A stretch of 64,000 bases of DNA from Prauserella alba (GTDB taxonomy: Bacteria; Actinomycetota; Actinomycetes; Mycobacteriales; Pseudonocardiaceae), in NCBI RefSeq assembly GCF_024171735.1, contig NZ_JAMTCH010000006.1, positions 372,001 through 436,000 of the forward strand. The letters run 5' to 3'. The notes beneath the pieces are model-generated. The model was not told the DNA's origin, searched no databases, and saw only the letters and a program-made list of their open reading frames with translations. Both the position numbers and the translations under genes were made by a program. The stretch's first letter is position 1; each line of letters begins with the position of its first letter. Shown here one piece after another: positions 1 to 64,000 of the stretch.

Positions 1-1804
1 GCTGTTCGTACGAGTCGGGCGCGGACGTCAGGTCTTCCCCTGCCGAGAAGGCCCGCCCTTCGCCGGTGAGGACGATTCCGCGCGCGGCTGCACCGGTGCC
101 GTACTCGCGAATGACCTTCGCCAGGCTCACCCGGGCCTCGACGTCGAGCGCGTTCAGCTTGTCCGGACGGCGCAGTGTCACGACGGCTACGTCGCGCACG
201 ACCTCGACGTCGACCATTCCCGACTTCGCGGGCGCCGAGTTCTTGCGTCCCGACCCGACGTCGTGGGTGACCGCGCCCGCCACTTGAGCTTTGAGCGCAG
301 GTTTCGAGATTCGCTCCGACGGGGTGCGCGGGAAGCTGTCGACGAACGTGACATACCGGGGCACCTTGAACCGTGCGAGCTGCGAGCCCGCCCTCTCGAC
401 GATCAGCTCAGCGGTCGTGCGGTCGGCCGCGATCCCGTCGGCGAGTTGGACGAAGGCCTTGACCTCTTCACCCAACGTCTCGTCCGGTTCCGCGACGACG
501 GCAGCGTCGATGACCGCATCGTCTCGCTCCAGTACGCTCTCGACCTCCGCACTCGCGATGTTCTCGCCACCGCGCCGGACCATGTCCTTGATCCGCCCGA
601 CCAGCCGGACACCGCCGTCGGGACGGCGGATCACGACGTCGCCGGTGTGCAGCCAGCCGTCCCGCACGGTGCGTGCGGTGTCCTCGGGCCTGTTCCAGTA
701 TCCGTTCATCATCGGCTTGCCCGTGACGATCAGTTCGCCGGGCTCGCCGTCGGGCAGGTCCGCACCGTCGGGATCGACAACCCGAACCTGCTTGGTCGGA
801 ATAGGCAGCCCCACGCTCCCGCTCCCCACGGCGTCCGCGTCGTCGAAGGAGCTGAACAGGTCGACTCCGGACTCGGTCATGCCGTAGATCTCCCGCCATG
901 GCGCACCCCACCGTTCCTCAAGCTGCAGGTGCAGCTGTTTCGGGATCCCCGAGCAGAACACCACGCGGACGTCGTTGTCGCGGTCGGCAGGGCTCGGCGG
1001 CTGTTTGAACAGCAAGGTCGGCATGGAACCGAGCACGTAGAAGAACGTGGCGCGATGCCGGCGGACGTCGGCGAAGAAGCCCGACGCGGAGAACCGCGGC
1101 AACACGACGAGTGGCGCCCCCACGGTCAGTGCGAGCGCCGTGTTCCACTGTGGATCCATGTAGGAGAACGGCTGGGCGGTGAGCAGCACGTCGTCGGGAC
1201 CGAGACCGGCCGCTGCCGACGCCACCCATCCGATGCGCACCCAGTAGTCGTGCGTCAGCATGCACGCCTTGGGGAACCCGGTCGTGCCCGAGGTGTACTG
1301 GAGGTTGGCCAGCGTCTCGGCATCGATGGTCCTCGTCGGCGCGGTCGCCGGGAACCGCGCCGTGCCGTCGTCAGCTACGTCGACGATGCGAACCTCGGCC
1401 AGATCGCTTTGCGCCGCCACAGCGTCGTTGAGGAGCCGACCTCGCTCCCTGTCCGCGAAGACGACACGGACACCCGAATCCTTCAGGACGAACGTGAGAT
1501 CGGCCTGCTGGTACGAGGAGTTGATCGGCACTACGACCGCGCCCGCCTTGAGCACGGACAGCCACACGACCGGCCACTGCACGACGTTCGGGAGCATGAT
1601 CGCGACGCGGTCGCCCTCCCCGATACCGTCGACTTCGATCAGGCGGTGCGCGAGTTTCGAGGTCCACGCGTCGATCTCGCCGAAGGTCCACGACTCGTCG
1701 CCGAAGCGGAGGAACTCCCGCTCGGGTGTCCTGGTGGCGCGATCGGAGAGTAGTTCGGTCAACGTCGGAGTCGACGGATCATCGCCCATTCGCGTCACGG
1801 CCAT
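1..1804 (-). CDS. Acyl-CoA ligase / enoyl-CoA hydratase fusion (3' end beyond window)
   Basis: One uninterrupted minus-strand reading frame runs from the ATG at 1804 off the left edge. Residues about 1-510 are an AMP-forming acyl-CoA synthetase: the AMP-binding signature TSGTTGFPKA is near residue 170, YGMTESG near 306, GWLHTGD near 381 and the hinge region KDMVRRGGENI near 405. Residues from about 525 onward are a crotonase-type domain starting VVTLRRPDKLNALD and containing GRAFSAGEDL, the beginning of the oxyanion-hole region. The protein therefore would activate a carboxylic acid to its CoA thioester and also hydrate (or otherwise process) an enoyl-CoA. The start overlaps the end of the upstream amidohydrolase-like gene by 10 bp; an in-frame ATG at 1789 is an alternative. 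It is the last visible gene of the 4602-to-1 operon. Substrate unknown. The fusion is seen directly in the frame; the activities are inferred from family. Confidence 0.85.
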   Translation of the reverse strand, partial: MAVTRMGDDPSTPTLTELLSDRATRTPEREFLRFGDESWTFGEIDAWTSKLAHRLIEVDGIGEGDRVAIMLPNVVQWPVVWLSVLKAGAVVVPINSSYQQADLTFVLKDSGVRVVFADRERGRLLNDAVAAQSDLAEVRIVDVADDGTARFPATAPTRTIDAETLANLQYTSGTTGFPKACMLTHDYWVRIGWVASAAAGLGPDDVLLTAQPFSYMDPQWNTALALTVGAPLVVLPRFSASGFFADVRRHRATFFYVLGSMPTLLFKQPPSPADRDNDVRVVFCSGIPKQLHLQLEERWGAPWREIYGMTESGVDLFSSFDDADAVGSGSVGLPIPTKQVRVVDPDGADLPDGEPGELIVTGKPMMNGYWNRPEDTARTVRDGWLHTGDVVIRRPDGGVRLVGRIKDMVRRGGENIASAEVESVLERDDAVIDAAVVAEPDETLGEEVKAFVQLADGIAADRTTAELIVERAGSQLARFKVPRYVTFVDSFPRTPSERISKPALKAQVAGAVTHDVGSGRKNSAPAKSGMVDVEVVRDVAVVTLRRPDKLNALDVEARVSLAKVIREYGTGAAARGIVLTGEGRAFSAGEDLTSAPDSYEQ

Positions 1805-2586
1805 TGCTGTGCCTCTCGGGTGTTCGTTGGGTTCTGGAGCCGTTTCGCGGACTCCTCGACGATCCACGTCAGGGTCGGATCGGCCGTCGCCATCCATTCC
1901 GGGTGCCACTGCACCCCCAGCACGGCATCCTCGGGACGCTCGACGGCCTCGATCACGCCGTCGCTCGCGCGGCCCGTCACGGCGAGTCCGGTGCCACATC
2001 GATCGACGGCCTGGTGGTGCCACGAGTTGGTCACTGCTCGTTCGCCGAACAGGCCCGCCGCGATCGAGTCCGGCTCGAAGGTCACCACGTGGTCCTCGGT
2101 TCCGTCGGCCGGTGCGGACTCCGGCGACAGGTGCCGCACCGCACCGGGCGGCAGGTCGGCGATGAGCGTGCCGCCGAACGCAACGTTGATGACCTGCATG
2201 CCCCGGCACACACCGAGCACAGGGATTCGCTGCTGCAGGGCCGCGTTGACGAGTGCTGTCTCGTACTCGTCACGCTCGATGTCATGGACCATCGGGTCCG
2301 ACCGGGGGTCGGACCCGCGGACCACGGACGTGTCCCCGCCCCAGCGGGCCGGGTGCACGTCCTGTCCACCGGTGATGACCACGCCGGCCAGCCAGTGACA
2401 GACCGCTTCCGCGTCGGTGTCATAGGACAGGTGCACCGGCACGCCGCCCGCCTGATCGATGAGGGTCGCGAAGTCGGACATGTAGCTGTCGGTACACCGA
2501 TCGCCGTATCGGCTGTCTGCGCCGGTGATCAGGTTCAGCCGATAGCGCCGGCCGGTGATGCCGATGAGTGGCCGTGCCGCGCTCAT
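1795..2586 (-). CDS. Class I glutamine amidotransferase-like gamma-glutamyl hydrolase (PuuD type)
   Basis: The 263-residue product is a peptidase C26 / PuuD-type gamma-glutamyl hydrolase. Visible marks are the N-terminal strand RPLIGITGRR, the motif GVVITGGQDVHP near residue 70, the nucleophile elbow LGVCRGMQ with Cys127, and the His-Glu pair in QWHPE near the C-terminus. This family cleaves gamma-glutamyl amides, for example gamma-glutamyl-GABA in putrescine catabolism. The start ATG overlaps the stop of the glutamine-synthetase-like gene as ATGA, and the stop overlaps the acyl-CoA ligase start, so it is translationally coupled on both sides. The pairing with a gamma-glutamyl ligase suggests that an amine is carried through a gamma-glutamylated intermediate and released here. 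The actual amine is not indicated. Confidence 0.85.
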   Translation of the reverse strand: MSAARPLIGITGRRYRLNLITGADSRYGDRCTDSYMSDFATLIDQAGGVPVHLSYDTDAEAVCHWLAGVVITGGQDVHPARWGGDTSVVRGSDPRSDPMVHDIERDEYETALVNAALQQRIPVLGVCRGMQVINVAFGGTLIADLPPGAVRHLSPESAPADGTEDHVVTFEPDSIAAGLFGERAVTNSWHHQAVDRCGTGLAVTGRASDGVIEAVERPEDAVLGVQWHPEWMATADPTLTWIVEESAKRLQNPTNTREAQQWP

Positions 2587-3956
2587 GGCAGTTCGAAGTA
2601 ACGGGCGGACTCCCATTCCGAGAGCTCGGCGGAGGGGTCGCCGCCCGCGGTGTGGAACTGCATCCACTCCCATTTGCGCGAGGCGATCCAGAAGTCGACG
2701 AATTCGTCGCCGAGCAGCTCACGAAGGACGGGATCGGCGTCCAGCGCCGCGGCCGCCTTCGTGATGGTGTCCGGGAGTCGCTCGACGCCCAGGCCGGGCG
2801 GCAGGCACCACGCCATGTCGGCGATCTGCTCCGGTGGGTCGATCTTCTGCTCGATGCCGCCGATGATGCCGGCCAGCACGCCGGCCAGCGCCAGGTAGAG
2901 GTTCGCGTCGGCGCCCGGGAGCCGATACTCGATGCGCGACAGCGTCGGATTCCCGCACACCGCCCGCACGGCTGTGGTCTTGTTGCTGATGCCCCACGTA
3001 CGCGTCACGGGCGGTCCTGTGAGATCGACCAGCCGCCGGTAGGACGTGATCTGCGGCAGCACGAGCGAGGTGTTGCCGTCGATCGTCGCGAGCAGACCGC
3101 CGATGGCGTGCAACATCGTCTCCGACGGTCCGTCCTCGGCATGGAAGGCGTTCACGCTGTCACGCTGCAGAGACAGATTGATGTGCGACGCCTGGCCGTA
3201 GCCTGCGGTCGGCTTGGCCATGAATGTCACGGTGTGGCCGCGTTCGAACGCGACCTCGCGCATGATCTGCCGGGCCCGGGCCCACGCATCGCCGACGGTG
3301 ACCGGATCGCCGGGTGCCAGGTTCAGCTCGACCTGACCCGCGGCGTCCTCGTCGCTCCAGGCCTCCCACGCAATGCCGACCTCGTCGAGGCGGTCGGCCA
3401 CCGCGTTCATGTAGTCGACCCAGTCCCGCGACTTCGCGAGGTGGTATGCCGTTCCCGCGCTCCCACCCAGGGGCGTCAGGTCCCGGTAGCCACGAGAACG
3501 TGCCTCGTGAATCGACTCCTCGAAAACCGTCGCCTCGATCTCGACCGCGACCGTCGCGGTGAAGCCGTGTGACGCCAGCCGATCGACCATCCGACGCACG
3601 AGGTTCCGCGGGCAGATCGGCACCGGAGTGCCGTCCTTCAGCCAGTAGTCACCGATGACGGACTCGACGCCCGGCTGCCACTCGACCAGTGTCGACATGT
3701 CCGGCCGGAAGTACACGTCGTCGAGGTGCCCGCGCCAGTCCGGGAACACGGCACCGAAGACGGGAAGGTTGCCGAGGTCGAGGCCGAACAACAGGTCGGC
3801 GAAAGCGAAACCGGTGTCCTTGCCCGCAGCGAACTTCTTCGGCGCCACGGTCTTGCCGAGATAGCAGCCTTCGTGGTTTGTGGCTTCGAGCCGGACGGCT
3901 CGTGTTGCCGATTCCGGGCGATCGGCCTCGGTGGCAGGCCGCGTCGGCTCATACAT
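2583..3956 (-). CDS. Glutamine synthetase-like gamma-glutamyl-amine ligase
   Basis: The 457-residue protein has the two-domain glutamine synthetase layout: a beta-grasp N-terminal part ending near residue 110 and a catalytic part with VAVEIEATVFEE, SDEDAAGQVELNL and AKPTAGYGQASHINLSL. It is shorter than true GlnA and lacks the adenylylation-loop region I would expect in GlnA1, so it fits the PuuA/GlnA3/GlnA4 group that ligates glutamate to amines such as putrescine or ethanolamine. It sits between an SCP2-like gene (8-bp overlap at its start) and a PuuD-like hydrolase (ATGA overlap at its end). That partner makes the gamma-glutamyl-amine interpretation stronger than a nitrogen-assimilation role. 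The substrate amine is unknown. Confidence 0.85.
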   Translation of the reverse strand: MYEPTRPATEADRPESATRAVRLEATNHEGCYLGKTVAPKKFAAGKDTGFAFADLLFGLDLGNLPVFGAVFPDWRGHLDDVYFRPDMSTLVEWQPGVESVIGDYWLKDGTPVPICPRNLVRRMVDRLASHGFTATVAVEIEATVFEESIHEARSRGYRDLTPLGGSAGTAYHLAKSRDWVDYMNAVADRLDEVGIAWEAWSDEDAAGQVELNLAPGDPVTVGDAWARARQIMREVAFERGHTVTFMAKPTAGYGQASHINLSLQRDSVNAFHAEDGPSETMLHAIGGLLATIDGNTSLVLPQITSYRRLVDLTGPPVTRTWGISNKTTAVRAVCGNPTLSRIEYRLPGADANLYLALAGVLAGIIGGIEQKIDPPEQIADMAWCLPPGLGVERLPDTITKAAAALDADPVLRELLGDEFVDFWIASRKWEWMQFHTAGGDPSAELSEWESARYFELP

Positions 3957-4602
3957 CGTAACGAACCTTCCAGGAAGCGCCGGTCATGACGGACAGTTGG
4001 GAGAGGGTGCCCTGGATCCCGAGCACGCCGGAGAACAAGACCGCGAGCAGGTCGTCGGCGCCGGAGAACACACCGGCGAGCGTGTCGCGATCCCCGGCGA
4101 TCAGGTACTGCGTGCTGCCCGCTCCGATCACGGCTTGCTCAAGGCCATCCGGCCCTTCGGTGACGGCGATCAGAACGTCGGGCATCCCCGGCAGGGAACG
4201 CGCGGTGTCCCAGAAGCGCTGGGCAGCCTCGCGCCAGTTCGGCAACGGCGGCGTCAGTGCCTGCAGGACATCACGGGCCAGGTCGGGGTCACCGGTGGGA
4301 TCCGCGGCCGGCGTGAACCGCGCGTTCAGGTCGACGGTGACGGTCGTGTCCGGCTCGGGCACAACGCCGCCGGACACGTCGACGCCGTTGGGGCCGAAGG
4401 CGATCGTCGCGGCCTGTGGGGTGTCGTGGGAGCGAATCGCGACGGTACCGGCCGATCGCTGCAGGGTCTCCGGTGTATGTCCGATTCGGGCGGAGTCGCG
4501 CAGGGTGCGGCCGATCAATCGGACGATGGGGCTCGCATCGTCCTCGATCCGGATGTCGACCTCTGCGACTCCCGCAAGGGGCGCCGTTGCCGTTGCGGTC
4601 AT
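3949..4602 (-). CDS. SCP2-like domain protein, first gene of the minus-strand operon
   Basis: The 217-residue product starts at MTATATAP with a good ribosome site (GAAAGGACC) 6-10 bases upstream; further in-frame codons upstream run through the operator and are unlikely to be used. No signal peptide or membrane segment is visible. The C-terminal stretch with AGVFSGADDLLAVLFSGVLGIQGTLSQL resembles the lipid-binding SCP2 (sterol carrier protein) fold, and an earlier part (DTTVTVDLNARF) looks like the sheet edge of the same fold. The assignment rests on pattern only. It heads an overlapping operon with the glutamine-synthetase-like, PuuD-like and acyl-CoA ligase genes, so a substrate-carrier or binding role for a hydrophobic amine or acid is a reasonable guess. 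Confidence 0.6.
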   Translation of the reverse strand: MTATATAPLAGVAEVDIRIEDDASPIVRLIGRTLRDSARIGHTPETLQRSAGTVAIRSHDTPQAATIAFGPNGVDVSGGVVPEPDTTVTVDLNARFTPAADPTGDPDLARDVLQALTPPLPNWREAAQRFWDTARSLPGMPDVLIAVTEGPDGLEQAVIGAGSTQYLIAGDRDTLAGVFSGADDLLAVLFSGVLGIQGTLSQLSVMTGASWKVRYDV

Positions 4603-4673
4603 CCTCGGTCCTTTCGATTTCACGAGATCCCTGCACGACGCGACGTTCAACGCTTCGAGAAGAATTCGTGGAA

Positions 4674-4691
4674 TTAGTTGGTCAAATGACC
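4674..4691. promoter_or_regulatory. Operator-like site in divergent promoter (copy 1)
   Basis: The site TTAGTTGGTCAAATGACC has a perfect 12-bp palindromic core, GGTCA-AA-TGACC, at 4680-4691. A related TCAATTGA element follows at 4695-4702. It lies between the divergently transcribed SCP2-like operon and the esterase gene. A second copy matching 15 of 18 positions lies before the monooxygenase operon at 5760. A GTCA-NN-TGAC palindrome would suit a GntR/FadR-type repressor, but no candidate regulator is in this part of the window. Confidence 0.6.
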
Positions 4692-4769
4692 CGATCAATT
4701 GACTAGGATGATGCGACACGAGCCACACCGTGTCAACACCCGCCCGAACTCACCCGGAAAGGCCGCGGT

Positions 4770-5735
4770 ATGAACGTCCCGCTCCCCCCGCATTGGGAAC
4801 GCCTCGACCCCGACGCCCGGATCGCGGCACAGGCCGTCGCGAACGCGCTGACGACACCTGTTCGCGAACTCGGAGCCGAGACGGCGCGCAAGCTCCTGGC
4901 GAGCACGCAGCCCGACCGGCCGCTCACCCCTCTCGAGCGCATCGACGAGCTACGGGTGCCCACGCGGTCAGGACACCTTCGCGCGCGGCTCTACTACCCG
5001 CCCGACCCGTGCGACAACCGCCAGCGACCCGCACTGATGTACCTCCACGGCGGCGGCTTCGTCCTCGGCACGCTCGAGGGAGCGGACGAGGCCTGCCGCG
5101 CCCTCGCGGCACGATCCGGGTGGGCCGTGCTCTCGCTGGAGTACCGACTCGCCCCCGAGCACCCTTACCCGGCGGCCCTCAATGACGCGCTCGACACGCT
5201 GACCTGGCTCCGTCGGTCGGCTCCCGACCTCGGCATCGACCGCGACCTGCTCGCCGTCGCCGGCGACTCCGCAGGCGGCAACCTCGCAGCCGCGCTATGC
5301 CTGCGATTCCGCGATCTCGGACTTCCGCCGCCCGTGGCGCAGGTCCTCGTCTACCCCGCGGTCGACGATGCGTTCGCCACGGAGTCCTGGCGGGAGTTTG
5401 CCGACGCACCGTTGCTGAGTGCCGCCGACGCACGGTGGTGCTGGGAGCAGTACGTCGGCCACACCGTTGTCGACCAGTACGCGGCCCCGATGAAGGCGGC
5501 ATCGTGGCGTGGCTTGCCGCCGGCGTTGGTACTGACCGCCGAGGTCGACCCCCTTCGTGACGACGCGGAAGCCTACGCCGAGCGACTGCGAGGTGACGGC
5601 GTGCCGGTCACCTCGATCCGACATTCCGGCGTGTTCCACGGCTTCTTCACCGAGGTCGCCGTCTTCACCAAAGCAGATGCAGCAATCGACGACGTCGTAC
5701 GTCACCTGCGGCGGATTGCCGGTGACGGGCCTTGA
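4770..5735 (+). CDS. Alpha/beta hydrolase, hormone-sensitive-lipase family esterase
   Basis: The 321-residue protein has the HSL-family signature HGGGF at residues 93-97 (oxyanion hole) and the nucleophile elbow GDSAGG with Ser167. The catalytic Asp is in AEVDPLRDDAE and the His in VFHGF near the C-terminus. No signal peptide is seen, so it acts in the cytoplasm on carboxylic esters. The ATG is preceded by GGAAAGG. It is divergent from the SCP2-like operon and 96 bp upstream of a Baeyer-Villiger monooxygenase, whose ester or lactone product is its obvious candidate substrate. Substrate range is otherwise unknown. Confidence 0.9.
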   Translation: MNVPLPPHWERLDPDARIAAQAVANALTTPVRELGAETARKLLASTQPDRPLTPLERIDELRVPTRSGHLRARLYYPPDPCDNRQRPALMYLHGGGFVLGTLEGADEACRALAARSGWAVLSLEYRLAPEHPYPAALNDALDTLTWLRRSAPDLGIDRDLLAVAGDSAGGNLAAALCLRFRDLGLPPPVAQVLVYPAVDDAFATESWREFADAPLLSAADARWCWEQYVGHTVVDQYAAPMKAASWRGLPPALVLTAEVDPLRDDAEAYAERLRGDGVPVTSIRHSGVFHGFFTEVAVFTKADAAIDDVVRHLRRIAGDGP

Positions 5736-5759
5736 CGCCAACGAGCACGGGCTTCTACT

Positions 5760-5777
5760 TTAGTTAGTCACTTGACC
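5760..5777. promoter_or_regulatory. Operator-like site before monooxygenase operon (copy 2)
   Basis: TTAGTTAGTCACTTGACC matches the copy at 4674-4691 in 15 of 18 positions. It overlaps a possible -35 element TTGACC (5772-5777) some 55 bases before the monooxygenase ATG. Binding of a repressor here would block transcription. The shared site predicts that the two halves of the locus respond to the same inducer. Confidence 0.6.
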
Positions 5778-5831
5778 TAGACGCATGACTACCTACGCAA
5801 GGGCTAGCTCGCGGACCAGAAGGCAGATGCC

Positions 5832-7556
5832 ATGACTGACACCACCTCGTCCACCTCCCCGACCGTCGACGTCCTGTGCGTCGGTGCCGGATTCTCCGGC
5901 TTGTACGTCGCGTACCAGGCAGCCGAACGGGGCTGGACCTTCGCCGGGTTCGAGAAGGCACCCGACGTCGGCGGCACGTGGTACTGGAACACGTATCCCG
6001 GCGCGCGCTGCGACGTGGAGAGCATCTACTACTCGTACTCGTTCAGCGACGAGCTCCAGAGAGAGTGGACGTGGAGCGAGCGCTTCGCACCCCAGGAAGA
6101 GATCCTGAGCTACATCAACCATGTCGCCGACCGCTTCGGCCTTCGTCGGCACTTCGAGTTCAACACCGAGGTGGTGGCTGCGAACTGGCTTCCCGACGAG
6201 CAACTCTGGGAGGTGACCCTCGACTCCGGCGACACCCGGCGCGGCCGCTACCTCCTGGCCGGCTCCGGCGGGCTCTCGACGCCGAAGGACGTCGACGTGC
6301 CGGGGCTGGAGAATTTCACCGGACTGACCGTGTCGACGAGCCGCTGGAACATCTCGCTGGACGACCTCGCCGGCAAACGCGTCGCGGTGATCGGCACCGG
6401 ATCGTCGGGCGTGCAGTGCATCCCGCTGATCGCCGAGGTCGCCGAGCACCTCACAGTCTTCCAGCGGACCGCCAACTACGTCTTCCCCGCCCGCAACGCC
6501 CCGCTGCGCGAGGAAACGGTCGCCGAGGTCAAGCGACAGTACCCGGACATCCGCGAGGAGTGCCGGTACTCCGCCGGCGGGATCCCGGAGCGGCCGGTGA
6601 CCGATCGTGCGTTCGACGTCTCCGCGCAGGAGCGACAGCGGCGGTACGAGGCGGCGTACGAGCGGAGCGGATTCCTGGGTGTCGGCGCGGAGTTCACCGA
6701 CCTTCTCACCGACCGTGAGGCCAACGAGACGGCTGCGGACTTCTTCCGCGGGAAGATCCACGAAATCGTCCAGGACGAGAAGACGGCAACATTACTGGAG
6801 CCCCGTTTTCCCATGGGAGCCAAGCGGAGTTGCTTCGGCACCGACTACTACGAGACTTTCAATCGCCCGAACGTCTCCCTGGTCTCGGTCCGTGATGAAC
6901 CGATCACCACCATGTCCGCGGACAGCATCGTGACCGAACGTGGTTCCTACGAAGTCGACGCTATCGTCCTGGCGATCGGCTTCGACGCCTTCACCGGTCC
7001 ACTCTTCGGGCTCAATGTCACCACGCCCGGCATCGGCAGGTTGCAGGAGGCCTGGAGTGAGGGCCCGCGGACCTTCCTCGGTCTCATGACGGCCGGTTTC
7101 CCCAACTTCTTCATGATCGCCGGCCCGCAGAGCCCTGCGCTCGCGAGCAACGTCGTCATGACCATCGAGCAGGCGGTCGACTGGATCACCGACCTGATCG
7201 CCCACGCCAGGGCCGAGGGCCGCCAACTCATCGAAGCGACGCCGCAGGCCCAGGACGACTGGGTGGACATCACCGAGTGGACGGTCAACCAGACGCTCTA
7301 CGCCGCCACCGATTCCTGGTACCGGGGATCCAACGTGGCGGGCAAGCCGAGCACGTTCATGGGCTACATCGGTGGCGTCGGCAAATATCGCCGGATCTGC
7401 AACGAGATCGCGGAGCGCGGCTACCCCGGCGTCGAGATCGACGGCAAGGCCGTGGCCACCCGGATCGGCCGTATCGACGAGGAGGTCGAGAACGCGACCA
7501 CGGCAAGGGAATCGGAAGCGGCACAGGCGGACGTCGCCACCGCCGTCGGGCGATGA
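5832..7556 (+). CDS. Baeyer-Villiger flavin monooxygenase (cyclohexanone monooxygenase family)
   Basis: The 574-residue protein has an FAD dinucleotide fold at CVGAGFSGLYVA (near residue 16), GGTWYWNTYPGARCD near 47, an NADPH-binding fold at VIGTGSSGVQ (residues 186-194) and the C-terminal EGPRTFLGLMTAGFPN typical of cyclohexanone/phenylacetone monooxygenases. It would insert oxygen next to a carbonyl, making an ester or lactone from a ketone with NADPH and O2. The family fingerprint FxGxxxHxxxWP appears at residues 162-173 as FTGLTVSTSRWN: the conserved His is Ser168 and the Pro is Asn173, while Phe, Gly and Trp are kept. The downstream amine-oxidase-like gene follows after 22 bp. Substrate unknown. 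Confidence 0.9.
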   Translation: MTDTTSSTSPTVDVLCVGAGFSGLYVAYQAAERGWTFAGFEKAPDVGGTWYWNTYPGARCDVESIYYSYSFSDELQREWTWSERFAPQEEILSYINHVADRFGLRRHFEFNTEVVAANWLPDEQLWEVTLDSGDTRRGRYLLAGSGGLSTPKDVDVPGLENFTGLTVSTSRWNISLDDLAGKRVAVIGTGSSGVQCIPLIAEVAEHLTVFQRTANYVFPARNAPLREETVAEVKRQYPDIREECRYSAGGIPERPVTDRAFDVSAQERQRRYEAAYERSGFLGVGAEFTDLLTDREANETAADFFRGKIHEIVQDEKTATLLEPRFPMGAKRSCFGTDYYETFNRPNVSLVSVRDEPITTMSADSIVTERGSYEVDAIVLAIGFDAFTGPLFGLNVTTPGIGRLQEAWSEGPRTFLGLMTAGFPNFFMIAGPQSPALASNVVMTIEQAVDWITDLIAHARAEGRQLIEATPQAQDDWVDITEWTVNQTLYAATDSWYRGSNVAGKPSTFMGYIGGVGKYRRICNEIAERGYPGVEIDGKAVATRIGRIDEEVENATTARESEAAQADVATAVGR

Positions 7557-7578
7557 CGATCGTTCACCGGGAGAAGCC

Positions 7579-8937
7579 ATGAGCACGAACGAATCACCCA
7601 GCGCGCGCGAGGAAACCCACGAGGTCGTCGTCATCGGCGCAGGCATGGCGGGTCTGATGGCCGCTACGACACTGGCCGACCGGGACGTCGTGGTGCTCGA
7701 GGCCGCGGACCGCGCCGGTGGCCGGGTCGACACCGTCCGCCGGGGCGACTACTGGATCAACCTCGGTACCCAGTTCACCGAAGGCACCGGCCCGCTGATC
7801 GACGCCCTGCACCGCCACCGGATCCCGTTGGGAACGTTGGAAGGAAAGTCGGTGGCGCTCTCGCTCGGTGGGAAGCAGGTCGACACCTCCAACCCCTTCA
7901 GTCTGATGGTGCGATCCCGGATGAGCTTCCTGGATCGGGTGGGGCTGGCAGTGGTCGGAACCCGCATCCTCGCGAACGTGCCGTTCCTGGAGATGAATCC
8001 CGCCAAGCGTCTCGCCCGGTGGGCGCGGGCGAAACTCGACGCGCGCCCTGCGTCGTACGTGCTGCGCGGCATCGGCTCGAAGCTCACCAAGGATATGGTT
8101 CGCTCCTGGTCCGGTCAGTGGATGGGATGTGAGCCGGAGGAGACGGCCGCGACACAGTTCGTCTCCTCGATGGGCATACTGCTGACCGACCCCGAGAAGG
8201 TTCCGAACCTCACGCTCCCCCAGGGTGGCAACCAGACACTCACCGACGTTCTGACCGCGGACCTCGGCGACAAGATCAGGCTCAACTCGCCCGTGACGTC
8301 GGTGGCGTGGACCGCCGACGGCGTCGTCGTTGACTATGAGGACGACGCCGGACCCGTGCGCCTGCACGCCCGACGCGCCATCGTCGCCGTACCCGCCGAC
8401 GTCGCTGTCACGATCATGCCGGGGCTGCCACCGGAGTATCGGAAGGCGTACGACGCCATCCGATACGGCCGGTACGTAGTGGTGGGCTTCTTCACCCATG
8501 AGGAGGGGCCGCAGAGCTGGGACGACTACCTGGCCGTTTCGACGCCGGGTCTCGCGTTCCAAGCGGTGTTCAACCATGCCGCCGCCCTGCGCCGCGGCAG
8601 TTCACGCAGGCCCGGCGGCGCGCTGGCTTGTTTCGCCGGCGGTGCGGAGGCCGACAAGCTGTTCGAGCTCACCGACTCCGAGATCGTCTCCCGCTTCACG
8701 GCGGATCTGCTCTCGCTCTACCCCGAGCTGGAAGGCAAACTCGGCGAGGGCATTCTGCGCCGTCATCCGCGGGTCGTCCCGTTCTGGGCGCCCGAAGGAC
8801 GGGCTTCGCTGCCGACACTGCGCCAGAACCTCGGCCCTGTCCACCTGGCCGGCGACTACCAACTCGACCTGCCTTCTCTCGCCGATGCGGCCAGCTCGGG
8901 TCAGCAGGCCGCCGAGAAGGTGCTCGCGAGCCTGTAG
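7579..8937 (+). CDS. Flavin-containing amine oxidase-family protein
   Basis: The 452-residue protein starts at an ATG with GGGAGAA five bases upstream. It has the FAD-binding motif VVVIGAGMAGLMAA (residues 17-30), the RAGGRVDT motif of the amine oxidase / protoporphyrinogen oxidase clan near residue 50, and the C-terminal FAD contact GPVHLAGDY. The family oxidises amines to imines (hydrolysed to aldehyde or ketone) or desaturates ring systems. Lying directly between a Baeyer-Villiger enzyme and an acyl-CoA dehydrogenase, an amine-to-ketone step feeding the monooxygenase is plausible, as in cyclohexylamine degradation. I cannot tell from sequence whether the substrate is an amine. Confidence 0.8.
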   Translation: MSTNESPSAREETHEVVVIGAGMAGLMAATTLADRDVVVLEAADRAGGRVDTVRRGDYWINLGTQFTEGTGPLIDALHRHRIPLGTLEGKSVALSLGGKQVDTSNPFSLMVRSRMSFLDRVGLAVVGTRILANVPFLEMNPAKRLARWARAKLDARPASYVLRGIGSKLTKDMVRSWSGQWMGCEPEETAATQFVSSMGILLTDPEKVPNLTLPQGGNQTLTDVLTADLGDKIRLNSPVTSVAWTADGVVVDYEDDAGPVRLHARRAIVAVPADVAVTIMPGLPPEYRKAYDAIRYGRYVVVGFFTHEEGPQSWDDYLAVSTPGLAFQAVFNHAAALRRGSSRRPGGALACFAGGAEADKLFELTDSEIVSRFTADLLSLYPELEGKLGEGILRRHPRVVPFWAPEGRASLPTLRQNLGPVHLAGDYQLDLPSLADAASSGQQAAEKVLASL

Positions 8938-9002
8938 CCCCCAACCACGGCCGATTCCTGCGATTCGCGGAGGAACCGGCCCCAGCCACGAAATGGGCTT
9001 CC

Positions 9003-10235
9003 ATGACGACCACGAACCACCCCGTCCGCCAGAGCGATCGCCTCTATCACGATTTCCTCTCCCCCGAAGAGACCTGCGAGGTCCGCCACCGAGCACGGAA
9101 GGTCGCTGCCGATGTCGTCGCGCCTGCCGCTCGCCGGATCGCCAATGGTGACGAGCGAGTCGACGGGTTCCCCGGAGACGTGTTCGACGGCCTCGCCGAG
9201 GCCGGGCTCTTCGGCGTACCGTTCAGCGCCGAGGTCGGGGGCCGCGGTCTTGATCACCCGGTGACCGCGACAGCCGTCGCGATCGAGGAACTCGCCTACT
9301 ACTCCAGCAGCATCGCCGCCGTCTTCGACGTGCACTGCATCCTCGCCGGCAACGCGCTGACCCATGGCACCACCGCCCAGCGCGAGAAGTGGCTACCCCA
9401 GGTGGCCCGGGGCACGACGGTGGGCGCCTTCGCCACCACGGAACCCGAGGCGTCGTCCGACCTCAGCCCACAGGCGTTGCGGACCGTCGCCGTCCCCCAC
9501 GGCGACACCTGGGTGCTCAACGGCCGCAAGCGTTGGATCTCCAACTCCCCGGCCGCCGGGTTCATCGTCACCCTCGCCCGTACAGGGGAACGCATGTCGA
9601 TGTTCATCGTCGATACGAATCTGCCTGGCGTAACCGTGGGCGAGCCCGACCGGAAGATGGGCAACCGGGGCCAGCTCACCGCCGATGTGTGGTTCGACGA
9701 GGTCGAGCTGGAAAACGACGCACTGCTCGGCGGCGAGCCAGGACACGGGCTTCGCCACGCTCTGGCCACACTCACCCTCGGCCGCATCGGCATCGCCGCG
9801 GCCGGTGTCGGCATGGCGCAAGCCGCCTTCGACCACGCCGTCGCCCATCTGTCGACCCGCGAAGCCTTCGGGCGCAAGCTGGCCGCCAACCAGCACTGGC
9901 AGTTCAGGATGGCCGAGCGGGCCGCCGAGATCGACAACGCCAGGACCTTGTATCTCAAGGCGGCCCTACGACGTGACGCAGGCGAGACGTTTGCCGAGCC
10001 CGAAGCCTCCATGGCCAAGTTCTCCGGAAGCGCCCTCGCCGTCGACATGGCTCGCGATGCCGTGCAGGCGTTCGGTGGACTCGGATTCGTCCGCGAACAG
10101 GGCGCCGACGGCACGCCCGGACCGGTCGAGGCCATCTACCGCGACAGCAAGATCGGCGAGATCTACGAGGGGGCCAACGAGATCCTGAAGGGGGTCGTCG
10201 CGCGCACCATCTTCGGCAAGGAGATCACCGGATGA
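9003..10235 (+). CDS. Acyl-CoA dehydrogenase
   Basis: The 410-residue FAD enzyme shows the normal three-domain pattern: an N-terminal helical part; the beta part with GAFATTEPEASSDL, NGRKRWISNSP and VDTNLPGV; and a C-terminal helical part with FGRKLAANQHWQFRMAE, DAVQAFGGLGFVRE and IYEGANEI, the region that carries the catalytic Glu in many family members. It would form the 2,3-double bond of an acyl-CoA during beta-oxidation. ATG at 9003 is chosen because the family similarity starts just after it; the ribosome site is weak. It follows the amine-oxidase-like gene by 65 bp and probably supplies the enoyl-CoA for the crotonase domain encoded in the opposite operon. Confidence 0.9.
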   Translation: MTTTNHPVRQSDRLYHDFLSPEETCEVRHRARKVAADVVAPAARRIANGDERVDGFPGDVFDGLAEAGLFGVPFSAEVGGRGLDHPVTATAVAIEELAYYSSSIAAVFDVHCILAGNALTHGTTAQREKWLPQVARGTTVGAFATTEPEASSDLSPQALRTVAVPHGDTWVLNGRKRWISNSPAAGFIVTLARTGERMSMFIVDTNLPGVTVGEPDRKMGNRGQLTADVWFDEVELENDALLGGEPGHGLRHALATLTLGRIGIAAAGVGMAQAAFDHAVAHLSTREAFGRKLAANQHWQFRMAERAAEIDNARTLYLKAALRRDAGETFAEPEASMAKFSGSALAVDMARDAVQAFGGLGFVREQGADGTPGPVEAIYRDSKIGEIYEGANEILKGVVARTIFGKEITG

Positions 10236-10328
10236 GCCTGACGGGGCGCACCATGCTCAGCCGATGGACTCATGTACGGCATCTTCGTCGATTCGCCCCA
10301 ATAACGCCGACGTGACAAGGAGATCCCC

Positions 10329-12131
10329 ATGCAGCAGCCGCAGCCGTTCGCGTCGGAGGGCGACATTCTGGTCGAGGCCGAGGAGTTCGACGACTTCGGT
10401 GGTTGGACTCTCGACTCGCAGTTCGATGCGGAGATGGGCTCGCCCTATCTGCTCGCGCACGGCCTGGGGGTGCCGGTCGCCGATGCCACCACCACCGTCG
10501 AAGTCGGGGTGAGCGGGTCCTATCGCGTCTGGGTTCGCGCGAAGGATTGGGTCCCGGCGCATCACCCGGGTCGGTTCACCGTCTCGATCAACGGCGAACG
10601 GCTACCGGTCGAGTTCGGCGCCAACAGCCAAGACTGGAGTTGGGAAGACGCAGGCCTGATCGAGCTGGCCGCTGGTTCGACCACGCTGACGCTCACCGAT
10701 CTGACCGGGTTCGACGGCCGCTGTGACGCCCTCTACCTGACCACCGGCGACGCACCGCCACCCAATGGCGCCGGCTCCGACGCCCGTTCGTGGCGACGTC
10801 GGCTGCGGGGCCTGCCGGACGACCCGGTCGACGGCGGCACGTTCGACGTCGTGGTCGCAGGCGGAGGCGTTACCGGGTCGGCGGCCGCGCTCGCGGCAGC
10901 CCGGCTGGGGCTGACCGTGGCCCTGATCCAGAACCGGCCGGTCCTGGGCGGCAATGCCAGCATCGAGATCGGACTCACCCCACGCGGCGAGACCGGCCCC
11001 ATGGTCAAAGCCCTCTCCGACCGAGCCGACGACGGCGACCTCGCCGCCCTCGATCTGCTGCGGGCGGAGCCGACCGTGTCGGTATTCCTCGAGCACCACA
11101 TCTTCGATGCAACCTGCACCGACGGTCGAATCACCTCCGTCGACGCCCGCGACGCCCGGTCCGGACACGAGAGCCGATTCCACGGCGCGATGTTCATCGA
11201 CTGCACTGGTACCGCCATCCTCGGCCTGTACGCCGGCGCCGAAACGATGTTCGGCTACGAAAGCCGCGCCGAGTTCGACGAGCCACTCGCACCCGAACAA
11301 CGCATCGAGTCCCACCACGGCAACACCCTGTTCTTTCGGACCCGGGAATCAGACCAGCCCTGCGACTTCCCGGACGTGCCCTGGGCCGTCGAGGTGGCCA
11401 AGGACTACGCCGACCTCGCCGGACAGCTCGAACGTCCCGGCGTCGACAACGCCCCCGGACCCGTCGCCGGTCCCGCCCGTACACCCGATCCCGGTATCCG
11501 CCGGCGCATGCTCTTTCCCGCGACCCACTTCTGGGAGTACGGCCAAGACCTCGATCCGTACACCCATGCCGAACACATCCGCGACCACCTGCTACGGGCG
11601 ATCTACGGAACGTTCTCCAACGTGAAAACCCTCGAACCCGACACCTACGCGAACCTTGCGCTCGACTGGGTCGCGCACGTCCCCGGTCAAGGTGAGTTCC
11701 ACCGATACAAAGGCGACTACGTACTCACTGAGAACGACATCCGTGACCACCGGGAATTCACCGACACCGTTGCATGGAACTCCGGCGCCTTCTGCCTCCA
11801 TTACCCCGGCCACGAAAGATACGACTTCCGGCTACGCGACTGGAAATGGGACACCCGCGACCAGACTCCGTTCGAGATCCCGTTCCGATGCCTCTACTCC
11901 GCCGACATCGACAACCTCATGATGGCCGGCAAACACATCAGCGTCACTCACATCGCCGGTTCGGTCACCAAATTCATGGGCAACGGCGCACAACACGCCC
12001 TCGCCACCGCAACCGCCGCCAAGATCTGTCTCCAGCACAGCACCACGCCCAGGGACGTCGGCAAACACCACCTCGACGAACTCCGGAAAACCGTCGCCGA
12101 CCTGGGCGGATCCACCGGAAACGTGTACTAA
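10329..12131 (+). CDS. FAD-dependent oxidoreductase with N-terminal beta-sandwich domain
   Basis: The 600-residue protein has two parts. Residues 1 to about 150 look like an all-beta carbohydrate-binding-type module, with SGSYRVWVRAKDWVPAHHPGRF and later GSTTLTLTDLTGFDGRCDALYL. Residues from about 170 contain an FAD dinucleotide fold, FDVVVAGGGVTGSAAALAAA, followed by GGNASIEIG and, near the end, PFRCLYSADIDNLMMAGKHIS, the pattern of the large FAD-dependent oxidoreductase (PF12831-like) family. There is no signal peptide, so the sandwich domain is cytoplasmic. AAGGAGA precedes the ATG. It ends 142 bp before the left repeat of the island and is the last backbone gene on that side. Substrate not recognised. 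Confidence 0.8.
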   Translation: MQQPQPFASEGDILVEAEEFDDFGGWTLDSQFDAEMGSPYLLAHGLGVPVADATTTVEVGVSGSYRVWVRAKDWVPAHHPGRFTVSINGERLPVEFGANSQDWSWEDAGLIELAAGSTTLTLTDLTGFDGRCDALYLTTGDAPPPNGAGSDARSWRRRLRGLPDDPVDGGTFDVVVAGGGVTGSAAALAAARLGLTVALIQNRPVLGGNASIEIGLTPRGETGPMVKALSDRADDGDLAALDLLRAEPTVSVFLEHHIFDATCTDGRITSVDARDARSGHESRFHGAMFIDCTGTAILGLYAGAETMFGYESRAEFDEPLAPEQRIESHHGNTLFFRTRESDQPCDFPDVPWAVEVAKDYADLAGQLERPGVDNAPGPVAGPARTPDPGIRRRMLFPATHFWEYGQDLDPYTHAEHIRDHLLRAIYGTFSNVKTLEPDTYANLALDWVAHVPGQGEFHRYKGDYVLTENDIRDHREFTDTVAWNSGAFCLHYPGHERYDFRLRDWKWDTRDQTPFEIPFRCLYSADIDNLMMAGKHISVTHIAGSVTKFMGNGAQHALATATAAKICLQHSTTPRDVGKHHLDELRKTVADLGGSTGNVY

Positions 12132-12273
12132 CCACGCGACCTCACACACGGGACTCATCCGGTGACGGCGGATCCGGGCGGGGAGCCGGCTGACGCGTGC
12201 GCTGTGCGAGCCACCGCGGCGCACGTGTTGCCGTGACCCCGCCGATCCCTGCTGTTCAACCCCAACCAACCGA

Positions 12274-12340
12274 GTCGAGAACATGCAGGTCACAAGGGTG
12301 GGCCGGGTCGGACTTGAACCGACGGCCAAAGGATTATGAG
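12274..12340. repeat. Left attachment repeat (tRNA-Met 3' remnant)
   Basis: This is the left copy of the 67-bp repeat. Positions 12299-12340 duplicate the tRNA-Met sequence from the anticodon loop to the 3' end, but the 5' half of the tRNA is missing. After 12340 the sequence departs completely from the right copy. The only mismatch lies in the part outside the tRNA. This is the expected distal junction of a tRNA-integrating element. Confidence 0.88.
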
Positions 12341-12471
12341 ACACCCGGCAGCCGTCGCACAGAGCCCTCACCAGCAGTGACGCTCCACGAGACGTCACGA
12401 TGGGTGCGAACTAGGCACCATGAGGAACCGTTTCGCACCCAAACTCGCACCCACAGGTGCGCTGAGCCGGT

Positions 12472-12514
12472 CACCTATCGGCGCACCTCGCGAAACGAGG
12501 TGCGCCGATAGGTG
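12472..12514. terminator. Long perfect hairpin just inside the left island end
   Basis: A 19-bp perfect inverted repeat (12472-12490 and 12496-12514) encloses the 5-base loop CGAAA. It has no T-run, as is common in high-GC actinomycetes. It may insulate the island from the adjacent chromosomal transcription unit. It could instead be a recombination-directionality or arm site, since GGTGCGA-type short repeats lie just before it. Confidence 0.6.
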
Positions 12515-12702
12515 CAGCGCCACCAAGGCGGCTCAACTCGGTCGGCGGTGAACCAATGCTCCAGTCACCCACGACCGAATTGACGCCCTGCACCCTCAAC
12601 CGACTACGCGGATCATCTTCCGGTTGGCGAACTCCTCTTCCATGCCAGTCCCGTTGATCAACACCATTCTGGCCTCGAATCGGTCAAAAGACGTACGATC
12701 CG

Positions 12703-13165
12703 AGTCCGAGCTCTGTGTCTGCTGCACGGCCTCCCGAGTGATCGTCGCCGAGTCCGGAGCCAAGGAGTTCATCGACAGATACGTGCACCACGCAGGAACG
12801 TTGGCCGTCGGACCCTGACACCGCAAAGGGCCGACTCGTCTCCGCGAAACAGTTGGACCGTCACAGGCCTGGTCGACCGCGCACGCGCCGCGCGGCCAAA
12901 CCCGTCGACTTTGGTGGAACGCAATTCGACCGGCCCGGCTCCTACTATTCCCCGCTGTGCTGACCGACGTCGAACAGGACTTGGAGATCATGCAGAAGGA
13001 AGGGTTCGGTTCGGTTGTCACCATCGAGCGATCGCACGCCCTGAGCGTAAACCTCAAGTTCGGCACGGTCTGGATCAATCCCGGACCAAGCACGCTATGG
13101 TGCGCCCAAAGGCCTGGCCTCACCACGCCTGCGACCGGAACTGCTCGGGCGCTCGCTCCAAGTAG
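12703..13165 (+). pseudogene. Aldehyde dehydrogenase C-terminal remnant
   Basis: Reading across frames gives a recognisable aldehyde dehydrogenase tail. CVCCTASRVIVAE (active-site Cys region), then KEFIDRYVHHAGTLAVG, DPDTAKGRLVSAKQLD, GLVDRARAA, GTQFDRPGSYYSP, VLTDVEQDLEIMQKEGFG and LKFGTVWINPG occur in family order, but they need at least three frame changes. The first roughly 280 residues are absent. The remnant is non-functional and lies next to, and opposite in orientation to, a decayed FAD/Fe-S dehydrogenase. Together they suggest that an older oxidation module at the island end has been lost. The spaced family motifs make the call; exact ends are approximate. Confidence 0.65.
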
Positions 13166-13186
13166 TTCCGGTCAACACCAGGCGCA

Positions 13187-14290
13187 TCAGTGCTGGTCGG
13201 GTGCGGTCGGCTCTGAGTCGTCTCGCCTGAGCACACCCGCCAACACTTCTGCCAGCTGCTTGCTTTCGGCGTCGGTGCCTTGGTGGATCTGCGTCCGGCA
13301 GGAGAACCCTCTGCAAGGATAACGTCGTACTCCCCTGCGGCCCGTACTTTCGGTCGCGCGGCGTCGTCCCCGGATACGCCTGGTCTGCGGGTATGCCATC
13401 GGGTCAAGGACACGGCGTTGAGGCCGATCATCTGCCGCCGCGGCTCGATGCCGCCGAGCCACTTGGTCAACTCTTCGACGGGCCGGAAAGACTCGACCAA
13501 GTTGACCAGCTGCAAGGCGCCTGGGACCTTCGCCAACCAGCGCAGCACCCACGGCATTCAGCCCATCGTGAAGTGCGCCCGCGGCCGCCGGTTCTTTCCG
13601 AAGAACCCTCTGACACCTCGCCGGTAATGATAATGAAGGAACTCGGATTTGTACGTTGCCATGTCCACGTTGACGGGGCATTCGGAGACGCACGCCTTGC
13701 AGGACAGGCACATGTCCAGTGCGTCACAGACCTCTGTGGACTTCCACCCGTCGCTGATGCTCTGTCCGCGCAGCATCTCGGCCAGGACGCGGGCCCGTCC
13801 TCGCGTGGAGTGGACCTCGTCGCCGCTGACGTGGAAAGACGGACACACGGCCCCGACGTCGGAGCGGCACGCTCCCACACCCACACACCGGTTGACGGCG
13901 CTGGTGAATGATCCTCCGTCACGAGAGAAGGCGTGCACCGACGTCAGCTCGAGTTGGCCTCGTCCCGGCCCCGGCGCACTCCGTGATCGATCGGTTCGGG
14001 GCGACCAGCACGCCCGGGTTGAACACTCCGTCAGGGTCGAAGACTTCCTTGAATGCCCGGAACCCCCTCAGCGCTGCCGGTGAGTAGATCGCTGGAAGAA
14101 GCTCAGAACGAGCCTGCCCGTCGCGGTGTTCTCCCGACACGGAGCCGCCGTAGGAACGGACGAGCTCAATAGCACGTTCGATGAAACGGCGGTACAGGGC
14201 CAGACCCGGTTCGGTCTCGAGGTCGAAGGAGATCCGGAGATGGACGCAGCCCTCTCCGAAGTGGCCGAACGGAATCCCTTCCAGCCCGGG
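13187..14290 (-). pseudogene. Decayed FAD/Fe-S D-2-hydroxyacid dehydrogenase
   Basis: Fragments in different minus-strand frames align in order with the intact protein encoded at 38934-41831. FGHFGEGCVHLRISFD and SVSGEHRDGQARSELLP come from the FAD-oxidase C-terminal domain; RCVGVGACRSDVGAVCPS and CLSCKACVSECPVNVDM are the two Fe-S cysteine clusters; FSCRTQIHQGT is the extreme C-terminus. The N-terminal FAD domain and most of the cysteine-rich CCG region are missing, and stops and frameshifts separate the pieces. It is therefore a dead paralogue within the same island. Confidence 0.8.
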
Positions 14291-14461
14291 TTCCGTCTGT
14301 TCCGAGCTTCGGCAAAACTGGTACCACGAAAGAGGAGGTGAGCTGGACCTGTAACGGAGGCCACAGGGCTATCAGTATTCACGGCTAACACTGGACTCGG
14401 CCTCGGGCTGGTGATCGCTTGACAATCCGGATCCCACCCGAGCTCGATCGGAACGGCGGTA

Positions 14462-15973
14462 TTGCCCGTGAACTGGTATCTGGTATGGATCGTTGGGTTT
14501 CTGATCCTCTTGTTCGCCGTCAGCGTGAAGTCGGCGAAGACCGTCAAGACGGCCGCCGACTACGCGATGGCCGACTTCAAGCTGGGGTTCTTCCCGATCT
14601 GCGGGTCCATCATCGCGACCGTGACAGGCTCCGCGGCGCTCATCGGCGGGGCAGGCAAGGGCTTCGAGATGGGGATCTCCTACCTCGTCACCGCCAGCTA
14701 CGTGCTGTTCACCGTTGTGGGCATGCTGGTCCTGGGGCCGGTGATCCGGAAGCTGCGCCTCTATACAGTGCCAGAGCTGTTCGCCCGCCGCTTCGGCAAG
14801 CTCGCCGCTCTCATCCCCGCACTGATCATCGGCTTTCTCTACATGACCCCCACCTTCGGGATGCAACTGGTGGGTATGAGCTCGATCCTCTCCTCCATCA
14901 CCGACCTGTCGTTCCTCTGGGGCATCGTCCTCGGCTTTACCGTGGTCGTCGCGTTTACCCTGATCGGCGGTATGCCTTCCGTGGCCTGGACGGACGCCAT
15001 CCAGACCGTAGTGATCCTCGGCGGAGTGGTCCTCACGCTCGTCGTGGGCGTGGCGCACGTGGGCGGTCCGGGCGTCGTCGCCGCCGCCACCCCTGAGCGT
15101 CTGCTCAGCTTCGGCAGCATCGGCTTCACGGAGCTGCTGAACTGGTTCCTGATCTTCGGCCCGTTCTACCTCGTCTGGCAGACCACCTGGCAGCGGATCA
15201 CTGCCGCGAGGTCCACGAAGGTGGGCATCTCCGCCGTCACGATCGGCTTCGTGATCTCCGGCCTGGTCGGCCTCCTGGCGATCTTCATCGGCATCGCCGC
15301 CGTCCAGATGTTCCCTGCAGGAACCGACCCCGACGTCGTCTACACCTCGTTCATCACGCAGATCTTCCCCGGTTCCATCGGGGGTCTGCTCATGGTCTCG
15401 CTGTTGGCGGCGCTGCTCACCGGTGCCACCTCGTTCCTGCTCAGCGGCGCCATCAACATCTCGAAGGACATCTACGAGGGGTGGATCAACCCCAAGGCCG
15501 GCGACGCCCAGATCCTCAAGATCTCCCGCCTGTCCGTCGCCTTCATGGCCGTGCTCGGTCTCGTGATCGCCCTGTGGGTCACCGACATCATCGTCATCTA
15601 CCAGATCGCGCTGTCCTTCACGGCTTCCGCGCTGGTCGCCCCGGCGCTGGCCGCCATGTTCTGGGAGCGGGCCACCAAGGCCGGCGTCATCACCAGCACC
15701 ATCGGCGCCCTGGTCGCGTCCCTGGCCTGGCGCCTCGCGGGAACACCGTTCGGGATCCACGAGATCGCCCCGGGACTCGCCGTCTCGGCCGTGCTGCTCG
15801 TCGCGGTCAGTCTCGCCACGCGCCACTCCGACGACGAAACAGTCACCGCGTACTTCCACGCATTCCGGCGTGGCCGCATAACCGACAGCGAGGCCCCGGA
15901 CACGGACACCGCTCCGACACCCTCCGCCCCGATCGATGCCGGGAGAACCACGGATGACGCACTACCTCGCTAG
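14462..15973 (+). CDS. Sodium:solute symporter family (SSS) permease
   Basis: The 503-residue membrane protein has about 13 predicted helices, beginning at WYLVWIVGFLILLFAVSV. It shows SSS-family features: GSAALIGGAGKGFEMG in the first core repeat, VPELFARRFGK, and the region NISKDIYEGWI. The start is TTG at 14462. It would import an organic solute with Na+. It is followed, 57 bp later and on the same strand, by an amidohydrolase and a CobW-type GTPase, so an amide or cyclic imide/ureide imported for hydrolysis is a reasonable guess. In this island an N-acyl-taurine or related amide is possible but unproven. Confidence 0.85.
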   Translation: MPVNWYLVWIVGFLILLFAVSVKSAKTVKTAADYAMADFKLGFFPICGSIIATVTGSAALIGGAGKGFEMGISYLVTASYVLFTVVGMLVLGPVIRKLRLYTVPELFARRFGKLAALIPALIIGFLYMTPTFGMQLVGMSSILSSITDLSFLWGIVLGFTVVVAFTLIGGMPSVAWTDAIQTVVILGGVVLTLVVGVAHVGGPGVVAAATPERLLSFGSIGFTELLNWFLIFGPFYLVWQTTWQRITAARSTKVGISAVTIGFVISGLVGLLAIFIGIAAVQMFPAGTDPDVVYTSFITQIFPGSIGGLLMVSLLAALLTGATSFLLSGAINISKDIYEGWINPKAGDAQILKISRLSVAFMAVLGLVIALWVTDIIVIYQIALSFTASALVAPALAAMFWERATKAGVITSTIGALVASLAWRLAGTPFGIHEIAPGLAVSAVLLVAVSLATRHSDDETVTAYFHAFRRGRITDSEAPDTDTAPTPSAPIDAGRTTDDALPR

Positions 15974-16030
15974 ACGCAGCGGCACGGCGCTTTCCCTACT
16001 GTTCAGCTTCCCCCAACCGAAAGGGCAATC

Positions 16031-17710
16031 GTGGAACACACCACCGTCTACCCTGCCCGCATCGTCCGCACCATGGACCCTGCCCGTCCGACGGCGGAGG
16101 CCGTCGCCGTGCGCGGCGAGCGAATCCGCGCGGTCGGCAGTGTCTCCGAACTCATGGCCTACCCCGGCGCGGTTCTGGACGAGCGCTACGCCGACACCGT
16201 CCTGCTGCCCGGGTTCGTGGAGGCCCACAGCCACGCCGGCTCCGGCAACGTGTGGGCCGACACGTACGTGGGCTTCGTGGACCGGATCGCCCCGGACGGC
16301 CGACGATGGCCCGGCTGCCGCACCATCGACGAGGTTCTGGACCGGCTGCGCGCGGCCGAGACCGAGCTGCAGGATCCGAACGAGCCACTGATGGCGTGGG
16401 GCCTTGACCCGATCTACTTCCCTGGCCGGCCCCTGGCCGCCGCTGAACTGGACCGGGTCTCGACCACGCGTCCCATCCACGTCTCACACACCAGCGGGCA
16501 CGTGTGCGCCGTGAATTCGGCGGTGCTTCGCCGGTTCGGGATCGACGCGTCCACGCGCGTCGCCGGCGTGGTCAGGAACGACGCCGGCGAACCCACCGGG
16601 GAGTTGCAGGAGTTCGCGGCCATGGGGCTGGTCGGCGAGCTCGTCGAGGGCTCGGGTCTGTTGGACATCAACCCCGAGGCCTTGCACCGGTTCGCGCAGG
16701 AAGGCGTCAACACGGGCACCACGACGCTGACGGACCTGGGCACGCGCCTGCTGATGGACGACGACGGCGTGGCCCTCTACCGCTCGACCGTCGACGAGGA
16801 CTTCCCCATCCGCCTGAACGTGTTCCATTTCGGCGCCGGGGTCGGCCGGTTCGCACTGTCCCTACCGGAGGCCGCGGAGCGGCTGGTGCGGCTGCGCGAG
16901 ATCTCCACGACCAAGCTTCGCTTCGGCAACGTCAAGCTCATGCTTGACGGTTCCATCCAGGGCTTCACCGCGCGCCTGCGGGACCCGGGCTACCTCGGTG
17001 GACAGCCGAACGGGATCTGGAACGTCAGCCCGGAGGAGTTCCGCGAGGCGTTCGAAGTGTTTCACCGGGCCGGACTGCTGGTCCACGTGCACTGTAACGG
17101 AGACCAGGCCACCCAGCTGTTCCTTGACACGCTCGAAACCATCCTCACCGCGCACCCGCGTCCCGACCACCGCCACACGTGCACGCACTCGCAACTGAGC
17201 ACCGCGGCGCAATACCGGCGCATGGCCGCCCTGGGCATGTGCGCGAACATCTTCGCCAACCACATCTGGGCCTGGGGTGACCAGCACATCGACGTCACAG
17301 TGGGCCCGGACAGGGCCGCCCGCATGAACGCGGCCGCGACGGCACTGCGCCTCGGGGTGCCAATCTCCCTGCACTCGGACACCCCGGTCACGCCGCTGGG
17401 CCCACTGCACGCCGTGAAGCACGCCGCGACCCGGCTGACGGTCTCCGGCCGCATCATGGGCGAGCACGAGCGGATCGGTGTACAGGAGGCGCTGGAGTCG
17501 GTGACGATCGGCGGAGCGTACATGCTGAAGATGGACCACGAGGTCGGCTCGCTCGAGGCGGGGAAGCTCGCGGACCTGGCCGTGCTGGCCGAGGACCCGC
17601 TCGCCGTCGAACCCGAGCACATCGGCGACATCCACGTCCTCGGCACCGTAGTCGGCGGCCGCCACCGCGCTACGAAGGCCGCGGCCCCCTCGGAAGTGCC
17701 CGCGTCGTGA
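16031..17710 (+). CDS. Amidohydrolase, YtcJ-like (amidohydrolase 3) family
   Basis: The 559-residue protein starts at GTG after CCGAAAGGG. It has the beta-sandwich start (YPARIVRTMDPARP), the metal-ligand motif HSH at residues 66-68, further His ligands in HVHCNGDQA and HTCTHSQL, and HSDTPVTPLGP near the C-terminus, followed by the closing GSLEAGKLADLAVL. This fold hydrolyses C-N bonds with one or two metal ions. It overlaps the following CobW-like gene by 4 bp (GTGA), so the two are translated together, and an SSS permease precedes it. Substrate unknown. Confidence 0.85.
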   Translation: MEHTTVYPARIVRTMDPARPTAEAVAVRGERIRAVGSVSELMAYPGAVLDERYADTVLLPGFVEAHSHAGSGNVWADTYVGFVDRIAPDGRRWPGCRTIDEVLDRLRAAETELQDPNEPLMAWGLDPIYFPGRPLAAAELDRVSTTRPIHVSHTSGHVCAVNSAVLRRFGIDASTRVAGVVRNDAGEPTGELQEFAAMGLVGELVEGSGLLDINPEALHRFAQEGVNTGTTTLTDLGTRLLMDDDGVALYRSTVDEDFPIRLNVFHFGAGVGRFALSLPEAAERLVRLREISTTKLRFGNVKLMLDGSIQGFTARLRDPGYLGGQPNGIWNVSPEEFREAFEVFHRAGLLVHVHCNGDQATQLFLDTLETILTAHPRPDHRHTCTHSQLSTAAQYRRMAALGMCANIFANHIWAWGDQHIDVTVGPDRAARMNAAATALRLGVPISLHSDTPVTPLGPLHAVKHAATRLTVSGRIMGEHERIGVQEALESVTIGGAYMLKMDHEVGSLEAGKLADLAVLAEDPLAVEPEHIGDIHVLGTVVGGRHRATKAAAPSEVPAS

Positions 17711-18753
17711 CCGCCCGGCTGGGAATCATCGGCGGCTACCTGGGCTCCGGTAAGTCCACCCTGGTGAACCGACTGTTGGCGGGCGGGTTGCGGGGCCGCG
17801 TCGCCGTCGTCGTCAACGACTTCGGAAGCGTCAACATCGACGCGGACCTCATCGCCTCGGCCTCCGAGGACACAGTGGAGCTGACGAACGGGTGCATCTG
17901 CTGCCAGATCAGTAACGACGCGTCCCGCACCATGTCGGCGCTGGCCACGCGCAGGGACCTTGACCACGTGCTCTGCGAGGTCAGCGGCGTCGGTGACCCC
18001 GGCCGGCTCGCCATGTGGCGGGACTTCCCGGGCTTCTCCCCTGGCCCGGTGCTGGTGTGCGCTGACGCGACCGCCGTACGGCGGCTGCTGCGCGACGAGT
18101 ACGTCGGCGACACGGTGGCGCGGCAACTCGCCGCGGCGGAGGTCGTGCTGGTGACGAAGACCGACCTGGCCCTGCCTGCCGAAACCGAGGCCGCCTCGGA
18201 GACGTGCCACGCAGCGGCCCCGCGGGCACGGCTGATCCTGCAGGATGTCGCGGATCCGGGGGCGACGGCGACCGAGGCCCTCGCCGCGGCGGTGCCGGGT
18301 GCGGACGACGGCGGCGCCGTGGAACACGGCAGCCACAAGGAGCGAGAGGACCACGGCGAGGCCGGCGCTGCTGGCTGGACGGACCGCCACAGTGGGCCCG
18401 ACCACGCCTCCGCCGTGCTCGAGTGCCCGGATCCGGTGGACGTGGACATGCTCGCCCGAGCGCTGGGCGAACAGGCGGATCGGCTCATCCGGGCGAAGGG
18501 CGTCGTCCGAGACACAGCGGGACGCTGGCACGAGGTCCAGCTCGCCGGCGAGCGGGTCGACGTGCGCCCGCGGCCTGGCGGCGGGCTTCCACCCGGACGA
18601 CCGGCACTGGTGCTCATCGCCGCGGGACCGGAGGCGGACCTACAAGCCGGGGAGGCCGCTGCGGCGCTGGCTCCGATCCGCGGAAGCGCACCGAGCGGTC
18701 CGCCGTCGGCATGTCGGATGAGGCCGGACAGCGACACGTGCCCCGGCGATTGA
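17707..18753 (+). CDS. CobW/COG0523-family metallochaperone GTPase
   Basis: The 348-residue protein carries the P-loop GYLGSGKST (residues 10-18), the metal-binding CxCC motif GCICCQ (Cys63, 65, 66) and a His/Asp-rich linker (residues about 198-235 with EHGSHKEREDHG and DRHSGPDH), then a CobW C-terminal-like domain with VRDTAGRWHEVQLAG. COG0523 GTPases hand Zn, Co or Fe to client proteins. The start codon overlaps the stop of the amidohydrolase, making that enzyme the likely client. An alternative client is any metal enzyme of the island. Together with the CobS/CobT-like genes at 22.4-25.2 kb it gives the island three Cob-type relatives without a cobaltochelatase CobN. Confidence 0.85.
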   Translation: MTARLGIIGGYLGSGKSTLVNRLLAGGLRGRVAVVVNDFGSVNIDADLIASASEDTVELTNGCICCQISNDASRTMSALATRRDLDHVLCEVSGVGDPGRLAMWRDFPGFSPGPVLVCADATAVRRLLRDEYVGDTVARQLAAAEVVLVTKTDLALPAETEAASETCHAAAPRARLILQDVADPGATATEALAAAVPGADDGGAVEHGSHKEREDHGEAGAAGWTDRHSGPDHASAVLECPDPVDVDMLARALGEQADRLIRAKGVVRDTAGRWHEVQLAGERVDVRPRPGGGLPPGRPALVLIAAGPEADLQAGEAAAALAPIRGSAPSGPPSACRMRPDSDTCPGD

Positions 18754-18758
18754 GGCTC

Positions 18759-19484
18759 TCACGCGGAGGAAAGGGTTGCTACGCCCGCCGCAACCACCAG
18801 GCCGCAAGTAATCAGGCGGAACTTCGCGGGTGCGATTCTCGGCGCCAGCCTCGTCCCAACCCAATTCGCCGTCAGCGCGCACGGCAGCCACCACGCGAGC
18901 AGTCCGAGATGAGCCGGATCCACGCCATCACGGACCAGCAGGATGGACAACCCGGCGATATTGCTCAGCACGAAGTACACCGCCAGGTCCGCGATGAAAC
19001 TCCGCTGGTCAGCGGCGTCGGCGGACAGGCCAAGCGCCGGGGGAATCCCGTTCAGCGACGTCGTGGTGGCCAGTGCACCGCCCGCGAAACCCGACACCGC
19101 GTACCGCACGGGGGAACCACCCTGAGCACGAGGCCGAGTGAACAGCATTATCGGCGCGGCGATCAGGACCATCGCGCCGGTGCCGATGCGCAGGTACTCC
19201 GGATCGAGCGCGCCACCGACGCTCGCGCCGACCAACAACCCAGGCAGACTCGCGAGGGTCAGCGGCAGAGCACGAGGCCACCGGATGAACTGTCGCAGCC
19301 GATGGACCACCTGTAGCCGGGTAACCAGCGCGATCGTCAGGGTGACGGAGACGGCCGTCGCCGGCGCGACACCGAGCACCAAAAGCAGCGGTGTGGCCAC
19401 GATGTTGAAGCCAAATCCGGTCATGCCGCCGAGAAACGCGGCAACGGCCACGATTCCCAGACCCCCAAGGACCACAGTGGTCAA
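18759..19484 (-). CDS. tauE: TauE/SafE-family sulfite/sulfonate exporter
   Basis: The membrane protein of about 241 residues has eight or so hydrophobic segments and the family pattern GGMTGFGFNIVATPLLLV near the start and SGFAGGALATTTSLNGIPPAL in the second half. In sulfonate-degrading bacteria TauE removes the sulfite made by Xsc. I chose TTG at 19484 because GGAGG lies six bases upstream and longer forms run into the hairpin at 19543-19600; a GTG at 19547 is possible. It lies on the same strand as xsc, 130 bp after it. Transport of sulfite itself is inferred from this neighbour. Confidence 0.8.
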   Translation of the reverse strand: MTTVVLGGLGIVAVAAFLGGMTGFGFNIVATPLLLVLGVAPATAVSVTLTIALVTRLQVVHRLRQFIRWPRALPLTLASLPGLLVGASVGGALDPEYLRIGTGAMVLIAAPIMLFTRPRAQGGSPVRYAVSGFAGGALATTTSLNGIPPALGLSADAADQRSFIADLAVYFVLSNIAGLSILLVRDGVDPAHLGLLAWWLPCALTANWVGTRLAPRIAPAKFRLITCGLVVAAGVATLSSA

Positions 19485-19542
19485 AGGCCGCCTCCATGTC
19501 GTCGACCATGCCGTCGTTACCGTGCACAGGACAAGCACTGCG

Positions 19543-19600
19543 CCCACGGTCGGCCGGTCCCGGCTGCCTCGTCGCGTGCCGGGACCGGCTCAACCGTGGG
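19543..19600. terminator. Nested hairpin between xsc and tauE
   Basis: An inner 12-bp perfect stem (19553-19564 with 19578-19589) is enclosed by an outer 8-bp stem (19543-19550 with 19593-19600). It lies just after the xsc stop codon on the minus strand. It would end or attenuate xsc transcription and lower expression of tauE. Confidence 0.65.
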
Positions 19601-19614
19601 CTCGCCACCGTCGA

Positions 19615-21423
19615 TCAGACGTAGTCCTTGTACTTGTCCAGGTACCGTACGGGCTTGCGCAGGGCGTCCCGGCGGAACGGATCACCCAGTTCGCGGGTGC
19701 ACATGATCTCCACGACGGTCGTCACACCCTCGTTCATCTGCCGTTCCACGGCCTGCTGCAGCGCGGGGCCCACCTCGTCGAGCTTGTCCACCACGACGCC
19801 CTCGGCACCCATCGCCTGGCCGATCTTGGCGAAGCTGTCCGTCTCCAGTTCCTCGGCGATGAACCGCCGGTTGTAGAAGTCGACCTGATTCTTCTTCTCA
19901 GCACCCCACTGGCGGTTGTGGAACACCACTGCCGTGACAGGAATGTCGTGGCGGACCGCGGTCATGATCTCGCCCATGCTCATCGCCCAGGCGCCGTCAC
20001 CGGCGTAGGCGATCGCGGGGCGTTCCGGGGCAGCCGCCTTGGCCCCGATGATCGTCGGCAGCGCGTAGCCGCAGTTGCCGAAGCTCATCGGCGCGAAGAA
20101 ACTGCGCGGCCGTTCGAACCTCAGGTAGCTGTTGGCCACCGAGTTGATGTTGCCGATGTCGGTGGAGACCATGACCTCCTCCGGCATCGCCCTCTCCAGC
20201 TCGCGCAGCACTTGCCGCGGGTGCAGCCAGTTGCCTTCCTCCTGCTCCTGCTCGGCGATCATGTCCAGGCTGTACGGGTCGGTCTCGTGGGTCCACTCGT
20301 CCAGCTCGGTCTCCCATGCGGCCTTCTCCGCCCGCATCGTGGCCCAACGCTGCTCACGGGTGGTGTCACACGCCAGCTCACGACCGGAGAGCCGCTCGGA
20401 CAGAGCCGTCGCGGCGGCGCCGGCGTCGCCGCAGATGCCCACGGCGATCTTCTTGACCAGGCCGAGCATCTTGTGGTCGGCGTCGACCTGAATGATCTTG
20501 GCGTTGGTCGGCCAGTAGTCCAGGCCGTGCTGCGGGAGCGTGCCGAACGGGCCGAGGCGCGTGCCGAGGGCCACGACCACGTCGGCCTGCGAGATCAGCT
20601 TCATGGCCGCCTTCGACCCCTGATATCCCAGCGGGCCGCACCACTGTGGATGGCTCGCCGGGAACGAGTCGTTGTGCAGGTAGCTGTTGACCACCGGGGC
20701 ACCCAACCGCTCAGCCAGCTGCCGACACTCGTCAACGGCATCTGCCATGACGACACCACCGCCCGAGATCACGACCGGGAACTCCGCCTCGGCCAGCAGC
20801 TCCGCCGCCTCCGACAGGCTCTGTTCGCCTCCAGGACCGCGGTCGAGCCTGCCCGGCTGCGGAATCTCGGTGGTGACCTCGCCGTAGAAGTGGTCCCGTG
20901 GGATGTTGAGCTGGGTCGGCCCGATTTCCGACAGAGCCCGGTCGAAGCACCGGCCCGTGTACTCGGCCATCCGGGCGGGGTTGTTCACGTGGCCCTGATA
21001 CTTGGTGAACTCCTGGAACATGGGCAGCTGGTTGGCCTCCTGGAACCCACCCAGTCCGGTGCCCATGGTCCCTGCCTCCGGCGTGACGATGACCACCGGA
21101 CTGTGCGCCCAGTACGCCGCGGCGATCGACGTCACGCAGTTGCTGATACCGGGCCCGTTCTGCCCGATCACGACGCCGTGACGGCCACTGACCCGGGCGT
21201 AACCGTCGGCCATGTGCCCGGCGCCCTGCTCGTGCACCACCGGAACCAGCCGGATACCGGCAGGCGCGAATATGTCCATGGCGTCCATGAACGCCGAGCC
21301 CATGATGCCGAAGATGTCGGTGACATCGTTGGCGACCATCGTTTCCACGAACGCCTCGGACGGGGTCATTCGCTGCTGGCCGGAGACGACCGCCCGGCTG
21401 GTCCCTTCGGTGTTGTCGGTCAT
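19615..21423 (-). CDS. xsc: Sulfoacetaldehyde acetyltransferase
   Basis: The 602-residue thiamine diphosphate enzyme converts sulfoacetaldehyde and phosphate to acetyl phosphate and sulfite, the C-S bond-breaking step of taurine and isethionate catabolism. It matches the Xsc pattern closely: FGIMGSAFMDAMDIF, the ThDP-activating Glu65 in VVHEQGAGHMADG, FQEANQLPMFQEFTK, NIPRDHFYGE, and the ThDP/Mg motif starting AYAGDGAWAMSMGEI near residue 472 and closing with FHNRQWGAEKKNQVDFY. Length is normal for the family. GAGAGGA precedes the ATG. The gene is divergent from an IclR regulator and shares with it a 175-bp promoter holding two copies of a 20-bp motif. No truncation is seen. It is the anchor of the island's sulfonate metabolism. 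Confidence 0.95.
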   Translation of the reverse strand: MTDNTEGTSRAVVSGQQRMTPSEAFVETMVANDVTDIFGIMGSAFMDAMDIFAPAGIRLVPVVHEQGAGHMADGYARVSGRHGVVIGQNGPGISNCVTSIAAAYWAHSPVVIVTPEAGTMGTGLGGFQEANQLPMFQEFTKYQGHVNNPARMAEYTGRCFDRALSEIGPTQLNIPRDHFYGEVTTEIPQPGRLDRGPGGEQSLSEAAELLAEAEFPVVISGGGVVMADAVDECRQLAERLGAPVVNSYLHNDSFPASHPQWCGPLGYQGSKAAMKLISQADVVVALGTRLGPFGTLPQHGLDYWPTNAKIIQVDADHKMLGLVKKIAVGICGDAGAAATALSERLSGRELACDTTREQRWATMRAEKAAWETELDEWTHETDPYSLDMIAEQEQEEGNWLHPRQVLRELERAMPEEVMVSTDIGNINSVANSYLRFERPRSFFAPMSFGNCGYALPTIIGAKAAAPERPAIAYAGDGAWAMSMGEIMTAVRHDIPVTAVVFHNRQWGAEKKNQVDFYNRRFIAEELETDSFAKIGQAMGAEGVVVDKLDEVGPALQQAVERQMNEGVTTVVEIMCTRELGDPFRRDALRKPVRYLDKYKDYV

Positions 21424-21460
21424 TGGGATTCCTCTCACGCCGGAAGCTGGAACAGGCACC

Positions 21461-21578
21461 ATGTATGAAGAATCGGTACGCCACGTCCCTAATATCAGGA
21501 CTCGACGGTAGAGCGCCGCCACATCGGAGTCAATGGATATACCGTTAAGTCGAACGACATGTACTGATTTTCGGTACC
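21461..21578. promoter_or_regulatory. Divergent xsc/iclR promoter with two operator-like repeats
   Basis: Two copies of a 20-bp motif stand in the same orientation: ATGTATGAAGAATCGGTACG at 21461-21480 and ATGTACTGATTTTCGGTACC at 21559-21578, spaced 98 bp. The shared frame is ATGTAY-N8-CGGTAC. The first lies 38 bases before the xsc ATG and the second 18 bases before the iclR start, so each promoter is covered by one copy. The adjacent IclR protein is the obvious candidate ligand. Confidence 0.6.
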
Positions 21579-21595
21579 TCAGGTAGTGTGTTGAC

Positions 21596-22408
21596 GTGAT
21601 GGAACCGATTCGTGAGATCGAGGCGGCCGCCGAGCTTGGCGGCGAGACGCCCGCTATGCGGCTGTTCGCGCTGCTGGAACTCATCGCGGCCAAGGACGAG
21701 TTCGTCTCCCTGCAGGGACTCGTCGACGAGACGGGCGTGCCGAAGCCGACCTTGCACCGCATGCTGCAGCAGCTCGAGGGAGGCAGCCTGCTGATCCGCC
21801 AGGCCGACGGCCGCCACTACGGGACCGGAAGCCGCCTGCGCAGACTGGCCGAGAACCTCCTGCTCAACTCCACCCAGCACGGCGCCCGGCATGCGGTACT
21901 GCGCAACCTCGTCGAGCGGATCGGCGAGAGCTGCAACATCACGGCGATGACCGGCGACGAGGTGGTCTACCTCGACCGCGTCGAAACACCCGAGCCGCTT
22001 CGCTTCTACCTGCGACCGGGATCCAGGGTGCCCCTCCACTGCTCAGCCAGCGGCAAGCTGATCCTTTCCCAGCTCAGCGCCGCGCAACGCCGCAAGCTAC
22101 TTGCCCACGCACCCCTCACGCAGTACACCCGCACGACCATCACCGAGCTCGACGCACTGGAGGACGAGCTCAAGCTCGTCCACGACAACGGGTTCGCCAT
22201 CGACAACGAGGAGTTCCTCCCGGGACTGGTATGCGCGGCGGTTCTCATCCCGACCGGCACCACCCGGTCCAACCTGTGCCTGGCGGCGCAGGCACCGGTG
22301 ATGCGCCTGACCGCACAACGAGCCCCAGACCTCGTCCCCGCCCTGCGCGAAGCCGCCGAGGCCATCGGCCGCATCGAGTCCGAGGGATCGGGCTCTCCCA
22401 CAGACTGA
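21596..22408 (+). CDS. IclR-family regulator divergent from xsc
   Basis: The product of about 270 residues has an N-terminal winged helix (AMRLFALLELIAAKDEFVSLQGLVDETGVPKPTLHRML region) and a C-terminal IclR effector domain with GDEVVYLDRVETPEPLRFYL, the conserved RVPLHCSASGKLIL, and DNEEFLPGLVCAAVLI. IclR proteins bind small carboxylates or aldehydes and act as repressors or activators. A -10-like TAGTGT (21584-21589) lies six bases before GTG 21596, so translation may be leaderless from there; ATG 21599 is equivalent. The CobS-like gene follows 28 bp downstream on the same strand. The ligand is probably a sulfonate intermediate such as sulfoacetaldehyde. Confidence 0.9.
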   Translation: MMEPIREIEAAAELGGETPAMRLFALLELIAAKDEFVSLQGLVDETGVPKPTLHRMLQQLEGGSLLIRQADGRHYGTGSRLRRLAENLLLNSTQHGARHAVLRNLVERIGESCNITAMTGDEVVYLDRVETPEPLRFYLRPGSRVPLHCSASGKLILSQLSAAQRRKLLAHAPLTQYTRTTITELDALEDELKLVHDNGFAIDNEEFLPGLVCAAVLIPTGTTRSNLCLAAQAPVMRLTAQRAPDLVPALREAAEAIGRIESEGSGSPTD

Positions 22409-22436
22409 CCCCCCGGTACACGATGAGGAAGCCAGC

Positions 22437-23408
22437 ATGACGCTCACCCACCCCGACACCACGGTCACCGCGCGGGAGGCGTTCGGCCTCGACACCGATC
22501 TCGTGGTCCCGTCCTTCAACGAGCCCGACGAGCACGTGCCCGACATCGACGCCGACTACCGGTTCAACCCCGACGTCACCCGGGCGCTGCTCGCCGGGTT
22601 CACTCGCAACCGGCGGGTGCTCGTCCAGGGACTGCACGGCACCGGAAAGTCCACGCACATCGAACAGGTGGCGGCGCGCCTGAACTGGCCCTGCGTGCGC
22701 ATCAACCTCGACGGTCACATCAGTCGCCTCGACCTCGTCGGCCGTGACGCCGTCGTGGTCCGGGAGGGGCAACAGGTCACCGAGTTCCAGGAGGGCGTCA
22801 TTCCCTGGGCCATGCAACGGCCCGTAGCGCTGGTCCTCGACGAATACGACGCCGGTCGCCCCGACGTGATGTTCGTGTTGCAGCGCCTGCTCGAGCGCGA
22901 CGGCAAACTCACCCTGACCGACCAGAACCGGGTGCTGGCTCCCCATCCCTCCTTCCGGTTGTTCGCCACCGCCAACACCGTCGGCCTTGGCAACCTCAAT
23001 GGCCTGTACCACGGGGCACAGCGCCTGAACCACGCCCAGATCGACCGCTGGAACATCGTCGCCGCACTCAACCACCTTCCCGCCGACGACGAGATCGCCA
23101 TCGTGCAGGCGCGCGTGCCACACTTGCGCGACCAGGCTGGGCGAGACCTCGTCTCCTCGATGGTGGCCGTCGCCGATCTGACCCGCCGCGCCTTCCGAGT
23201 CGGTGACCTGTCGGTGCTCATGTCACCGCGCACCGTGATCAGCTGGGCGGAGAACGTAGAGGTCTTCGGCGACACCGCTCTGGCGTTCCGGCTGTCGTTC
23301 CTCAACAAGTGCGACGAGGCCGAACGGCCCCTGATCGCCGAGTACTTCCAGCGCTGCCTCGACCACGAGCTCGACGAGTCCGCCACCGAGCTGGACACCG
23401 CCGCATGA
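22437..23408 (+). CDS. CobS-like MoxR/AAA+ ATPase
   Basis: The 323-residue AAA+ protein has Walker A GLHGTGKS (residues 65-72), Walker B ALVLDEYDA with Asp135 and Glu136, and sensor-1-like FATANTVG. The VPDIDADYRFNPDVTRALL start and DLVGRDAVVVREGQ are characteristic of CobS, the ATPase of aerobic cobaltochelatase. CobS normally works with CobT and the large CobN. CobT's relative is next door but no CobN is present, so cobalt insertion into a corrin is unlikely. By analogy with other MoxR-VWA pairs (CbbQ/CbbO, NorQ/NorD, CoxD/CoxE) it may remodel or metallate a client enzyme here. The xsc-iclR neighbourhood makes Xsc or the metal-dependent amidohydrolase candidates. Confidence 0.85.
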   Translation: MTLTHPDTTVTAREAFGLDTDLVVPSFNEPDEHVPDIDADYRFNPDVTRALLAGFTRNRRVLVQGLHGTGKSTHIEQVAARLNWPCVRINLDGHISRLDLVGRDAVVVREGQQVTEFQEGVIPWAMQRPVALVLDEYDAGRPDVMFVLQRLLERDGKLTLTDQNRVLAPHPSFRLFATANTVGLGNLNGLYHGAQRLNHAQIDRWNIVAALNHLPADDEIAIVQARVPHLRDQAGRDLVSSMVAVADLTRRAFRVGDLSVLMSPRTVISWAENVEVFGDTALAFRLSFLNKCDEAERPLIAEYFQRCLDHELDESATELDTAA

Positions 23409-23493
23409 TGCACCGAACGCGAGTGCCTCGGCACCGCAGCACACTCGCGTTCGAGCGGGCATGTTGCCGATCTTCGACCTCGCGAGGAGCTTC

Positions 23494-25197
23494 GTGGACA
23501 GCACGGCCAACGGCGCACGAGAACAGCAGCACGTCGAGGAACGTTGCGCTGCCGCCATCCGCGCCCTCACCGGAGAGCCGGAGTTGCGGTTCCGCGGCGG
23601 CCGGCTTCACCGCGGGCACACCCGTCTCGCCATCCACGCCCCGCATCTGCACCCGGGGGCCGGGGACGATCTCGGATCGTTTCGGGGCGCGGCGGACGGG
23701 CTGGCTCTGCGCGTGCGGCACTCCGACGCCGAGTTGCACCGGATGCTTCGCCCCACCGAACCGATCCCCAGGCTGGTCCTCGACATGCTCGAGCAGTTCC
23801 GCGTCGAGGCATTGGCCCCGGAACACCTGCCCGGCATCGTCACCAACCTGCGGCACCGGCACGTCGCGTGGTCGCGACAGTTCCACCACAGCGGCCTGAC
23901 CGAGACCGCTCGCGGCCTGCTGCTCTACACCGTGGCCCAGGTATGCCGGGCGCGCGTCACCGGGCAACCCGTCGTGGAGGAAACACGCGACGTCATCGAG
24001 CACACCCGGGCCGCCCTGGCCACGAGGATGGGCGGGAGCCTGGCCGGGCTTCGCCGGCACCGACACGACCAGCACAGTTACGCCGAGCACGCGCGCACCA
24101 TCGCCGACCTCGTCGGCGAGATGCTGCGCGGTGCCGACGAAGGCGGCGCCGGCGCTCCGCACCGCAACGGGTCTCGCGCGGGGCTCCCGCTCATCGACGA
24201 CGAGGACGACGCCTCCGTCCCCACGCCCTCCGCAGAGACCGGACACAGCCGGGCGTTCACCGCTGGTGAGGGCTACCGGGTGTTCACCACTGCCCACGAC
24301 CGCGAGCAGGCGACGTCCTCACTCGTGCGTCCCGAACTGCTCACCCAGTACCGCCGGCAGCTGGACCGCAGCATCGCCGCGCAGGGACTGAATCTCGTCT
24401 GGCTGGCTCGCGCACTCGAGGCCCTGTTCTCCGAGCCCGCCGTGAACGGGTGGGACGGCGCCCAGGAGGAGGGGCGCCTGGACGGGCGCCGGCTCGCGCA
24501 GCTGGTCGCTTCTCCCGCCGAGCGGCGCCTGTTCCGCACCGAGCGCACCAAATTGGTCACCGACTGCCTGGTGACGTTCCTCGTCGACTGTTCAGGGTCG
24601 ATGAAGCAGCACGCCGAGTCCGTGGCGGTCCTCGTCGACGTCTTCGCCCATGCACTCGAGCGTATCGGCGGCACCAGCGAGATCCTCGGCTTCACCACGG
24701 GGGCGTGGAACGGTGGTCGCGCCATGAGGGACTGGCGGCGGGCAGGCCGTCCTCCGCATCCAGGACGCCTCAACGAACGCCGCCACCTGATCCTCAAAGG
24801 CGCGGAAACCTCCTGGCACAGGGCGCGACACAACATCGCGGCGTTGCTCAAGACCGACCTGTACCGGGAAGGCGCCGACGGTGAGGCCGTCACGTGGGCC
24901 TGCGACCGTGCCCGGAAGCAGCCGCAGAACAACCGGTTCCTCGTGGTGGTCTCCGACGGCAGCCCGATGGACAGCGCGACGAACCTGACCAACGACGAAC
25001 ACTATCTCGACCAGCACCTCACCCAGGTCGTGCGACACGAGGAACGGGCGGGGGCGACGCGCATCCACGGGCTGGGTGTTGGTCTGGACCTGAGCGCCCA
25101 CTACGGCCGTTCGCACGCGCTGGATCTGTCCGAGGGCGTCAGCAACGGCGTCCTCGCCGAGGTCGTCGGGATGCTCTCCGGCGGGCGGCGCCGGTAA
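23494..25197 (+). CDS. CobT-like protein with C-terminal VWA domain
   Basis: The product of about 567 residues begins at GTG 23494, five bases after GAGGAG (an ATG at 23461 in frame is the alternative). The N-terminal half has CobT-like features (EERCAAAIRALTGEPELRFRGG, LLDMLEQFRVEALAP-like helices), and a variable acidic linker lies near residues 235-255. The C-terminal half is a von Willebrand A domain with the MIDAS motif DCSGS near residue 365 and VVSDGSPMDSATNL later. It is the expected partner of the CobS-like ATPase encoded 85 bp upstream. The linker is short for CobT. Function as an adaptor that brings the AAA+ ring to a substrate protein is inferred from the family. Confidence 0.8.
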   Translation: MDSTANGAREQQHVEERCAAAIRALTGEPELRFRGGRLHRGHTRLAIHAPHLHPGAGDDLGSFRGAADGLALRVRHSDAELHRMLRPTEPIPRLVLDMLEQFRVEALAPEHLPGIVTNLRHRHVAWSRQFHHSGLTETARGLLLYTVAQVCRARVTGQPVVEETRDVIEHTRAALATRMGGSLAGLRRHRHDQHSYAEHARTIADLVGEMLRGADEGGAGAPHRNGSRAGLPLIDDEDDASVPTPSAETGHSRAFTAGEGYRVFTTAHDREQATSSLVRPELLTQYRRQLDRSIAAQGLNLVWLARALEALFSEPAVNGWDGAQEEGRLDGRRLAQLVASPAERRLFRTERTKLVTDCLVTFLVDCSGSMKQHAESVAVLVDVFAHALERIGGTSEILGFTTGAWNGGRAMRDWRRAGRPPHPGRLNERRHLILKGAETSWHRARHNIAALLKTDLYREGADGEAVTWACDRARKQPQNNRFLVVVSDGSPMDSATNLTNDEHYLDQHLTQVVRHEERAGATRIHGLGVGLDLSAHYGRSHALDLSEGVSNGVLAEVVGMLSGGRRR

Positions 25198-25603
25198 TCG
25201 GACTCTTCCGGTAATCACCGCGGCACCGTATCCAGCACAACTGCACGCAGAGTCGCGCCGAAGCCGGTCGCACTGCCCGCACACCGCGCGGGCCGACTGC
25301 CGATGGCAGCACACACCAGCGCTCGCAATTCTGGGCCGCTCACTTTCTCGCAAACTGGACCTCCGCCGAACGGGCCTGCTGTCCCTACTATGACCCGCAA
25401 CACAACGTGGAGACCGGGTCCGGCATGGCCGACCAACAAGTCACGGGCCATCCGAGAAGTCCGTGACGACGTGAAATTCACACGCGGTCTCTCATCGCGA
25501 TGTCAACGCCGACACGGCCGACTGGCCGAACCGGTACCGGGCGCCGCCCCACACCTTCGACGACCCGCGTCACCGAAGGTGCAGCAGCCGGAAGGAGTAA
25601 CGC
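25198..25603. other. Intergenic region before APC permease
   Basis: No supportable gene is present. It should hold the permease promoter; TACTAT near 25386 is -10-like but I see no convincing -35 partner. Confidence 0.4.
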
Positions 25604-27172
25604 GTGGAAGAACGAGCGCAGCTTTCGAAGACACTGAAACCGCAATGGGTATGGGCTATCGCGCTGGGCTCAGCCGTCGGATGGGGCAGCTTCGTCCTGC
25701 CCACCGAGTGGATCGCCACCGCCGGGCCGTTGGGTGCCGTCCTTGGCCTGCTCATCGGCGGCGCACTCATGATCGTCATCGCCGTGAGCTACGGATTCCT
25801 TATTCAGAAGGTTCCGGTTTCCGGCGGTGAATTCGCCTACGCATACCTGGGACTCGGGCGCACCCACGCATACGTGTGCGGGTGGTTCCTGGCGCTGGGG
25901 TACTTCGCCATCGTCGCACTGAACGCGTCAGCCCTCGGCGTGCTCGCGAAATTCACCGTGCCCGCCCTCGTCGAGTGGGGACGCATGTACGAGATCGCCG
26001 GTTGGGACGTCCACCTCGGCGAGGTGCTGATCACCACCGTCGCGCTCGTCGTCTTCGCCATGCTCAACGTGCGTGGTTCCACTGTCTCGGGCCGGTTGCA
26101 GTTCGTGTTCGTGCTGACCATGCTCGTCGGAGCCGTGCTGCTCGCAATCGGGGTGATCGCCCATCCCGGGACATCACCGACCAACAGTTTGCCCGGATTC
26201 ACGCCCGAGATTCCCCCGTGGTCCGCGGTACTCGCGATCGTCGCGATTGCACCGTGGGCTTTCGTCGGGTTCGACAACGTTCCCCAGGCCGCGGAGGAGT
26301 TCAACTTCGCACCTAGCAAGGCCTTCCGGTTGATCGTGTTCGCCCTGGTAGCGGCAGCGCTGTTCTACTCTATGATGGTCATGGCCACGGCGGTGGCCAA
26401 GCCGTGGCAGAGCCTCATCGCCTCGAATCCGACATGGGGCACGGGAGACGCCATCGCAGGACTGTTCGGGACGCTAGGAACGCTCGTCCTCGCCGTGGCA
26501 CTGTGCATGGGAATCTTCACCGGACTCAACGGATTCTACGTCGCCGCGAGCCGCCTGATGTTCTCCATGGGACGGGCACGTATCCTGCCGAGCTTCTTCG
26601 GCCGAGTGCACCCGACCTTCAACACGCCTGCGGCCGGCATCATCGTCACGGCCCTGATCTGCCTGATCACTCCCTGGTTCGGCAGGCAGGCTCTCCTGTG
26701 GATCGTGGACATGTCGGCCGTCGGTGTGGCGATCGCCTACACCTACACGTGCGTGGTCGCCTACCGGCTGTTCCGTTGGAGCTCCACCGGCGCGGCCTCC
26801 TCCCCCTCATCCACCCGGATTCCCGTCGCCCCCACCGTCGCGCCGCTGAAGAAGTTCCTCAGCTTGCTCGGGACGCTGTTCGGGATCACCTTCCTCGGTC
26901 TTCTCCTCGTGCCGGGCTCCCCCGCCGCGTTGAGCCTGCCGTCCTGGATCGCCCTGGCCGCATGGACCCTCCTGGGCATCGCCTTCTACCTCGGTCGGGG
27001 ACGGACGATCCGGCAGCTCCCGGCTCGCGATCTGGATCACCTGATCCTCGACGCGCCGGTCACGGACGACGACACGCTCGAGCTGCCTGAGCCACGACCC
27101 GGTGTCGGAGGACCAGCCGAGTCGGTGACGCATGCCTCGCCCGTCGAAACCCGCACCTCTTCGCCGTCCTGA
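25604..27172 (+). CDS. APC-superfamily amino acid permease
   Basis: The 522-residue protein starts at GTG after GGAAGGAG and has 12 hydrophobic helices. GSAVGWGSFVLPTEWI is the APC first-helix motif and IAPWAFVGFDNVPQAAEEF is the sixth-helix region. The hydrophilic tail (from residue about 485) is rich in Pro, Asp and Glu. APC permeases take up amino acids and amines by proton or Na+ coupling. Its place between CobT-like and pta genes, in an island with taurine aminotransferase but without tauABC or TRAP genes next to xsc, makes it the best candidate for taurine uptake. Specificity cannot be read from the sequence. Confidence 0.85.
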   Translation: MEERAQLSKTLKPQWVWAIALGSAVGWGSFVLPTEWIATAGPLGAVLGLLIGGALMIVIAVSYGFLIQKVPVSGGEFAYAYLGLGRTHAYVCGWFLALGYFAIVALNASALGVLAKFTVPALVEWGRMYEIAGWDVHLGEVLITTVALVVFAMLNVRGSTVSGRLQFVFVLTMLVGAVLLAIGVIAHPGTSPTNSLPGFTPEIPPWSAVLAIVAIAPWAFVGFDNVPQAAEEFNFAPSKAFRLIVFALVAAALFYSMMVMATAVAKPWQSLIASNPTWGTGDAIAGLFGTLGTLVLAVALCMGIFTGLNGFYVAASRLMFSMGRARILPSFFGRVHPTFNTPAAGIIVTALICLITPWFGRQALLWIVDMSAVGVAIAYTYTCVVAYRLFRWSSTGAASSPSSTRIPVAPTVAPLKKFLSLLGTLFGITFLGLLLVPGSPAALSLPSWIALAAWTLLGIAFYLGRGRTIRQLPARDLDHLILDAPVTDDDTLELPEPRPGVGGPAESVTHASPVETRTSSPS

Positions 27173-27188
27173 CGAAGCGGAGTGCATC

Positions 27189-27248
27189 CGGGTGGGCCGT
27201 GCACCGTTCCCGCAGCGAGGCTGCGACGGACGACGCACGGCCCACCCG
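27189..27248. terminator. Terminator hairpin after APC permease
   Basis: A perfect 14-bp stem (27189-27202 with 27235-27248) encloses a loop that itself contains GCAGC-GAG-GCTGC. It starts 16 bases after the permease stop and faces the convergent pta pseudogene. Confidence 0.75.
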
Positions 27249-27491
27249 TCTTCCTTGTTCGAGACGTCCGTCGGCACCACTTTCACAGCGACCCGCGGTT
27301 CCGCTCCTCGATTGCCGTTGCCGAGGGGCGCGGTCGACAGCGTGCGCATCGCGCGCCGGAATCATGACGGTCGGACTGCTGGTGGCCACCGGGCACAACC
27401 CGCAACGGCTCCAACACCACGCCCGGAGCTCACCAGCGGCCGTCGGCGAAGACGCGTCGGCGCTCCCAGATTTCGCTCCCGGATGCGCTCC

Positions 27492-27529
27492 GCAGTTCCA
27501 TCCACGCGGGGCAGTTCCATCCACGTGGG
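27492..27529. repeat. 19-bp tandem duplication between APC permease and pta
   Basis: Two adjacent copies of GCAGTTCCATCCACGYGGG differ at one base. The surrounding 27249-27578 region has no supportable gene. The duplication looks like replication slippage in decaying DNA beside the frameshifted pta. Confidence 0.6.
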
Positions 27530-27578
27530 CTCCACGTGCGAGTCGACGCGGAAGGCCACCGCGTCGCAGCAGTCCTGT

Positions 27579-28576
27579 TCAGCGCAACGTCTGCACGGCG
27601 CTGACGACCGCAAGGGTCTCGATGTCGGACGCGGGAGAGGTCGTTGAGGGGTGCCCGCAGGCCCTGCAGGATGGGGCCGAGCGCCTGGGCTCCGCCGAAG
27701 CGCTCGGTGATCTTGTAGCCGATGTTGCCGGCGCCCAGATTTGGGAAGACGAGGACGTTCGCGCGGCCCGCTACCGTCGAGCCGGGGGCTTTGTGGACGC
27801 TGACCGCTTCGACCACGGCCGCGTCGAACTGCAGCTCTCCGTCGACGAGCACGTCCGGGACACGGTCGCGAACCAGGGCCGTCGCCGATCGAACCGTCCT
27901 CACGACGTCGTGTTCGGCGCTGCCGCGCGTGCTGAACGACAGCATCGCGACCACGGGATCATCGGATATCAGGGACCGGTGGGTTGCCGCGGCGGCGACC
28001 GCGATGTCGGCGAGCTGGTACTCGTCCGGATCCGGAACCACGGCACAGTCGGCGAAGGTCAATGCCCGCCCGTCAGGACGCACCATGACGAAGCTGCTGC
28101 TCAGCGTGTCCACATCGGATCGAAGTCCGACCACCCGGATACCCGCGCGCAGCACATCCGCCGTGGGCCGGCAGGAACCGGCCACACCGCAGTCCACTAG
28201 CCCAGCGCGCAGGGCCGCCGCAGTCAGGAACACCGGATCGCTCGCAGCCGCGAGCCGCTGCTCGACGGGCTTTCCGGTAAGAGCTTCGGCAAGCGCCGCG
28301 CGGACCGGCCGCTCGTTCACGTCGAGCATGAGGTCTTCTGGAACGTCTTTCGGGGCCACGGCGGCGATCCGGTCCCGTTGACCTACTAGCCGTGGCACGA
28401 GCAGCCCTTTCGCGTGCAGCTCCAGCGCCGCCTCCACGGCACGCGGGTCCTCCCCGTCTGCAAGGGCGACGCGCGCCACTGCCGCGCACCACCCGCTCCC
28501 ACTCCTGGAACAGTGGGTTGCCATCACTACCGCCCGGTACGCCGGGCATCTCCCGACATACCACATCCTCGACCAT
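27579..28576 (-). pseudogene. pta: Phosphate acetyltransferase, two frameshifts
   Basis: The central 280 residues are a clear phosphate acetyl/butyryltransferase: [90 protein letters not shown] and [17 protein letters not shown]. At the N-terminus the frame changes near 28470, between [13 protein letters not shown] and [10 protein letters not shown]. At the C-terminus it changes near 27635: the expected ending, [16 protein letters not shown] and a stop at 27579, is in another frame. The intact paralogue is at 35039-36058. It would have converted Xsc-made acetyl phosphate to acetyl-CoA. Sequencing error at two separate sites is possible but less likely than inactivation. Confidence 0.75.
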
Positions 28577-28649
28577 TACTATCATCCCTTTGCACCGCGA
28601 AGAAAGCGCCAACGGGGCGAAAACGCAACGAAGCGGCGATCGGTAGACA

Positions 28650-29327
28650 CTAGGCCCGGACGATAGCGGGAAGGTCGGCGACGGACTCGAGAACGTGCGT
28701 AGCGCCGTGCTCCGTCAGCGTCCGTGCGTCGTGCGCCCCGGTCAGCACCCCGGCTATCACGCTCGCGCCTGACCTGGTTCCGGCGAGCACGTCGTAGCCG
28801 GTGTCACCGGCTACGGCCACTCTCCGCGGATCGACGACCCCGAAGTTCCGCGCAGCGGTGTGGATCATGTCCGGATATGGGCGCCCACGACCGGCCTCCT
28901 CGGGTCCCACCACGAGGTCCGCCAGATCGCGCCATCCCAACCGCTCCAGGAGCCGATCGCGCGTGCCGCGCGCGAACCCGGTCGTCAAGCAGACGCGTAC
29001 GCCGTCGTCACGCAACGAGGACATGGCCTTCTCCGCACCGGAGATCGGTTCGCAACCGTGCGCCACCAGATCGTCGTAACAGCACTCGAAGACCGCGTTG
29101 GCGCGGCGGGCACGATCCGGTTCACCAGGGAACAGCGCATCGAAAACTTCGATTTTGGACTGCCCCATCGTCTCCCAGACGTACCGCCGGGCACGTTGGT
29201 GTTCACTGGTACCGGTCCGCATCCCGGCGTCTTCGAGAGCCCCGTCGAATGCCTGCTCGACCAGACCGCCGTCGTGCACCGTGGTCCCGGCCATGTCCAG
29301 CACCACCAGCTCGATTCCTTGGCTCAC
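28650..29327 (-). CDS. HAD hydrolase, phosphonatase (PhnX)-like
   Basis: The 225-residue protein has the HAD nucleophile motif in the special form DMAGTT (Asp11), the phosphonatase-type signature rather than the usual DxDGT. TTGFARGTRDR is motif II and VAVAGDTGYDVLAG the Mg-binding motif. MGQSKIEVF places Lys58 where phosphonoacetaldehyde hydrolase has its Schiff-base lysine (MGLLKIDH in PhnX). Phosphonatase cleaves phosphonoacetaldehyde to acetaldehyde and phosphate. In this island the sulfur analogue sulfoacetaldehyde is made, so either dual phosphonate/sulfonate use or a repair role is conceivable. The gene is followed by pta after about 70 bp on the same strand. Confidence 0.8.
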   Translation of the reverse strand: MSQGIELVVLDMAGTTVHDGGLVEQAFDGALEDAGMRTGTSEHQRARRYVWETMGQSKIEVFDALFPGEPDRARRANAVFECCYDDLVAHGCEPISGAEKAMSSLRDDGVRVCLTTGFARGTRDRLLERLGWRDLADLVVGPEEAGRGRPYPDMIHTAARNFGVVDPRRVAVAGDTGYDVLAGTRSGASVIAGVLTGAHDARTLTEHGATHVLESVADLPAIVRA

Positions 29328-29486
29328 GTCGCCTCCACAAGGTCCGCATACTGTTCTTCGACCGCCGTAGCTCTGCTGGAGCGCGAAGGGTCATGTCGCG
29401 GACCGGGCTGCAACGCGCTCACGCCGATACAACCGTGGATCGCGGCCGCTCGGTAGGTCCAGACGAAACCGACCGACGGGGTCCAG

Positions 29487-30971
29487 CTACTCGGCTCCGG
29501 GATGCTGTGCCGTCGCAAGCTCCTTGTCCAGGACATCACCGAGAAGCCGTAGGCCCTCGTCGATGCACCGCCGCGAGATGGCGGCGAACCCGATCCGGAA
29601 ATGGTTGCGGCCGCGCTCGGGTTCCATGAAGAAGATGTCACCGGGCTCGACGAGAATACCGTGCTTCTCGGCACAATCGACCAACCGTCGGCAGTCCAGC
29701 TCCGCGGGCCCCGTCATCCACAGGCTCACACCACCCGGCGGAAATGCGGGCTGCTGCCACGGCAGGTGCTCGGCGACGCCCGCGCACACCGCTTCCCACT
29801 TGTGCATGAGCCGCGATCGGTAGCGGCGCAGCGACCGCAGGTACTCGCCCGAGTCGATGAGTAACGCCAGGGCCCGTTGCAAGTGTCCCGACGGATGCCG
29901 ACACATATACCGGCGAACCTCGCGCAGTTCCCGAACCAGCGGTGTGGGCCCGACCAAGTACCCCAGTCGCAACCCTGGTGACAGGAACTTCGAGAAGGTG
30001 CCCAAATACACCGCATCGCCACTGCTGTCCAGCGCCTTCAGCGCCGGGGTTGGACGTCCCTGGTAACGGAACTCGCTGTCGTAGTCGTCCTCGACGACCA
30101 CCGTCCCGCTCTCCGCCGCGCGTTGAAGCAACTCGTGGCGGCGACCGATGCCCAACGTCACGTTGGTCGGATGATGGTGACTCGGTGTCACGTACAGCAG
30201 GTCGGTGTCCCGTAGCGACTTCGGCGGCCGCAACCCGGATCCGTCCACAGCGGCCCCGCGTACGGTCGCCCCGCTGCGCAGGAAGATGTGCCTCGCATCG
30301 AGGTAGCCGGGATCCTCGATGGTCACCGTCTGGCCCGGGCCCAGCAGGACCCTGCTGAGCAGATCCAGCCCTTGCTGCGAGCCGACGGTGACCAGAATTT
30401 CCTCGGGCGACGCCTCAATGCCCCGCATCGGCAGCAAGTGACGGCGGATCATCTCGACCAGCAGCGGGTCGTCGGAGTCCACGCTGTCCTGCAGGCTGTG
30501 ATAGACGTGCGGGTGAAACAGCGCGTCACGCAGGCATCGTGACCAGGATCGGGACGGGAACGAACTGACGTCGACCTGCCCGGCCAGGAACGGGTACGGA
30601 TACTCGTGCCAGTCGGCCCGTTTGCGGATGTGCGGCACCTCCGAGTCCGGTGGCCGCCGGATCCGGCTCGACCAGTCGATGCGCGGCACGGTGTCGTGCT
30701 CCTGAGCGGTGCAGTGCCGCCGCATCTCCGCGTTCACGAACAACCCCCGGCGTTCCTGGCTGTCCACGAACCCCTCGGCAATCAGTTCCTGGTAGGCCAG
30801 ATTGATCGTATTGCGCGAGACGTGCAGCTGCTCGGACAGCTCCCGGGAGCTCGGAAGACGATGCACGGGATCGAAGGTTCCCACCGCGATGCCGTGTTCG
30901 ATCGCTCGACGCACTTGCTGGTACAACGGCTCTTCGGACGTCTTGTCGATCTCGATCAGCGTTCGCGGCAT
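29487..30971 (-). CDS. MocR/PdxR-type regulator (GntR helix-turn-helix plus aminotransferase domain)
   Basis: The 494-residue protein begins MPRTLIEIDKTSEEPLYQQVRRAI with GGGAGGG upstream. Residues 15-80 form a GntR winged helix (LPSSRELSEQLHVSRNTINLAYQELIAEGFV). Residues from about 115 form a class-I aminotransferase fold with the PLP lysine in YLGTFSKFLSPGLRLGYLVGP. TauR, the activator of taurine genes in proteobacteria, has this architecture and senses PLP and taurine. Its location beside ald and tpa supports the same job here. Other MocR regulators control GABA or pyridoxine genes, so the ligand is inferred. Confidence 0.85.
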   Translation of the reverse strand: MPRTLIEIDKTSEEPLYQQVRRAIEHGIAVGTFDPVHRLPSSRELSEQLHVSRNTINLAYQELIAEGFVDSQERRGLFVNAEMRRHCTAQEHDTVPRIDWSSRIRRPPDSEVPHIRKRADWHEYPYPFLAGQVDVSSFPSRSWSRCLRDALFHPHVYHSLQDSVDSDDPLLVEMIRRHLLPMRGIEASPEEILVTVGSQQGLDLLSRVLLGPGQTVTIEDPGYLDARHIFLRSGATVRGAAVDGSGLRPPKSLRDTDLLYVTPSHHHPTNVTLGIGRRHELLQRAAESGTVVVEDDYDSEFRYQGRPTPALKALDSSGDAVYLGTFSKFLSPGLRLGYLVGPTPLVRELREVRRYMCRHPSGHLQRALALLIDSGEYLRSLRRYRSRLMHKWEAVCAGVAEHLPWQQPAFPPGGVSLWMTGPAELDCRRLVDCAEKHGILVEPGDIFFMEPERGRNHFRIGFAAISRRCIDEGLRLLGDVLDKELATAQHPGAE

Positions 30972-31066
30972 CTTGATCCCTCCCTGCGTTCCCTGGCGCG
31001 GCACCGAGCGGATAGCACAGACCGGGCGGCGCGGTACCGCGACCACCGCTCCGTGCCGCGCGGCAC

Positions 31067-32182
31067 TCAGGTCAGCAGCTGCTCGGCGGGAATGCAACCC
31101 ATTCCGAATGCCTCGGCTACGCTCTCGTTGGTCACATGACCGTCGACCGTGTTGATCCCGCCGGAAAGTTCCGGCCTGGCACGCACCGCTTCGCTCAGGC
31201 CCCGGTTCGCGATCTCCACGACGTACGGGAGCGTGACATTGGTCAGTGCGTGCGTCGAGGTGTTGGGCACCGAACCGGGCATGTTGGCCACGCAGTAGAA
31301 CACCGAGTCGTGCACCTGGAAGGTCGGCTCGTCGTGGGTAGTCGGCCGCGAGTCCTCCATGCAGCCGCCTTGGTCGACCGAGATGTCCACCAGCACGCTG
31401 CCCGACTTCATCCGTGACACCAGTTCGTTGGTGACCAGCTTCGGTGCCTTGGCGCCCGGCACGAGGACAGCACCGATCACCAGGTCCGCCTCCGTCACAG
31501 CTCGCTGAATCTCGTAGCTGTTCGAGGTCGTGGTGCGAATCCTGCCCTGATACATCCGATCGGCGGCGCGCAGCTTGTCGACGTTCTTGTCCAGCAGTTC
31601 CACGTCGGCCCACGCCCCCGCGGCGACAGCGACCGCGTTCATCCCGGCGACCCCCGCGCCGAGCACGGCAACGCGTGCAGGACTCACGCCCGAAACGCCG
31701 CCCAGCAGAGTTCCGCGCCCACCGTTGACACGCATCTGGCACTGCGCCCCGACGAACGGCGCCAGTCGCCCGGCCACCTCGCTCATCGGGAACAACAAGG
31801 GCAGCGACCCGTCCGGCCGTTGCACAGTCTCGTAGGCGACACCGGTGACGCCGGAGTCGAGCAACGCTTGCGTGCACCGCTCACTGGCGGCCAGATGCAA
31901 GTAGGTGAACAGCACCTGCCCTCGCCGCATCCTGTCGTACTCCTCGGCGATCGGCTCCTTCACCTTCAGGACCAGTTCGGCCTGCGCCCACACATCGTCG
32001 GCCGACTCCAGCACCTTCGCCCCGGCCGCCGCGTAGTCGTCGTCGGAGATCGAGGAACCGGCCCCCGCACCGCGTTCGACGACGACCTCGTGACCATACG
32101 AGGTCAGCTCGTAGACACCGGCCGGTGTTGCGGCCACCCGGTATTCGTGGTTCTTCAGCTCACGAGGAACACCGATCTTCAT
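31067..32182 (-). CDS. ald: Alanine dehydrogenase
   Basis: The 371-residue protein begins MKIGVPRELKNHEYRVAATPAG and has VVERGAGAGSSISDDDYAAAGA, the NAD-binding fold VAVLGAGVAGMNAVAVA, and the C-terminal NMPGSVPNTSTHALTNVTLPYV, all diagnostic of alanine dehydrogenase and of normal length. It deaminates alanine oxidatively to pyruvate and ammonium with NAD. In taurine catabolism that step recycles the pyruvate acceptor used by Tpa. The gene is divergent from tpa across 281 bp and follows the MocR regulator's strand, which fits joint control. It could serve general alanine metabolism, but the context argues for the taurine role. Confidence 0.93.
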   Translation of the reverse strand: MKIGVPRELKNHEYRVAATPAGVYELTSYGHEVVVERGAGAGSSISDDDYAAAGAKVLESADDVWAQAELVLKVKEPIAEEYDRMRRGQVLFTYLHLAASERCTQALLDSGVTGVAYETVQRPDGSLPLLFPMSEVAGRLAPFVGAQCQMRVNGGRGTLLGGVSGVSPARVAVLGAGVAGMNAVAVAAGAWADVELLDKNVDKLRAADRMYQGRIRTTTSNSYEIQRAVTEADLVIGAVLVPGAKAPKLVTNELVSRMKSGSVLVDISVDQGGCMEDSRPTTHDEPTFQVHDSVFYCVANMPGSVPNTSTHALTNVTLPYVVEIANRGLSEAVRARPELSGGINTVDGHVTNESVAEAFGMGCIPAEQLLT

Positions 32183-32463
32183 CTGCCACTCCCTTTGCCC
32201 TGTCTTCAGCTGCCCTGCCGGAACAGCCGCCCCGCCGCGCCGGGGTGCTATCAGGCTGACAACCGAGCTGGAACCGCGAGAAGCACCAGAACGTCCCGCG
32301 TCGACGGGTCCAGTCACGGCGCTTGCTGGACCCTCCGAACGGGCCGCTTCTGGCTCTGCCCTGCGTGGTTCGCGCTGGGCATGGTCGGGGTGACGGCAGC
32401 GGTCGTCCGATCACCAGGGCACCCGACGCGCCGTGACCGTCCGCAGCTAATGAAGGAGGAAGC

Positions 32464-33831
32464 GTGGACACCGCAGAGCTCAGAGACAAGGCCCGTCGTC
32501 ATCTAGGGCCGCACTTCACACGTGGGCCACAGTGGCGTGCCGCAGAAATGCCCGTGTTCGTACGAGGCGAGGGCTGCCACCTGTTCGACAGCGAGGGGCG
32601 GCGCTTCCTTGACGGGCTGTCAGGGCTGTTCTGCGCCAACCTCGGGCACAGCCGGGGCGACATTGTCTCGGCGGCCAGCAAGCAAATGGACCTACTGCCC
32701 TACTCGACCAACTGGGGTTCGGCGCACCCACCCGCCGTGGAAGCCGCTTCGCTCATCGCCGAGCTCGCTCCCGGCGATCTCACCACGACGTTCTTCGTCA
32801 ACTCCGGATCCGAGGCCGTCGAAAGCGCCCTGAAGCTCGCCCGCCAGTATCACGCCAGCAACGGGCAACCCCGTCGGACCAAGATCATCAGCCGGGACAT
32901 GGCCTACCACGGGACCACCATGGGCGCACTGTCGGTCACTGGCATTCCGAAGATCCGAGCCCCGTTCGAGCCGCTGCTGGAGGGTGTCCGGCACGTGCCC
33001 AACACACTGGGGGTCACCGGTGACTGCGGCCCGGCCGCCGAGCTCGAATGCGTGCGCAGCATCGAGCGTGTCATCGCGGAGGAGGGCGCCGAGACCATCG
33101 CCGCGATCTTCGCCGAACCCGTCCAGAACGGGCGTGGCGCACTCGTTCCGCCCGACGGCTACTGGCCCGAGCTGCGCCGCATCTGCGACGAACACGGCAT
33201 CCTGCTGGTCTCCGACGAGGTCATCTGCTCCTTCGGACGCCTCGGCTCGTGGTTCGGCAGCGCCCGCTACGGAGTCACGCCGGACCTGATCACCTTCGCG
33301 AAAGGGTCCACCGCCGGCTATGCGCCTCTCGGTGGCGTCATCGTCCGCGAGCCGGTGATCGAGCAGCTGTTCGACCACGGTAACCGGGCCGGGTTCACGC
33401 ACGGCGCCACGTGGGGCGGCCATCCGGTGGCCACGGCCGTCGCCGGCGCCACGATCAACGCCATGCGCGAGGAATCCGTCCTGTCCAACGTCGAACATCA
33501 CGGTCCGCAGCTGCGCGCCGGACTCGAGGATCTCCAGCGCGCGCACCGCTGTGTCAAGGATGTTCGCGGGACCGGCTTCTTCTACGCGATCGAACTGACC
33601 GCCAACAGCAACACGGGCCGTGACCTCACCGATGAGCAGTCCACGCACGTGCTTCGGGAAGTCCTCCCCAAGGCCTTCGAGCGCACCGGAGTGATTTTGC
33701 GAGGGGACGACCGCGGTGCCACGATGCTCATGGTCTCCCCACCGCTGATCTCCAACGACGACGTCATCGCCGAACTGCTGGCCGGGATCGACGGCATGCT
33801 CTCCGACGTCGAAGCAAGCGTGCCAGCCTGA
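32464..33831 (+). CDS. tpa: Taurine:pyruvate aminotransferase
   Basis: The 455-residue class III aminotransferase starts at GTG after AAGGAGGAAGC. It has FLDGLSGLFCANLGHSR, FVNSGSEAVESALKLARQYH, MAYHGTTMGALSVTGI, EPVQNGRGALVPPDGYW, VSDEVICSFGRLGSWFG and the PLP lysine in FAKGSTAGYAPLGG (Lys280). These features match the Tpa branch that converts taurine and pyruvate to sulfoacetaldehyde and alanine. Related enzymes use beta-alanine or GABA, but the neighbours ald and the MocR regulator, and xsc within the island, make taurine the most likely substrate. A clear terminator follows. Confidence 0.88.
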   Translation: MDTAELRDKARRHLGPHFTRGPQWRAAEMPVFVRGEGCHLFDSEGRRFLDGLSGLFCANLGHSRGDIVSAASKQMDLLPYSTNWGSAHPPAVEAASLIAELAPGDLTTTFFVNSGSEAVESALKLARQYHASNGQPRRTKIISRDMAYHGTTMGALSVTGIPKIRAPFEPLLEGVRHVPNTLGVTGDCGPAAELECVRSIERVIAEEGAETIAAIFAEPVQNGRGALVPPDGYWPELRRICDEHGILLVSDEVICSFGRLGSWFGSARYGVTPDLITFAKGSTAGYAPLGGVIVREPVIEQLFDHGNRAGFTHGATWGGHPVATAVAGATINAMREESVLSNVEHHGPQLRAGLEDLQRAHRCVKDVRGTGFFYAIELTANSNTGRDLTDEQSTHVLREVLPKAFERTGVILRGDDRGATMLMVSPPLISNDDVIAELLAGIDGMLSDVEASVPA

Positions 33832-33843
33832 CTCTGACAGCGA

Positions 33844-33875
33844 TGGGCACGTCGGCACGAACGCCGACGTGCCCA
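33844..33875. terminator. Terminator after tpa
   Basis: A perfect stem TGGGCACGTCGGC / GCCGACGTGCCCA closes a 6-base loop 13 bases after the tpa stop codon. The remaining bases to 34134 hold no supportable gene. Confidence 0.78.
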
Positions 33876-34134
33876 CCTGTGCCACTCGATCGATGAGACG
33901 TCTCCACGGCAATGGTGCTCGGCCCGACGGCGTTGAGCGAGTCGAGCTTGTCCACCTGCGCTCGCCTCATCCTCCGGGCGATCGCCACGTCCACTGTCGA
34001 CTGAACGACGACTGGATCGGCTCGTTCCGGTCCCGGCGACACTGTTGGTCATCGGCGGGATCACGGCGCCGCGGACCGACCCGTCGAACCCCGTGTCGTC
34101 GCCGCGGCGCGGCGAGCCGGCGTGACCGCGCGAC

Positions 34135-34923
34135 TCAGAAGCTGTGACCGGGCGGTAGCAGCGTCGAGATCTCCTTGGCGGCCGTGACGACCAAGGGGCC
34201 GAGCTCGCCGAACCGGCCGTCCGGCACACGCACGGCGGGTGCCTGCACGGCGATGGCCGCTCGCGCGACGCCCGAGCCGTCGCAGATCGGCGCGGCCGCA
34301 CAGCGCACCCCGATGGTGGATTCCTCGTCGTCGGTGCTCCAGCCGCGGGCGCGGATCTCGTCGAGCTCTGCGCGCAGGGCCGGTACCGTTGCATGCGTCT
34401 TCTCGGTGATGCGGGTCAGCCTGGCGACGCCCTTGAGCGTGGCCGTTTCGATCTCGCGGTTGAAGGCCAGCAGCACCTTGCCCATCGATGAGGCGTGTAG
34501 CAGCACGCGGGTGCCGGGCGGCTGGGTGAAACGCAGCGGCTGCGCCGACTCGATACGTTCGACGACCACGGCGGTATCTGCGGCGAGCACGCCGAGGTTG
34601 ACCGACTCGCCGGTGGACCGGGCCAGCTCCTGCAGGACCGGGTACACAACATCGAGGCCGAAGTCGTGGTGCGCGGCCTGCCCCAGCAGCAGCGCTGCCG
34701 TGCCGAGGTAGTAGCGCTCGTTCTCCTCGTTCTGTGCCAGGTAGCCCTCCGCTACGAGGGCGCGCACGATTCGGTGCGTCGTGCTGAGGTTGAGCCCCAG
34801 CTCCTTCGACACCGCGCCCACGCCGAGATCGCCGTGGTGATCGCGGAACAGGCGCAGCACGGCGAACGCCCTCGACACCGTCTGGGCGCCCGTGACATGG
34901 CCGCCCCCCGGGTTCGCGTTCAC
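34135..34923 (-). CDS. IclR-family regulator divergent from pta2
   Basis: The 262-residue protein starts at GTG 34923 with GGGAGGAGG six bases upstream. The N-terminal winged helix (TVSRAFAVLRLFRDHHGDLGVGAVSKELGLNLSTTHRIVRAL region) is followed by an IclR effector domain with VERIESAQPLRFTQPPGTRVLLHASSMGKVLL and STIGVRCAAAPI. It is divergent from the intact phosphate acetyltransferase gene, with a palindromic operator between. The ligand is probably a metabolite of the acetyl-phosphate-forming pathway. Confidence 0.9.
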   Translation of the reverse strand: MNANPGGGHVTGAQTVSRAFAVLRLFRDHHGDLGVGAVSKELGLNLSTTHRIVRALVAEGYLAQNEENERYYLGTAALLLGQAAHHDFGLDVVYPVLQELARSTGESVNLGVLAADTAVVVERIESAQPLRFTQPPGTRVLLHASSMGKVLLAFNREIETATLKGVARLTRITEKTHATVPALRAELDEIRARGWSTDDEESTIGVRCAAAPICDGSGVARAAIAVQAPAVRVPDGRFGELGPLVVTAAKEISTLLPPGHSF

Positions 34924-34994
34924 AACCCCCTCCTCCCTGTCACATGTTGGAATCAGCTTACCCGCTCGTTGACATGGTGCACCCGCTACCTTAG

Positions 34995-35010
34995 GTTCCA
35001 TAATTGGAAC
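34995..35010. promoter_or_regulatory. Palindromic operator between iclR and pta2
   Basis: GTTCCATAATTGGAAC is a perfect 16-bp palindrome. TGGAA half-sites recur at 34947 and 35025. It lies 72 bases before the iclR start and 29 before the pta2 start. This suits an IclR dimer controlling both genes. Confidence 0.65.
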
Positions 35011-35038
35011 TGTATTCTATTATATGGAATGGTGACGG

Positions 35039-36058
35039 ATGAACGCGGTAGCGGAACGCGAGTCAGACGCTGCGCGCGGGCAGCTGCTCGCCCGCTGGCG
35101 GGAACGCATTCGCGGCCGGGATGTGCGAGTCGCGCTGCCGGACGGCACCGACCCGCGCGCGATCGCCGCCGCGCTGCGGCTGCACGACGCCGGACTGGTG
35201 TGTCCCCGGCTGGTCGGCGATCCCGCCGCGATCCGCTCCGCGGCCGGCGCCGCCGGACTCCCGTTGCCGGGTGAACTGGTGCTGGACGCACGGGCGCTCG
35301 TCGACGACGGCGACGTCGCCGCGGCCATGCGCGCGGGGTTCACCGGCCGCAGGGAGGCCGAGCTGCCCACGGTGGAACGGGATCCGCTCTTCCTCGCCGC
35401 GGCCGCGCTGCGCGCGGGCGTGCTGGACGCTTGCGTCGCGGGCGCGACGTGCCCGACCGCGAACGTGCTGCGCGCCGGGATCAGGGTGGTCGGCTCGCAG
35501 CCCGGCGTCGAGGGCGTCAGCAGCCTGTTCCTGATGCTCTTCGACGACGACCAGGTCGTCGCGTTCGCCGACTGTGCGGTGCTGCCCGACCCCGATACCG
35601 CACAGCTGGCCGACATCGCGGTCGCGACGGCGGGCTCGTTCCGAGCGCTCACCGGCGAGCAGCCGCGTGTCGCGATGCTGTCCTTCTCCACACAGGGCAG
35701 CGCGAGTCACTCCACAGTGGACAAGGTGCGCGCCGCCACGGAACGGGTCCGCGAGCGCGACAGCGGCCTACTGATCGACGGCGAGCTGCAGCTCGACGCG
35801 GCGGTCGTGGCGGCAGTCGGTGCCGCGAAGGCACCGGACTCGGCCGTGGCGGGCAACGCGAACGTACTGGTCTTTCCCAACCTGGACGCGGGCAACATCG
35901 GGTACAAGATCGCCGAGCGGTTCGGCGGCGCGACCGCCCTCGGCCCGATCCTGCAGGGGCTGCGGCTGCCGCTGAACGACCTCTCGCGCGGCTGTTCGGC
36001 CACCGATATCGAGGTGATGTCGGTGATCAGCGCAGTGCAGTCGCTCGCCGCACGCTGA
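35039..36058 (+). CDS. pta: Phosphate acetyltransferase (intact paralogue)
   Basis: The 339-residue protein is a complete short-form Pta: [98 protein letters not shown] and the normal end [21 protein letters not shown]. It converts acetyl phosphate to acetyl-CoA, the step that channels the Xsc product into central metabolism. It is similar throughout to the frameshifted copy at 27579-28576 and presumably replaces it. It is divergent from an IclR gene and shares a bidirectional terminator with the convergent MFS gene. Phosphate butyryltransferase activity cannot be excluded. Confidence 0.92.
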
Positions 36059-36098
36059 GGCGGGACGAGGTCGAAGCCCCGCCTCGCCTCAGCGTGCG
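36049..36098. terminator. Bidirectional terminator between pta2 and MFS gene
   Basis: The inverted repeat CGCACGCTGAGGCG (36049-36062) and CGCCTCAGCGTGCG (36085-36098) is perfect over 14 bp and overlaps the last codons of pta2. The two genes converge here. Confidence 0.75.
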
Positions 36099-36107
36099 GC
36101 TGGTCTC

Positions 36108-37472
36108 TCAGGCGCTCGCCGCCTGAGCCGTGTCGGCCGGCTCACGGCTGTCCACGTCCTGGGTGTAGAGCGAGCTCCGCCGGATGGCCATGGTGCACAC
36201 GGCGCTCACCACGGTCATGACGAGCATGTAGCCGAGCACCAGGCCGTATCCGCTACCGGAGAGACCGACGAGCGACGACAGGATGAGCGGCGTCAGGCCC
36301 GAGGCGAAGACTCCGGAGAACTGATAGACGAACGAGATCCCGGTGCAGCGCACAGACGTGGGGAACAGCTCCGAGTAGAATGCTGCCTGCGGTCCGTACA
36401 TCATCGGGTAGCAGATGCCGAGCACGACGACGATGCCGACCCCGACGATCCAGGGCTGGCCGGTGTCCATCAGCGCGAGCGCCGGGAACGAGGCGATCCC
36501 GGTGATCACTGCGCCGAGAGCGAACACGCGTCGGCGGTCGAAACGGTCCGACATCCGGCCGAACAGCGGGATAAACACCAGCATGACCATGGCTGCCGCC
36601 ATCACTCCGAGCAGCAACGGTTGCCGGGGCATGCCGATCGTGCCAGTTCCGTAGGAGATGGAGAACACCGCCCAGGCGTTGAAGGCGACGCCCTCGGTGA
36701 GCCTGCTGCCCATGCCGAGCAGCACGTGCCTGCGCGAGAGCCGGTCCTTCGCTAGCTCCACGAGCGGCACGCTGGCCTTCGCCTTCTGCTCCTCCATGTT
36801 CCGGAAGGCCGGGGTCTCGATGACCCGAAGCCGGATGAACATCCCGACGAACACCAGCAGCGCGGATAGTCCGAACGCGATCCGCCACCCCCACGAGAGG
36901 AACGCCTCGTTGGACATCGCCGCGCCAAGCCCGGCGAAGACGCCGGTTCCCAGAGTCAGCCCGAGCGCGAGCCCGATCTGCGGGAAGCTCCCGTAGAACC
37001 CGCGTTTGCCCCGTGGGGCGTACTCCACGGTCATCAGGACCGCACCGCCCCACTCGCCGCCGATCGCGATGCCCTGCGCCAGCCGTAGTATAACCAGGAT
37101 GATCGGGGCGGCGATGCCGATCGAGGCGTAGTTCGGCACGAGGCCGATAGCGCACGTGGCCACACCCATGATGAGCATGGTCGCCACAAGCGTTCGCTTG
37201 CGGCCGACGCGATCACCGATGTGGCCGAAGATCAGCCCGCCGACCGGGCGTGCGACGAAGCCGAGCGCGAAGGTCGCGAACGACAGCAGCGTTCCCACCA
37301 GCGGGTCCTCGCTCGGGAAGTACTGCGCGTTGAAGATGATCCCCGCCGCGGTGCCGTACAGGAAGAAGTCGTACCACTCCACCGTGGTGCCGATGACGCT
37401 CGACGCCACGACCGTCCGCAGCTCGCGCCTGCTCACCTGGTCCGAGCTCGTGTGCCTTGTCTTGCCGGTCAT
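36108..37472 (-). CDS. MFS transporter, metabolite:H+ symporter (MHS) family
   Basis: The 454-residue protein has 12 helices and MHS-family marks: VIGTTVEWYDFFLYGTAAG in helix 1, GHIGDRVGRKRTLVATMLIMG between helices 2 and 3, and RLAQGIAIGGEWGGAVLMTVEYAP in helix 4-5. The subgroup takes up organic acids, betaines and similar small solutes with protons (ShiA, ProP, KgtP relatives). GGAGGATCGAC precedes the ATG. The Fe-dependent dehydrogenase gene ends 26 bp upstream on the same strand, so the two are probably one operon. An anionic hydroxy acid or hydroxy-sulfonate substrate is inferred. Confidence 0.87.
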   Translation of the reverse strand: MTGKTRHTSSDQVSRRELRTVVASSVIGTTVEWYDFFLYGTAAGIIFNAQYFPSEDPLVGTLLSFATFALGFVARPVGGLIFGHIGDRVGRKRTLVATMLIMGVATCAIGLVPNYASIGIAAPIILVILRLAQGIAIGGEWGGAVLMTVEYAPRGKRGFYGSFPQIGLALGLTLGTGVFAGLGAAMSNEAFLSWGWRIAFGLSALLVFVGMFIRLRVIETPAFRNMEEQKAKASVPLVELAKDRLSRRHVLLGMGSRLTEGVAFNAWAVFSISYGTGTIGMPRQPLLLGVMAAAMVMLVFIPLFGRMSDRFDRRRVFALGAVITGIASFPALALMDTGQPWIVGVGIVVVLGICYPMMYGPQAAFYSELFPTSVRCTGISFVYQFSGVFASGLTPLILSSLVGLSGSGYGLVLGYMLVMTVVSAVCTMAIRRSSLYTQDVDSREPADTAQAASA

Positions 37473-37497
37473 GTCGATCCTCCCTCGTGCCCGCCGG

Positions 37498-38772
37498 TCA
37501 CAGGGATTGCCGGAAGATTTGCGCGACGGCGTCCCGGTCGAGCGGCCGGGGCACCACCGCCAGCTGACGGGTCTGCTTCAGTGTCCCGTCCGTCAGGGTG
37601 TCGAGGTCGTCCTCGCAGTACCCGAAGCTGCGCAACCCGCTCGGCATGCCGATGTCGGCCATCAGATCGGTGAGCACGCCCGCGAGCGCCTCGGCCCCGT
37701 CGGTCTTCGTGAACGTCCGTCCCGACAGCAGCTCCGCCGCGCGGAGGTGCCGCTCCGGGTCCGCGGGATAGCTCCACCGGAACACGGCGGGCGCCGTCGC
37801 CGCGACGGCCTGCCCGTGCGGGACCATGGGCATCTCCGGGTAATTCTTTGCCTGGTAGTCCTTCACAGCGCCCGCCACCGGGTAGGCGTTGGCGTGCGGC
37901 AGGTGGGTGCCCGCGTTGCCGAAGCCGGTGCCCGCGTAGGTGGAGGCGAGTGCCATCTGGGTCCGCGCCTCGAGGTCACGGCCGTTGCACACCGCCGTGC
38001 GCAGGTGCTGGCCGACCAGGCGCAGCGCCATCTCGCACCAGACGTCGCTGATCGGGTTCGCGCCGCAGAACGCGGGCCGGCGCATCGGGTCCTCGGGCGC
38101 AGCCTTGGTGTCGAAACGCACCGCTGTGTAGCTCTCGAGCGCGTGGGAGAGGACATCCATACCGCTCGCTGCGGTCACCTCGGGCGGCAACGTCAGCAAC
38201 GTGCGCGGGTCGACCACGGCCAGTGTCGGCCGCAACTTCGCGTGGCTGACACCGGCCTTGAGGTGCAGCCCGAGGAAGTCGATGACGCAGATGGTCGTGG
38301 ATTCCGAACCGGTTCCTGCCGTGGTGGGCACGGCGATCAGCGGCTTCAGCGGCAGCCAAGGCGCCTTGCCGCCGCCGATCGGCGGAGTGACGAAGTCCAG
38401 CAGCTCGCCGGGGTGCGTGGTCAACAGGTTGACGGCCTTCGCGGTGTCCATCGCCGAGCCGCCGCCGATGGCGACGAAGCAGTCCCATTTCTGCTCCCGC
38501 GCGAACGCGACGGCCTCCGCGATGCTCTCGTCGGTCGGCTCGACGCCGACGCGGTCGAAGACCTCTGCCTTGACCCCGGCGGCAGTGAGGCCATGGGCGA
38601 CCCTGTCGGGAATCCCGGTCTCGCGTACCTGGCGGTCCGTGAGCACCAGACACGAGCTGGCTCCCGTCGCGGCGGCCTCCGCGCCGATCTCGTCCAGTGC
38701 TCCGGCCCCGAACTTCAGTGGCGGTGCCGCCCAGGTGAACACGCTTTCGTTGCGGTGCAGATCCGGCTCCAT
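37498..38772 (-). CDS. Fe-dependent alcohol dehydrogenase, hydroxyacid-oxoacid transhydrogenase (HOT/ADHFE1) type
   Basis: The 424-residue protein starts at ATG 38772 after GGAGACC; GTG 38802 is an alternative. It shows the type III alcohol dehydrogenase features VAIGGGSAMDTAKAVNLL, PTTAGTGSESTT, ASGMDVLSHALESY (metal His) and FGNAGTHLPHANAYPVAG with later VPHG. The stretches VEPTDESIAEAVAFA, PLKPLIAVPTTAGTGSE, DLEARTQMALASTYAGTGFGNAG and GANPISDVW are those of human ADHFE1. HOT oxidises 4-hydroxybutyrate while reducing 2-oxoglutarate to D-2-hydroxyglutarate with bound NAD. The divergent neighbour resembles D-2-hydroxyglutarate dehydrogenase, which would recycle the acceptor. In this island the alcohol could be isethionate, giving sulfoacetaldehyde. 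Confidence 0.87.
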   Translation of the reverse strand: MEPDLHRNESVFTWAAPPLKFGAGALDEIGAEAAATGASSCLVLTDRQVRETGIPDRVAHGLTAAGVKAEVFDRVGVEPTDESIAEAVAFAREQKWDCFVAIGGGSAMDTAKAVNLLTTHPGELLDFVTPPIGGGKAPWLPLKPLIAVPTTAGTGSESTTICVIDFLGLHLKAGVSHAKLRPTLAVVDPRTLLTLPPEVTAASGMDVLSHALESYTAVRFDTKAAPEDPMRRPAFCGANPISDVWCEMALRLVGQHLRTAVCNGRDLEARTQMALASTYAGTGFGNAGTHLPHANAYPVAGAVKDYQAKNYPEMPMVPHGQAVAATAPAVFRWSYPADPERHLRAAELLSGRTFTKTDGAEALAGVLTDLMADIGMPSGLRSFGYCEDDLDTLTDGTLKQTRQLAVVPRPLDRDAVAQIFRQSL

Positions 38773-38933
38773 CGACGGTCTCCGATCATCGTTGATTGTC
38801 ACTCGGGACGCCTCGCCGTTGACACTATGTGGGAGAGGCAACCACTATGTGGCAGACCACGCTAGGTGTCCGAGAGGCATTCGTAAAGTGCGAATCGTGA
38901 GCCGGCGCCGCGAATCGAACCGACAGGAGCGGA

Positions 38934-41831
38934 ATGACAGCCTCCCCCAACGAAGTCAGCGAGCTGGCACGCGCGTTGTCCGATGTGGTCGACGGCGAGG
39001 TGCGCGCCGACACCGCGACGAGGGCGTTGTACTCGACCGACGCCTCGAACTACCGCCATGTCCCGCTCGCGGTGGTGGCACCGCGCTCGGACGCCGACGT
39101 CCTCGCCGCGCTCGAGGTGTGCGCGCAGCGGGGTGTACCCGTCCTGCCGCGCGGAGCCGGAACCAGCATCGGAGGGCAAGCGGCGAACACCGCCGTTGTC
39201 CTCGACTTCACGCGGCATCTCGACCAGCTGCTCGACCTCGACCCTGAGGGCGCGACCGCCAGGGTCCGTCCCGGGCTGGTGCTCGACGAGCTCCAGGCCG
39301 CCGCCGCGCCCCACGGCCTGACCTTCGGCCCCGACCCGTCCACGCACAGCCGGTGCACGCTCGGCGGCATGATCGGCAACAACGCGTGCGGCTCGCACTC
39401 GGTGGCGTGGGGCAAGACCTCTGACAACGTGCGTTCGCTGGAGATCGCGCTCGCCGACGGCACCGTGCTCGACGTCGGACCGACCACCGACGACGAGCTC
39501 CGGAGGCTGCGCGCGCGCGAGGACCGCGTGGGCGCGCTGTACCGCGACCTCGACGGGCTGCTCCGCAGGGACGCCGACCTGATCCGTGCGAGCTTCCCCG
39601 ACCTGACACGGCGAGTGTCGGGCTACAACCTCGACGCCCTGCTGCCGGAGAACGGCTGGAACCTGGCGCGGGCGCTGGTCGGCAGCGAGGGCACCTGCGC
39701 AACGCTGCTGAGCGCCACGGTCGAGCTCGTCGCGGCGCCGCGCGTCCGGTCGATGGCGGTGCTCGGCTTCGCCGACAATATCGCCGCCGCCGAGGCCGTC
39801 CCGGAACTGCTCGGGCTGCCGGTGCTGACGATGGAAGGCATCGACGGCCAGGTGCTGGCGGCGCTGCGGGAACGCCGCCGAGCTGCGGCCACCGAGGCGG
39901 GGCTGCCTGACGGGAGCGCGTGGCTCTACCTCGAGACCGGCGGCGACACCGAGGCGCAGGCGAACGAGCGGGCACGCCAGGTGGCCGCGGTGGCACCGAG
40001 CGTCGGCGCCACCGCGCTCGTCGTCACCGACCCGGCGCAGCGCCGTGCGCTGTGGCGGATCCGGGAGGAGGGCGCGGGCCTCGCGACCCGACTCGCCGAC
40101 GGCTCGGAGGCCTGGTCCGGCTGGGAGGACGCCGCGGTGCCGCCGCACCGGCTCGGCCCGTACCTGCGCGAGTTCGAGAAGCTGCTCGAGCAGCACGGCA
40201 GGCGCGGCGCGATCTACGGTCACTTCGGCGACGGCTGCCTGCACGTGCGGATCGACTTCCCGCTCACCGCCGACGACGCCCGGCAGCGGTACCGGAGCTT
40301 CCTCTCCGAGGCCGCGGACCTGGTGGTGGCCCACGGCGGCTCGCTGTCCGGCGAGCACGGCGACGGCCAGGCACGGGCGGAGCTGCTGCCGAAGATGTTC
40401 CCTCCCGACGTGATCCGCTCCTTCGGCGAGTTCAAGGCCGTCTTCGACCCCGAGAACAGGATGAACCCGAACCGGGTGGTTGACCCGGCTCCGCTGGACG
40501 CGGACCTGCGTCCCGTCGTCGCGCCGCCGGTGCTGCCTACGCGCGCGCGGCTGGCGCTGCAGGCCGACGACGGCGACCTCGGGGCGGCGACCCGTCGCTG
40601 CGTCGGCGTCGGCAAGTGCCTCGCCTCGGCGGGAGGGGTGATGTGCCCGAGCTACCGAGCGACCGGCGAGGAACAGCACTCCACCCGTGGACGTGCGCGG
40701 CTGCTGTTCGAGATGCTGGCCGGCGATGTGGTGACCGACGGCTGGCGCTCGCCCGAGGTGAAGGAAGCGCTCGACCTGTGCCTAGGCTGCAAGGGATGCA
40801 AGACCGACTGCCCGGTCGGCGTCGACATGGCCGCCTACAAGGCCGAGTTCCTCAACAGACACTACGACAAGCGGCCGAGGCCCGTCTCGCACTACGGCAT
40901 GGGCGCGCTTCCCCGCTGGCTGCGCGTCGGCGCACTCGCCCCGCGACTGGTCAACGCGGTCGCCGGCTCGCGGCTGGCTCCGCTGCTCAAGCGCCTCGGC
41001 GGGGTCGCGGCCGAGCGCGACATCCCGGCGCTGGCGCCGAGGAGCTTGTGCTCGTGGTGGAGGTCGCGGGGCACAAACACCACCGGGGGCGCCGAGGTGG
41101 TGCTGTGGCCGGACACGTTCACGAACCACTTCGACCCGGACGTCGGGCGGGCCGCGGTCGCCGTGCTCGAGGAGCTCGGCTACGAGGTGCACCTGCCCGC
41201 GCGTTCAGTCTGCTGTGGACTGACGTGGTACAGCACCGGACAGCTCGACACCGCACGCAAGAAGCTCCTGCGCACGCTGGACGCGCTCGAACCGTGGCTG
41301 GCGCGCGGCGTCCCGGTGATCGGGCTTGAACCCAGCTGCACCGCGATGTTGCGCGCCGACGCGGCGGAGCTGCTGCCCGACGACCCGCGCGTGCCGCAGC
41401 TCGCCGCGTGCGTCAGGACCTTCGCCGAGCACGTCGGCGAACCGGCGGCGAAGCGCCTGGCCGCGCGCGGGCGGGATGGCGTCGCGGCGCGCGTGCTCAC
41501 GCAGGTACATTGCCACCAGCATGCAGATCTGGGCTTCGACGCGGACCGGGGCCTGCTCGGCGCGGTGGCCGACGAGGTCGAGGTCCTCGACGGCGGGTGC
41601 TGCGGTCTCGCGGGGAACTTCGGGTTCGAACGAGGCCACTACGAAGTCTCGGTCGCGTGCGGCGAGCACGAGCTGCTGCCCGCGGTGCGCGCCGCGGACG
41701 CCGAGACGGAGGTACTCGCCGACGGGTTCAGCTGCCGGACCCAGATCCGGCAGCTGACCAGCCGAGAGCCGGTGCACCTCGCCACGCTGACGGCCAGGGC
41801 GCTGGGGCTCAGCGAGAGAGGTGGCGATTGA
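38934..41831 (+). CDS. FAD/Fe-S D-2-hydroxyacid dehydrogenase (YdiJ / D-2-hydroxyglutarate dehydrogenase-like)
   Basis: The 965-residue protein has four parts. The first is a PCMH-type FAD domain (residues about 40-230) with LPRGAGTSIGGQA and GGMIGNNACGSHSVAWG. The second is an FAD-oxidase C-terminal domain to about 530, with GHFGDGCLHVRIDF and SGEHGDGQARAELLPK. The third is a ferredoxin-like domain with Cys556/562/571 and Cys616/619/622/626 (CLGCKGCKTDCP). The fourth is a cysteine-rich domain with SVCCGLTWY and GGCCGLAGNFG. E. coli YdiJ, of this architecture, oxidises D-2-hydroxyglutarate and passes electrons to the membrane. AGGAGCGGA precedes the ATG. Divergent from the HOT-like gene, it could regenerate 2-oxoglutarate. 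D-lactate or glycolate are alternative substrates. Its end overlaps the convergent iclR gene by 23 bp. Confidence 0.87.
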   Translation: MTASPNEVSELARALSDVVDGEVRADTATRALYSTDASNYRHVPLAVVAPRSDADVLAALEVCAQRGVPVLPRGAGTSIGGQAANTAVVLDFTRHLDQLLDLDPEGATARVRPGLVLDELQAAAAPHGLTFGPDPSTHSRCTLGGMIGNNACGSHSVAWGKTSDNVRSLEIALADGTVLDVGPTTDDELRRLRAREDRVGALYRDLDGLLRRDADLIRASFPDLTRRVSGYNLDALLPENGWNLARALVGSEGTCATLLSATVELVAAPRVRSMAVLGFADNIAAAEAVPELLGLPVLTMEGIDGQVLAALRERRRAAATEAGLPDGSAWLYLETGGDTEAQANERARQVAAVAPSVGATALVVTDPAQRRALWRIREEGAGLATRLADGSEAWSGWEDAAVPPHRLGPYLREFEKLLEQHGRRGAIYGHFGDGCLHVRIDFPLTADDARQRYRSFLSEAADLVVAHGGSLSGEHGDGQARAELLPKMFPPDVIRSFGEFKAVFDPENRMNPNRVVDPAPLDADLRPVVAPPVLPTRARLALQADDGDLGAATRRCVGVGKCLASAGGVMCPSYRATGEEQHSTRGRARLLFEMLAGDVVTDGWRSPEVKEALDLCLGCKGCKTDCPVGVDMAAYKAEFLNRHYDKRPRPVSHYGMGALPRWLRVGALAPRLVNAVAGSRLAPLLKRLGGVAAERDIPALAPRSLCSWWRSRGTNTTGGAEVVLWPDTFTNHFDPDVGRAAVAVLEELGYEVHLPARSVCCGLTWYSTGQLDTARKKLLRTLDALEPWLARGVPVIGLEPSCTAMLRADAAELLPDDPRVPQLAACVRTFAEHVGEPAAKRLAARGRDGVAARVLTQVHCHQHADLGFDADRGLLGAVADEVEVLDGGCCGLAGNFGFERGHYEVSVACGEHELLPAVRAADAETEVLADGFSCRTQIRQLTSREPVHLATLTARALGLSERGGD

Positions 41832-42633
41832 CGGGGACGAACTTCGCGATCTCCTTCGCCGCCGCGACAGCGCGTGCTCCGAGGTCGCGCAGCCGGGTTC
41901 GGGGCAGGCGCACCGTCGGCACCTGGATCACCAGCGCGGCGTGCGCCCTGCCGTCGGAGTCCAGTACCGGCGCGCCGACGCAGCGAACGCCCGCGACGTT
42001 CTCCTCCTCGTCGATGCTGTAGCCACGACGGCGGATGCGCTGCAGCTGCTCGGCGAGACGTTCGGGACTGTCCAACGTGTGCTCGGTGAGCCGTGGCAGT
42101 CGTGCGGGCAGCGACGCCAGGTAGTCCTCGGCGTCGGGGGAGTGCGCGAGGATGGCCTTGCCGGAGGCCGTGGTGTAAAGCGGGAAGCGTGCGCCGGTGT
42201 GCTGTTCGAACCGCAGCGGAAGGGTGGACTGCACGCGCAGCATCACGACCGACTCGCGACCCTCCCTGACGGCGAGGTTCACCGACTCCTCGGTCTCGGT
42301 GTTGACCTGTTCGAGGATGGGCAGCGCGTGGTCGAGACCGAACCCACGCTGCGCGGCCTGCCCGAGCAGGACCGTGCCGGTGCCGAGGTAGTAGCCGTCG
42401 GTGCGGAGGTTGTGGGCGACCAGCCCGCCCGCGCCAAGCGCCCGCACCACCCGGTTCGCCGTTCCGGAGGAGAGCTCGAGCTCCGCGGCGATCCGTGACA
42501 GCGGCAACTCTCCCTCGGACTCGGCGAGCAGCTTCAGCACCGCCAGCGCTCGGCTGATCGCCTGGGTCCCCGGAGGGCCCGCCGCGTTCTCGCCGGTGCC
42601 ATCCTCACGTGGCGCAGTGTCTCGGGCCGCCAT
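41809..42633 (-). CDS. IclR-family regulator
   Basis: The 274-residue protein begins MAARDTAPRED; an in-frame GTG six bases upstream has equal support. Its winged helix (AISRALAVLKLLAESEGELPLSRIAAELELSSGTANRVVRAL region) and effector domain (VVMLRVQSTLPLRFEQHTGARFPLYTTASGKAIL, EEENVAGVRCVGAPVLD) are standard. It is similar in layout to the IclR encoded at 34135 (the GTGTVLLGQAAQ and STE-VN-LAV regions recur). It converges on the FAD/Fe-S dehydrogenase gene and probably regulates it or the HOT operon. Confidence 0.9.
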   Translation of the reverse strand: MAARDTAPREDGTGENAAGPPGTQAISRALAVLKLLAESEGELPLSRIAAELELSSGTANRVVRALGAGGLVAHNLRTDGYYLGTGTVLLGQAAQRGFGLDHALPILEQVNTETEESVNLAVREGRESVVMLRVQSTLPLRFEQHTGARFPLYTTASGKAILAHSPDAEDYLASLPARLPRLTEHTLDSPERLAEQLQRIRRRGYSIDEEENVAGVRCVGAPVLDSDGRAHAALVIQVPTVRLPRTRLRDLGARAVAAAKEIAKFVPVNRHLSR

Positions 42634-42639
42634 TCGCAC

Positions 42640-43088
42640 ATACCAGCCTTCCTGTGGGATGGCACCAACTCTATCGGCGGATCCGAGACGCTGCGCGAGC
42701 ATCAGCCCGCGGACCCCGACGCGACAGTTCCGCTCGTGGCTGGGCTGCTCGGGAGGGGACGTTCCCGGCATCGACGGCCCACACATGAGGCTCCCCGTAT
42801 CGCTCCCGCGTACTCGGGGATGTCTCCGACCAGTCACAGTCGCACAAGCCGCATCCCAGTCGCGCCCCCGTGCGTACCGCCACCGCGGAAGCGCTTGGCG
42901 TGCGGTTCGATCACCTGGTGGAGATTCGAACCGACACCCGCATGAACACCCATCAACAGCAGGCGCCCACTCGTGGTGCGGATCGTGGTGCGAACTGCTG
43001 GCAACAGCGGCTCCAGTGGGCCGTGCGAGAACGGAACCGCAGCTAGATGCCCTAGGCACGACAGATCATTTCCCTCCTAAGGCGGAGC
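42640..43088. other. Non-coding, probably decayed region
   Basis: No intact gene is supported. A plus-strand stretch at about 42869-42935 reads VRTATAEALGVRFDHLVEIR, like the end of an XRE-type DNA-binding domain. It is isolated and may be a remnant related to the fragment at 43089-43355. The region separates the sulfonate block from the CoA-transferase block. Confidence 0.4.
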
Positions 43089-43355
43089 TCACCCGGTCGA
43101 AACCTCACGTGACAACGGCTTCTGCTGGCGGACCGATCCAATCTCACCTGCGAGAGATCGAACTCGGTGGGCATGCACTTCTGCGCCATCGGCATCATTC
43201 TGTCGACGCAACGCGCTCGCGAGGTCAACGCGCAGGGAAGTTTCCGCGCGGATGAACTTCGGATCCAACCTGTCCAGCGCTCTTACGAGAACGTCAGTCC
43301 TCAGCCACACAGGCTGCGGGTCCAGCGCGACCGGGACCGATAGGTCGGCCACCAC
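43089..43355 (-). CDS. Small hypothetical protein or C-terminal fragment of a TPR-type regulator
   Basis: The 88-residue frame starts at GTG five bases after the GntR stop codon on the same strand. RLDPKFIRAETSLRVDLASAL and HAHRVRSLAGEIGS resemble the helical C-terminal tail of XRE/TPR regulators common in Pseudonocardiaceae. No ribosome site is convincing. It may be a relic of a longer gene or a short coupled gene. Confidence 0.35.
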   Translation of the reverse strand: MVADLSVPVALDPQPVWLRTDVLVRALDRLDPKFIRAETSLRVDLASALRRQNDADGAEVHAHRVRSLAGEIGSVRQQKPLSREVSTG

Positions 43356-43360
43356 CGGCT

Positions 43361-44035
43361 TCAGCTGTCACCCCGCTGGGCATTGCGTGCGGCGCCAGCC
43401 TCGTCGAGGTGCTCCACCATCGCCCGCTCAGCACTGACAGCGTCGTGCGCCGCGAGCGCCTCCAGCAAAGCTCCGTGCTGGTCAAGGAACTGTTTCGCGT
43501 TCCCCGGTTCGTGCCACAGCGATGTCGTCGACGGCACCGGATGATTGCGCCAGAGCGCATCCAGATGCTCAGCCAACAGTGCGGGCCCGCCTGCGCGTGC
43601 GATGAGGTCGTGGAATCGCCTGCTGTGCTCGGCAAGGTCGTCGATGTGCCCTGCCTCGTGCTCGCGCAACATCTGTTCGTGCAGCTCGAACAGTGCCGCC
43701 AACTCGGTATCGGTGATCCGTTCGGCCGCCAACCGAGCGCAGAGTCCTTCGATCGCGCCGCGAAGGAGGTACAGCTCACGAGCCGCATCGCTGCTCAGCT
43801 CGGACACGGTTGCCCCGCGGTGGGAGCGGTACGAGATCAAGCCTTCGCTCTCCAGCCTGCGCAGCGCCTCACGGACAGGGGTGATCGAGACCCCGAGCCT
43901 GCGAGCGATCTCGTCCTGCGGAACTGCGGTACCGGCCGACAGCTCGCCGCTCATGATCTCCTCGCGCAACACCTGGTGCACGTAGTCGGCTTTGCTACCC
44001 GGTGGACGCGGCCGTGTTGACCTGGGTGCGACCAC
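43361..44035 (-). CDS. GntR-family (FadR subgroup) regulator
   Basis: The 224-residue protein starts at GTG 44035 with AAGGGAG seven bases upstream; a longer GTG form from 44089 is possible. Residues about 10-75 are a GntR winged helix (DEIARRLGVSITPVREALRRLESEGLI). The rest is the all-helical FCD effector domain with LYLLRGAIEGLCARLAAERI and HSRRFHDLIARAGG. FCD proteins sense carboxylic acids or their CoA esters. It is divergent from the CoA-transferase operon, with an AT-rich promoter between, and is the likely repressor of that operon. Confidence 0.9.
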   Translation of the reverse strand: MVAPRSTRPRPPGSKADYVHQVLREEIMSGELSAGTAVPQDEIARRLGVSITPVREALRRLESEGLISYRSHRGATVSELSSDAARELYLLRGAIEGLCARLAAERITDTELAALFELHEQMLREHEAGHIDDLAEHSRRFHDLIARAGGPALLAEHLDALWRNHPVPSTTSLWHEPGNAKQFLDQHGALLEALAAHDAVSAERAMVEHLDEAGAARNAQRGDS

Positions 44036-44111
44036 GCGAGCTCCCTTCGAGACAGAGGCGAATACCTCCTCAGAGTAGCCGAGTGTCACGTCGGGTCATG
44101 TCGATGAGCCC

Positions 44112-44139
44112 TTGACCAAAGTAATGCATTTTATAAGAT
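44112..44139 (+). promoter_or_regulatory. Promoter of CoA-transferase operon, possibly leaderless
   Basis: A -35-like TTGACC (44112-44117) and a -10-like TAAGAT (44134-44139) are 16 bp apart. The expected start point is close to GTG 44147, with no ribosome site before it. ATGCAT occurs twice (44124-44129 and 44138-44143) around the -10 box, a candidate repressor site for the adjacent GntR protein. Confidence 0.55.
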
Positions 44140-45334
44140 GCATCCCGTGAACGCTCTCTCAGGAATCAAGGTCGTGGACATCTCGACACTCTTCGCAGGG
44201 CCGACCGCTGCCATGCTCCTCGGCGACTTCGGCGCTGACGTGATCAAGATCGAGCACCCTCAGCGAGGCGATCCTTCGCGTGGCCACGGTCAAGCCAAAG
44301 ACGGCGTCGGCCTATGGTGGAAAGTCCTCTCACGCAACAAGCGCACGACAGCGATAGACCTGTCCATTCCTGAAGGTCAGGACCTCCTCAAGACGATCCT
44401 CGCGGACGCGGACGTGCTGATCGAGAACTTTCGTCCGGGGACACTCGAGCGCTGGAACCTCTCCCCCGAGCAACTACACGAAGTCAATCCTCGACTTGTG
44501 ATCGCACGCGTCACAGGATTCGGCCAGTTCGGCCCCATGTCGAACGAACCAGGTTTCGGCACGCTGGCCGAGGCGATGAGCGGATTCGCGTCGATGACCG
44601 GCGAGCCCGACGGCCCTCCAACACTGCCGCCGCTCGCACTCGCCGACGGGATCGCCGCGCTGGCCGGGGCGTACACAATCATGGTCGCCCTCCAAAGCAG
44701 GCAGCAAACCGGCGAAGGCCAGGTCGTGGACCTGGCGATCATCGAACCGATTCTGACCGTGCTCGGGCCTCAGATCACGGCCTACCGAGCACTCGGCGTG
44801 ATCCCGGAACGCACCGGCAACCGGTCCACAAACAACTCCCCGCGCAACATCTACCGCACACGCGACGGGCGCTGGCTTGCCATCTCGACCAGTGCGCAGT
44901 CCATCGCCGAACGCGTCGTCCGCCTTGTCGGCAGACCCGAGCTCGTCGACGAACCGTGGTTCGCGTCCGGACGCACACGTGCCCAACACGCCGACGAACT
45001 CGACGAGGCAGTCGGCGGTTGGATCGCCGAGCGCGACGCCGAGGACGTTATCGCGGCGTTCAATGAAGCGGAGGCTGCCATCGCCCCGGTGTACGACGTA
45101 TCGGATGTCGTTGCCGATCCACAGTTCCAGACACTCGGCACCGTCCTCGACGTCCCGGATCCGGAGTTGGGAACCGTCGCCATGCAAAACGTACTGGCGC
45201 GTCTGTCCGACACACCAGGCGAGATCCGCTGGGCAGGTCCTCGTCTGGGTGAGCACACGCACGAAATCCTTACCGAAGCTGGAGTTTCGACAGGGGACAT
45301 CGCAGCGCTCCGCGAACGAGGGGTCGTGGCCTGA
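44138..45334 (+). CDS. Class III (CaiB/BaiF-type) CoA-transferase
   Basis: The protein of 395-398 residues has the family start LSGIKVVDISTLFAGPTAAMLLGDFGADVIKIEHP, ENFRPGTLERW, and LALADGIAALAGA carrying the catalytic Asp (residue 170 from ATG 44138, equivalent to Asp169 of formyl-CoA transferase). It moves CoA between carboxylic acids, for example from succinyl-CoA to a dicarboxylate. The ATG at 44138 lies inside the probable -10 box, so GTG 44147 is the more likely start. The stop overlaps the start of the CitE-like gene (TGATG), which indicates coupled translation. Together they would make and cleave a malyl- or citramalyl-CoA-like thioester. Confidence 0.9.
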   Translation: MHPVNALSGIKVVDISTLFAGPTAAMLLGDFGADVIKIEHPQRGDPSRGHGQAKDGVGLWWKVLSRNKRTTAIDLSIPEGQDLLKTILADADVLIENFRPGTLERWNLSPEQLHEVNPRLVIARVTGFGQFGPMSNEPGFGTLAEAMSGFASMTGEPDGPPTLPPLALADGIAALAGAYTIMVALQSRQQTGEGQVVDLAIIEPILTVLGPQITAYRALGVIPERTGNRSTNNSPRNIYRTRDGRWLAISTSAQSIAERVVRLVGRPELVDEPWFASGRTRAQHADELDEAVGGWIAERDAEDVIAAFNEAEAAIAPVYDVSDVVADPQFQTLGTVLDVPDPELGTVAMQNVLARLSDTPGEIRWAGPRLGEHTHEILTEAGVSTGDIAALRERGVVA

Positions 45335-46197
45335 TGTCGACGTCCGTAACGGTCACCGCGCTCTACGCACCCGCCAGCCGACCCGAACTGCTGCCCAAGG
45401 CGCTGAACAGCGGCGCCGACGCAGTTCTTGTCGACCTGGAAGACGCAGTCCTAGCCGGGCGAAAAGACGCCGCCCGAACGAATGCCCTCGCACTACTCGA
45501 CGAACTCCCCAACGAGCCTGACGTTCAGATACGCGTCAACCATCCCCGCGGAGAACACGGCACTCGCGATCTCAGTGCCTTGGGCCGACACCCTGCGCTA
45601 CGGCAGGGTCGCGTCGGCCTTCGGCTTCCCAAGGTCAGCACCCCCGACGATGTCGACGTCGCACTCGAGCTGCTCGCCATCGACGACGTGGGGTCCGCAC
45701 CGCCGATGCACTGCCTGCTCGAATCTGCGGAGGGTGTGGAGAACGCCACGGCAATCGCCCGGCATCCCGCGGTCATCGGCCTCGCACTCGGGGAAGCCGA
45801 CCTGGCGGCCGAACTGTCCTTGGAGGGTGAAGAGGCCCACTCGTGGATTCGTAGCCGCATCGTCGTCGCAGCGGCCAGCGCCGGCCTTCCAGCACCCGCT
45901 ATGGCGGTCTACACCGACCTCAATGACCTTTCCGGGCTTGCGGAGTCCTGCGTGCGCGGCAAAGCGCTCGGCATGTTCGGACGCAGCGCGCTACACCCCA
46001 AACAACTCCCCACCATCAAGGAAGCCTTCGCGCCGACCGAAGACGAAGTGCGCAAGGCCCGCGAAGTCGTCACCGCCGCAGCGAGTGGGGAGGCAGACGA
46101 AACAGGAGCGCTCGCGCTCCCCGACGGCCGGTTCATCGACGCACCGATCATCGAGTCCGCCCGCCGCACCCTCCAACTCGTGGAACGGCTCAGCTGA
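45334..46197 (+). CDS. CitE-like CoA-ester lyase (HpcH/HpaI aldolase family)
   Basis: The 287-residue TIM-barrel protein has LYAPASRPELLPKAL at the start, DAVLVDLEDAVLAGRKDAAR (Mg-binding Glu/Asp region), VGLRLPKVSTPDDV, CLLESAEGVENATAIA, GLALGEADLAAEL and the closing GRSALHPKQLPTIKEAF. These are the marks of citryl-, malyl- and citramalyl-CoA lyases, which split a 3-hydroxyacyl-CoA into acetyl-CoA and an oxo acid. It is coupled to the CoA-transferase upstream. There is no CitD/CitF, so it is not a citrate lyase complex. Malate, citramalate or a related hydroxy acid is the likely starting compound. Confidence 0.88.
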   Translation: MSTSVTVTALYAPASRPELLPKALNSGADAVLVDLEDAVLAGRKDAARTNALALLDELPNEPDVQIRVNHPRGEHGTRDLSALGRHPALRQGRVGLRLPKVSTPDDVDVALELLAIDDVGSAPPMHCLLESAEGVENATAIARHPAVIGLALGEADLAAELSLEGEEAHSWIRSRIVVAAASAGLPAPAMAVYTDLNDLSGLAESCVRGKALGMFGRSALHPKQLPTIKEAFAPTEDEVRKAREVVTAAASGEADETGALALPDGRFIDAPIIESARRTLQLVERLS

Positions 46198-46242
46198 GCC
46201 GTTATCCCGTTCCCCCTTTTCCTACAACGAAGTGGATTCCTC

Positions 46243-47580
46243 ATGCTCGGCGTCTGGGCGCTGATCGCCTACATCGCGATCATCATCGTGTGGAACGGCA
46301 TATTCAAACGCAACATCGGCGAGGCCATGATCCTCGGCTTCGCCGCAGTCGCCGCTTTCGGCGGCAGCTCATTCTTCGATACCCTGTGGGCCGGTATCGA
46401 AGGCGCCGCCACTGAGGAGATCGTCTTCGCGGCATTGACCTTCGTTTTCATGGGTTTCGTGCTCAGTAAGACCGGCGTCGTCGATCAACTCATCGCGATG
46501 CTCAACTCCCTGCTGGGTAGACGTCGCGGTGGCGCAGGTTACGTATCGACGGTGGCGTCCGGGTTGTTCGGCGCGGTCTCCGGGTCGGGCTCAGGCAATG
46601 CCGCCGCCGTAGGCGCGGTCACGATCCCCTGGATGGAGAAGTCAAACTTCAGCCCGAAGCTCTCCGCCACTGTCGTCGCAGGCAACGCCGGACTCGGCAT
46701 CGCCATCCCACCCAGCTCATCACTCTTCATCCTCACCGGGTCCGCAGCCGTCGCAAGCTATGTGACAGCCGACCAGCTGTTCCTGGCACTGTTCCTGGGC
46801 GGCGCATGGACGCTCGTCTATCGACTGCTCCTCGTCTTCTTTATCGTCCGCCGGCACAAGATCGGTGCCGTCGATCCGGAACTCATCGAGCCCTTCAGGC
46901 GGACTTTCGCAGCGGGCTGGTCGAGCCTGCTGGTATTCGTGGGCATCGTCATCCCCGTCCTGCTGACCTCCGGAACCACCGGCGACGCGATCGTCACGTG
47001 GATCGGCGAGGGACCCGCGGACGAGATCTCCATCATCACGTGGATCCCGGTACTCGTCACGATCATCGGCCTCATCCTCGGCCGCAAAGCGCTGCCCCGC
47101 CGCGCTGCAGGTTGGTGGCAGCTGTTCGGCGAAGTCGGGCCACGTTACGCGGTCATCGGCGCGACACTCTTCTTCGCTTTCGCGGCCGCCGAGTCACTCG
47201 GCGAACTCGGCCTCGGCGAACAGCTCGCTTCACTGTTGGACGGCCTCGACATGCCACCGTTCCTAGTAGCGTTCATGATCGGCTTGATCGTGGTCGGCGT
47301 CGCCGCACCGCTGACCGGCACTGCGACCATCGCAGCAGTGGGCCCGGTCGCATTCACCACGCTACTGTCCGCAGGCGTATCGCCGGTTCCTGCCGCGGTC
47401 GCAATCCTCGTCTTCGCCTCGACCGAAGGCGCATCGCCGCCCGGGGCAGCCCCGATCTACATCGCCAGCGGCATCGCACGCGTCAACCCCGCACGCACCT
47501 TCATCCCGCTTGTTCTGTGGTATGTCCTGCCGATTCTCGCCATCGGTTCACTGATAGCCGTCGGCGTGCTGCCGGTCTGA
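46243..47580 (+). CDS. TRAP-type (DctM-like) large permease
   Basis: The 445-residue membrane protein has about 12 helices. SGLFGAVSGSGSGNAAAVGAVTIPWMEKSNF and GNAGLGIAIPPSSS are the first conserved reentrant region, and GVAAPLTGTATIAAVGPVAF with ASPPGAAPIY the second, as in DctM/TRAP large subunits and related ion-transporter superfamily members. It would take up a carboxylate with Na+. It follows the CitE-like gene by 45 bp and precedes a 75-residue two-helix protein. No extracytoplasmic binding protein (DctP/TAXI) is encoded nearby, so either one elsewhere is used or this branch works without it. Confidence 0.82.
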   Translation: MLGVWALIAYIAIIIVWNGIFKRNIGEAMILGFAAVAAFGGSSFFDTLWAGIEGAATEEIVFAALTFVFMGFVLSKTGVVDQLIAMLNSLLGRRRGGAGYVSTVASGLFGAVSGSGSGNAAAVGAVTIPWMEKSNFSPKLSATVVAGNAGLGIAIPPSSSLFILTGSAAVASYVTADQLFLALFLGGAWTLVYRLLLVFFIVRRHKIGAVDPELIEPFRRTFAAGWSSLLVFVGIVIPVLLTSGTTGDAIVTWIGEGPADEISIITWIPVLVTIIGLILGRKALPRRAAGWWQLFGEVGPRYAVIGATLFFAFAAAESLGELGLGEQLASLLDGLDMPPFLVAFMIGLIVVGVAAPLTGTATIAAVGPVAFTTLLSAGVSPVPAAVAILVFASTEGASPPGAAPIYIASGIARVNPARTFIPLVLWYVLPILAIGSLIAVGVLPV

Positions 47581-47596
47581 CACGAAGGAGACTCTG

Positions 47597-47824
47597 ATGA
47601 TCACCCGGACTTTGGACAGCACGTTTCGCGTGTGCTTGGCGCTGTTCCTGATCGGCGGCGTGGTCGTGGTGGCCACCCAGGTCCTCGGGCTAGTCGCCGG
47701 TAATGGACCACTCATCGAAGCCGCCGTCGAATGGGCAGGTACTCCGACATTCGTCCTGGCCGGCGTCGCCGGCCTGCTCGGGTTCATCCTGTCCTATTTG
47801 AAGGGTTGGGACACCAGCGACTAA
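47597..47824 (+). CDS. Small membrane protein, probable small permease subunit
   Basis: The 75-residue protein starts after GAAGGAGA and has two hydrophobic segments: residues about 12-34 (CLALFLIGGVVVVATQVLGLV) and about 48-66 (PTFVLAGVAGLLGFILSYL). It lies 16 bp after the large permease and is the last gene of the operon. Position suggests the partner subunit, although TRAP small subunits usually have four helices. Otherwise it is not recognised. Confidence 0.65.
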   Translation: MITRTLDSTFRVCLALFLIGGVVVVATQVLGLVAGNGPLIEAAVEWAGTPTFVLAGVAGLLGFILSYLKGWDTSD

Positions 47825-47842
47825 CGCTGGGGTGCCGACCCC

Positions 47843-47892
47843 GTGGTGTAGCGGCCCACCGAACTTCAGCACCAGCGGCGCCGCTACACCAC
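47843..47892. terminator. Bidirectional terminator after permease operon
   Basis: A perfect 12-bp inverted repeat, GTGGTGTAGCGG (47843-47854) and CCGCTACACCAC (47881-47892), lies between the permease operon and the convergent integrase remnant. Confidence 0.75.
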
Positions 47893-47910
47893 GAGTGCGG
47901 CTTACCGGTG

Positions 47911-48545
47911 TCAGCTATTCGGCCCCTTCGGTAGTCGCTTCGGCATGCGGGCGCCGAGGATCTCCGCAGCCTTGCGGTCGGCCGCCGCAACCCACGCCGC
48001 ATAGACCCGGAGCGTGGTCGCTCCGCCTCCGCCGTGCCCGAGGCGGCCGGCCACCGTGCGCAAGTCCACGTCCGCGGTCAGCAGCTCGGTGGCCGAGTAA
48101 TGCCGTAGCGCGTGCAGGTGTGTCTTGATGCCCAGACCGGTCGACATCTTCTTGCAGCGATTCGACACCGCATCCGGCGGAGACGGCTCTGCCAGGCCAC
48201 CTCGCGCGCCGGTGAAGACAAACGACTCCTCGTCCCACGCAGCCTCGAGCTTCCCGAACAGCTCCTGGCAACGCTTCTTGCGTTCCCGCAACAACCCGAC
48301 CGTTTCGGTATCGAGCGCGATCCGGCGGATCTGATGGGTCTTCGTGTCCTTCTCCTTGCCGATCCCGCGCACTGTCGTGTAGCTGCTCCGCACATCCACG
48401 ACACCTTCATCGAGCTCGACTCGGGACCACCGGAGTGCGCAGACCTCCCCGCGACGCATACCGGTCGTCATCACCAGCCACACCAATGTGCCCCAGGCCT
48501 CGTCGAGGTCGAACGCCTTCTCCACGAGCGTGGCCGCCTCATCCC
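47911..48545 (-). pseudogene. int: Tyrosine recombinase (integrase), catalytic C-terminal half
   Basis: The frame encodes the catalytic domain of a phage-type integrase. Arg is in TTGMRRGEVCALRW, HxxR in LHALRHYSATELL, and the late His and catalytic Tyr in GRLGHGGGGATTLRVYAAW. The product ends EILGARMPKRLPKGPNS. At its upstream end the similarity begins abruptly at RRDEAATLVEKAF; before that the sequence belongs to a DUF3500 gene on the other strand. The N-terminal domain and about 80 residues of the core-binding domain are missing here. The N-terminal part, same strand, is at 59437-59831. The two look like one gene cut apart by the 10.9-kb segment between them. Confidence 0.85.
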
Positions 48546-49193
48546 TGCGGTGTACACCAACGAGGACGGTCAGGAGGTGCAGCCTCTCGCCGGAATGTAC
48601 GAGACGGCATTCGCCTTCTACGACAGTCTCACCGACGAACAGCGTGAAGCCTTGTATCAGAGTGAGCACGTCAGCAACCTGCAGTGTGCCCCGGGCGGAA
48701 CGTGTGACTACTCGACCGGGACCGGACTTACGGTGCAGACCTGAGCGACGAGCAGAAGCAGCTGCTGCTCGACGTGGCCGCGAACTGGGTCGGCCCTTCC
48801 GACCGGGAGACCACAAACGACGCACTCGCCAAGATCGAGGAATCGTTGGACGAGACCTACATCAACTGGTCCGGTGCCACCAGCTACGACTTGAGCTCCG
48901 GCGACGGCATCTACTTCCAGACCTCCGGTCCCGACGTCTATATCGAATTCTCGGACCAGCAGGGTTCGGCAGGAGCGGACGTGGACAGGTACACGACCTC
49001 GGTGTGGGGTCACATCCACACCATCTACCGTGACCCGCAGCACGACTACGCCGGCAGCGTCGAGCAGCAAGAGGGCAGTGGCCCCGGTGGACCGGGCGGC
49101 GACCAGAACGGTGGTCCTGATGGTGCACCGGACGATGGTGGTGCACCATCAGCCGACGGCGACTTCGGGGCGGGGTCAGAAAGAACCGGATGA
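48546..49193 (+). pseudogene. DUF3500-family secreted protein, truncated and frameshifted
   Basis: The first part reads YTNEDGQEVQPLAGMYETAFAFYDSLTDEQ and on to STGTGLT, then needs a one-base shift near 48735 to continue GADLSDEQKQLLLDVAANWVG, then YINWSGATSY and FQTSGPDVYIEFS, ending in a Gly/Pro/Asp-rich tail. These are DUF3500 motifs. The N-terminal region, including the expected export signal, is missing at the junction with the integrase. The function of the family is poorly known. Confidence 0.65.
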
Positions 49194-49680
49194 CGGCGAT
49201 TTATTCATCACCACGCCCGAGAGGTACGGGGCAGTGTTCCGCCGGTGCAGTCCCTCCGGCAGCGGAGCACTGCCCCGTACGCGTGCGCGTGAGATACCGG
49301 TGATCGTGAAGCCCAATCCCGCCGACCCGTCTCGTTGCACACGTCCGCATGTAGTCGCGATTCGCCATGTTGCAGATCGAACTCACGGCGTCCACATCAC
49401 ACTGGTTCCGACGGGAACACCGACCAGCGGGAAGTCGAACAGGCTAAACCACACTGACAGCGCCTGTCAGCAGCGCGAAGCCGATGTAGGCGATCGAACC
49501 GGACAGTACCCACAGAAGAGCGGAACGCTGGAACTAGCCGAGGTCCTTTCGGATCAGGTCAAGCAGGACCCATAGCGGCGCTGAAGCAGTCTGAGGACCA
49601 GCAAGGACCTGAGCCCACGCACGTTCCCGATGACGACGACCGGGCAGGATCGGTCAGCCGCGCCCTTGTCCCGTTGTAGG
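49194..49680. other. Region without intact gene
   Basis: No supportable gene. A short minus-strand stretch near 49450-49540 reads LLWVLSGSIAYIGFALLTGAVSVV, membrane-like and ending in a stop. It may be the tail of a decayed membrane protein gene. Confidence 0.4.
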
Positions 49681-50520
49681 TCAGTCTTGCTGCGCACCAC
49701 TATGCACGTGGTGCTCGGTGGTCATCCGCTCGAGCGCCGTCGCGGTGGCGTCGGTCATCTCCGACGGCGCCCCCAGCCCGGCCAGGTAGGTACTCGTGGC
49801 GCGCATCTCGTACATGCGGCGCTCCGCGTGTTTGCCGGTTCCGGTCAGGAACCGGTCGATGACCGCCTGGCCGTCGCCGGCGAGGACACCGGCGATCTGC
49901 CCTCGGACCCATTCCTCCAGGCCGGCCTTGCGCCCGGCGACGACCGCCTCGATGACGACCGAGGCGAGGCCCTTCATGAAGACGCTGCGGAGGAATTTGT
50001 GCGCCATGGCGTCCCCGAGTGCGCCGTCGACGATCTCCACCGGGCTGCCGACGGTCGTCATGACGGCCGCGACCGACTCGGCTCCCGGGCCGGCTGACAT
50101 CAAGGGTGTCTCCGTACCGAGCTGGACCACCGGGCCGAGGATCGCGACGTCCGCCGGTCTGAGGTCGTCACGATCCTTGAACACCTCTGCCAACGCACGC
50201 TTGTCACCAGGGCTCGACGAGGTGCAGTCGGCGTAGACCGCACCGGCCCGGAGCGTGCCGACGACGGTTTCGGCGACTGAACGGCTCACCGACGCGGCGG
50301 TCAGGGTGAGGACGACGTCGACGTCAGCGACCGCCGCTTCCGCCGATTCCCTCAACTCGACGCCCTCCGGCAGGGTCTGGGCGTACGGATCGAAGGCGGT
50401 GACCCGGTGGCCGGCGGCGACAAGGGCGGCGCCGTAGATCCGACCCACTTCTCCGAGACCGAGAAGACCGACGGCCACGGTGCGGGAAGCCGACGAGGAC
50501 GGTGTTGTGCTGGGGGGCAT
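49681..50520 (-). CDS. NAD(P)-dependent hydroxyacid dehydrogenase with DUF1932-type C-terminus
   Basis: The 279-residue protein has an N-terminal Rossmann fold with VGLLGLGEVGRIYGAALVAAGHRVTAFDPY. It shares features of the 3-hydroxyisobutyrate/6-phosphogluconate dehydrogenase family (YADCTSSSPGDKRALAE; the catalytic-lysine region DAMAHKFLRSVFMKGLASV). The helical C-terminal half fits the DUF1932 domain. It would oxidise a beta-hydroxy acid with NAD(P). It is the last gene of the tct-rraA-usp series, 33 bp after the Usp gene. Substrate unknown; a product of the RraA-like enzyme is a candidate. Confidence 0.82.
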   Translation of the reverse strand: MPPSTTPSSSASRTVAVGLLGLGEVGRIYGAALVAAGHRVTAFDPYAQTLPEGVELRESAEAAVADVDVVLTLTAASVSRSVAETVVGTLRAGAVYADCTSSSPGDKRALAEVFKDRDDLRPADVAILGPVVQLGTETPLMSAGPGAESVAAVMTTVGSPVEIVDGALGDAMAHKFLRSVFMKGLASVVIEAVVAGRKAGLEEWVRGQIAGVLAGDGQAVIDRFLTGTGKHAERRMYEMRATSTYLAGLGAPSEMTDATATALERMTTEHHVHSGAQQD

Positions 50521-50553
50521 GCGCCACCTTTCGTGCTGGAGTTGGTGTCGGGA

Positions 50554-50955
50554 TCATTCGTCGGTAGAGATGCGGATACCGAGGACGTCGCAGGCGCTGC
50601 CGAGCAGCACGGTCTGGGCTGTGCTGCCGAGCAGGAACTTGCCGGTTCTCGAGCGCCGACGCAGTCCGATGACGACCAGTTCCGCGCCGGTTTCTTCTGC
50701 GGCCCCGATGAGGGTGTCGGCCGCCGAGAGGGCTTCGGTGGCCTGTCGGGTCTCGACCTGCAGGCCACGAGCCTGGAGGTCTTGCCGGAGCGCGTCGAGT
50801 TCGGTGAGTGGAGCCAGTCCGCGATCGGCGTACGCACCGCCGGTCGCCGAGTTGACGACCACCAGCGGAACGTTGCGAACCTCGGCCTCGCGGGCAGCGC
50901 CCGCGATCACTCGTCGGCCGACTTCTCCGGGCACGTATCCGGCCACGACCGTCAT
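50554..50955 (-). CDS. Universal stress protein (UspA family)
   Basis: The 133-residue single-domain protein begins TVVAGYVPGEVGRRVIAGA and ends with the family ATP-binding region VVIGLRRRSRTGKFLLGSTAQTVLLGSACDVL (G-2x-G-9x-G(S/T) type). It overlaps the RraA-like gene by four bases (ATGA). Usp domains in Tct operons of actinomycetes may tie transport to energy state; that is conjecture. Confidence 0.88.
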   Translation of the reverse strand: MTVVAGYVPGEVGRRVIAGAAREAEVRNVPLVVVNSATGGAYADRGLAPLTELDALRQDLQARGLQVETRQATEALSAADTLIGAAEETGAELVVIGLRRRSRTGKFLLGSTAQTVLLGSACDVLGIRISTDE

Positions 50956-51635
50956 GCGAGCTCCCCTGCCGGTGCGGGCTCGGTGAACGACGCTTCGATA
51001 CTGCGCCGTTTGGCGTCCTCGATGTCACGTTTGGCCTCGGCACGGTCGGCTATGAGCGAGGCCGATTCCAGGGGGACGACAGCGACACCGTCGTCGTCAC
51101 CGACGACGATGTCGCCCGGCTTGACGACCACGCCGGCAACGGCCACGTCGACCGAGAGCGCGAACGGCCCGTCCTTGTAGGGGCCAGCGGGCGTCCGGGA
51201 CCGTGCGAACACCGGCATCCCATACTTCTCGAGGCCTTCGGCGTCCCGGACCGCGCCGTCCAGGAGGAACCCGGCAACCCCTCGGGTGCGGGCTTTGCCA
51301 CCGACCAACTCTCCGATGAGTGCGCGCGACTCGTCGCCGCCTCCGCTCACGACGATCACGTCGCCGGATTCGACCGAGTCCAACGCGGCGTGGATTCCGA
51401 GGTTGTCACCGGGTCGGGTCCACACCGTGAAGGCCGTGCCCACAATGTGCGCTCCGGGCCAGACCGGACCGATCGCGGGCGCCAGCACACCGAGCCGCTC
51501 CATGGCGTCACCGATGTTCGCGGTCGGTAGCTGCCGGAAACGGGCCAGGACGTGGTCCGCCGGCCTGGCAGGACGTTGGTGCGGCCGTCGGCCACCGGGA
51601 AGCAGCTCCTGCTCGTGAATGGTCCGTTCGGTCAT
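50952..51635 (-). CDS. RraA-family aldolase/decarboxylase-like protein
   Basis: The 227-residue protein has the RraA/HMG-aldolase fold: LPTANIGDAMERLG, GTAFTVWTRPGDNLGIHAALD, GELVGGKARTRGVAGFLLDGAVRD (with the conserved Arg-Asp pair) and VVKPGDIVVGDDDGVAVVP. Relatives cleave 4-carboxy-4-hydroxy-2-oxoadipate or 4-hydroxy-4-methyl-2-oxoglutarate, or decarboxylate oxaloacetate. The ATG shares one base with the TctC stop (TGATG). Coupling to a tricarboxylate transporter suggests it acts on the imported compound. Confidence 0.85.
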   Translation of the reverse strand: MTERTIHEQELLPGGRRPHQRPARPADHVLARFRQLPTANIGDAMERLGVLAPAIGPVWPGAHIVGTAFTVWTRPGDNLGIHAALDSVESGDVIVVSGGGDESRALIGELVGGKARTRGVAGFLLDGAVRDAEGLEKYGMPVFARSRTPAGPYKDGPFALSVDVAVAGVVVKPGDIVVGDDDGVAVVPLESASLIADRAEAKRDIEDAKRRSIEASFTEPAPAGELA

Positions 51636-52642
51636 CACTTTTCTTCCTTTACAAGCGGGAGCAGAGACTCGAACTGGGCACTCGTCTCGTCCCAATAGGA
51701 CGCGTACTCGTCGGCGTTCATGTACTTGGGCGCAAGGCCCGCATCCTTCATCTTCTGCTGGAACTCGGGCTCCTTGATGATCTGCCCCATCGCCGTCGAG
51801 ACCTTGTCGACAACCTCGTCGGGTGTTCCGGCAGGGAAGGCGTACCCGCGGCTGGACGACATCTCCACGTCGTAACCGGACTCGGTGAAAGTCGGCACTT
51901 CGGGCAGGAACGGGCTCCGCTCGGACTCCATCACACCAATCACCTTGGCCTTGCCCGAATCAACCAACTGCTGCATGTCGCTGACGTTGCCGAGCAGAAC
52001 GTCGGCGTTCCCGCCAAGGAACGCAGCAGTCGCGTCGGTGGCGCCGTCTGCGAAGTGGACCGGCGAAATCTTCGCGCCTGTCTCCTCCTCCAGTTGCGCG
52101 AGAGCGAAGTGCTCGTTACTGGCCACACCGGTCGTGGTCGCCTGGATTGTCCCCGGGTTCTTCTTCGCCGCGTTCACGAGGTCCTTAGGCTTCTCGTAGT
52201 CGCTGTCGGGCGATACTGCGACCGCAGTCGGATCAACTACCTGGAGCGCCGCCGGTACGAAGCTGTCGCGTTCGTAGTTCGCCCCACGTGATTCGTCGAG
52301 GACGGTGATGATGGCGGACGGGAAGGTGACCGCGGCCATCGTGTAGCCGTCCGGCTTCGCCCGTGACAGGTACGTGTAGGCGACCTGTGAGTTGGCAGCC
52401 GGCTTGTTCACAACCGTGATCGTCGCGTCCAACTTCTTCTCGAGTGCCTTCGCCATCAGGCGCGCACCGGTATCGGTAGACCCTCCAGCGTTGAAGCCAA
52501 CAATCAGTTCGATCGGCTTGTTGGGGTAGTTTCCGTCTGCGGCACCTCCGTTGCCCCCACCGCCGGTCTGGGCACATGCGGTGGCGGCGGTCAGGAGGGT
52601 TCCGGCGATGACAGCGGCGATGCTGCGTCGCATGGTTGCCAT
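51635..52642 (-). CDS. tctC: Tripartite tricarboxylate transporter, substrate-binding lipoprotein
   Basis: The 335-residue protein has an N-terminal lipoprotein signal: MATMRRS, a hydrophobic stretch, then the lipobox TATAC with Cys near residue 23. The mature part has YPNKPIELIVGFNAGGSTDTGARLMA, the Bug/TctC-family ligand loop region, and KPAANSQVAYTYLSRAKPDGYT. It captures a carboxylate outside the membrane and delivers it to TctAB. It lies between tctA and the RraA-like gene on the same strand. Confidence 0.92.
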   Translation of the reverse strand: MATMRRSIAAVIAGTLLTAATACAQTGGGGNGGAADGNYPNKPIELIVGFNAGGSTDTGARLMAKALEKKLDATITVVNKPAANSQVAYTYLSRAKPDGYTMAAVTFPSAIITVLDESRGANYERDSFVPAALQVVDPTAVAVSPDSDYEKPKDLVNAAKKNPGTIQATTTGVASNEHFALAQLEEETGAKISPVHFADGATDATAAFLGGNADVLLGNVSDMQQLVDSGKAKVIGVMESERSPFLPEVPTFTESGYDVEMSSSRGYAFPAGTPDEVVDKVSTAMGQIIKEPEFQQKMKDAGLAPKYMNADEYASYWDETSAQFESLLPLVKEEK

Positions 52643-52710
52643 GACAATGACCTTTCGTGATGGGCGAGCGCCGGACGGTCCGGCGGGACGCTGAAGTGGC
52701 TGACACCGGG

Positions 52711-54216
52711 TCAAACCTCGGCGTCGGCGGGTAGACCTGCCTTTCGTTTGAAGCTCGAGCTGAGCACGGAGCCGAGAAGGATCACGCCGGCCAGAATGAG
52801 GAACGCCAAGGAGAGTGGCCGGTCGATGAAAATTGCGAAACTGCCCTGCGAAATTTGGAGTGACTCTCGCAGCGCGCCCTCGAGGAACGGACCGAGGATC
52901 AATGTCAGGACGAGCGGAGCGAGCGGAATCCCGACTTGCCGGAACACGAACCCTAGAATTCCGAAGAAGATCATCACGTAGATATCGGCGACACTGTTGG
53001 CCACGGCGAAGGAACCGATGATCACGAACGCGAATATCACGGCCCGAAGAACTGAGTACGGGATCGCTAGAATTCGTGTCCACAGACCGACCAGCGGCAC
53101 GTTGAGGATGAGCAGCAGCAGGTTGCCGATGAACAGGCTCGCGATCACCGCCCAGACCAGGTCCGGTTCCTCGGTGAACAGTGTCGGCCCCGGGGTCAGG
53201 CCGTTCTGGAGGAAAGCACCCATCAGAACAGCTATGGCCGGTGATGCGGGAATGCCGAGTGTGAACAACGGGATGAAGGAAGCGTTGCTGTGCGAGTTGT
53301 TCGCGGTCTCCGGCGCGGCAACGCCTTCGACCGCACCCGTGCCGAGCTCCGAACGGTGACGAGACAGCTTTCGTTCGGTGCTGTAGGCCAACAGTGACGA
53401 GATCGCCGAACTGACCCCGGGGATCAGGCCGATCACACCCCCGATGGCAGTGCCCCGCGCGACCGCCGGAGCACTGCGACGGGCGTCAACACGACTGGGC
53501 AACATGTCCCGGAGCCGTGGCGCTGCAGGGCGCGGCGCAGACCCCCCTGTCGTGGCCAAGAGCTCGCCCAGCCCGAACAATCCCACCAGTACCGGTACGT
53601 AACTGACCCCGTCGAAGAAGTGCGGAAGTCCGAACGTGAACCGCGGCTCCCCCATCACCGGATCGATGCCGACCATGGCGATCAGCAAGCCGAGACAGGC
53701 CGAAATGAGACCCATCAGGACGGACCGGCCGACTAGGCCGACCAGCAGTGCGAGGCCAATGAGGATGAGGGAGAAGAACTCTGGTGGTCCGATTTGCAAG
53801 CCGAGTTCGGACAGCGGCTGCGCTGCGAACACGAGCGCGATCGTGGCGACGGTACCGCCGAGGAACGAGCCGACACCCGCGGTCGTCAACGCGACGCCGG
53901 CACGGCCGCGCAGGGTCATTTGGTAGCCGTCGAGACACGTGATGGCGGATTCGCCCTCACCCGGAATATTGAGCAGGACGCTGGTGATGGTACCGCCGTA
54001 GGCACCACCGTAGAAGATGGCCGCCAGCATGATGATCGCTCCGGCCGGATCCATCGAGAGAGTCAGCGGAATCAGAATTGCCATTCCCGCCGTCGAGCCG
54101 ATTCCCGGCAATAGACCGAGGATCGTACCCAGAAGGCAGCCGACCAGAGCGAACAGCAGGTTCTGCGGCGACAGTGCAGTGGCGAAGCCGTCGATCAGGA
54201 AACTGAAGGATTCCAT
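52711..54216 (-). CDS. tctA: Tripartite tricarboxylate transporter, large membrane subunit
   Basis: The 501-residue protein with about 12 helices has the TctA marks FALVGCLLGTILGLLPGIG near the start, FYGGAYGGTITSVLLNIPGEGESAITCLDGY, and GLIPGVSSAISSLLAYSTER. It forms the channel with TctB and is driven by Na+ or protons. It starts only 3 bp after the tctB stop. Confidence 0.93.
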   Translation of the reverse strand: MESFSFLIDGFATALSPQNLLFALVGCLLGTILGLLPGIGSTAGMAILIPLTLSMDPAGAIIMLAAIFYGGAYGGTITSVLLNIPGEGESAITCLDGYQMTLRGRAGVALTTAGVGSFLGGTVATIALVFAAQPLSELGLQIGPPEFFSLILIGLALLVGLVGRSVLMGLISACLGLLIAMVGIDPVMGEPRFTFGLPHFFDGVSYVPVLVGLFGLGELLATTGGSAPRPAAPRLRDMLPSRVDARRSAPAVARGTAIGGVIGLIPGVSSAISSLLAYSTERKLSRHRSELGTGAVEGVAAPETANNSHSNASFIPLFTLGIPASPAIAVLMGAFLQNGLTPGPTLFTEEPDLVWAVIASLFIGNLLLLILNVPLVGLWTRILAIPYSVLRAVIFAFVIIGSFAVANSVADIYVMIFFGILGFVFRQVGIPLAPLVLTLILGPFLEGALRESLQISQGSFAIFIDRPLSLAFLILAGVILLGSVLSSSFKRKAGLPADAEV

Positions 54217-54219
54217 GCG

Positions 54220-54822
54220 TCAGAGCCCCAGGCCACTCAGGAACGGGATGGAGGCGGTGGGCAGCGGCACGCTCAACATGCGCGTGAACACCACGAAAAC
54301 GCCGAAACTCCCGCCAAGTGCGATCACCGTTGAGAGCAGCAACCCACGGCGGCCGAGCACGATCAGGTGAAAGAGCAGGAACAGCAGCATGCTCAGCTGA
54401 TAACCAAGTGGGTTCAAAACCGCGGCCACCACGCAAAGGCTCACCACGATCGCAACCACCGTCGGCAGCGAGTACGCCGGCGCCGCCTCCACTTCGGACG
54501 CCTGCGCACTGGGTGCCCCACCTTCTCCAGAGGAGGAGTGGGCGGCCCCAGCACGGTCACGGCCCGTCCGCCACAGCTGGGCCAGCCACACCGCTCCAAA
54601 AACCGCGAGCAGGCCACCCAGCCAGGAGGGGAAGAAGCCGGGACCCGGTCCGAGTGCGGTCCAATACTGGTAAGCGCGTGACCCCACGAACGCCGCTACA
54701 CCCACCGCGATCACAGCGCATGCCATGAAGGTCGCCAGCAACCGGTGCCCCCGCTCACCGTCCGAGACGGACACCTGCGTATGACCGATGCTGTCCGTTG
54801 CATCCGTCTCGCTCATCGACAC
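54220..54822 (-). CDS. tctB: Tripartite tricarboxylate transporter, small membrane subunit
   Basis: The 200-residue protein has four hydrophobic helices, AFVGSRAYQYWTALGPGPGFFPSWLGGLLAVFGAVWL (two regions) and two more near the C-terminus, with the family's GPGFFP motif and a hydrophilic central loop. It is the first gene of the tctBAC-rraA-usp-dehydrogenase operon. ATG 54822 or 54816 may be used. It is divergent from an IclR gene. Confidence 0.88.
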   Translation of the reverse strand: MSMSETDATDSIGHTQVSVSDGERGHRLLATFMACAVIAVGVAAFVGSRAYQYWTALGPGPGFFPSWLGGLLAVFGAVWLAQLWRTGRDRAGAAHSSSGEGGAPSAQASEVEAAPAYSLPTVVAIVVSLCVVAAVLNPLGYQLSMLLFLLFHLIVLGRRGLLLSTVIALGGSFGVFVVFTRMLSVPLPTASIPFLSGLGL

Positions 54823-54921
54823 CTTCTCACTGTATGATAGGCTCTTTCATGTAACGGGTAGGGACTTTGCTTCACGGGCCCACCGATGTCAAGTGACCGC
54901 GTACCGCCGTATGGGAGCGCT

Positions 54922-55680
54922 ATGACGGAAAGCAAACAGGCCAGCACTATGCGTTCGCTTGAGAGAGCGATCGATGTCCTCGAGGTGCTTGAGACGGCAG
55001 GTGCACCACTACGGCTGAGCGACATCGCGCGTCGCGCTGGCCTCCATGTGGCCACGACCCAACGGATCCTCGGGGTACTTGAGACTCGGGGACGAGTCGA
55101 AGAGGACCGGTCGGGCTACCGCACCGGAGTCGCGATGCTCTTCGGTGCGCATGCGTACCTTGCCAGCAACCCGGTCGCTGTCGCTGCTCCCCTCGTGCTC
55201 CAGCAACTGGCTGCTGCCACGGGACTCACCGCCTCAGTCTTCGTCCGCGCCGGGAACTCGCGCGCAGTCGTCGCACGGGTCGAAGGTAAGGACCCCCTGC
55301 GCTATGTTCTCCCCATCGGCCAGAGGCTGCCGCTGCATCTCGGCGCCGGCAAAGTACTGGCTGCTCACATGGACGACGCCGAGGTCGAACAGCTACTCGA
55401 TCGCATCGGCGACATCACTCACGCCGATGGTCGATCCATGACAAGGACCGAGTTTCTAGCAGAGCTTGCGACCGTTCGTGCGCAGGGTTGGGCGGAATCA
55501 ACGGACGAACGCGTCGTCGGCGCCACCTCAATCGCGGCACCCGTCGTCGGATCGGACGGCGTCTGCACGACCGCAGTCCAGATCGCCGGGCCGTCGACGA
55601 GCGCCATGTTCGAGGACATACACGCGGTCACAATCGAGGTACGCCAAGCCGCGACGGCACTTGCCACACGCCTCGGCTGA
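54922..55680 (+). CDS. IclR-family regulator of the tct operon
   Basis: The 252-residue protein starts at ATG 54922, five bases after GGGAG. It has a winged helix (TMRSLERAIDVLEVLETAGAPLRLSDIARRAG, TTQRILGVLETRGRVEE) and an IclR effector domain (FVRAGNSRAVVARVEGKDPLRYVLPIGQRLPLHLGAGKVLAAHM). It is divergent from tctB; TGTATGA near 54830 and TCATGTA near 54848 form an imperfect inverted repeat between them. It probably controls the transporter operon in response to the imported acid. Confidence 0.9.
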   Translation: MTESKQASTMRSLERAIDVLEVLETAGAPLRLSDIARRAGLHVATTQRILGVLETRGRVEEDRSGYRTGVAMLFGAHAYLASNPVAVAAPLVLQQLAAATGLTASVFVRAGNSRAVVARVEGKDPLRYVLPIGQRLPLHLGAGKVLAAHMDDAEVEQLLDRIGDITHADGRSMTRTEFLAELATVRAQGWAESTDERVVGATSIAAPVVGSDGVCTTAVQIAGPSTSAMFEDIHAVTIEVRQAATALATRLG

Positions 55681-55800
55681 GCCATTCCACCGGCAAATGC
55701 GTTCCGAACGACTCAGCCGAGAGTCACACTTCCCTACTCAGTGGCGATGTTTAGCTCTGTGCGGTCGCTCGACCAGAGGGTGTGAAATACACCAGGTTTG

Positions 55801-57185
55801 TCAACACGCCTGTAGGTATGGGCGGACACCGAAGAAGTCGCGCTGACCTTGTATCAGTGCCGCGGAAAGGCGGCCGGTCGAGAGTGAGTCATAGTAGCTC
55901 AACGCGGCGGCGAAACCTGGAATCGGAACGCCGGGAAGCGTCGCAGTCGCCACAAGCCGACGCCATGCCGCTTCGCCGTCCGCGACTGCACGGGAGAAGT
56001 ACGGAGCTTCCAACAGTGTTGTGAGATCCGGATTTTCTTCATACGCCTCGGCTATGCGGTTCAGGAACTGAGCCCGGATTATGCATCCTCCACGCCAGAT
56101 TTTCGCGATTTGGTCCTTGTGGATGCTTCATCCGTACTTCCGCGCGCCGGCTGTAATGACGTCGAAACCCTGGTCGTAAGCAACGACTTTAGACGCGTAT
56201 AGCGCCTTAGCGACATCGTCGGAGAACGAGGCGTCGACCTTCCGCGCCGCAGGGCGCTCCGTGGCGACCCGTTGCACCGCTTCCCGTTGCGCAGGCTTGC
56301 CGGAAACGGCAGGGGCTAAGATTTCCGCCGCGATGCCTCCTACGGGAACGCCAAGATCGAGCGCATTCTGCACGGTCCACACCCCAGTTCCTTTGGAGCC
56401 GGCCTGGTCCAGCACAATGTCAACGAACGGCTTGCCGGTTGCGGAATCGACCTGGCGTAACACTTCGGCTGTGATCTCGATCAGATAGGATTCGAGAGGT
56501 CCGCGATTCCATTTGGTAAAGATGTCGGCGATGGTGGTGGGACTGTGGCCACTGACAGTGCGCAAGAGATCGCATGCCTCAGCGATCAACTGCATGTCGG
56601 CGTACTCGATACCGTTGTGGATCATCTTTACGAAATGGCCGGCCCCGTCGGTGCCCACGTGGGTAACGCAGGGCTCACCGTCTGCAACGGCAGCAATCGA
56701 GTCAAAGATGGGACCGGTTGTTTCGTAGGAGGCTGCTGATCCACCGGGCATGATCGGTGGGCCCCGCAGCGCGCCTTCTTCACCGCCGGAGATGCCTGCG
56801 CCGACGAAGTGGATGCCGGTGGGAGCGATGCGCTGTTCACGAGCGATGGTGTCGTGAAAGTTCGCATTACCGCCGTCGATGATGATGTCGCCGGCCTCGA
56901 ATCGTTCGGTGAGCTGATCGATTACCGCGTCGGTGGCCGTGCCGACCTGGACCATAATGATCGCAGTGCGCGGTTGTGTCAGGGATGCAACGAACTCGTC
57001 CAGTGTTCTGCCGGCGACGAAACCGGCGTCGGGGTGTTCGGCAAGCAGTTCCTCGGTGCGGGTGCAAGTACGGTTGTAGATAGCGACGGTGTTGCCGTCG
57101 CGGGAGGCGAGATTGCGGGCGAGGTTGGACCCATCACTGCCAGTCCGATCACGCCAACGTTGGCCTCTGCTGTGTTGGTGCGCAT
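55801..57185 (-). pseudogene. gnd: 6-phosphogluconate dehydrogenase, frameshift and nonsense
   Basis: The start MRTNTAEANVGVIGLAVMG loses one base near 57130 and continues in another frame as SNLARNLASRDGNTVAIYNRT. The body is typical of decarboxylating Gnd: FVGAGISGGEEGALRGPPIMPGG, HFVKMIHNGIEYADMQLIAEA, and LDQAGSKGTGVWT. At 56128 a TGA replaces the Trp codon usual in this family, then the sequence goes on as IAKIWRGGCIIRAQFLNRIAE to the real C-terminus at 55801. It is inactive by two lesions. It follows gntK, idnD and SDR remnants in an old gluconate/idonate operon. Confidence 0.85.
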
Positions 57186-57189
57186 GCGG

Positions 57190-57718
57190 ACACACTTCTT
57201 TCAGATAGTGCTCGGAGCGCGCGGTGTACGACCACGTCGAGGGGCGCGTCGACATCGATGGTGAGCCCTGGCTCGTGCTCGCCGAGACATTCGAGGGTGC
57301 TGAGCTGGCTAGTCAGCAGCGACGATGGCATGAAGTGCGAGTTCCTGGCGTCCATACGGCCACCGATAACATCGCGGTCTCCGTTCAGGTGGACGAACAC
57401 CGCGCCGGGAGCCTGCCGCCGGATGGCTTCTTCGATAGCTCCGGCGGAGCGCCGAGCAGGCGATGACGAGTCCGGTCGCGGCGCTGTCTTGTAGCGCACG
57501 TCCAACGTCACGCAGCCACGGCCAACGGTCTCGGTCCGTGAGTGGTGTCCCATTGGCCATCTTCGCCACATTGCCTGGCGGGTGAAGGTCATCATCGTCG
57601 ACGAACCGAACACCGAGTCGTTCGGACAGCCGGGTTTCGACGGCGCTTTCCCGGAGCCTCACACACCCATGACGACCACCAACGGCGGTGCGGATTCCGT
57701 GTGCCGCATCATCATTGG
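57190..57718 (-). pseudogene. gntK: Gluconate kinase, multiple lesions
   Basis: Parts of thermoresistant gluconokinase occur in order but in different frames. VVVMGV is followed by an in-frame stop inside the P-loop, then GSGK; then ERLGVRFVDDDDLHPPGNVAKMANGTPLTDRDRWPWL, IACSALRRSYR, and after another shift APGAVFVHLNGDRDVI and DARNSHFMPSSLLTSQLSTLE. Three or more lesions make it inactive. It would have phosphorylated gluconate for gnd. Confidence 0.75.
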
Positions 57719-58755
57719 TCCCGGAACGAGAGGAGGACCTTGCTCGACACCGATGCATCGCCAGCGACAGCGAAGGCATCGAGCGCTTCGCCGACAGGGA
57801 AAACATGGGTGACGACCGGCTCGACGACTAGCGACCTGTCAGCTAGGGCCGTGATCACCTCGTCGATCTCATCGTTGAATCGGAATGAGCCGACAAGGTG
57901 GAGCTCCCGGGTAATTGCCAGCGACATGGGTACAGGCTGATCCCCGCTGGGCAGCAAGCTCGACCATGACGACCGTTCCGCCGCGCGCGGAGCCGTTGAC
58001 GGCCGATGTGAGTCCGCGATGGTTGCCGGACGATTCGATGGCCACGTCTGCTTCGACAGCGGCGATCTCCTCGGAGTCCGTGGCCCGCAACGTCCGGGTC
58101 GCGCCGACGGCGGTCGCGATCTCGAGGGGCTTGTCGTGGAGATCGACCGCGACGATCTCCGCAGCGCCGGCACGCTTGGCTACCGCGACAACGAGGGCGG
58201 CGATGGGGCCGCTGCCGATTACGAGCACACGTCGACCGCTGAGATCTCCCGCTTTTGAAACCGCATGCCAGGCGACGCCGGCAGGTTCGGCGAGTGCGGC
58301 CGCGCGAAGGTCGAGGTCGGGCGGCAGCTCACGGAGCATCGATGCGGCCAGCACGACCTCGTGGGCGAACGCACCTTGGGTATGCGGGAACCGGGCTGCC
58401 GAACCGAGGTAGCGGACGCCGGGGGAAAGGTTGGGCCGGTTCGCCGGGAATCGGACTTCGCTGTGCTCATAGGTCGCCGGGTGTACGGCTACCTGCGAGC
58501 CTTCGGCAGGTCCGGTCCATCGGCTGCCTCCCGTACGACGGTGCCCACGACTTCGTGCCCGAGCACCATAGGCGTCCGCAGGACCGACTCACCGACGGCT
58601 CCATGCTGCCAGTAGTGGAGGTCGGAGCCGCAGATACCACCGTAGGCAACCGCGACGACAGCCTCTCCGGGCGCGGGCGGCCGTACGTCGACTCGCTCGA
58701 CCCTCAGGTCACCTGCCCCGTGAGCCACGACGGCGGTTGTCGAGTTGGTTGTCAT
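57712..58755 (-). pseudogene. idnD: Zinc alcohol dehydrogenase, probable L-idonate 5-dehydrogenase
   Basis: The start MTTNSTTAVVAHG is preceded by GGGAAG. The zinc-binding part YGGICGSDLHYWQHG and MVLGHEVVGTVV is in one frame. After a shift near 58490 the family continues with GAFAHEVVLAASMLRELP, then the Rossmann motif VLVIGSGPIAALVVAVAKRAGA; after a further shift near 57940, PVPMSLAITRELHLVGSFRFNDE to the end. The pattern suits L-idonate or sorbitol dehydrogenase. It is inactive. Confidence 0.75.
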
Positions 58756-58770
58756 TCGCACTTCCCGTTC

Positions 58771-59436
58771 TCACACGACGGCGGTCAAGCCGCCATCGAC
58801 GAAGATGACCTGACCGTTGACGTAGTCGGAGGCGCTCGAGGACAGCCATACGGCGGGGCCCACGAGATCGGCGACCGTGCCCCATCGGCGGGCAGGAGTC
58901 CGCCCGAGGATCCAGGAGTTGAACTCCGCATCGTCAACGAGTTTCTGGGTCATCTCGGTGTGGATGTACCCCGGGGCGATGCCGTTGACCTGTAGTCCTT
59001 CACCGGCCCACTCAGCGGTCATGGCTCGCGTCAGGTTGCGTAACGCACCCTTCGCTGCTGTGTAGGGGCCGATGGTCGGGCGCGCAAGTTCGGCCTGCAA
59101 CCGAGCAGATGTTGACGATCTTTCCCGCGCGTCGGCGCAACATCCGCCGCGCGACGGTACGGCCCACGAGGAATGCTCCAGTGAGGTTGGTGTCGATCAC
59201 GCGCTGCCAGTCGGCGAGGTGCACGTCGGTGAGGGGTTGGCGGTGCTGAATGCCGGCGTTGTTCGCCAAGACGTCGATCGGTCCGGTTTCGGCTTCGATC
59301 GCGTCGACGGCTGCGGAAACCGCGTCCTAGTCGACGATGTCGAACGCCCGCGGACGATGTCGAACGCCCGCGCAGTGATCCGGTCCTCCCCGTACCGCCG
59401 GGCAAGGTCGACGCGCGCTGCGTCGAGCACCGACGC
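58771..59436 (-). pseudogene. Short-chain dehydrogenase, probable gluconate 5-dehydrogenase, truncated
   Basis: The remnant reads DLARRYGEDRITARAFDIV, NNAGIQHRQPLTDVHLADWQRVIDTNLTGAFLVGR, KIVNICSVAG, PTIGPYTAAKGALRNLTRAMTAEWAG and VNGIAPGYIHTEMTQKLV, ending in FVDGGLTAVV. The N-terminal glycine-rich NAD site is missing at the junction with the integrase. A 20-bp tandem duplication, a TAG and a frameshift near 59100 add to the damage. The catalytic Tyr-Lys pair (YTAAK) is still recognisable. It was probably the first gene of the decayed operon. Confidence 0.75.
59333..59372. repeat. 20-bp perfect tandem duplication in SDR remnant
   Basis: GACGATGTCGAACGCCCGCG occurs twice without spacing (59333-59352 and 59353-59372). 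It breaks the reading frame of the short-chain dehydrogenase and is probably a slippage product. Confidence 0.9.
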
Positions 59437-59831
59437 AACTCCCCGTGCAACGTCTCCAAGTTCCGTGCGCTCAGCTTGTTCACCGGCATCTCGCCGAGCG
59501 CGGGACGGATCGTGCGCTCGATGTAGCCCACGTACGCATGCCGCGTCGTCGGCTCGATGTCACTACTGCGCAACCACTCGTCGATGGCATACGAGAACGC
59601 GACGTTCGTACTCGGCACCCGCTGCTTATCGACCTGCGACTACAGCTTGGTCATCACCTTGTCTGCACGCCGGTACGCCGCCTTATCCGTACCCGGCACA
59701 GTCTCCGACAAATAGATCTCCTTGCCGGTCACCGGATAGACACCCGCGTACACGCGCACCTGCAGCGAGCCGCCACGGCGCCGGATGTTGCCGCGACCCC
59801 GCCGGTCACTGCCGTTCTCAACCCCAGCCAT
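59437..59831 (-). pseudogene. int: Tyrosine recombinase (integrase), N-terminal half
   Basis: From ATG 59831 the frame reads RGRGNIRRRGGSLQVRVYAG and SETVPGTDKAAYRRADKVMTKL, then a TAG stop at 59640, then VPSTNVAFSYAIDEWL and TTRHAYVGYIERTIRPALGEMPVNKLSARNLETLHGELRRC. This is the arm-binding plus core-binding region of an actinomycete integrase. After GELRRC the sequence switches to a truncated dehydrogenase. The start lies 89 bp from the attachment repeat, the usual position. The catalytic half is at 47911-48545. Both the nonsense codon and the break would abolish integrase activity. Confidence 0.82.
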
Positions 59832-59919
59832 GCGTCCAGAGTCCGCCGCCCGCCGGCGCCGGTCAAGAACTCGGCCATGGACAAAGCCATGGACAAACGA
59901 TCTTGACCTCGCGATCGGG

Positions 59920-59986
59920 GTCGAGAACGTGCAGGTCACAAGGGTGGGCCGGGTCGGACTTGAACCGACGGCCAAAGGATTATGAG
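59920..59986. repeat. Right attachment repeat
   Basis: This copy of the 67-bp repeat covers the 3' 42 bases of the tRNA-Met gene and 25 bases beyond it. It differs from the left copy (12274-12340) only at one base outside the tRNA. The intact tRNA is retained on this side. Confidence 0.9.
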
Positions 59987-60018
59987 TCCTCTGCTCTAAC
60001 CAACTGAGCTACCGGCCC
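59945..60018 (-). tRNA. tRNA-Met (anticodon CAT)
   Basis: The 74-base gene folds as a cloverleaf: acceptor GGGCCGG pairs with CCGGCCC plus discriminator A; the D-arm is GCTC-AGTTGGTTA-GAGC; the anticodon stem AGGA/TCCT encloses CTCATAA; the T-arm GTCGG/CCGAC encloses TTCAAGT. The anticodon CAT with this body is elongator-Met type; a lysidine-modified Ile tRNA is a less likely alternative. CCA is not encoded. Its 3' half is duplicated at 12299-12340. Confidence 0.92.
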
Positions 60019-60578
60019 CCACGCCGATACCGGCGCAGGGTGCACTATATCCATCCGGCTCCGACCTCGGTGCAGCGGCGATACCGGTCCGCGTGCGCAA
60101 CTGCACCACCGCGCGTTCGCCGCTCCTCGAGATCGAATGCCGTACCCGGTGCCGCCCGGGTGACGCGCCGGATGGGCCACCCGACCCGAGCGCCGCTGAC
60201 CGCCTTCGGCACGCAACCAAGCGAGCCCCGCCCGTCCCCGGGGCCGGCAGCGTGCTCGACGTACACCTGGGCGGCCGAGCATCGCTATCCCGCAGAGGTC
60301 GACGGCAGCTTCCCAGAAATTGTCGGACCTCAAGAGTATCGTCCGCGACATCGTCGACCCACCCGCGACCTGGGGCATTCTCGCCGGACCGCGGGTGACG
60401 GCCGACGTGGGAACCACCGGCTTTTCGTCCACCACCGTGCTGATCCACCACTGTGCTCATCCACCACTACGCGTGTCCTGAACCCGGGCAATGATCTTGC
60501 TTCACAGATGCACGGTTGTTTTTGACAAGTGACGCCGGTTACAGTTCCCCCATCCGCACTTTGAGAAGGGGACTCAAC
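60019..60578. other. Intergenic region right of tRNA
   Basis: No gene is supported on either strand. Short imperfect repeats of CCACYGTGCTSATCCAC lie near 60428-60465. It probably holds the promoters of the tRNA and of the BNR-repeat gene. Confidence 0.4.
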
Positions 60579-61694
60579 ATGGCAGGCGTACGCGTACTCG
60601 TAGGCACCCGTAAGGGCGCCTTCATCCTCACCGCCGACGGCACACGCCGTGACTGGCACGTCGAAGGTCCGCTCTTCGGGGGCTGGGAGATGTACCACCT
60701 GGCAGGCTCGCCACAGAACACCGACCGCATCTACGCGTCGGCATCACTCGGCTGGTTCGGCCAGCAGATCCACCGCAGCGACGACGGCGGCACGACCTGG
60801 TCCCCCGTCGGCAACGAATTCACCTACGACGGCGACGTCGGTACCCACCAGTGGTACGACGGCTCGCAACGCCCCTGGGAGTTCACGCGTGCGTGGCACC
60901 TCGAACCGTCACTGTCCGATCCGGACACCGTGTACGCAGGCGTCGAGGATGCGGCCCTCTTCCGCTCGGTCGACGGCGGACAGCACTGGCACGAACTGCG
61001 CGGCCTCCGCTGCCACGAATCCGGCCCCGACTGGCAACCCGGCGCAGGAGGCATGTGCCTCCACACCATCATCCAGGACCCGCGCGACGCCGACCGCCTC
61101 CACGTCGCGATCTCCGCAGCAGGCGTGTTCCGCACCGCCGACGGCGGCAAGACCTGGCAACCCGCGAACCGCGGACTGCAATCCGGCCAGATCCCCCAAC
61201 CCGAGGCCGAGGTCGGCCACTGCGTCCACAATCTCGCCCGCCACCCGCAGCGGCCCGACACCCTCTACATGCAGAAGCACTGGGACGTCATGCGCAGCGA
61301 CGACGACGGCGCCAGCTGGTACGACATCGGCGAAGGACTCCCCACCGACTTCGGCTTCCCCGTCGACGTCCACGCCCACGACCCCGACACCGTCTACGTC
61401 GTTCCCATCACCAGCGACGAACAGCACTTCCCCGTCGACGGCAAGCTACGCGTCTACCGGAGCCGCACCGGCGGCGGCGACTGGGAACCACTCACCAACG
61501 GCCTCCCCCAGCAACACTGCTACGTCAACGTCCTCCGCGACGCGATGGCCGTCGACCGCCTCGACGACTGCGGTATCTACTTCGGCACCACCGGCGGCCA
61601 GGTGTACGCATCTCCCGACGCCGGCGACACCTGGGCACCCATCGTGCGCGACCTGCCGTCCGTCCTGTCCGTGGAAGTGCAGACCCTCCCATGA
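60579..61694 (+). CDS. BNR/sialidase-like beta-propeller protein
   Basis: The 371-residue protein starts after GAGAAGGGGA. It is built of repeated blades with the Asp-box form S-x-D-x-G-x-T-W: [48 protein letters not shown], and [12 protein letters not shown]. No signal peptide is visible, which argues against an extracellular sialidase. The stop overlaps the start of a MoaD-like gene by four bases, so the two products probably act together. The activity is unknown. Confidence 0.85.
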
Positions 61695-62014
61695 CCGACC
61701 CGGCCACCACCACCGCGATCCGCGTGCATTTGCCCACGCACCTGCGCAAACTCGCCCACATCGGCGACAGCGAACTGACACTCGACGTGCCCGGCACCGT
61801 CACGCTCAGCGCCGTGCTCGACGTACTCGAAACCCATTACCCGGTACTCAAAGGCACCATCCGGCACCACGGCACCGACAAGCGCCGCGCGTTCGTGCGA
61901 TTCTTCGCCTGCGAAGAAGACCTGTCACACGAACCGCACGACACCCCGTTACCGGACCAGGTCGTCCGCGGCACCGAACCACTGTTGATCATCGGCGCGA
62001 TGGCGGGCGGCTGA
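61691..62014 (+). CDS. MoaD/ThiS-family ubiquitin-like protein
   Basis: The 107-residue protein has the beta-grasp pattern [38 protein letters not shown], and ends [11 protein letters not shown]. The terminal Gly-Gly is the site at which MoaD and ThiS are adenylated and thiocarboxylated. No MoeB/ThiF partner is visible. It is translationally coupled to the propeller protein upstream. A sulfur-carrier role or a protein-tag role is inferred. Confidence 0.82.
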
Positions 62015-62070
62015 CACGACAGCACCGACCCGGCAGGCGGGGCGGCCACCGGCCTCCCCGCCGAAGCCGG

Positions 62071-63351
62071 TCAGCCGATGTGCACCGGCAGCTTCTCCAC
62101 GCCGTACACGATCGACGTCTGCCGGAACTCCAGATCGGCGGGATCCGCCGCCAACGTCATGTCCGGGAACCGGCGCACCAACGCCGAGTACGCCGCGCGC
62201 AGCTCCAACCGCGCCAACTCCGCACCCACGCACCGGTGCGCGCCGTAACCGAATGCCACATGCTGCGTCGGTGACCGCTGACCGTCGAACGTCTCCAAAT
62301 CGGCACCGAGCACGTCATCCCGGTCGGCACCCGACAACGACACGGCAACCATGTCGCCCTTGCCGATCGTCACCCCGCCGACCTCGATGTCGTCGCGCGC
62401 GAATCGCGGGAACGCCACCTGCACCACCGACAGGTACCGCAACGCCTCCTCCACGAACAAGCGCACCGCCTCGTCGTCCTCACGCACCCGGCCGAACAGC
62501 TCCGGATCACGCAACAACACGAGCGCCCCCAACGACAACATGCTGGCGGTCGTCTCGAACCCACCCGTCAACACGCCGTCGGCCAACCCGGCGAGCTCCC
62601 GATCGTCGATCTCGTCGCCGTGCTCGCGGATGATCATGCCGATGAGCCCGTCACCCGGGTCCTCACGCTCCTTGCGCACGACCTTCAACAGATACTCGAG
62701 CGACTCCGAGATCGCACCCACCGCAGCGCCGGCCCCCGCGAACAAGTCGAACCGCGCCACCGCCAGATGCTGGAACTCGTCCCGATCCTCGTACGGCACC
62801 CCGAGCAACTCACAGATCACCAACGACGGGATCGGCAGCGCGAACTCCTCGACCAGATCCACCGGCTCGCCCGCAGCTGCCTTCTTCTCCATCGCATCGA
62901 GCCGATCACCGACGATCCGCTCGATACCCGGCTGCAACCGCGACAACCGGCGCATCGTGAACTCCGGCGTCAACAACTTACGCAACCGCGTATGCACCGG
63001 CGGATCGACGAACCCCAGACCTCCCGGATTGTCATCCGGATCCATGCCGAGCTCGGCCATCAAAGTGCCGAAATCGTTACTGAACGCCTTGCCGTTCCCC
63101 AGCACGGCCTTCGCCTCGTCGTAGCCGCTGACCAGCCACACGTTCAACCCGAACGGCACCGGCAGCTTCCGCACCGGCTCCGTCGTCCGCGCCTCGGCGA
63201 GCTCGCCCACCGGGTCGAGGCCGTCCCGCCGCAACGGCATCAACGCCGCTTCGGGCAGCACCCTCTGCAGGTCGAGGCCGCCCTTGCGCTGCGCTCGGGC
63301 CAGATACAGCCGAGTGGCCCACGAAGTGATACGCGATCGAAGTTTCCCCAC
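62071..63351 (-). CDS. Cytochrome P450
   Basis: The 426-residue protein has the I-helix oxygen-activation site LTGGFETTASML, the K-helix ExxR in EEALRYLS, and the heme loop FGYGAHRCVGAELAR with Cys374. Its length and lack of a membrane anchor are as in soluble bacterial P450s using ferredoxin, but no ferredoxin gene is next to it. It would hydroxylate an unknown substrate. It converges on the MoaD-like gene and is divergent from the luciferase-like gene. Confidence 0.93.
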   Translation of the reverse strand: MGKLRSRITSWATRLYLARAQRKGGLDLQRVLPEAALMPLRRDGLDPVGELAEARTTEPVRKLPVPFGLNVWLVSGYDEAKAVLGNGKAFSNDFGTLMAELGMDPDDNPGGLGFVDPPVHTRLRKLLTPEFTMRRLSRLQPGIERIVGDRLDAMEKKAAAGEPVDLVEEFALPIPSLVICELLGVPYEDRDEFQHLAVARFDLFAGAGAAVGAISESLEYLLKVVRKEREDPGDGLIGMIIREHGDEIDDRELAGLADGVLTGGFETTASMLSLGALVLLRDPELFGRVREDDEAVRLFVEEALRYLSVVQVAFPRFARDDIEVGGVTIGKGDMVAVSLSGADRDDVLGADLETFDGQRSPTQHVAFGYGAHRCVGAELARLELRAAYSALVRRFPDMTLAADPADLEFRQTSIVYGVEKLPVHIG

Positions 63352-63478
63352 GCAGCCGACGGTACCAACTCACCCGCCTCGGTGACCTGCCGGTAGGCCC
63401 GGTACACACCCGCCGACCTGCACACGCGTCACCCACCGGTCCACATCGGACGATGCAACTCACGTAGGGTTACACCCC

Positions 63479-64000
63479 GTGGAATTCGGGATATTTCTCC
63501 TCGGCGCCGTGTTCGGCGACGACGACCCCGGCGCGGCACTGCAAACCGCCGCCGACGCCGTCCGATGCGCCGAAGACGCCGGCTTCGACGAGGCGTGGAT
63601 CGCCGAACACCACTTCATGTCCTACGGCACCTGCCCGTCAGCCATCACCTTCGCAGGCCACGCCCTCGGAGCGACCAGCCGGATCACCGTCGGCACCGCC
63701 GTGAGCGTCCTGTCCACCGCACACCCCGTCGCCCTGGCCGAACAGACCCGCATGCTCGACCGGCTCTCCGGCGGCCGCTTCGCCCTCGGCGTCGGCCGCG
63801 GCGGACCATGGGTCGACCTCGAAGTCTTCGGCACCGGCATCGACGCCTACGAACACCACTTCACCGAACGTCTCGACCTGCTCCTCGCAAGCCTCACCGG
63901 CGACCGCGTCCACGGCAACGGCCCGAGCCTGCCCTTCCGTGAAGTACCACTCACACCTCCCGTCCTGACCCGGCCGCACCCGCCGGTCACACTCGCCTGC
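63479..64000 (+). CDS. Luciferase-like (LLM-class) flavin-dependent oxidoreductase, 3' end beyond window
   Basis: The frame begins at GTG 63479 and stays open to the window end (174 codons). It reads EFGIFLLGAVFGDDDPG, AADAVRCAEDAGFDEAWIAEHHFMSYG, TVGTAVSVLSTAHPVALAEQ and DRLSGGRFALGVGRGG, the typical bacterial luciferase fold. These enzymes use FMNH2 or F420. A -10-like TAGGGT (63465-63470) lies eight bases before the GTG and there is no ribosome site, so a leaderless message is likely. Confidence 0.87.
   Translation, partial: MEFGIFLLGAVFGDDDPGAALQTAADAVRCAEDAGFDEAWIAEHHFMSYGTCPSAITFAGHALGATSRITVGTAVSVLSTAHPVALAEQTRMLDRLSGGRFALGVGRGGPWVDLEVFGTGIDAYEHHFTERLDLLLASLTGDRVHGNGPSLPFREVPLTPPVLTRPHPPVTLAC

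Follow-up and report, generated by a model that had tools for sequence, protein, structure and literature searches.

Predicted taurine-dissimilation genes in the tRNA-proximal unit of a probable tandem array at tRNA-Met in Prauserella alba

The segment at 12274-59986 of a 64,000-nucleotide stretch of the Prauserella alba genome (the window) is very probably the tRNA-proximal member of a tandem stack of units at a tRNA-Met integration hotspot. Its cargo looks fit for taurine dissimilation via Xsc, as predicted from gene families. The first-pass annotation had described the segment as a single 47.7-kb island in this tRNA gene. Integration at tRNA-Met stands; the view of a sole island in ordinary chromosome does not, given a third att copy farther left and no core to the left of 12274.

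Repeats, target tRNA and a broken integrase

The unit is bounded by 67-bp direct repeats at 12274-12340 and 59920-59986, which carry one mismatch and have a spacing of 47,646 bp. An intact tRNA-Met gene (cat; 59943-60018, minus strand; ARAGORN) overlaps the right-hand copy, so that 44 of the 67 bp of repeat correspond to the tRNA 3' half, present in both copies. The same right flank is found on one contig with this tRNA in five of six relatives (G002-G006). Beside the intact tRNA lies the N-terminal remnant of an integrase, starting at ~59831 on the minus strand. All of these elements had been proposed in the first-pass annotation and are borne out here. Two features of a tRNA-integrated island are thereby present, direct repeats including the tRNA 3' end and an integrase gene beside the tRNA, but the gene is broken. 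The repeats holding the tRNA 3' half and the adjoining integrase support site-specific integration at tRNA-Met.

Beyond the left edge of the window, at a distance of 6.6 kb, there is a third att copy (C4:365377), and all three copies in this genome point in the same direction; more than two copies in one direction are what tandem accretion calls for. The copy at 12274-12340 would form both the left end of the unit and the right end of the next one. Window positions 1-12273 are best assigned, from the att copies, comparison with relatives and gene families, to the right part of a neighbouring unit starting at the third copy. A decayed integrase 5' end at ~12206-12268 precedes the 12274 copy (DNA alignment score 70 vs a shuffled maximum of 37), and another lies left of the third copy (61 vs 31); the maximum for core controls was 36. 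Integrase traces thus accompany both internal copies in this genome by DNA alignment. Across genomes, tblastn detected a trace at three of 16 non-tRNA copies and no integrase match at the other 13. An initial tblastn impression that the internal copies in this genome have no integrase at all was dropped once DNA alignment had found the decayed 5' ends.

The integrase beside the tRNA is in two halves, at 47.9-48.5 and 59.4-59.8 kb, about 10.9 kb apart, and also carries an in-frame stop. The N-terminal half (59417-59831, minus strand; stop near 59641) has 92% identity to the integrase of relative G002 over residues 1-143 of the latter, and the DNA at 59417-59919 is 97% identical to that genome. 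The C-terminal, catalytic half (47911-48544, minus strand; PF00589, 66 bits; phrog_1 integrase, 110 bits) matches G002:C36 at 93% over 543 bp and at 91% over 621 bp. This half lies inside the element and had been overlooked in the first-pass annotation. The two halves are separated by 10,872 bp here vs 233 bp in G002, and the intervening DNA (48545-59416) carries genes for an NAD-binding enzyme, Usp, an RraA-type protein, a TctA/TctB transporter, IclR and 6PGD, together with partial ADH and SDR genes. With a stop in its integrase and a later 10.9-kb insertion splitting it, the unit would be immobile through its own integrase.

Composition gave no clear island signal at this locus. G+C and codon position 3, proposed as a check on the island, hardly mark the unit: GC3 is 0.838 in 12274-48545 vs 0.845 and 0.868 in the flanks, a weak comparison because gene picking itself favoured high GC3, and it drops to 0.751 in one place only, the insert that splits the integrase. 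Tetranucleotide distance to the core reaches 0.254 at 52-56 kb vs 0.141-0.188 at or next to the core, and is also raised (0.241) far left of the unit.

The locus in related genomes and competing accounts of its origin

The locus was compared in this genome and six same-genus genomes (G001-G006), seven in total. On the left, the conserved core stops about 98.5 kb short of the tRNA, and this distance is the length of the core-to-tRNA interval. Positions 1-12273 have no counterpart adjoining this tRNA in any of the six relatives, and their reading as ordinary chromosome was rejected on that ground. Truncated att copies occur in all seven genomes; in the stretches fetched from them, 12 of the 16 non-tRNA copies stop at one and the same position of the query, base 67. 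Under a looser alignment, five of those 12 extend to base 70. G005 and G002 share 26 kb of DNA that borders on an att copy; the copy marks the left end of this DNA in G005 and its right end in G002, and in neither genome are copies seen at both ends. The third copy, the lack of core on the left and the recurrence of truncated copies lead us to regard the unit as the tRNA-proximal part of a tandem array.

Integrase homology adjoins the tRNA copy in all seven genomes, as one open full-length frame in four (G001, G002, G003 and G006), and none of the seven shows an empty site. The junction of 12273 with 59987 that had been predicted for the relatives' tRNA-Met locus was accordingly not seen. Such a junction is not to be expected where another att-bounded unit, itself without a counterpart in the six relatives, lies left of 12274, and the lack of an empty site restricts how far one can speak of a single island with exact boundaries. 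Left core and tRNA share a contig only in this genome, G005 and G006; they fall on different contigs in G002, G003 and G004, and in G001 rearrangement has spread the locus over contigs, with the tRNA on C18 and its right flank on C20, so that several extra att copies are placed relative to the tRNA indirectly. In this genome, 32 kb separate the left core from the att copy farthest left, with no recognisable repeat at their left edge, and the array therefore fails to explain the whole variable interval.

No match to xsc was found in the six relatives. The only long contiguous match to unit DNA is the block at 43364-47822 (GntR, CoA-transferase, CitE-type lyase and TRAP permease genes), which is 86% identical to G002:C6:227382-231841; G006 has 0.9 kb at 87%, and all else consists of single-gene homologs. 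In G002, 107 bp separate the counterpart of this block from the match to the S4 gene of the left core, which shows rearrangement across units. The sulfonate cargo was not found in the six relatives, nor was it seen in any of them as part of the ordinary chromosome, the arrangement named beforehand as refuting the island.

The order of events we infer is one in which tyrosine-integrase elements would have entered tRNA-Met successively and in the same direction, each entry regenerating the tRNA and leaving its 3' half behind in truncated form, to give a stack extending at least to C4:365377. The segment at 12274-59986 is probably the youngest unit, judging from repeat identity. It would have brought or collected the sulfonate block, and its integrase would later have been split by the 10.9-kb insertion, with loss of its own mobility. 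A bold reading would treat the stack as a cassette array, in which a single functional integrase beside the tRNA acts for a row of units that have lost theirs.

Three other accounts compete with successive accretion. It is unlikely that the unit descends, as a remnant, from an actinomycete integrative conjugative element (ICE) or a prophage, even though its tyrosine integrase adjoins the tRNA and matches a phage integrase family, and such elements can be tandem in actinomycetes, according to PMC3218068. Among 44 distinct unit ORFs scanned against NCBIfam or Pfam, a set that covers part of the small ORFs, there was no relaxase, FtsK/TraB, Rep or other replication or translocation family and no phage structural family, and only the integrase matched PHROGs among ten window ORFs. 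The reported absence of transfer and replication genes thus holds for this set, and we do not class the unit as an ICE. Slightly less probable again is entry of a single 47.7-kb island, with all its cargo, into ordinary chromosome. The near-identical end repeats, the matching integrase at the tRNA end and the absence of xsc hits in all six relatives would suit it, but it leaves unexplained the third repeat, the missing core left of 12274, the insertion inside the integrase and the position of the 4.5-kb block at the left core in G002.

Least probable, in our view, is an ancestral origin of the sulfonate cargo in the genus, followed by its loss from the six relatives. The G+C and GC3 of the block resemble those of the flanks and xsc is scattered in the family, yet att copies flank the block, this account would call for several losses, and xsc was found in just six of 100 related genomes (E <= 1e-150) and four of 394 class members, this genome included in both counts.

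Successive accretion has known parallels, tandem islands on tRNA and tmRNA genes having been described before. As described in PMC3146451, Dehalococcoides has a row of islands at one RNA gene (ssrA), each with bounding 3'-end repeats, all of them within 100 kb, metabolic cargo and, in some islands, no integration genes, all likewise seen here; the recombinase there is a serine recombinase acting at tmRNA, in contrast to the tyrosine integrase and tRNA-Met of the present locus. The Frankia and Streptomyces avermitilis elements of PMC3218068 also stand in tandem at one tRNA gene, two of them, each with an integrase, but are classed as conjugative and carry transfer and replication genes, of which none were found here. 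Our literature search returned nothing relevant on genomic islands in Prauserella. The tRNA-Met gene emerges as a genus-wide landing site where metabolic blocks pile up, are exchanged and become disrupted, and an apparent single island may be one unit of a bigger stack.

Sulfonate cargo of the unit

The taurine/sulfonate cargo first proposed is real at the level of families, with Xsc, Pta, alanine dehydrogenase (Ald), TauE and an aminotransferase, the last assigned by family only, occurring together in the unit. Xsc (sulfoacetaldehyde acetyltransferase; 19615-21375, minus strand) scores 1059 bits against TIGR03457 (cut-off 676), and Ald (31067-32317, minus) 532 bits against TIGR00518 (cut-off 392). 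The class III aminotransferase at 32464-33831 (plus; NF005102, 604 bits, cut-off 574) is a candidate taurine:pyruvate aminotransferase. One of two Pta copies exceeds its NCBIfam cut-off of 310, namely the second (35039-36058, plus; NF007233, 332 bits); the first (27430-28566, minus) is phosphotransacetylase-like at 284 bits. A TauE/SafE sulfite exporter is encoded at 18759-19547 (minus; PF01925, 103 bits, Pfam cut-off 33).

Upstream steps may be served by a sodium/solute symporter (SSS; 14462-15973, plus; over the PF00474 cut-off and below all NCBIfam cut-offs), possibly for sulfonate uptake, and by two adjacent genes. These encode an Amidohydro_3 protein (16031-17710, plus; PF07969, 233 bits), a candidate NaaS-like N-acetyltaurine amidohydrolase with 49% identity to the amidohydrolase in a Caballeronia xsc region, and a CobW-type GTPase (17707-18753, plus; PF02492, 126 bits), a candidate NaaT-like metallochaperone. 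Denger 2011 is said to name a five-gene naa cluster. The names naaS and naaT, the latter for a putative metallochaperone, are from PMC4334477, and at family level the two genes here are a possible naaST-like pair. Further genes encode an IclR-type regulator (21596-22408, plus; below equivalog cut-offs), an APC amino-acid permease (25604-27172, plus; family profiles) and a MocR-type regulator (29487-30935, minus), for which PdxR is the top NCBIfam name (380, cut-off 320) and which is TauR-like by position only. An MFS transporter, an Fe-type alcohol dehydrogenase and an FAD/4Fe-4S oxidoreductase (36108-41831), none over its NCBIfam cut-off, might form an isethionate branch; the trio is also near xsc in G069, and the dehydrogenase and transporter are near it in G082.

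The predicted substrate chain would begin with uptake and conversion of N-acetyltaurine to taurine by the NaaST-like proteins. Taurine would pass to sulfoacetaldehyde by the aminotransferase with Ald, and Xsc would cleave this to acetyl phosphate and sulfite, Pta then yielding acetyl-CoA and TauE exporting the sulfite.

Company of xsc with CobS/CobT

Taurine use via Xsc in an actinomycete is already known. PMC5320631 describes actinobacterial TauR regulons with tauE, tpa, pta and ald under a MocR regulator and, through the title of Denger 2004, xsc in Rhodococcus taurine dissimilation, a gene set like that found here. The present genes differ in belonging to an att-bounded unit and in having NaaST-like genes and CobS/CobT close to xsc; on the plasmid of Rhodococcus DK17, neither was seen at up to 9 kb from xsc. 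No near-identical donor of the sulfonate block was found; Xsc identities are 85-87% within the family and 87.5% to Rhodococcus plasmids. No paper in the literature searched combined taurine and xsc with a genomic island.

Less expected in the cargo is that CobS/CobT almost always accompanies xsc. The CobS-like (AAA+) and CobT-like (VWA) pair (22437-25197, plus) exceeds Pfam cut-offs and does not reach those of the NCBIfam equivalogs (CobS 516 vs 559, CobT 270 vs 759). CobS was found in exactly the six xsc-bearing genomes of the 100. We dropped the idea that the association is an actinomycete feature, as the pair also occurs near xsc in Caballeronia, Photobacterium and Cupriavidus, in the latter two by tblastn alone since those records have no gene table there. 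No description of the link was found in the literature searched, whose coverage largely excludes subscription journals; among the cobaltochelatase-related matches listed, sulfoacetaldehyde appears only in PMC3087415, which concerns methanogens.

We tentatively suggest that CobS/CobT beside xsc could be an AAA+/VWA helper for sulfonate breakdown, not for cobalamin, that travels with xsc between phyla and might, for instance, load metal into, or reactivate, one of the block's enzymes such as the amidohydrolase. The frequent association offers a testable lead on a helper in organosulfonate turnover. Plasmid pNK83 of Caballeronia sp. NK8 likewise holds an SSS symporter, amidohydrolase, GTPase, CobT, CobS, IclR, xsc and pta in one stretch; it differs in having a choline-dehydrogenase type enzyme in place of the Fe-type alcohol dehydrogenase, and its xsc is 80% identical.

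Repeats and flanks at the tRNA-Met locus

The unit under study (12274-59986) ends within a minus-strand tRNA-Met (59943..60018) in a 5.6 Mb, 11-contig genome, with the window corresponding to positions 372001-436000 of contig C4. The first-pass annotation had described 67-bp direct repeats with one mismatch, carrying the 3' half of this tRNA, and the positions of repeats and tRNA bear this out: a single base differs between the two copies, and the tRNA-Met occupies 44 bp of the right one. The overall finding is real and extends further than first described. A third copy of this att repeat (92% over 63 bp), with the same orientation, is found at C4:365377, and the DNA to the left of the unit is not chromosome core. 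The earlier picture of a single island in ordinary chromosome gives way to a stack of units.

A search of the six same-genus genomes with positions 1-12273 (E ≤ 1e-20) yielded nothing beyond isolated matches at 64-76% identity, and none ran on into the tRNA flank. The longest spanned 1.4-1.5 kb at 64-65%; the strongest (1.1 kb, 71%) falls on contig C5 of relative G006, ~42 kb from its tRNA and therefore within that genome's own variable interval. The left core, conserved in all six relatives, is represented by 4.2 kb at C4:324178-328382 and, again in six of six, by an S4-domain gene at C4:333250-333456. Left core and tRNA lie ~98.5 kb apart in P. alba; in G005 the gap is ~154.5 kb, in G006 ~197.4 kb, and in G002, G003, and G004 the two ends lie on separate contigs. 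The chromosome right of the tRNA is likewise conserved in all six relatives, on the same contig as the tRNA in five. The G001 locus is rearranged. Its tRNA-Met with integrase sits on C18 (stretch L150; 61448-61545), its usual right flank on C20 (stretches L147-L149), and its left-core S4 gene only 1.6 kb from the tRNA-Met.

Integrase traces and rearrangement

A 101-base att query, run against stretches fetched from seven genomes, matched 23 places: seven at the complete tRNA and 16 elsewhere. Twelve of these 16 stop at query base 67, five of which extend to base 70 under a looser alignment; the remaining four stop sooner, at bases 48, 52, 54, and 61. Every genome holds at least one extra copy, located on the tRNA's own contig only in P. 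alba, G003, G005, and, weakly, G006. Integrase homology adjoins the tRNA-side copy in all seven genomes, as a single open full-length frame in G001, G002, G003, and G006, frame shifted in G004, and broken in G005 and P. alba. Integrase pieces were found by tblastn at three of the 16 non-tRNA copies. By DNA alignment, a piece of the 5' part of an integrase gene (60-70 bp) persists at both internal P. alba copies; the alignments score 70 and 61, versus maxima of 37 and 31 (500 shuffles per copy) and of 36 across 62 core pieces.

A 26-kb stretch is common to G005 and G002 (91% and 97% in two main pieces), lying 61 bp right of the G005 att copy at 209702 and 114 bp left of the G002 copy at 271473. 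A G006 att copy on another contig is surrounded by pieces also found near two P. alba copies. Positions 13388-14293 hold a 4Fe-4S remnant and match G006:C1:776250-777157 at 87% identity, close to an att copy that sits on another G006 contig.

Within the unit, the integrase N half and upstream DNA (59417-59919) are 97% identical to one G002 gene, and the C half DNA is 93% identical to the same gene. The two matches are 233 bp apart in G002, where P. alba has 10,872 bp. The N half contains an in-frame stop; GC3 drops to 0.751 in the insert, which carries partial ADH and SDR genes. Block 43364-47822 matches G002:C6:227382-231841 at 86% identity; that G002 stretch adjoins the left core and therefore indicates rearrangement among units. 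That the unit is an ICE or prophage remnant is improbable, and was judged slightly more so because, in a PHROGs scan of 10 ORFs of the window, only the integrase matched.

Sulfonate and neighbouring cargo

Curated cut-offs are exceeded by Xsc (sulfoacetaldehyde acetyltransferase), alanine dehydrogenase, aminotransferase NF005102, one Pta (phosphotransacetylase), TauE, and Amidohydro_3, and by Pfam matches to CobW, CobS_N, CobT, APC, and SSS. A second Pta-like protein scores under its cut-off, as do CobS (516 of 559) and CobT (270 of 759) against the NCBIfam equivalogs. The MocR-type regulator is over the PdxR cut-off but not over one for a taurine regulator. The two Pta-type genes (27430-28566 and 35039-36058) run in opposite directions within one sulfonate block and share a 322-bp inverted repeat at 73% identity.

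Gene position suggests that the aminotransferase acts on taurine; in structural comparison it comes closest to class III enzymes that carry no taurine name, and a taurine:2-oxoglutarate aminotransferase of solved structure matches less closely. The amidohydrolase and CobW genes share a four-base overlap and agree with what excerpts of PMC4334477 say of an N-acetyltaurine amidohydrolase, naaS, and a putative metallochaperone, naaT. Excerpts of PMC5320631 place tauE, tpa, pta, ald, and gabP in actinobacterial TauR regulons. In these excerpts, other TauR regulons contain proteins of COG523 together with COG1574; from their families, we read the amidohydrolase and CobW genes as members of these COGs. 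An Fe-type dehydrogenase and an MFS transporter could form an isethionate branch; among NCBIfam families the dehydrogenase comes nearest to choline dehydrogenase (226 against a cut-off of 550) and sulfoacetaldehyde reductase (204 against 700), scoring far below cut-off in both.

The neighbouring unit encodes at 2583-12131 a glutamine synthetase, an alpha/beta hydrolase, an FMO-like protein, an amine oxidase, an acyl-CoA dehydrogenase, and an FAD oxidoreductase, perhaps an amine breakdown block.

Association of xsc with CobS/CobT

Elements of this kind are known, as is the pathway; the sharpest lead from the analysis is the link between xsc and CobS/CobT. At E ≤ 1e-150, Xsc was found in six of 100 genomes, P. 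alba included, and in none of the six same-genus genomes. It was present in 4/394 class members (again counting P. alba) and 0/14 control genomes. CobS (E ≤ 1e-30) occurs in precisely the six xsc genomes of the 100.

In the flanks examined, CobS lies near xsc at 11 of 13 other loci, five of the 13 being plasmid records chosen among the matches listed (15 of 54). It is present at all five family loci, directly adjoining xsc or separated by one IclR gene in four, and at all three class loci, with CobT past the contig end in one. Three of the five plasmid records, as chosen among the matches listed, have CobS nearby: it adjoins xsc or is two genes away in Photobacterium and Caballeronia, and is ~6 kb distant in Cupriavidus. 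CobS was not found within 9 kb of xsc in Rhodococcus DK17 or within 8 kb in Paracoccus jeotgali. The proximity extends to beta- and gammaproteobacteria. P. alba has a separate CobN above cut-off, and the CobS/CobT pair beside xsc may therefore have a cobalamin role. In the window, xsc and the iclR-cobS-cobT group, which together span 19615-25197, are divergent.
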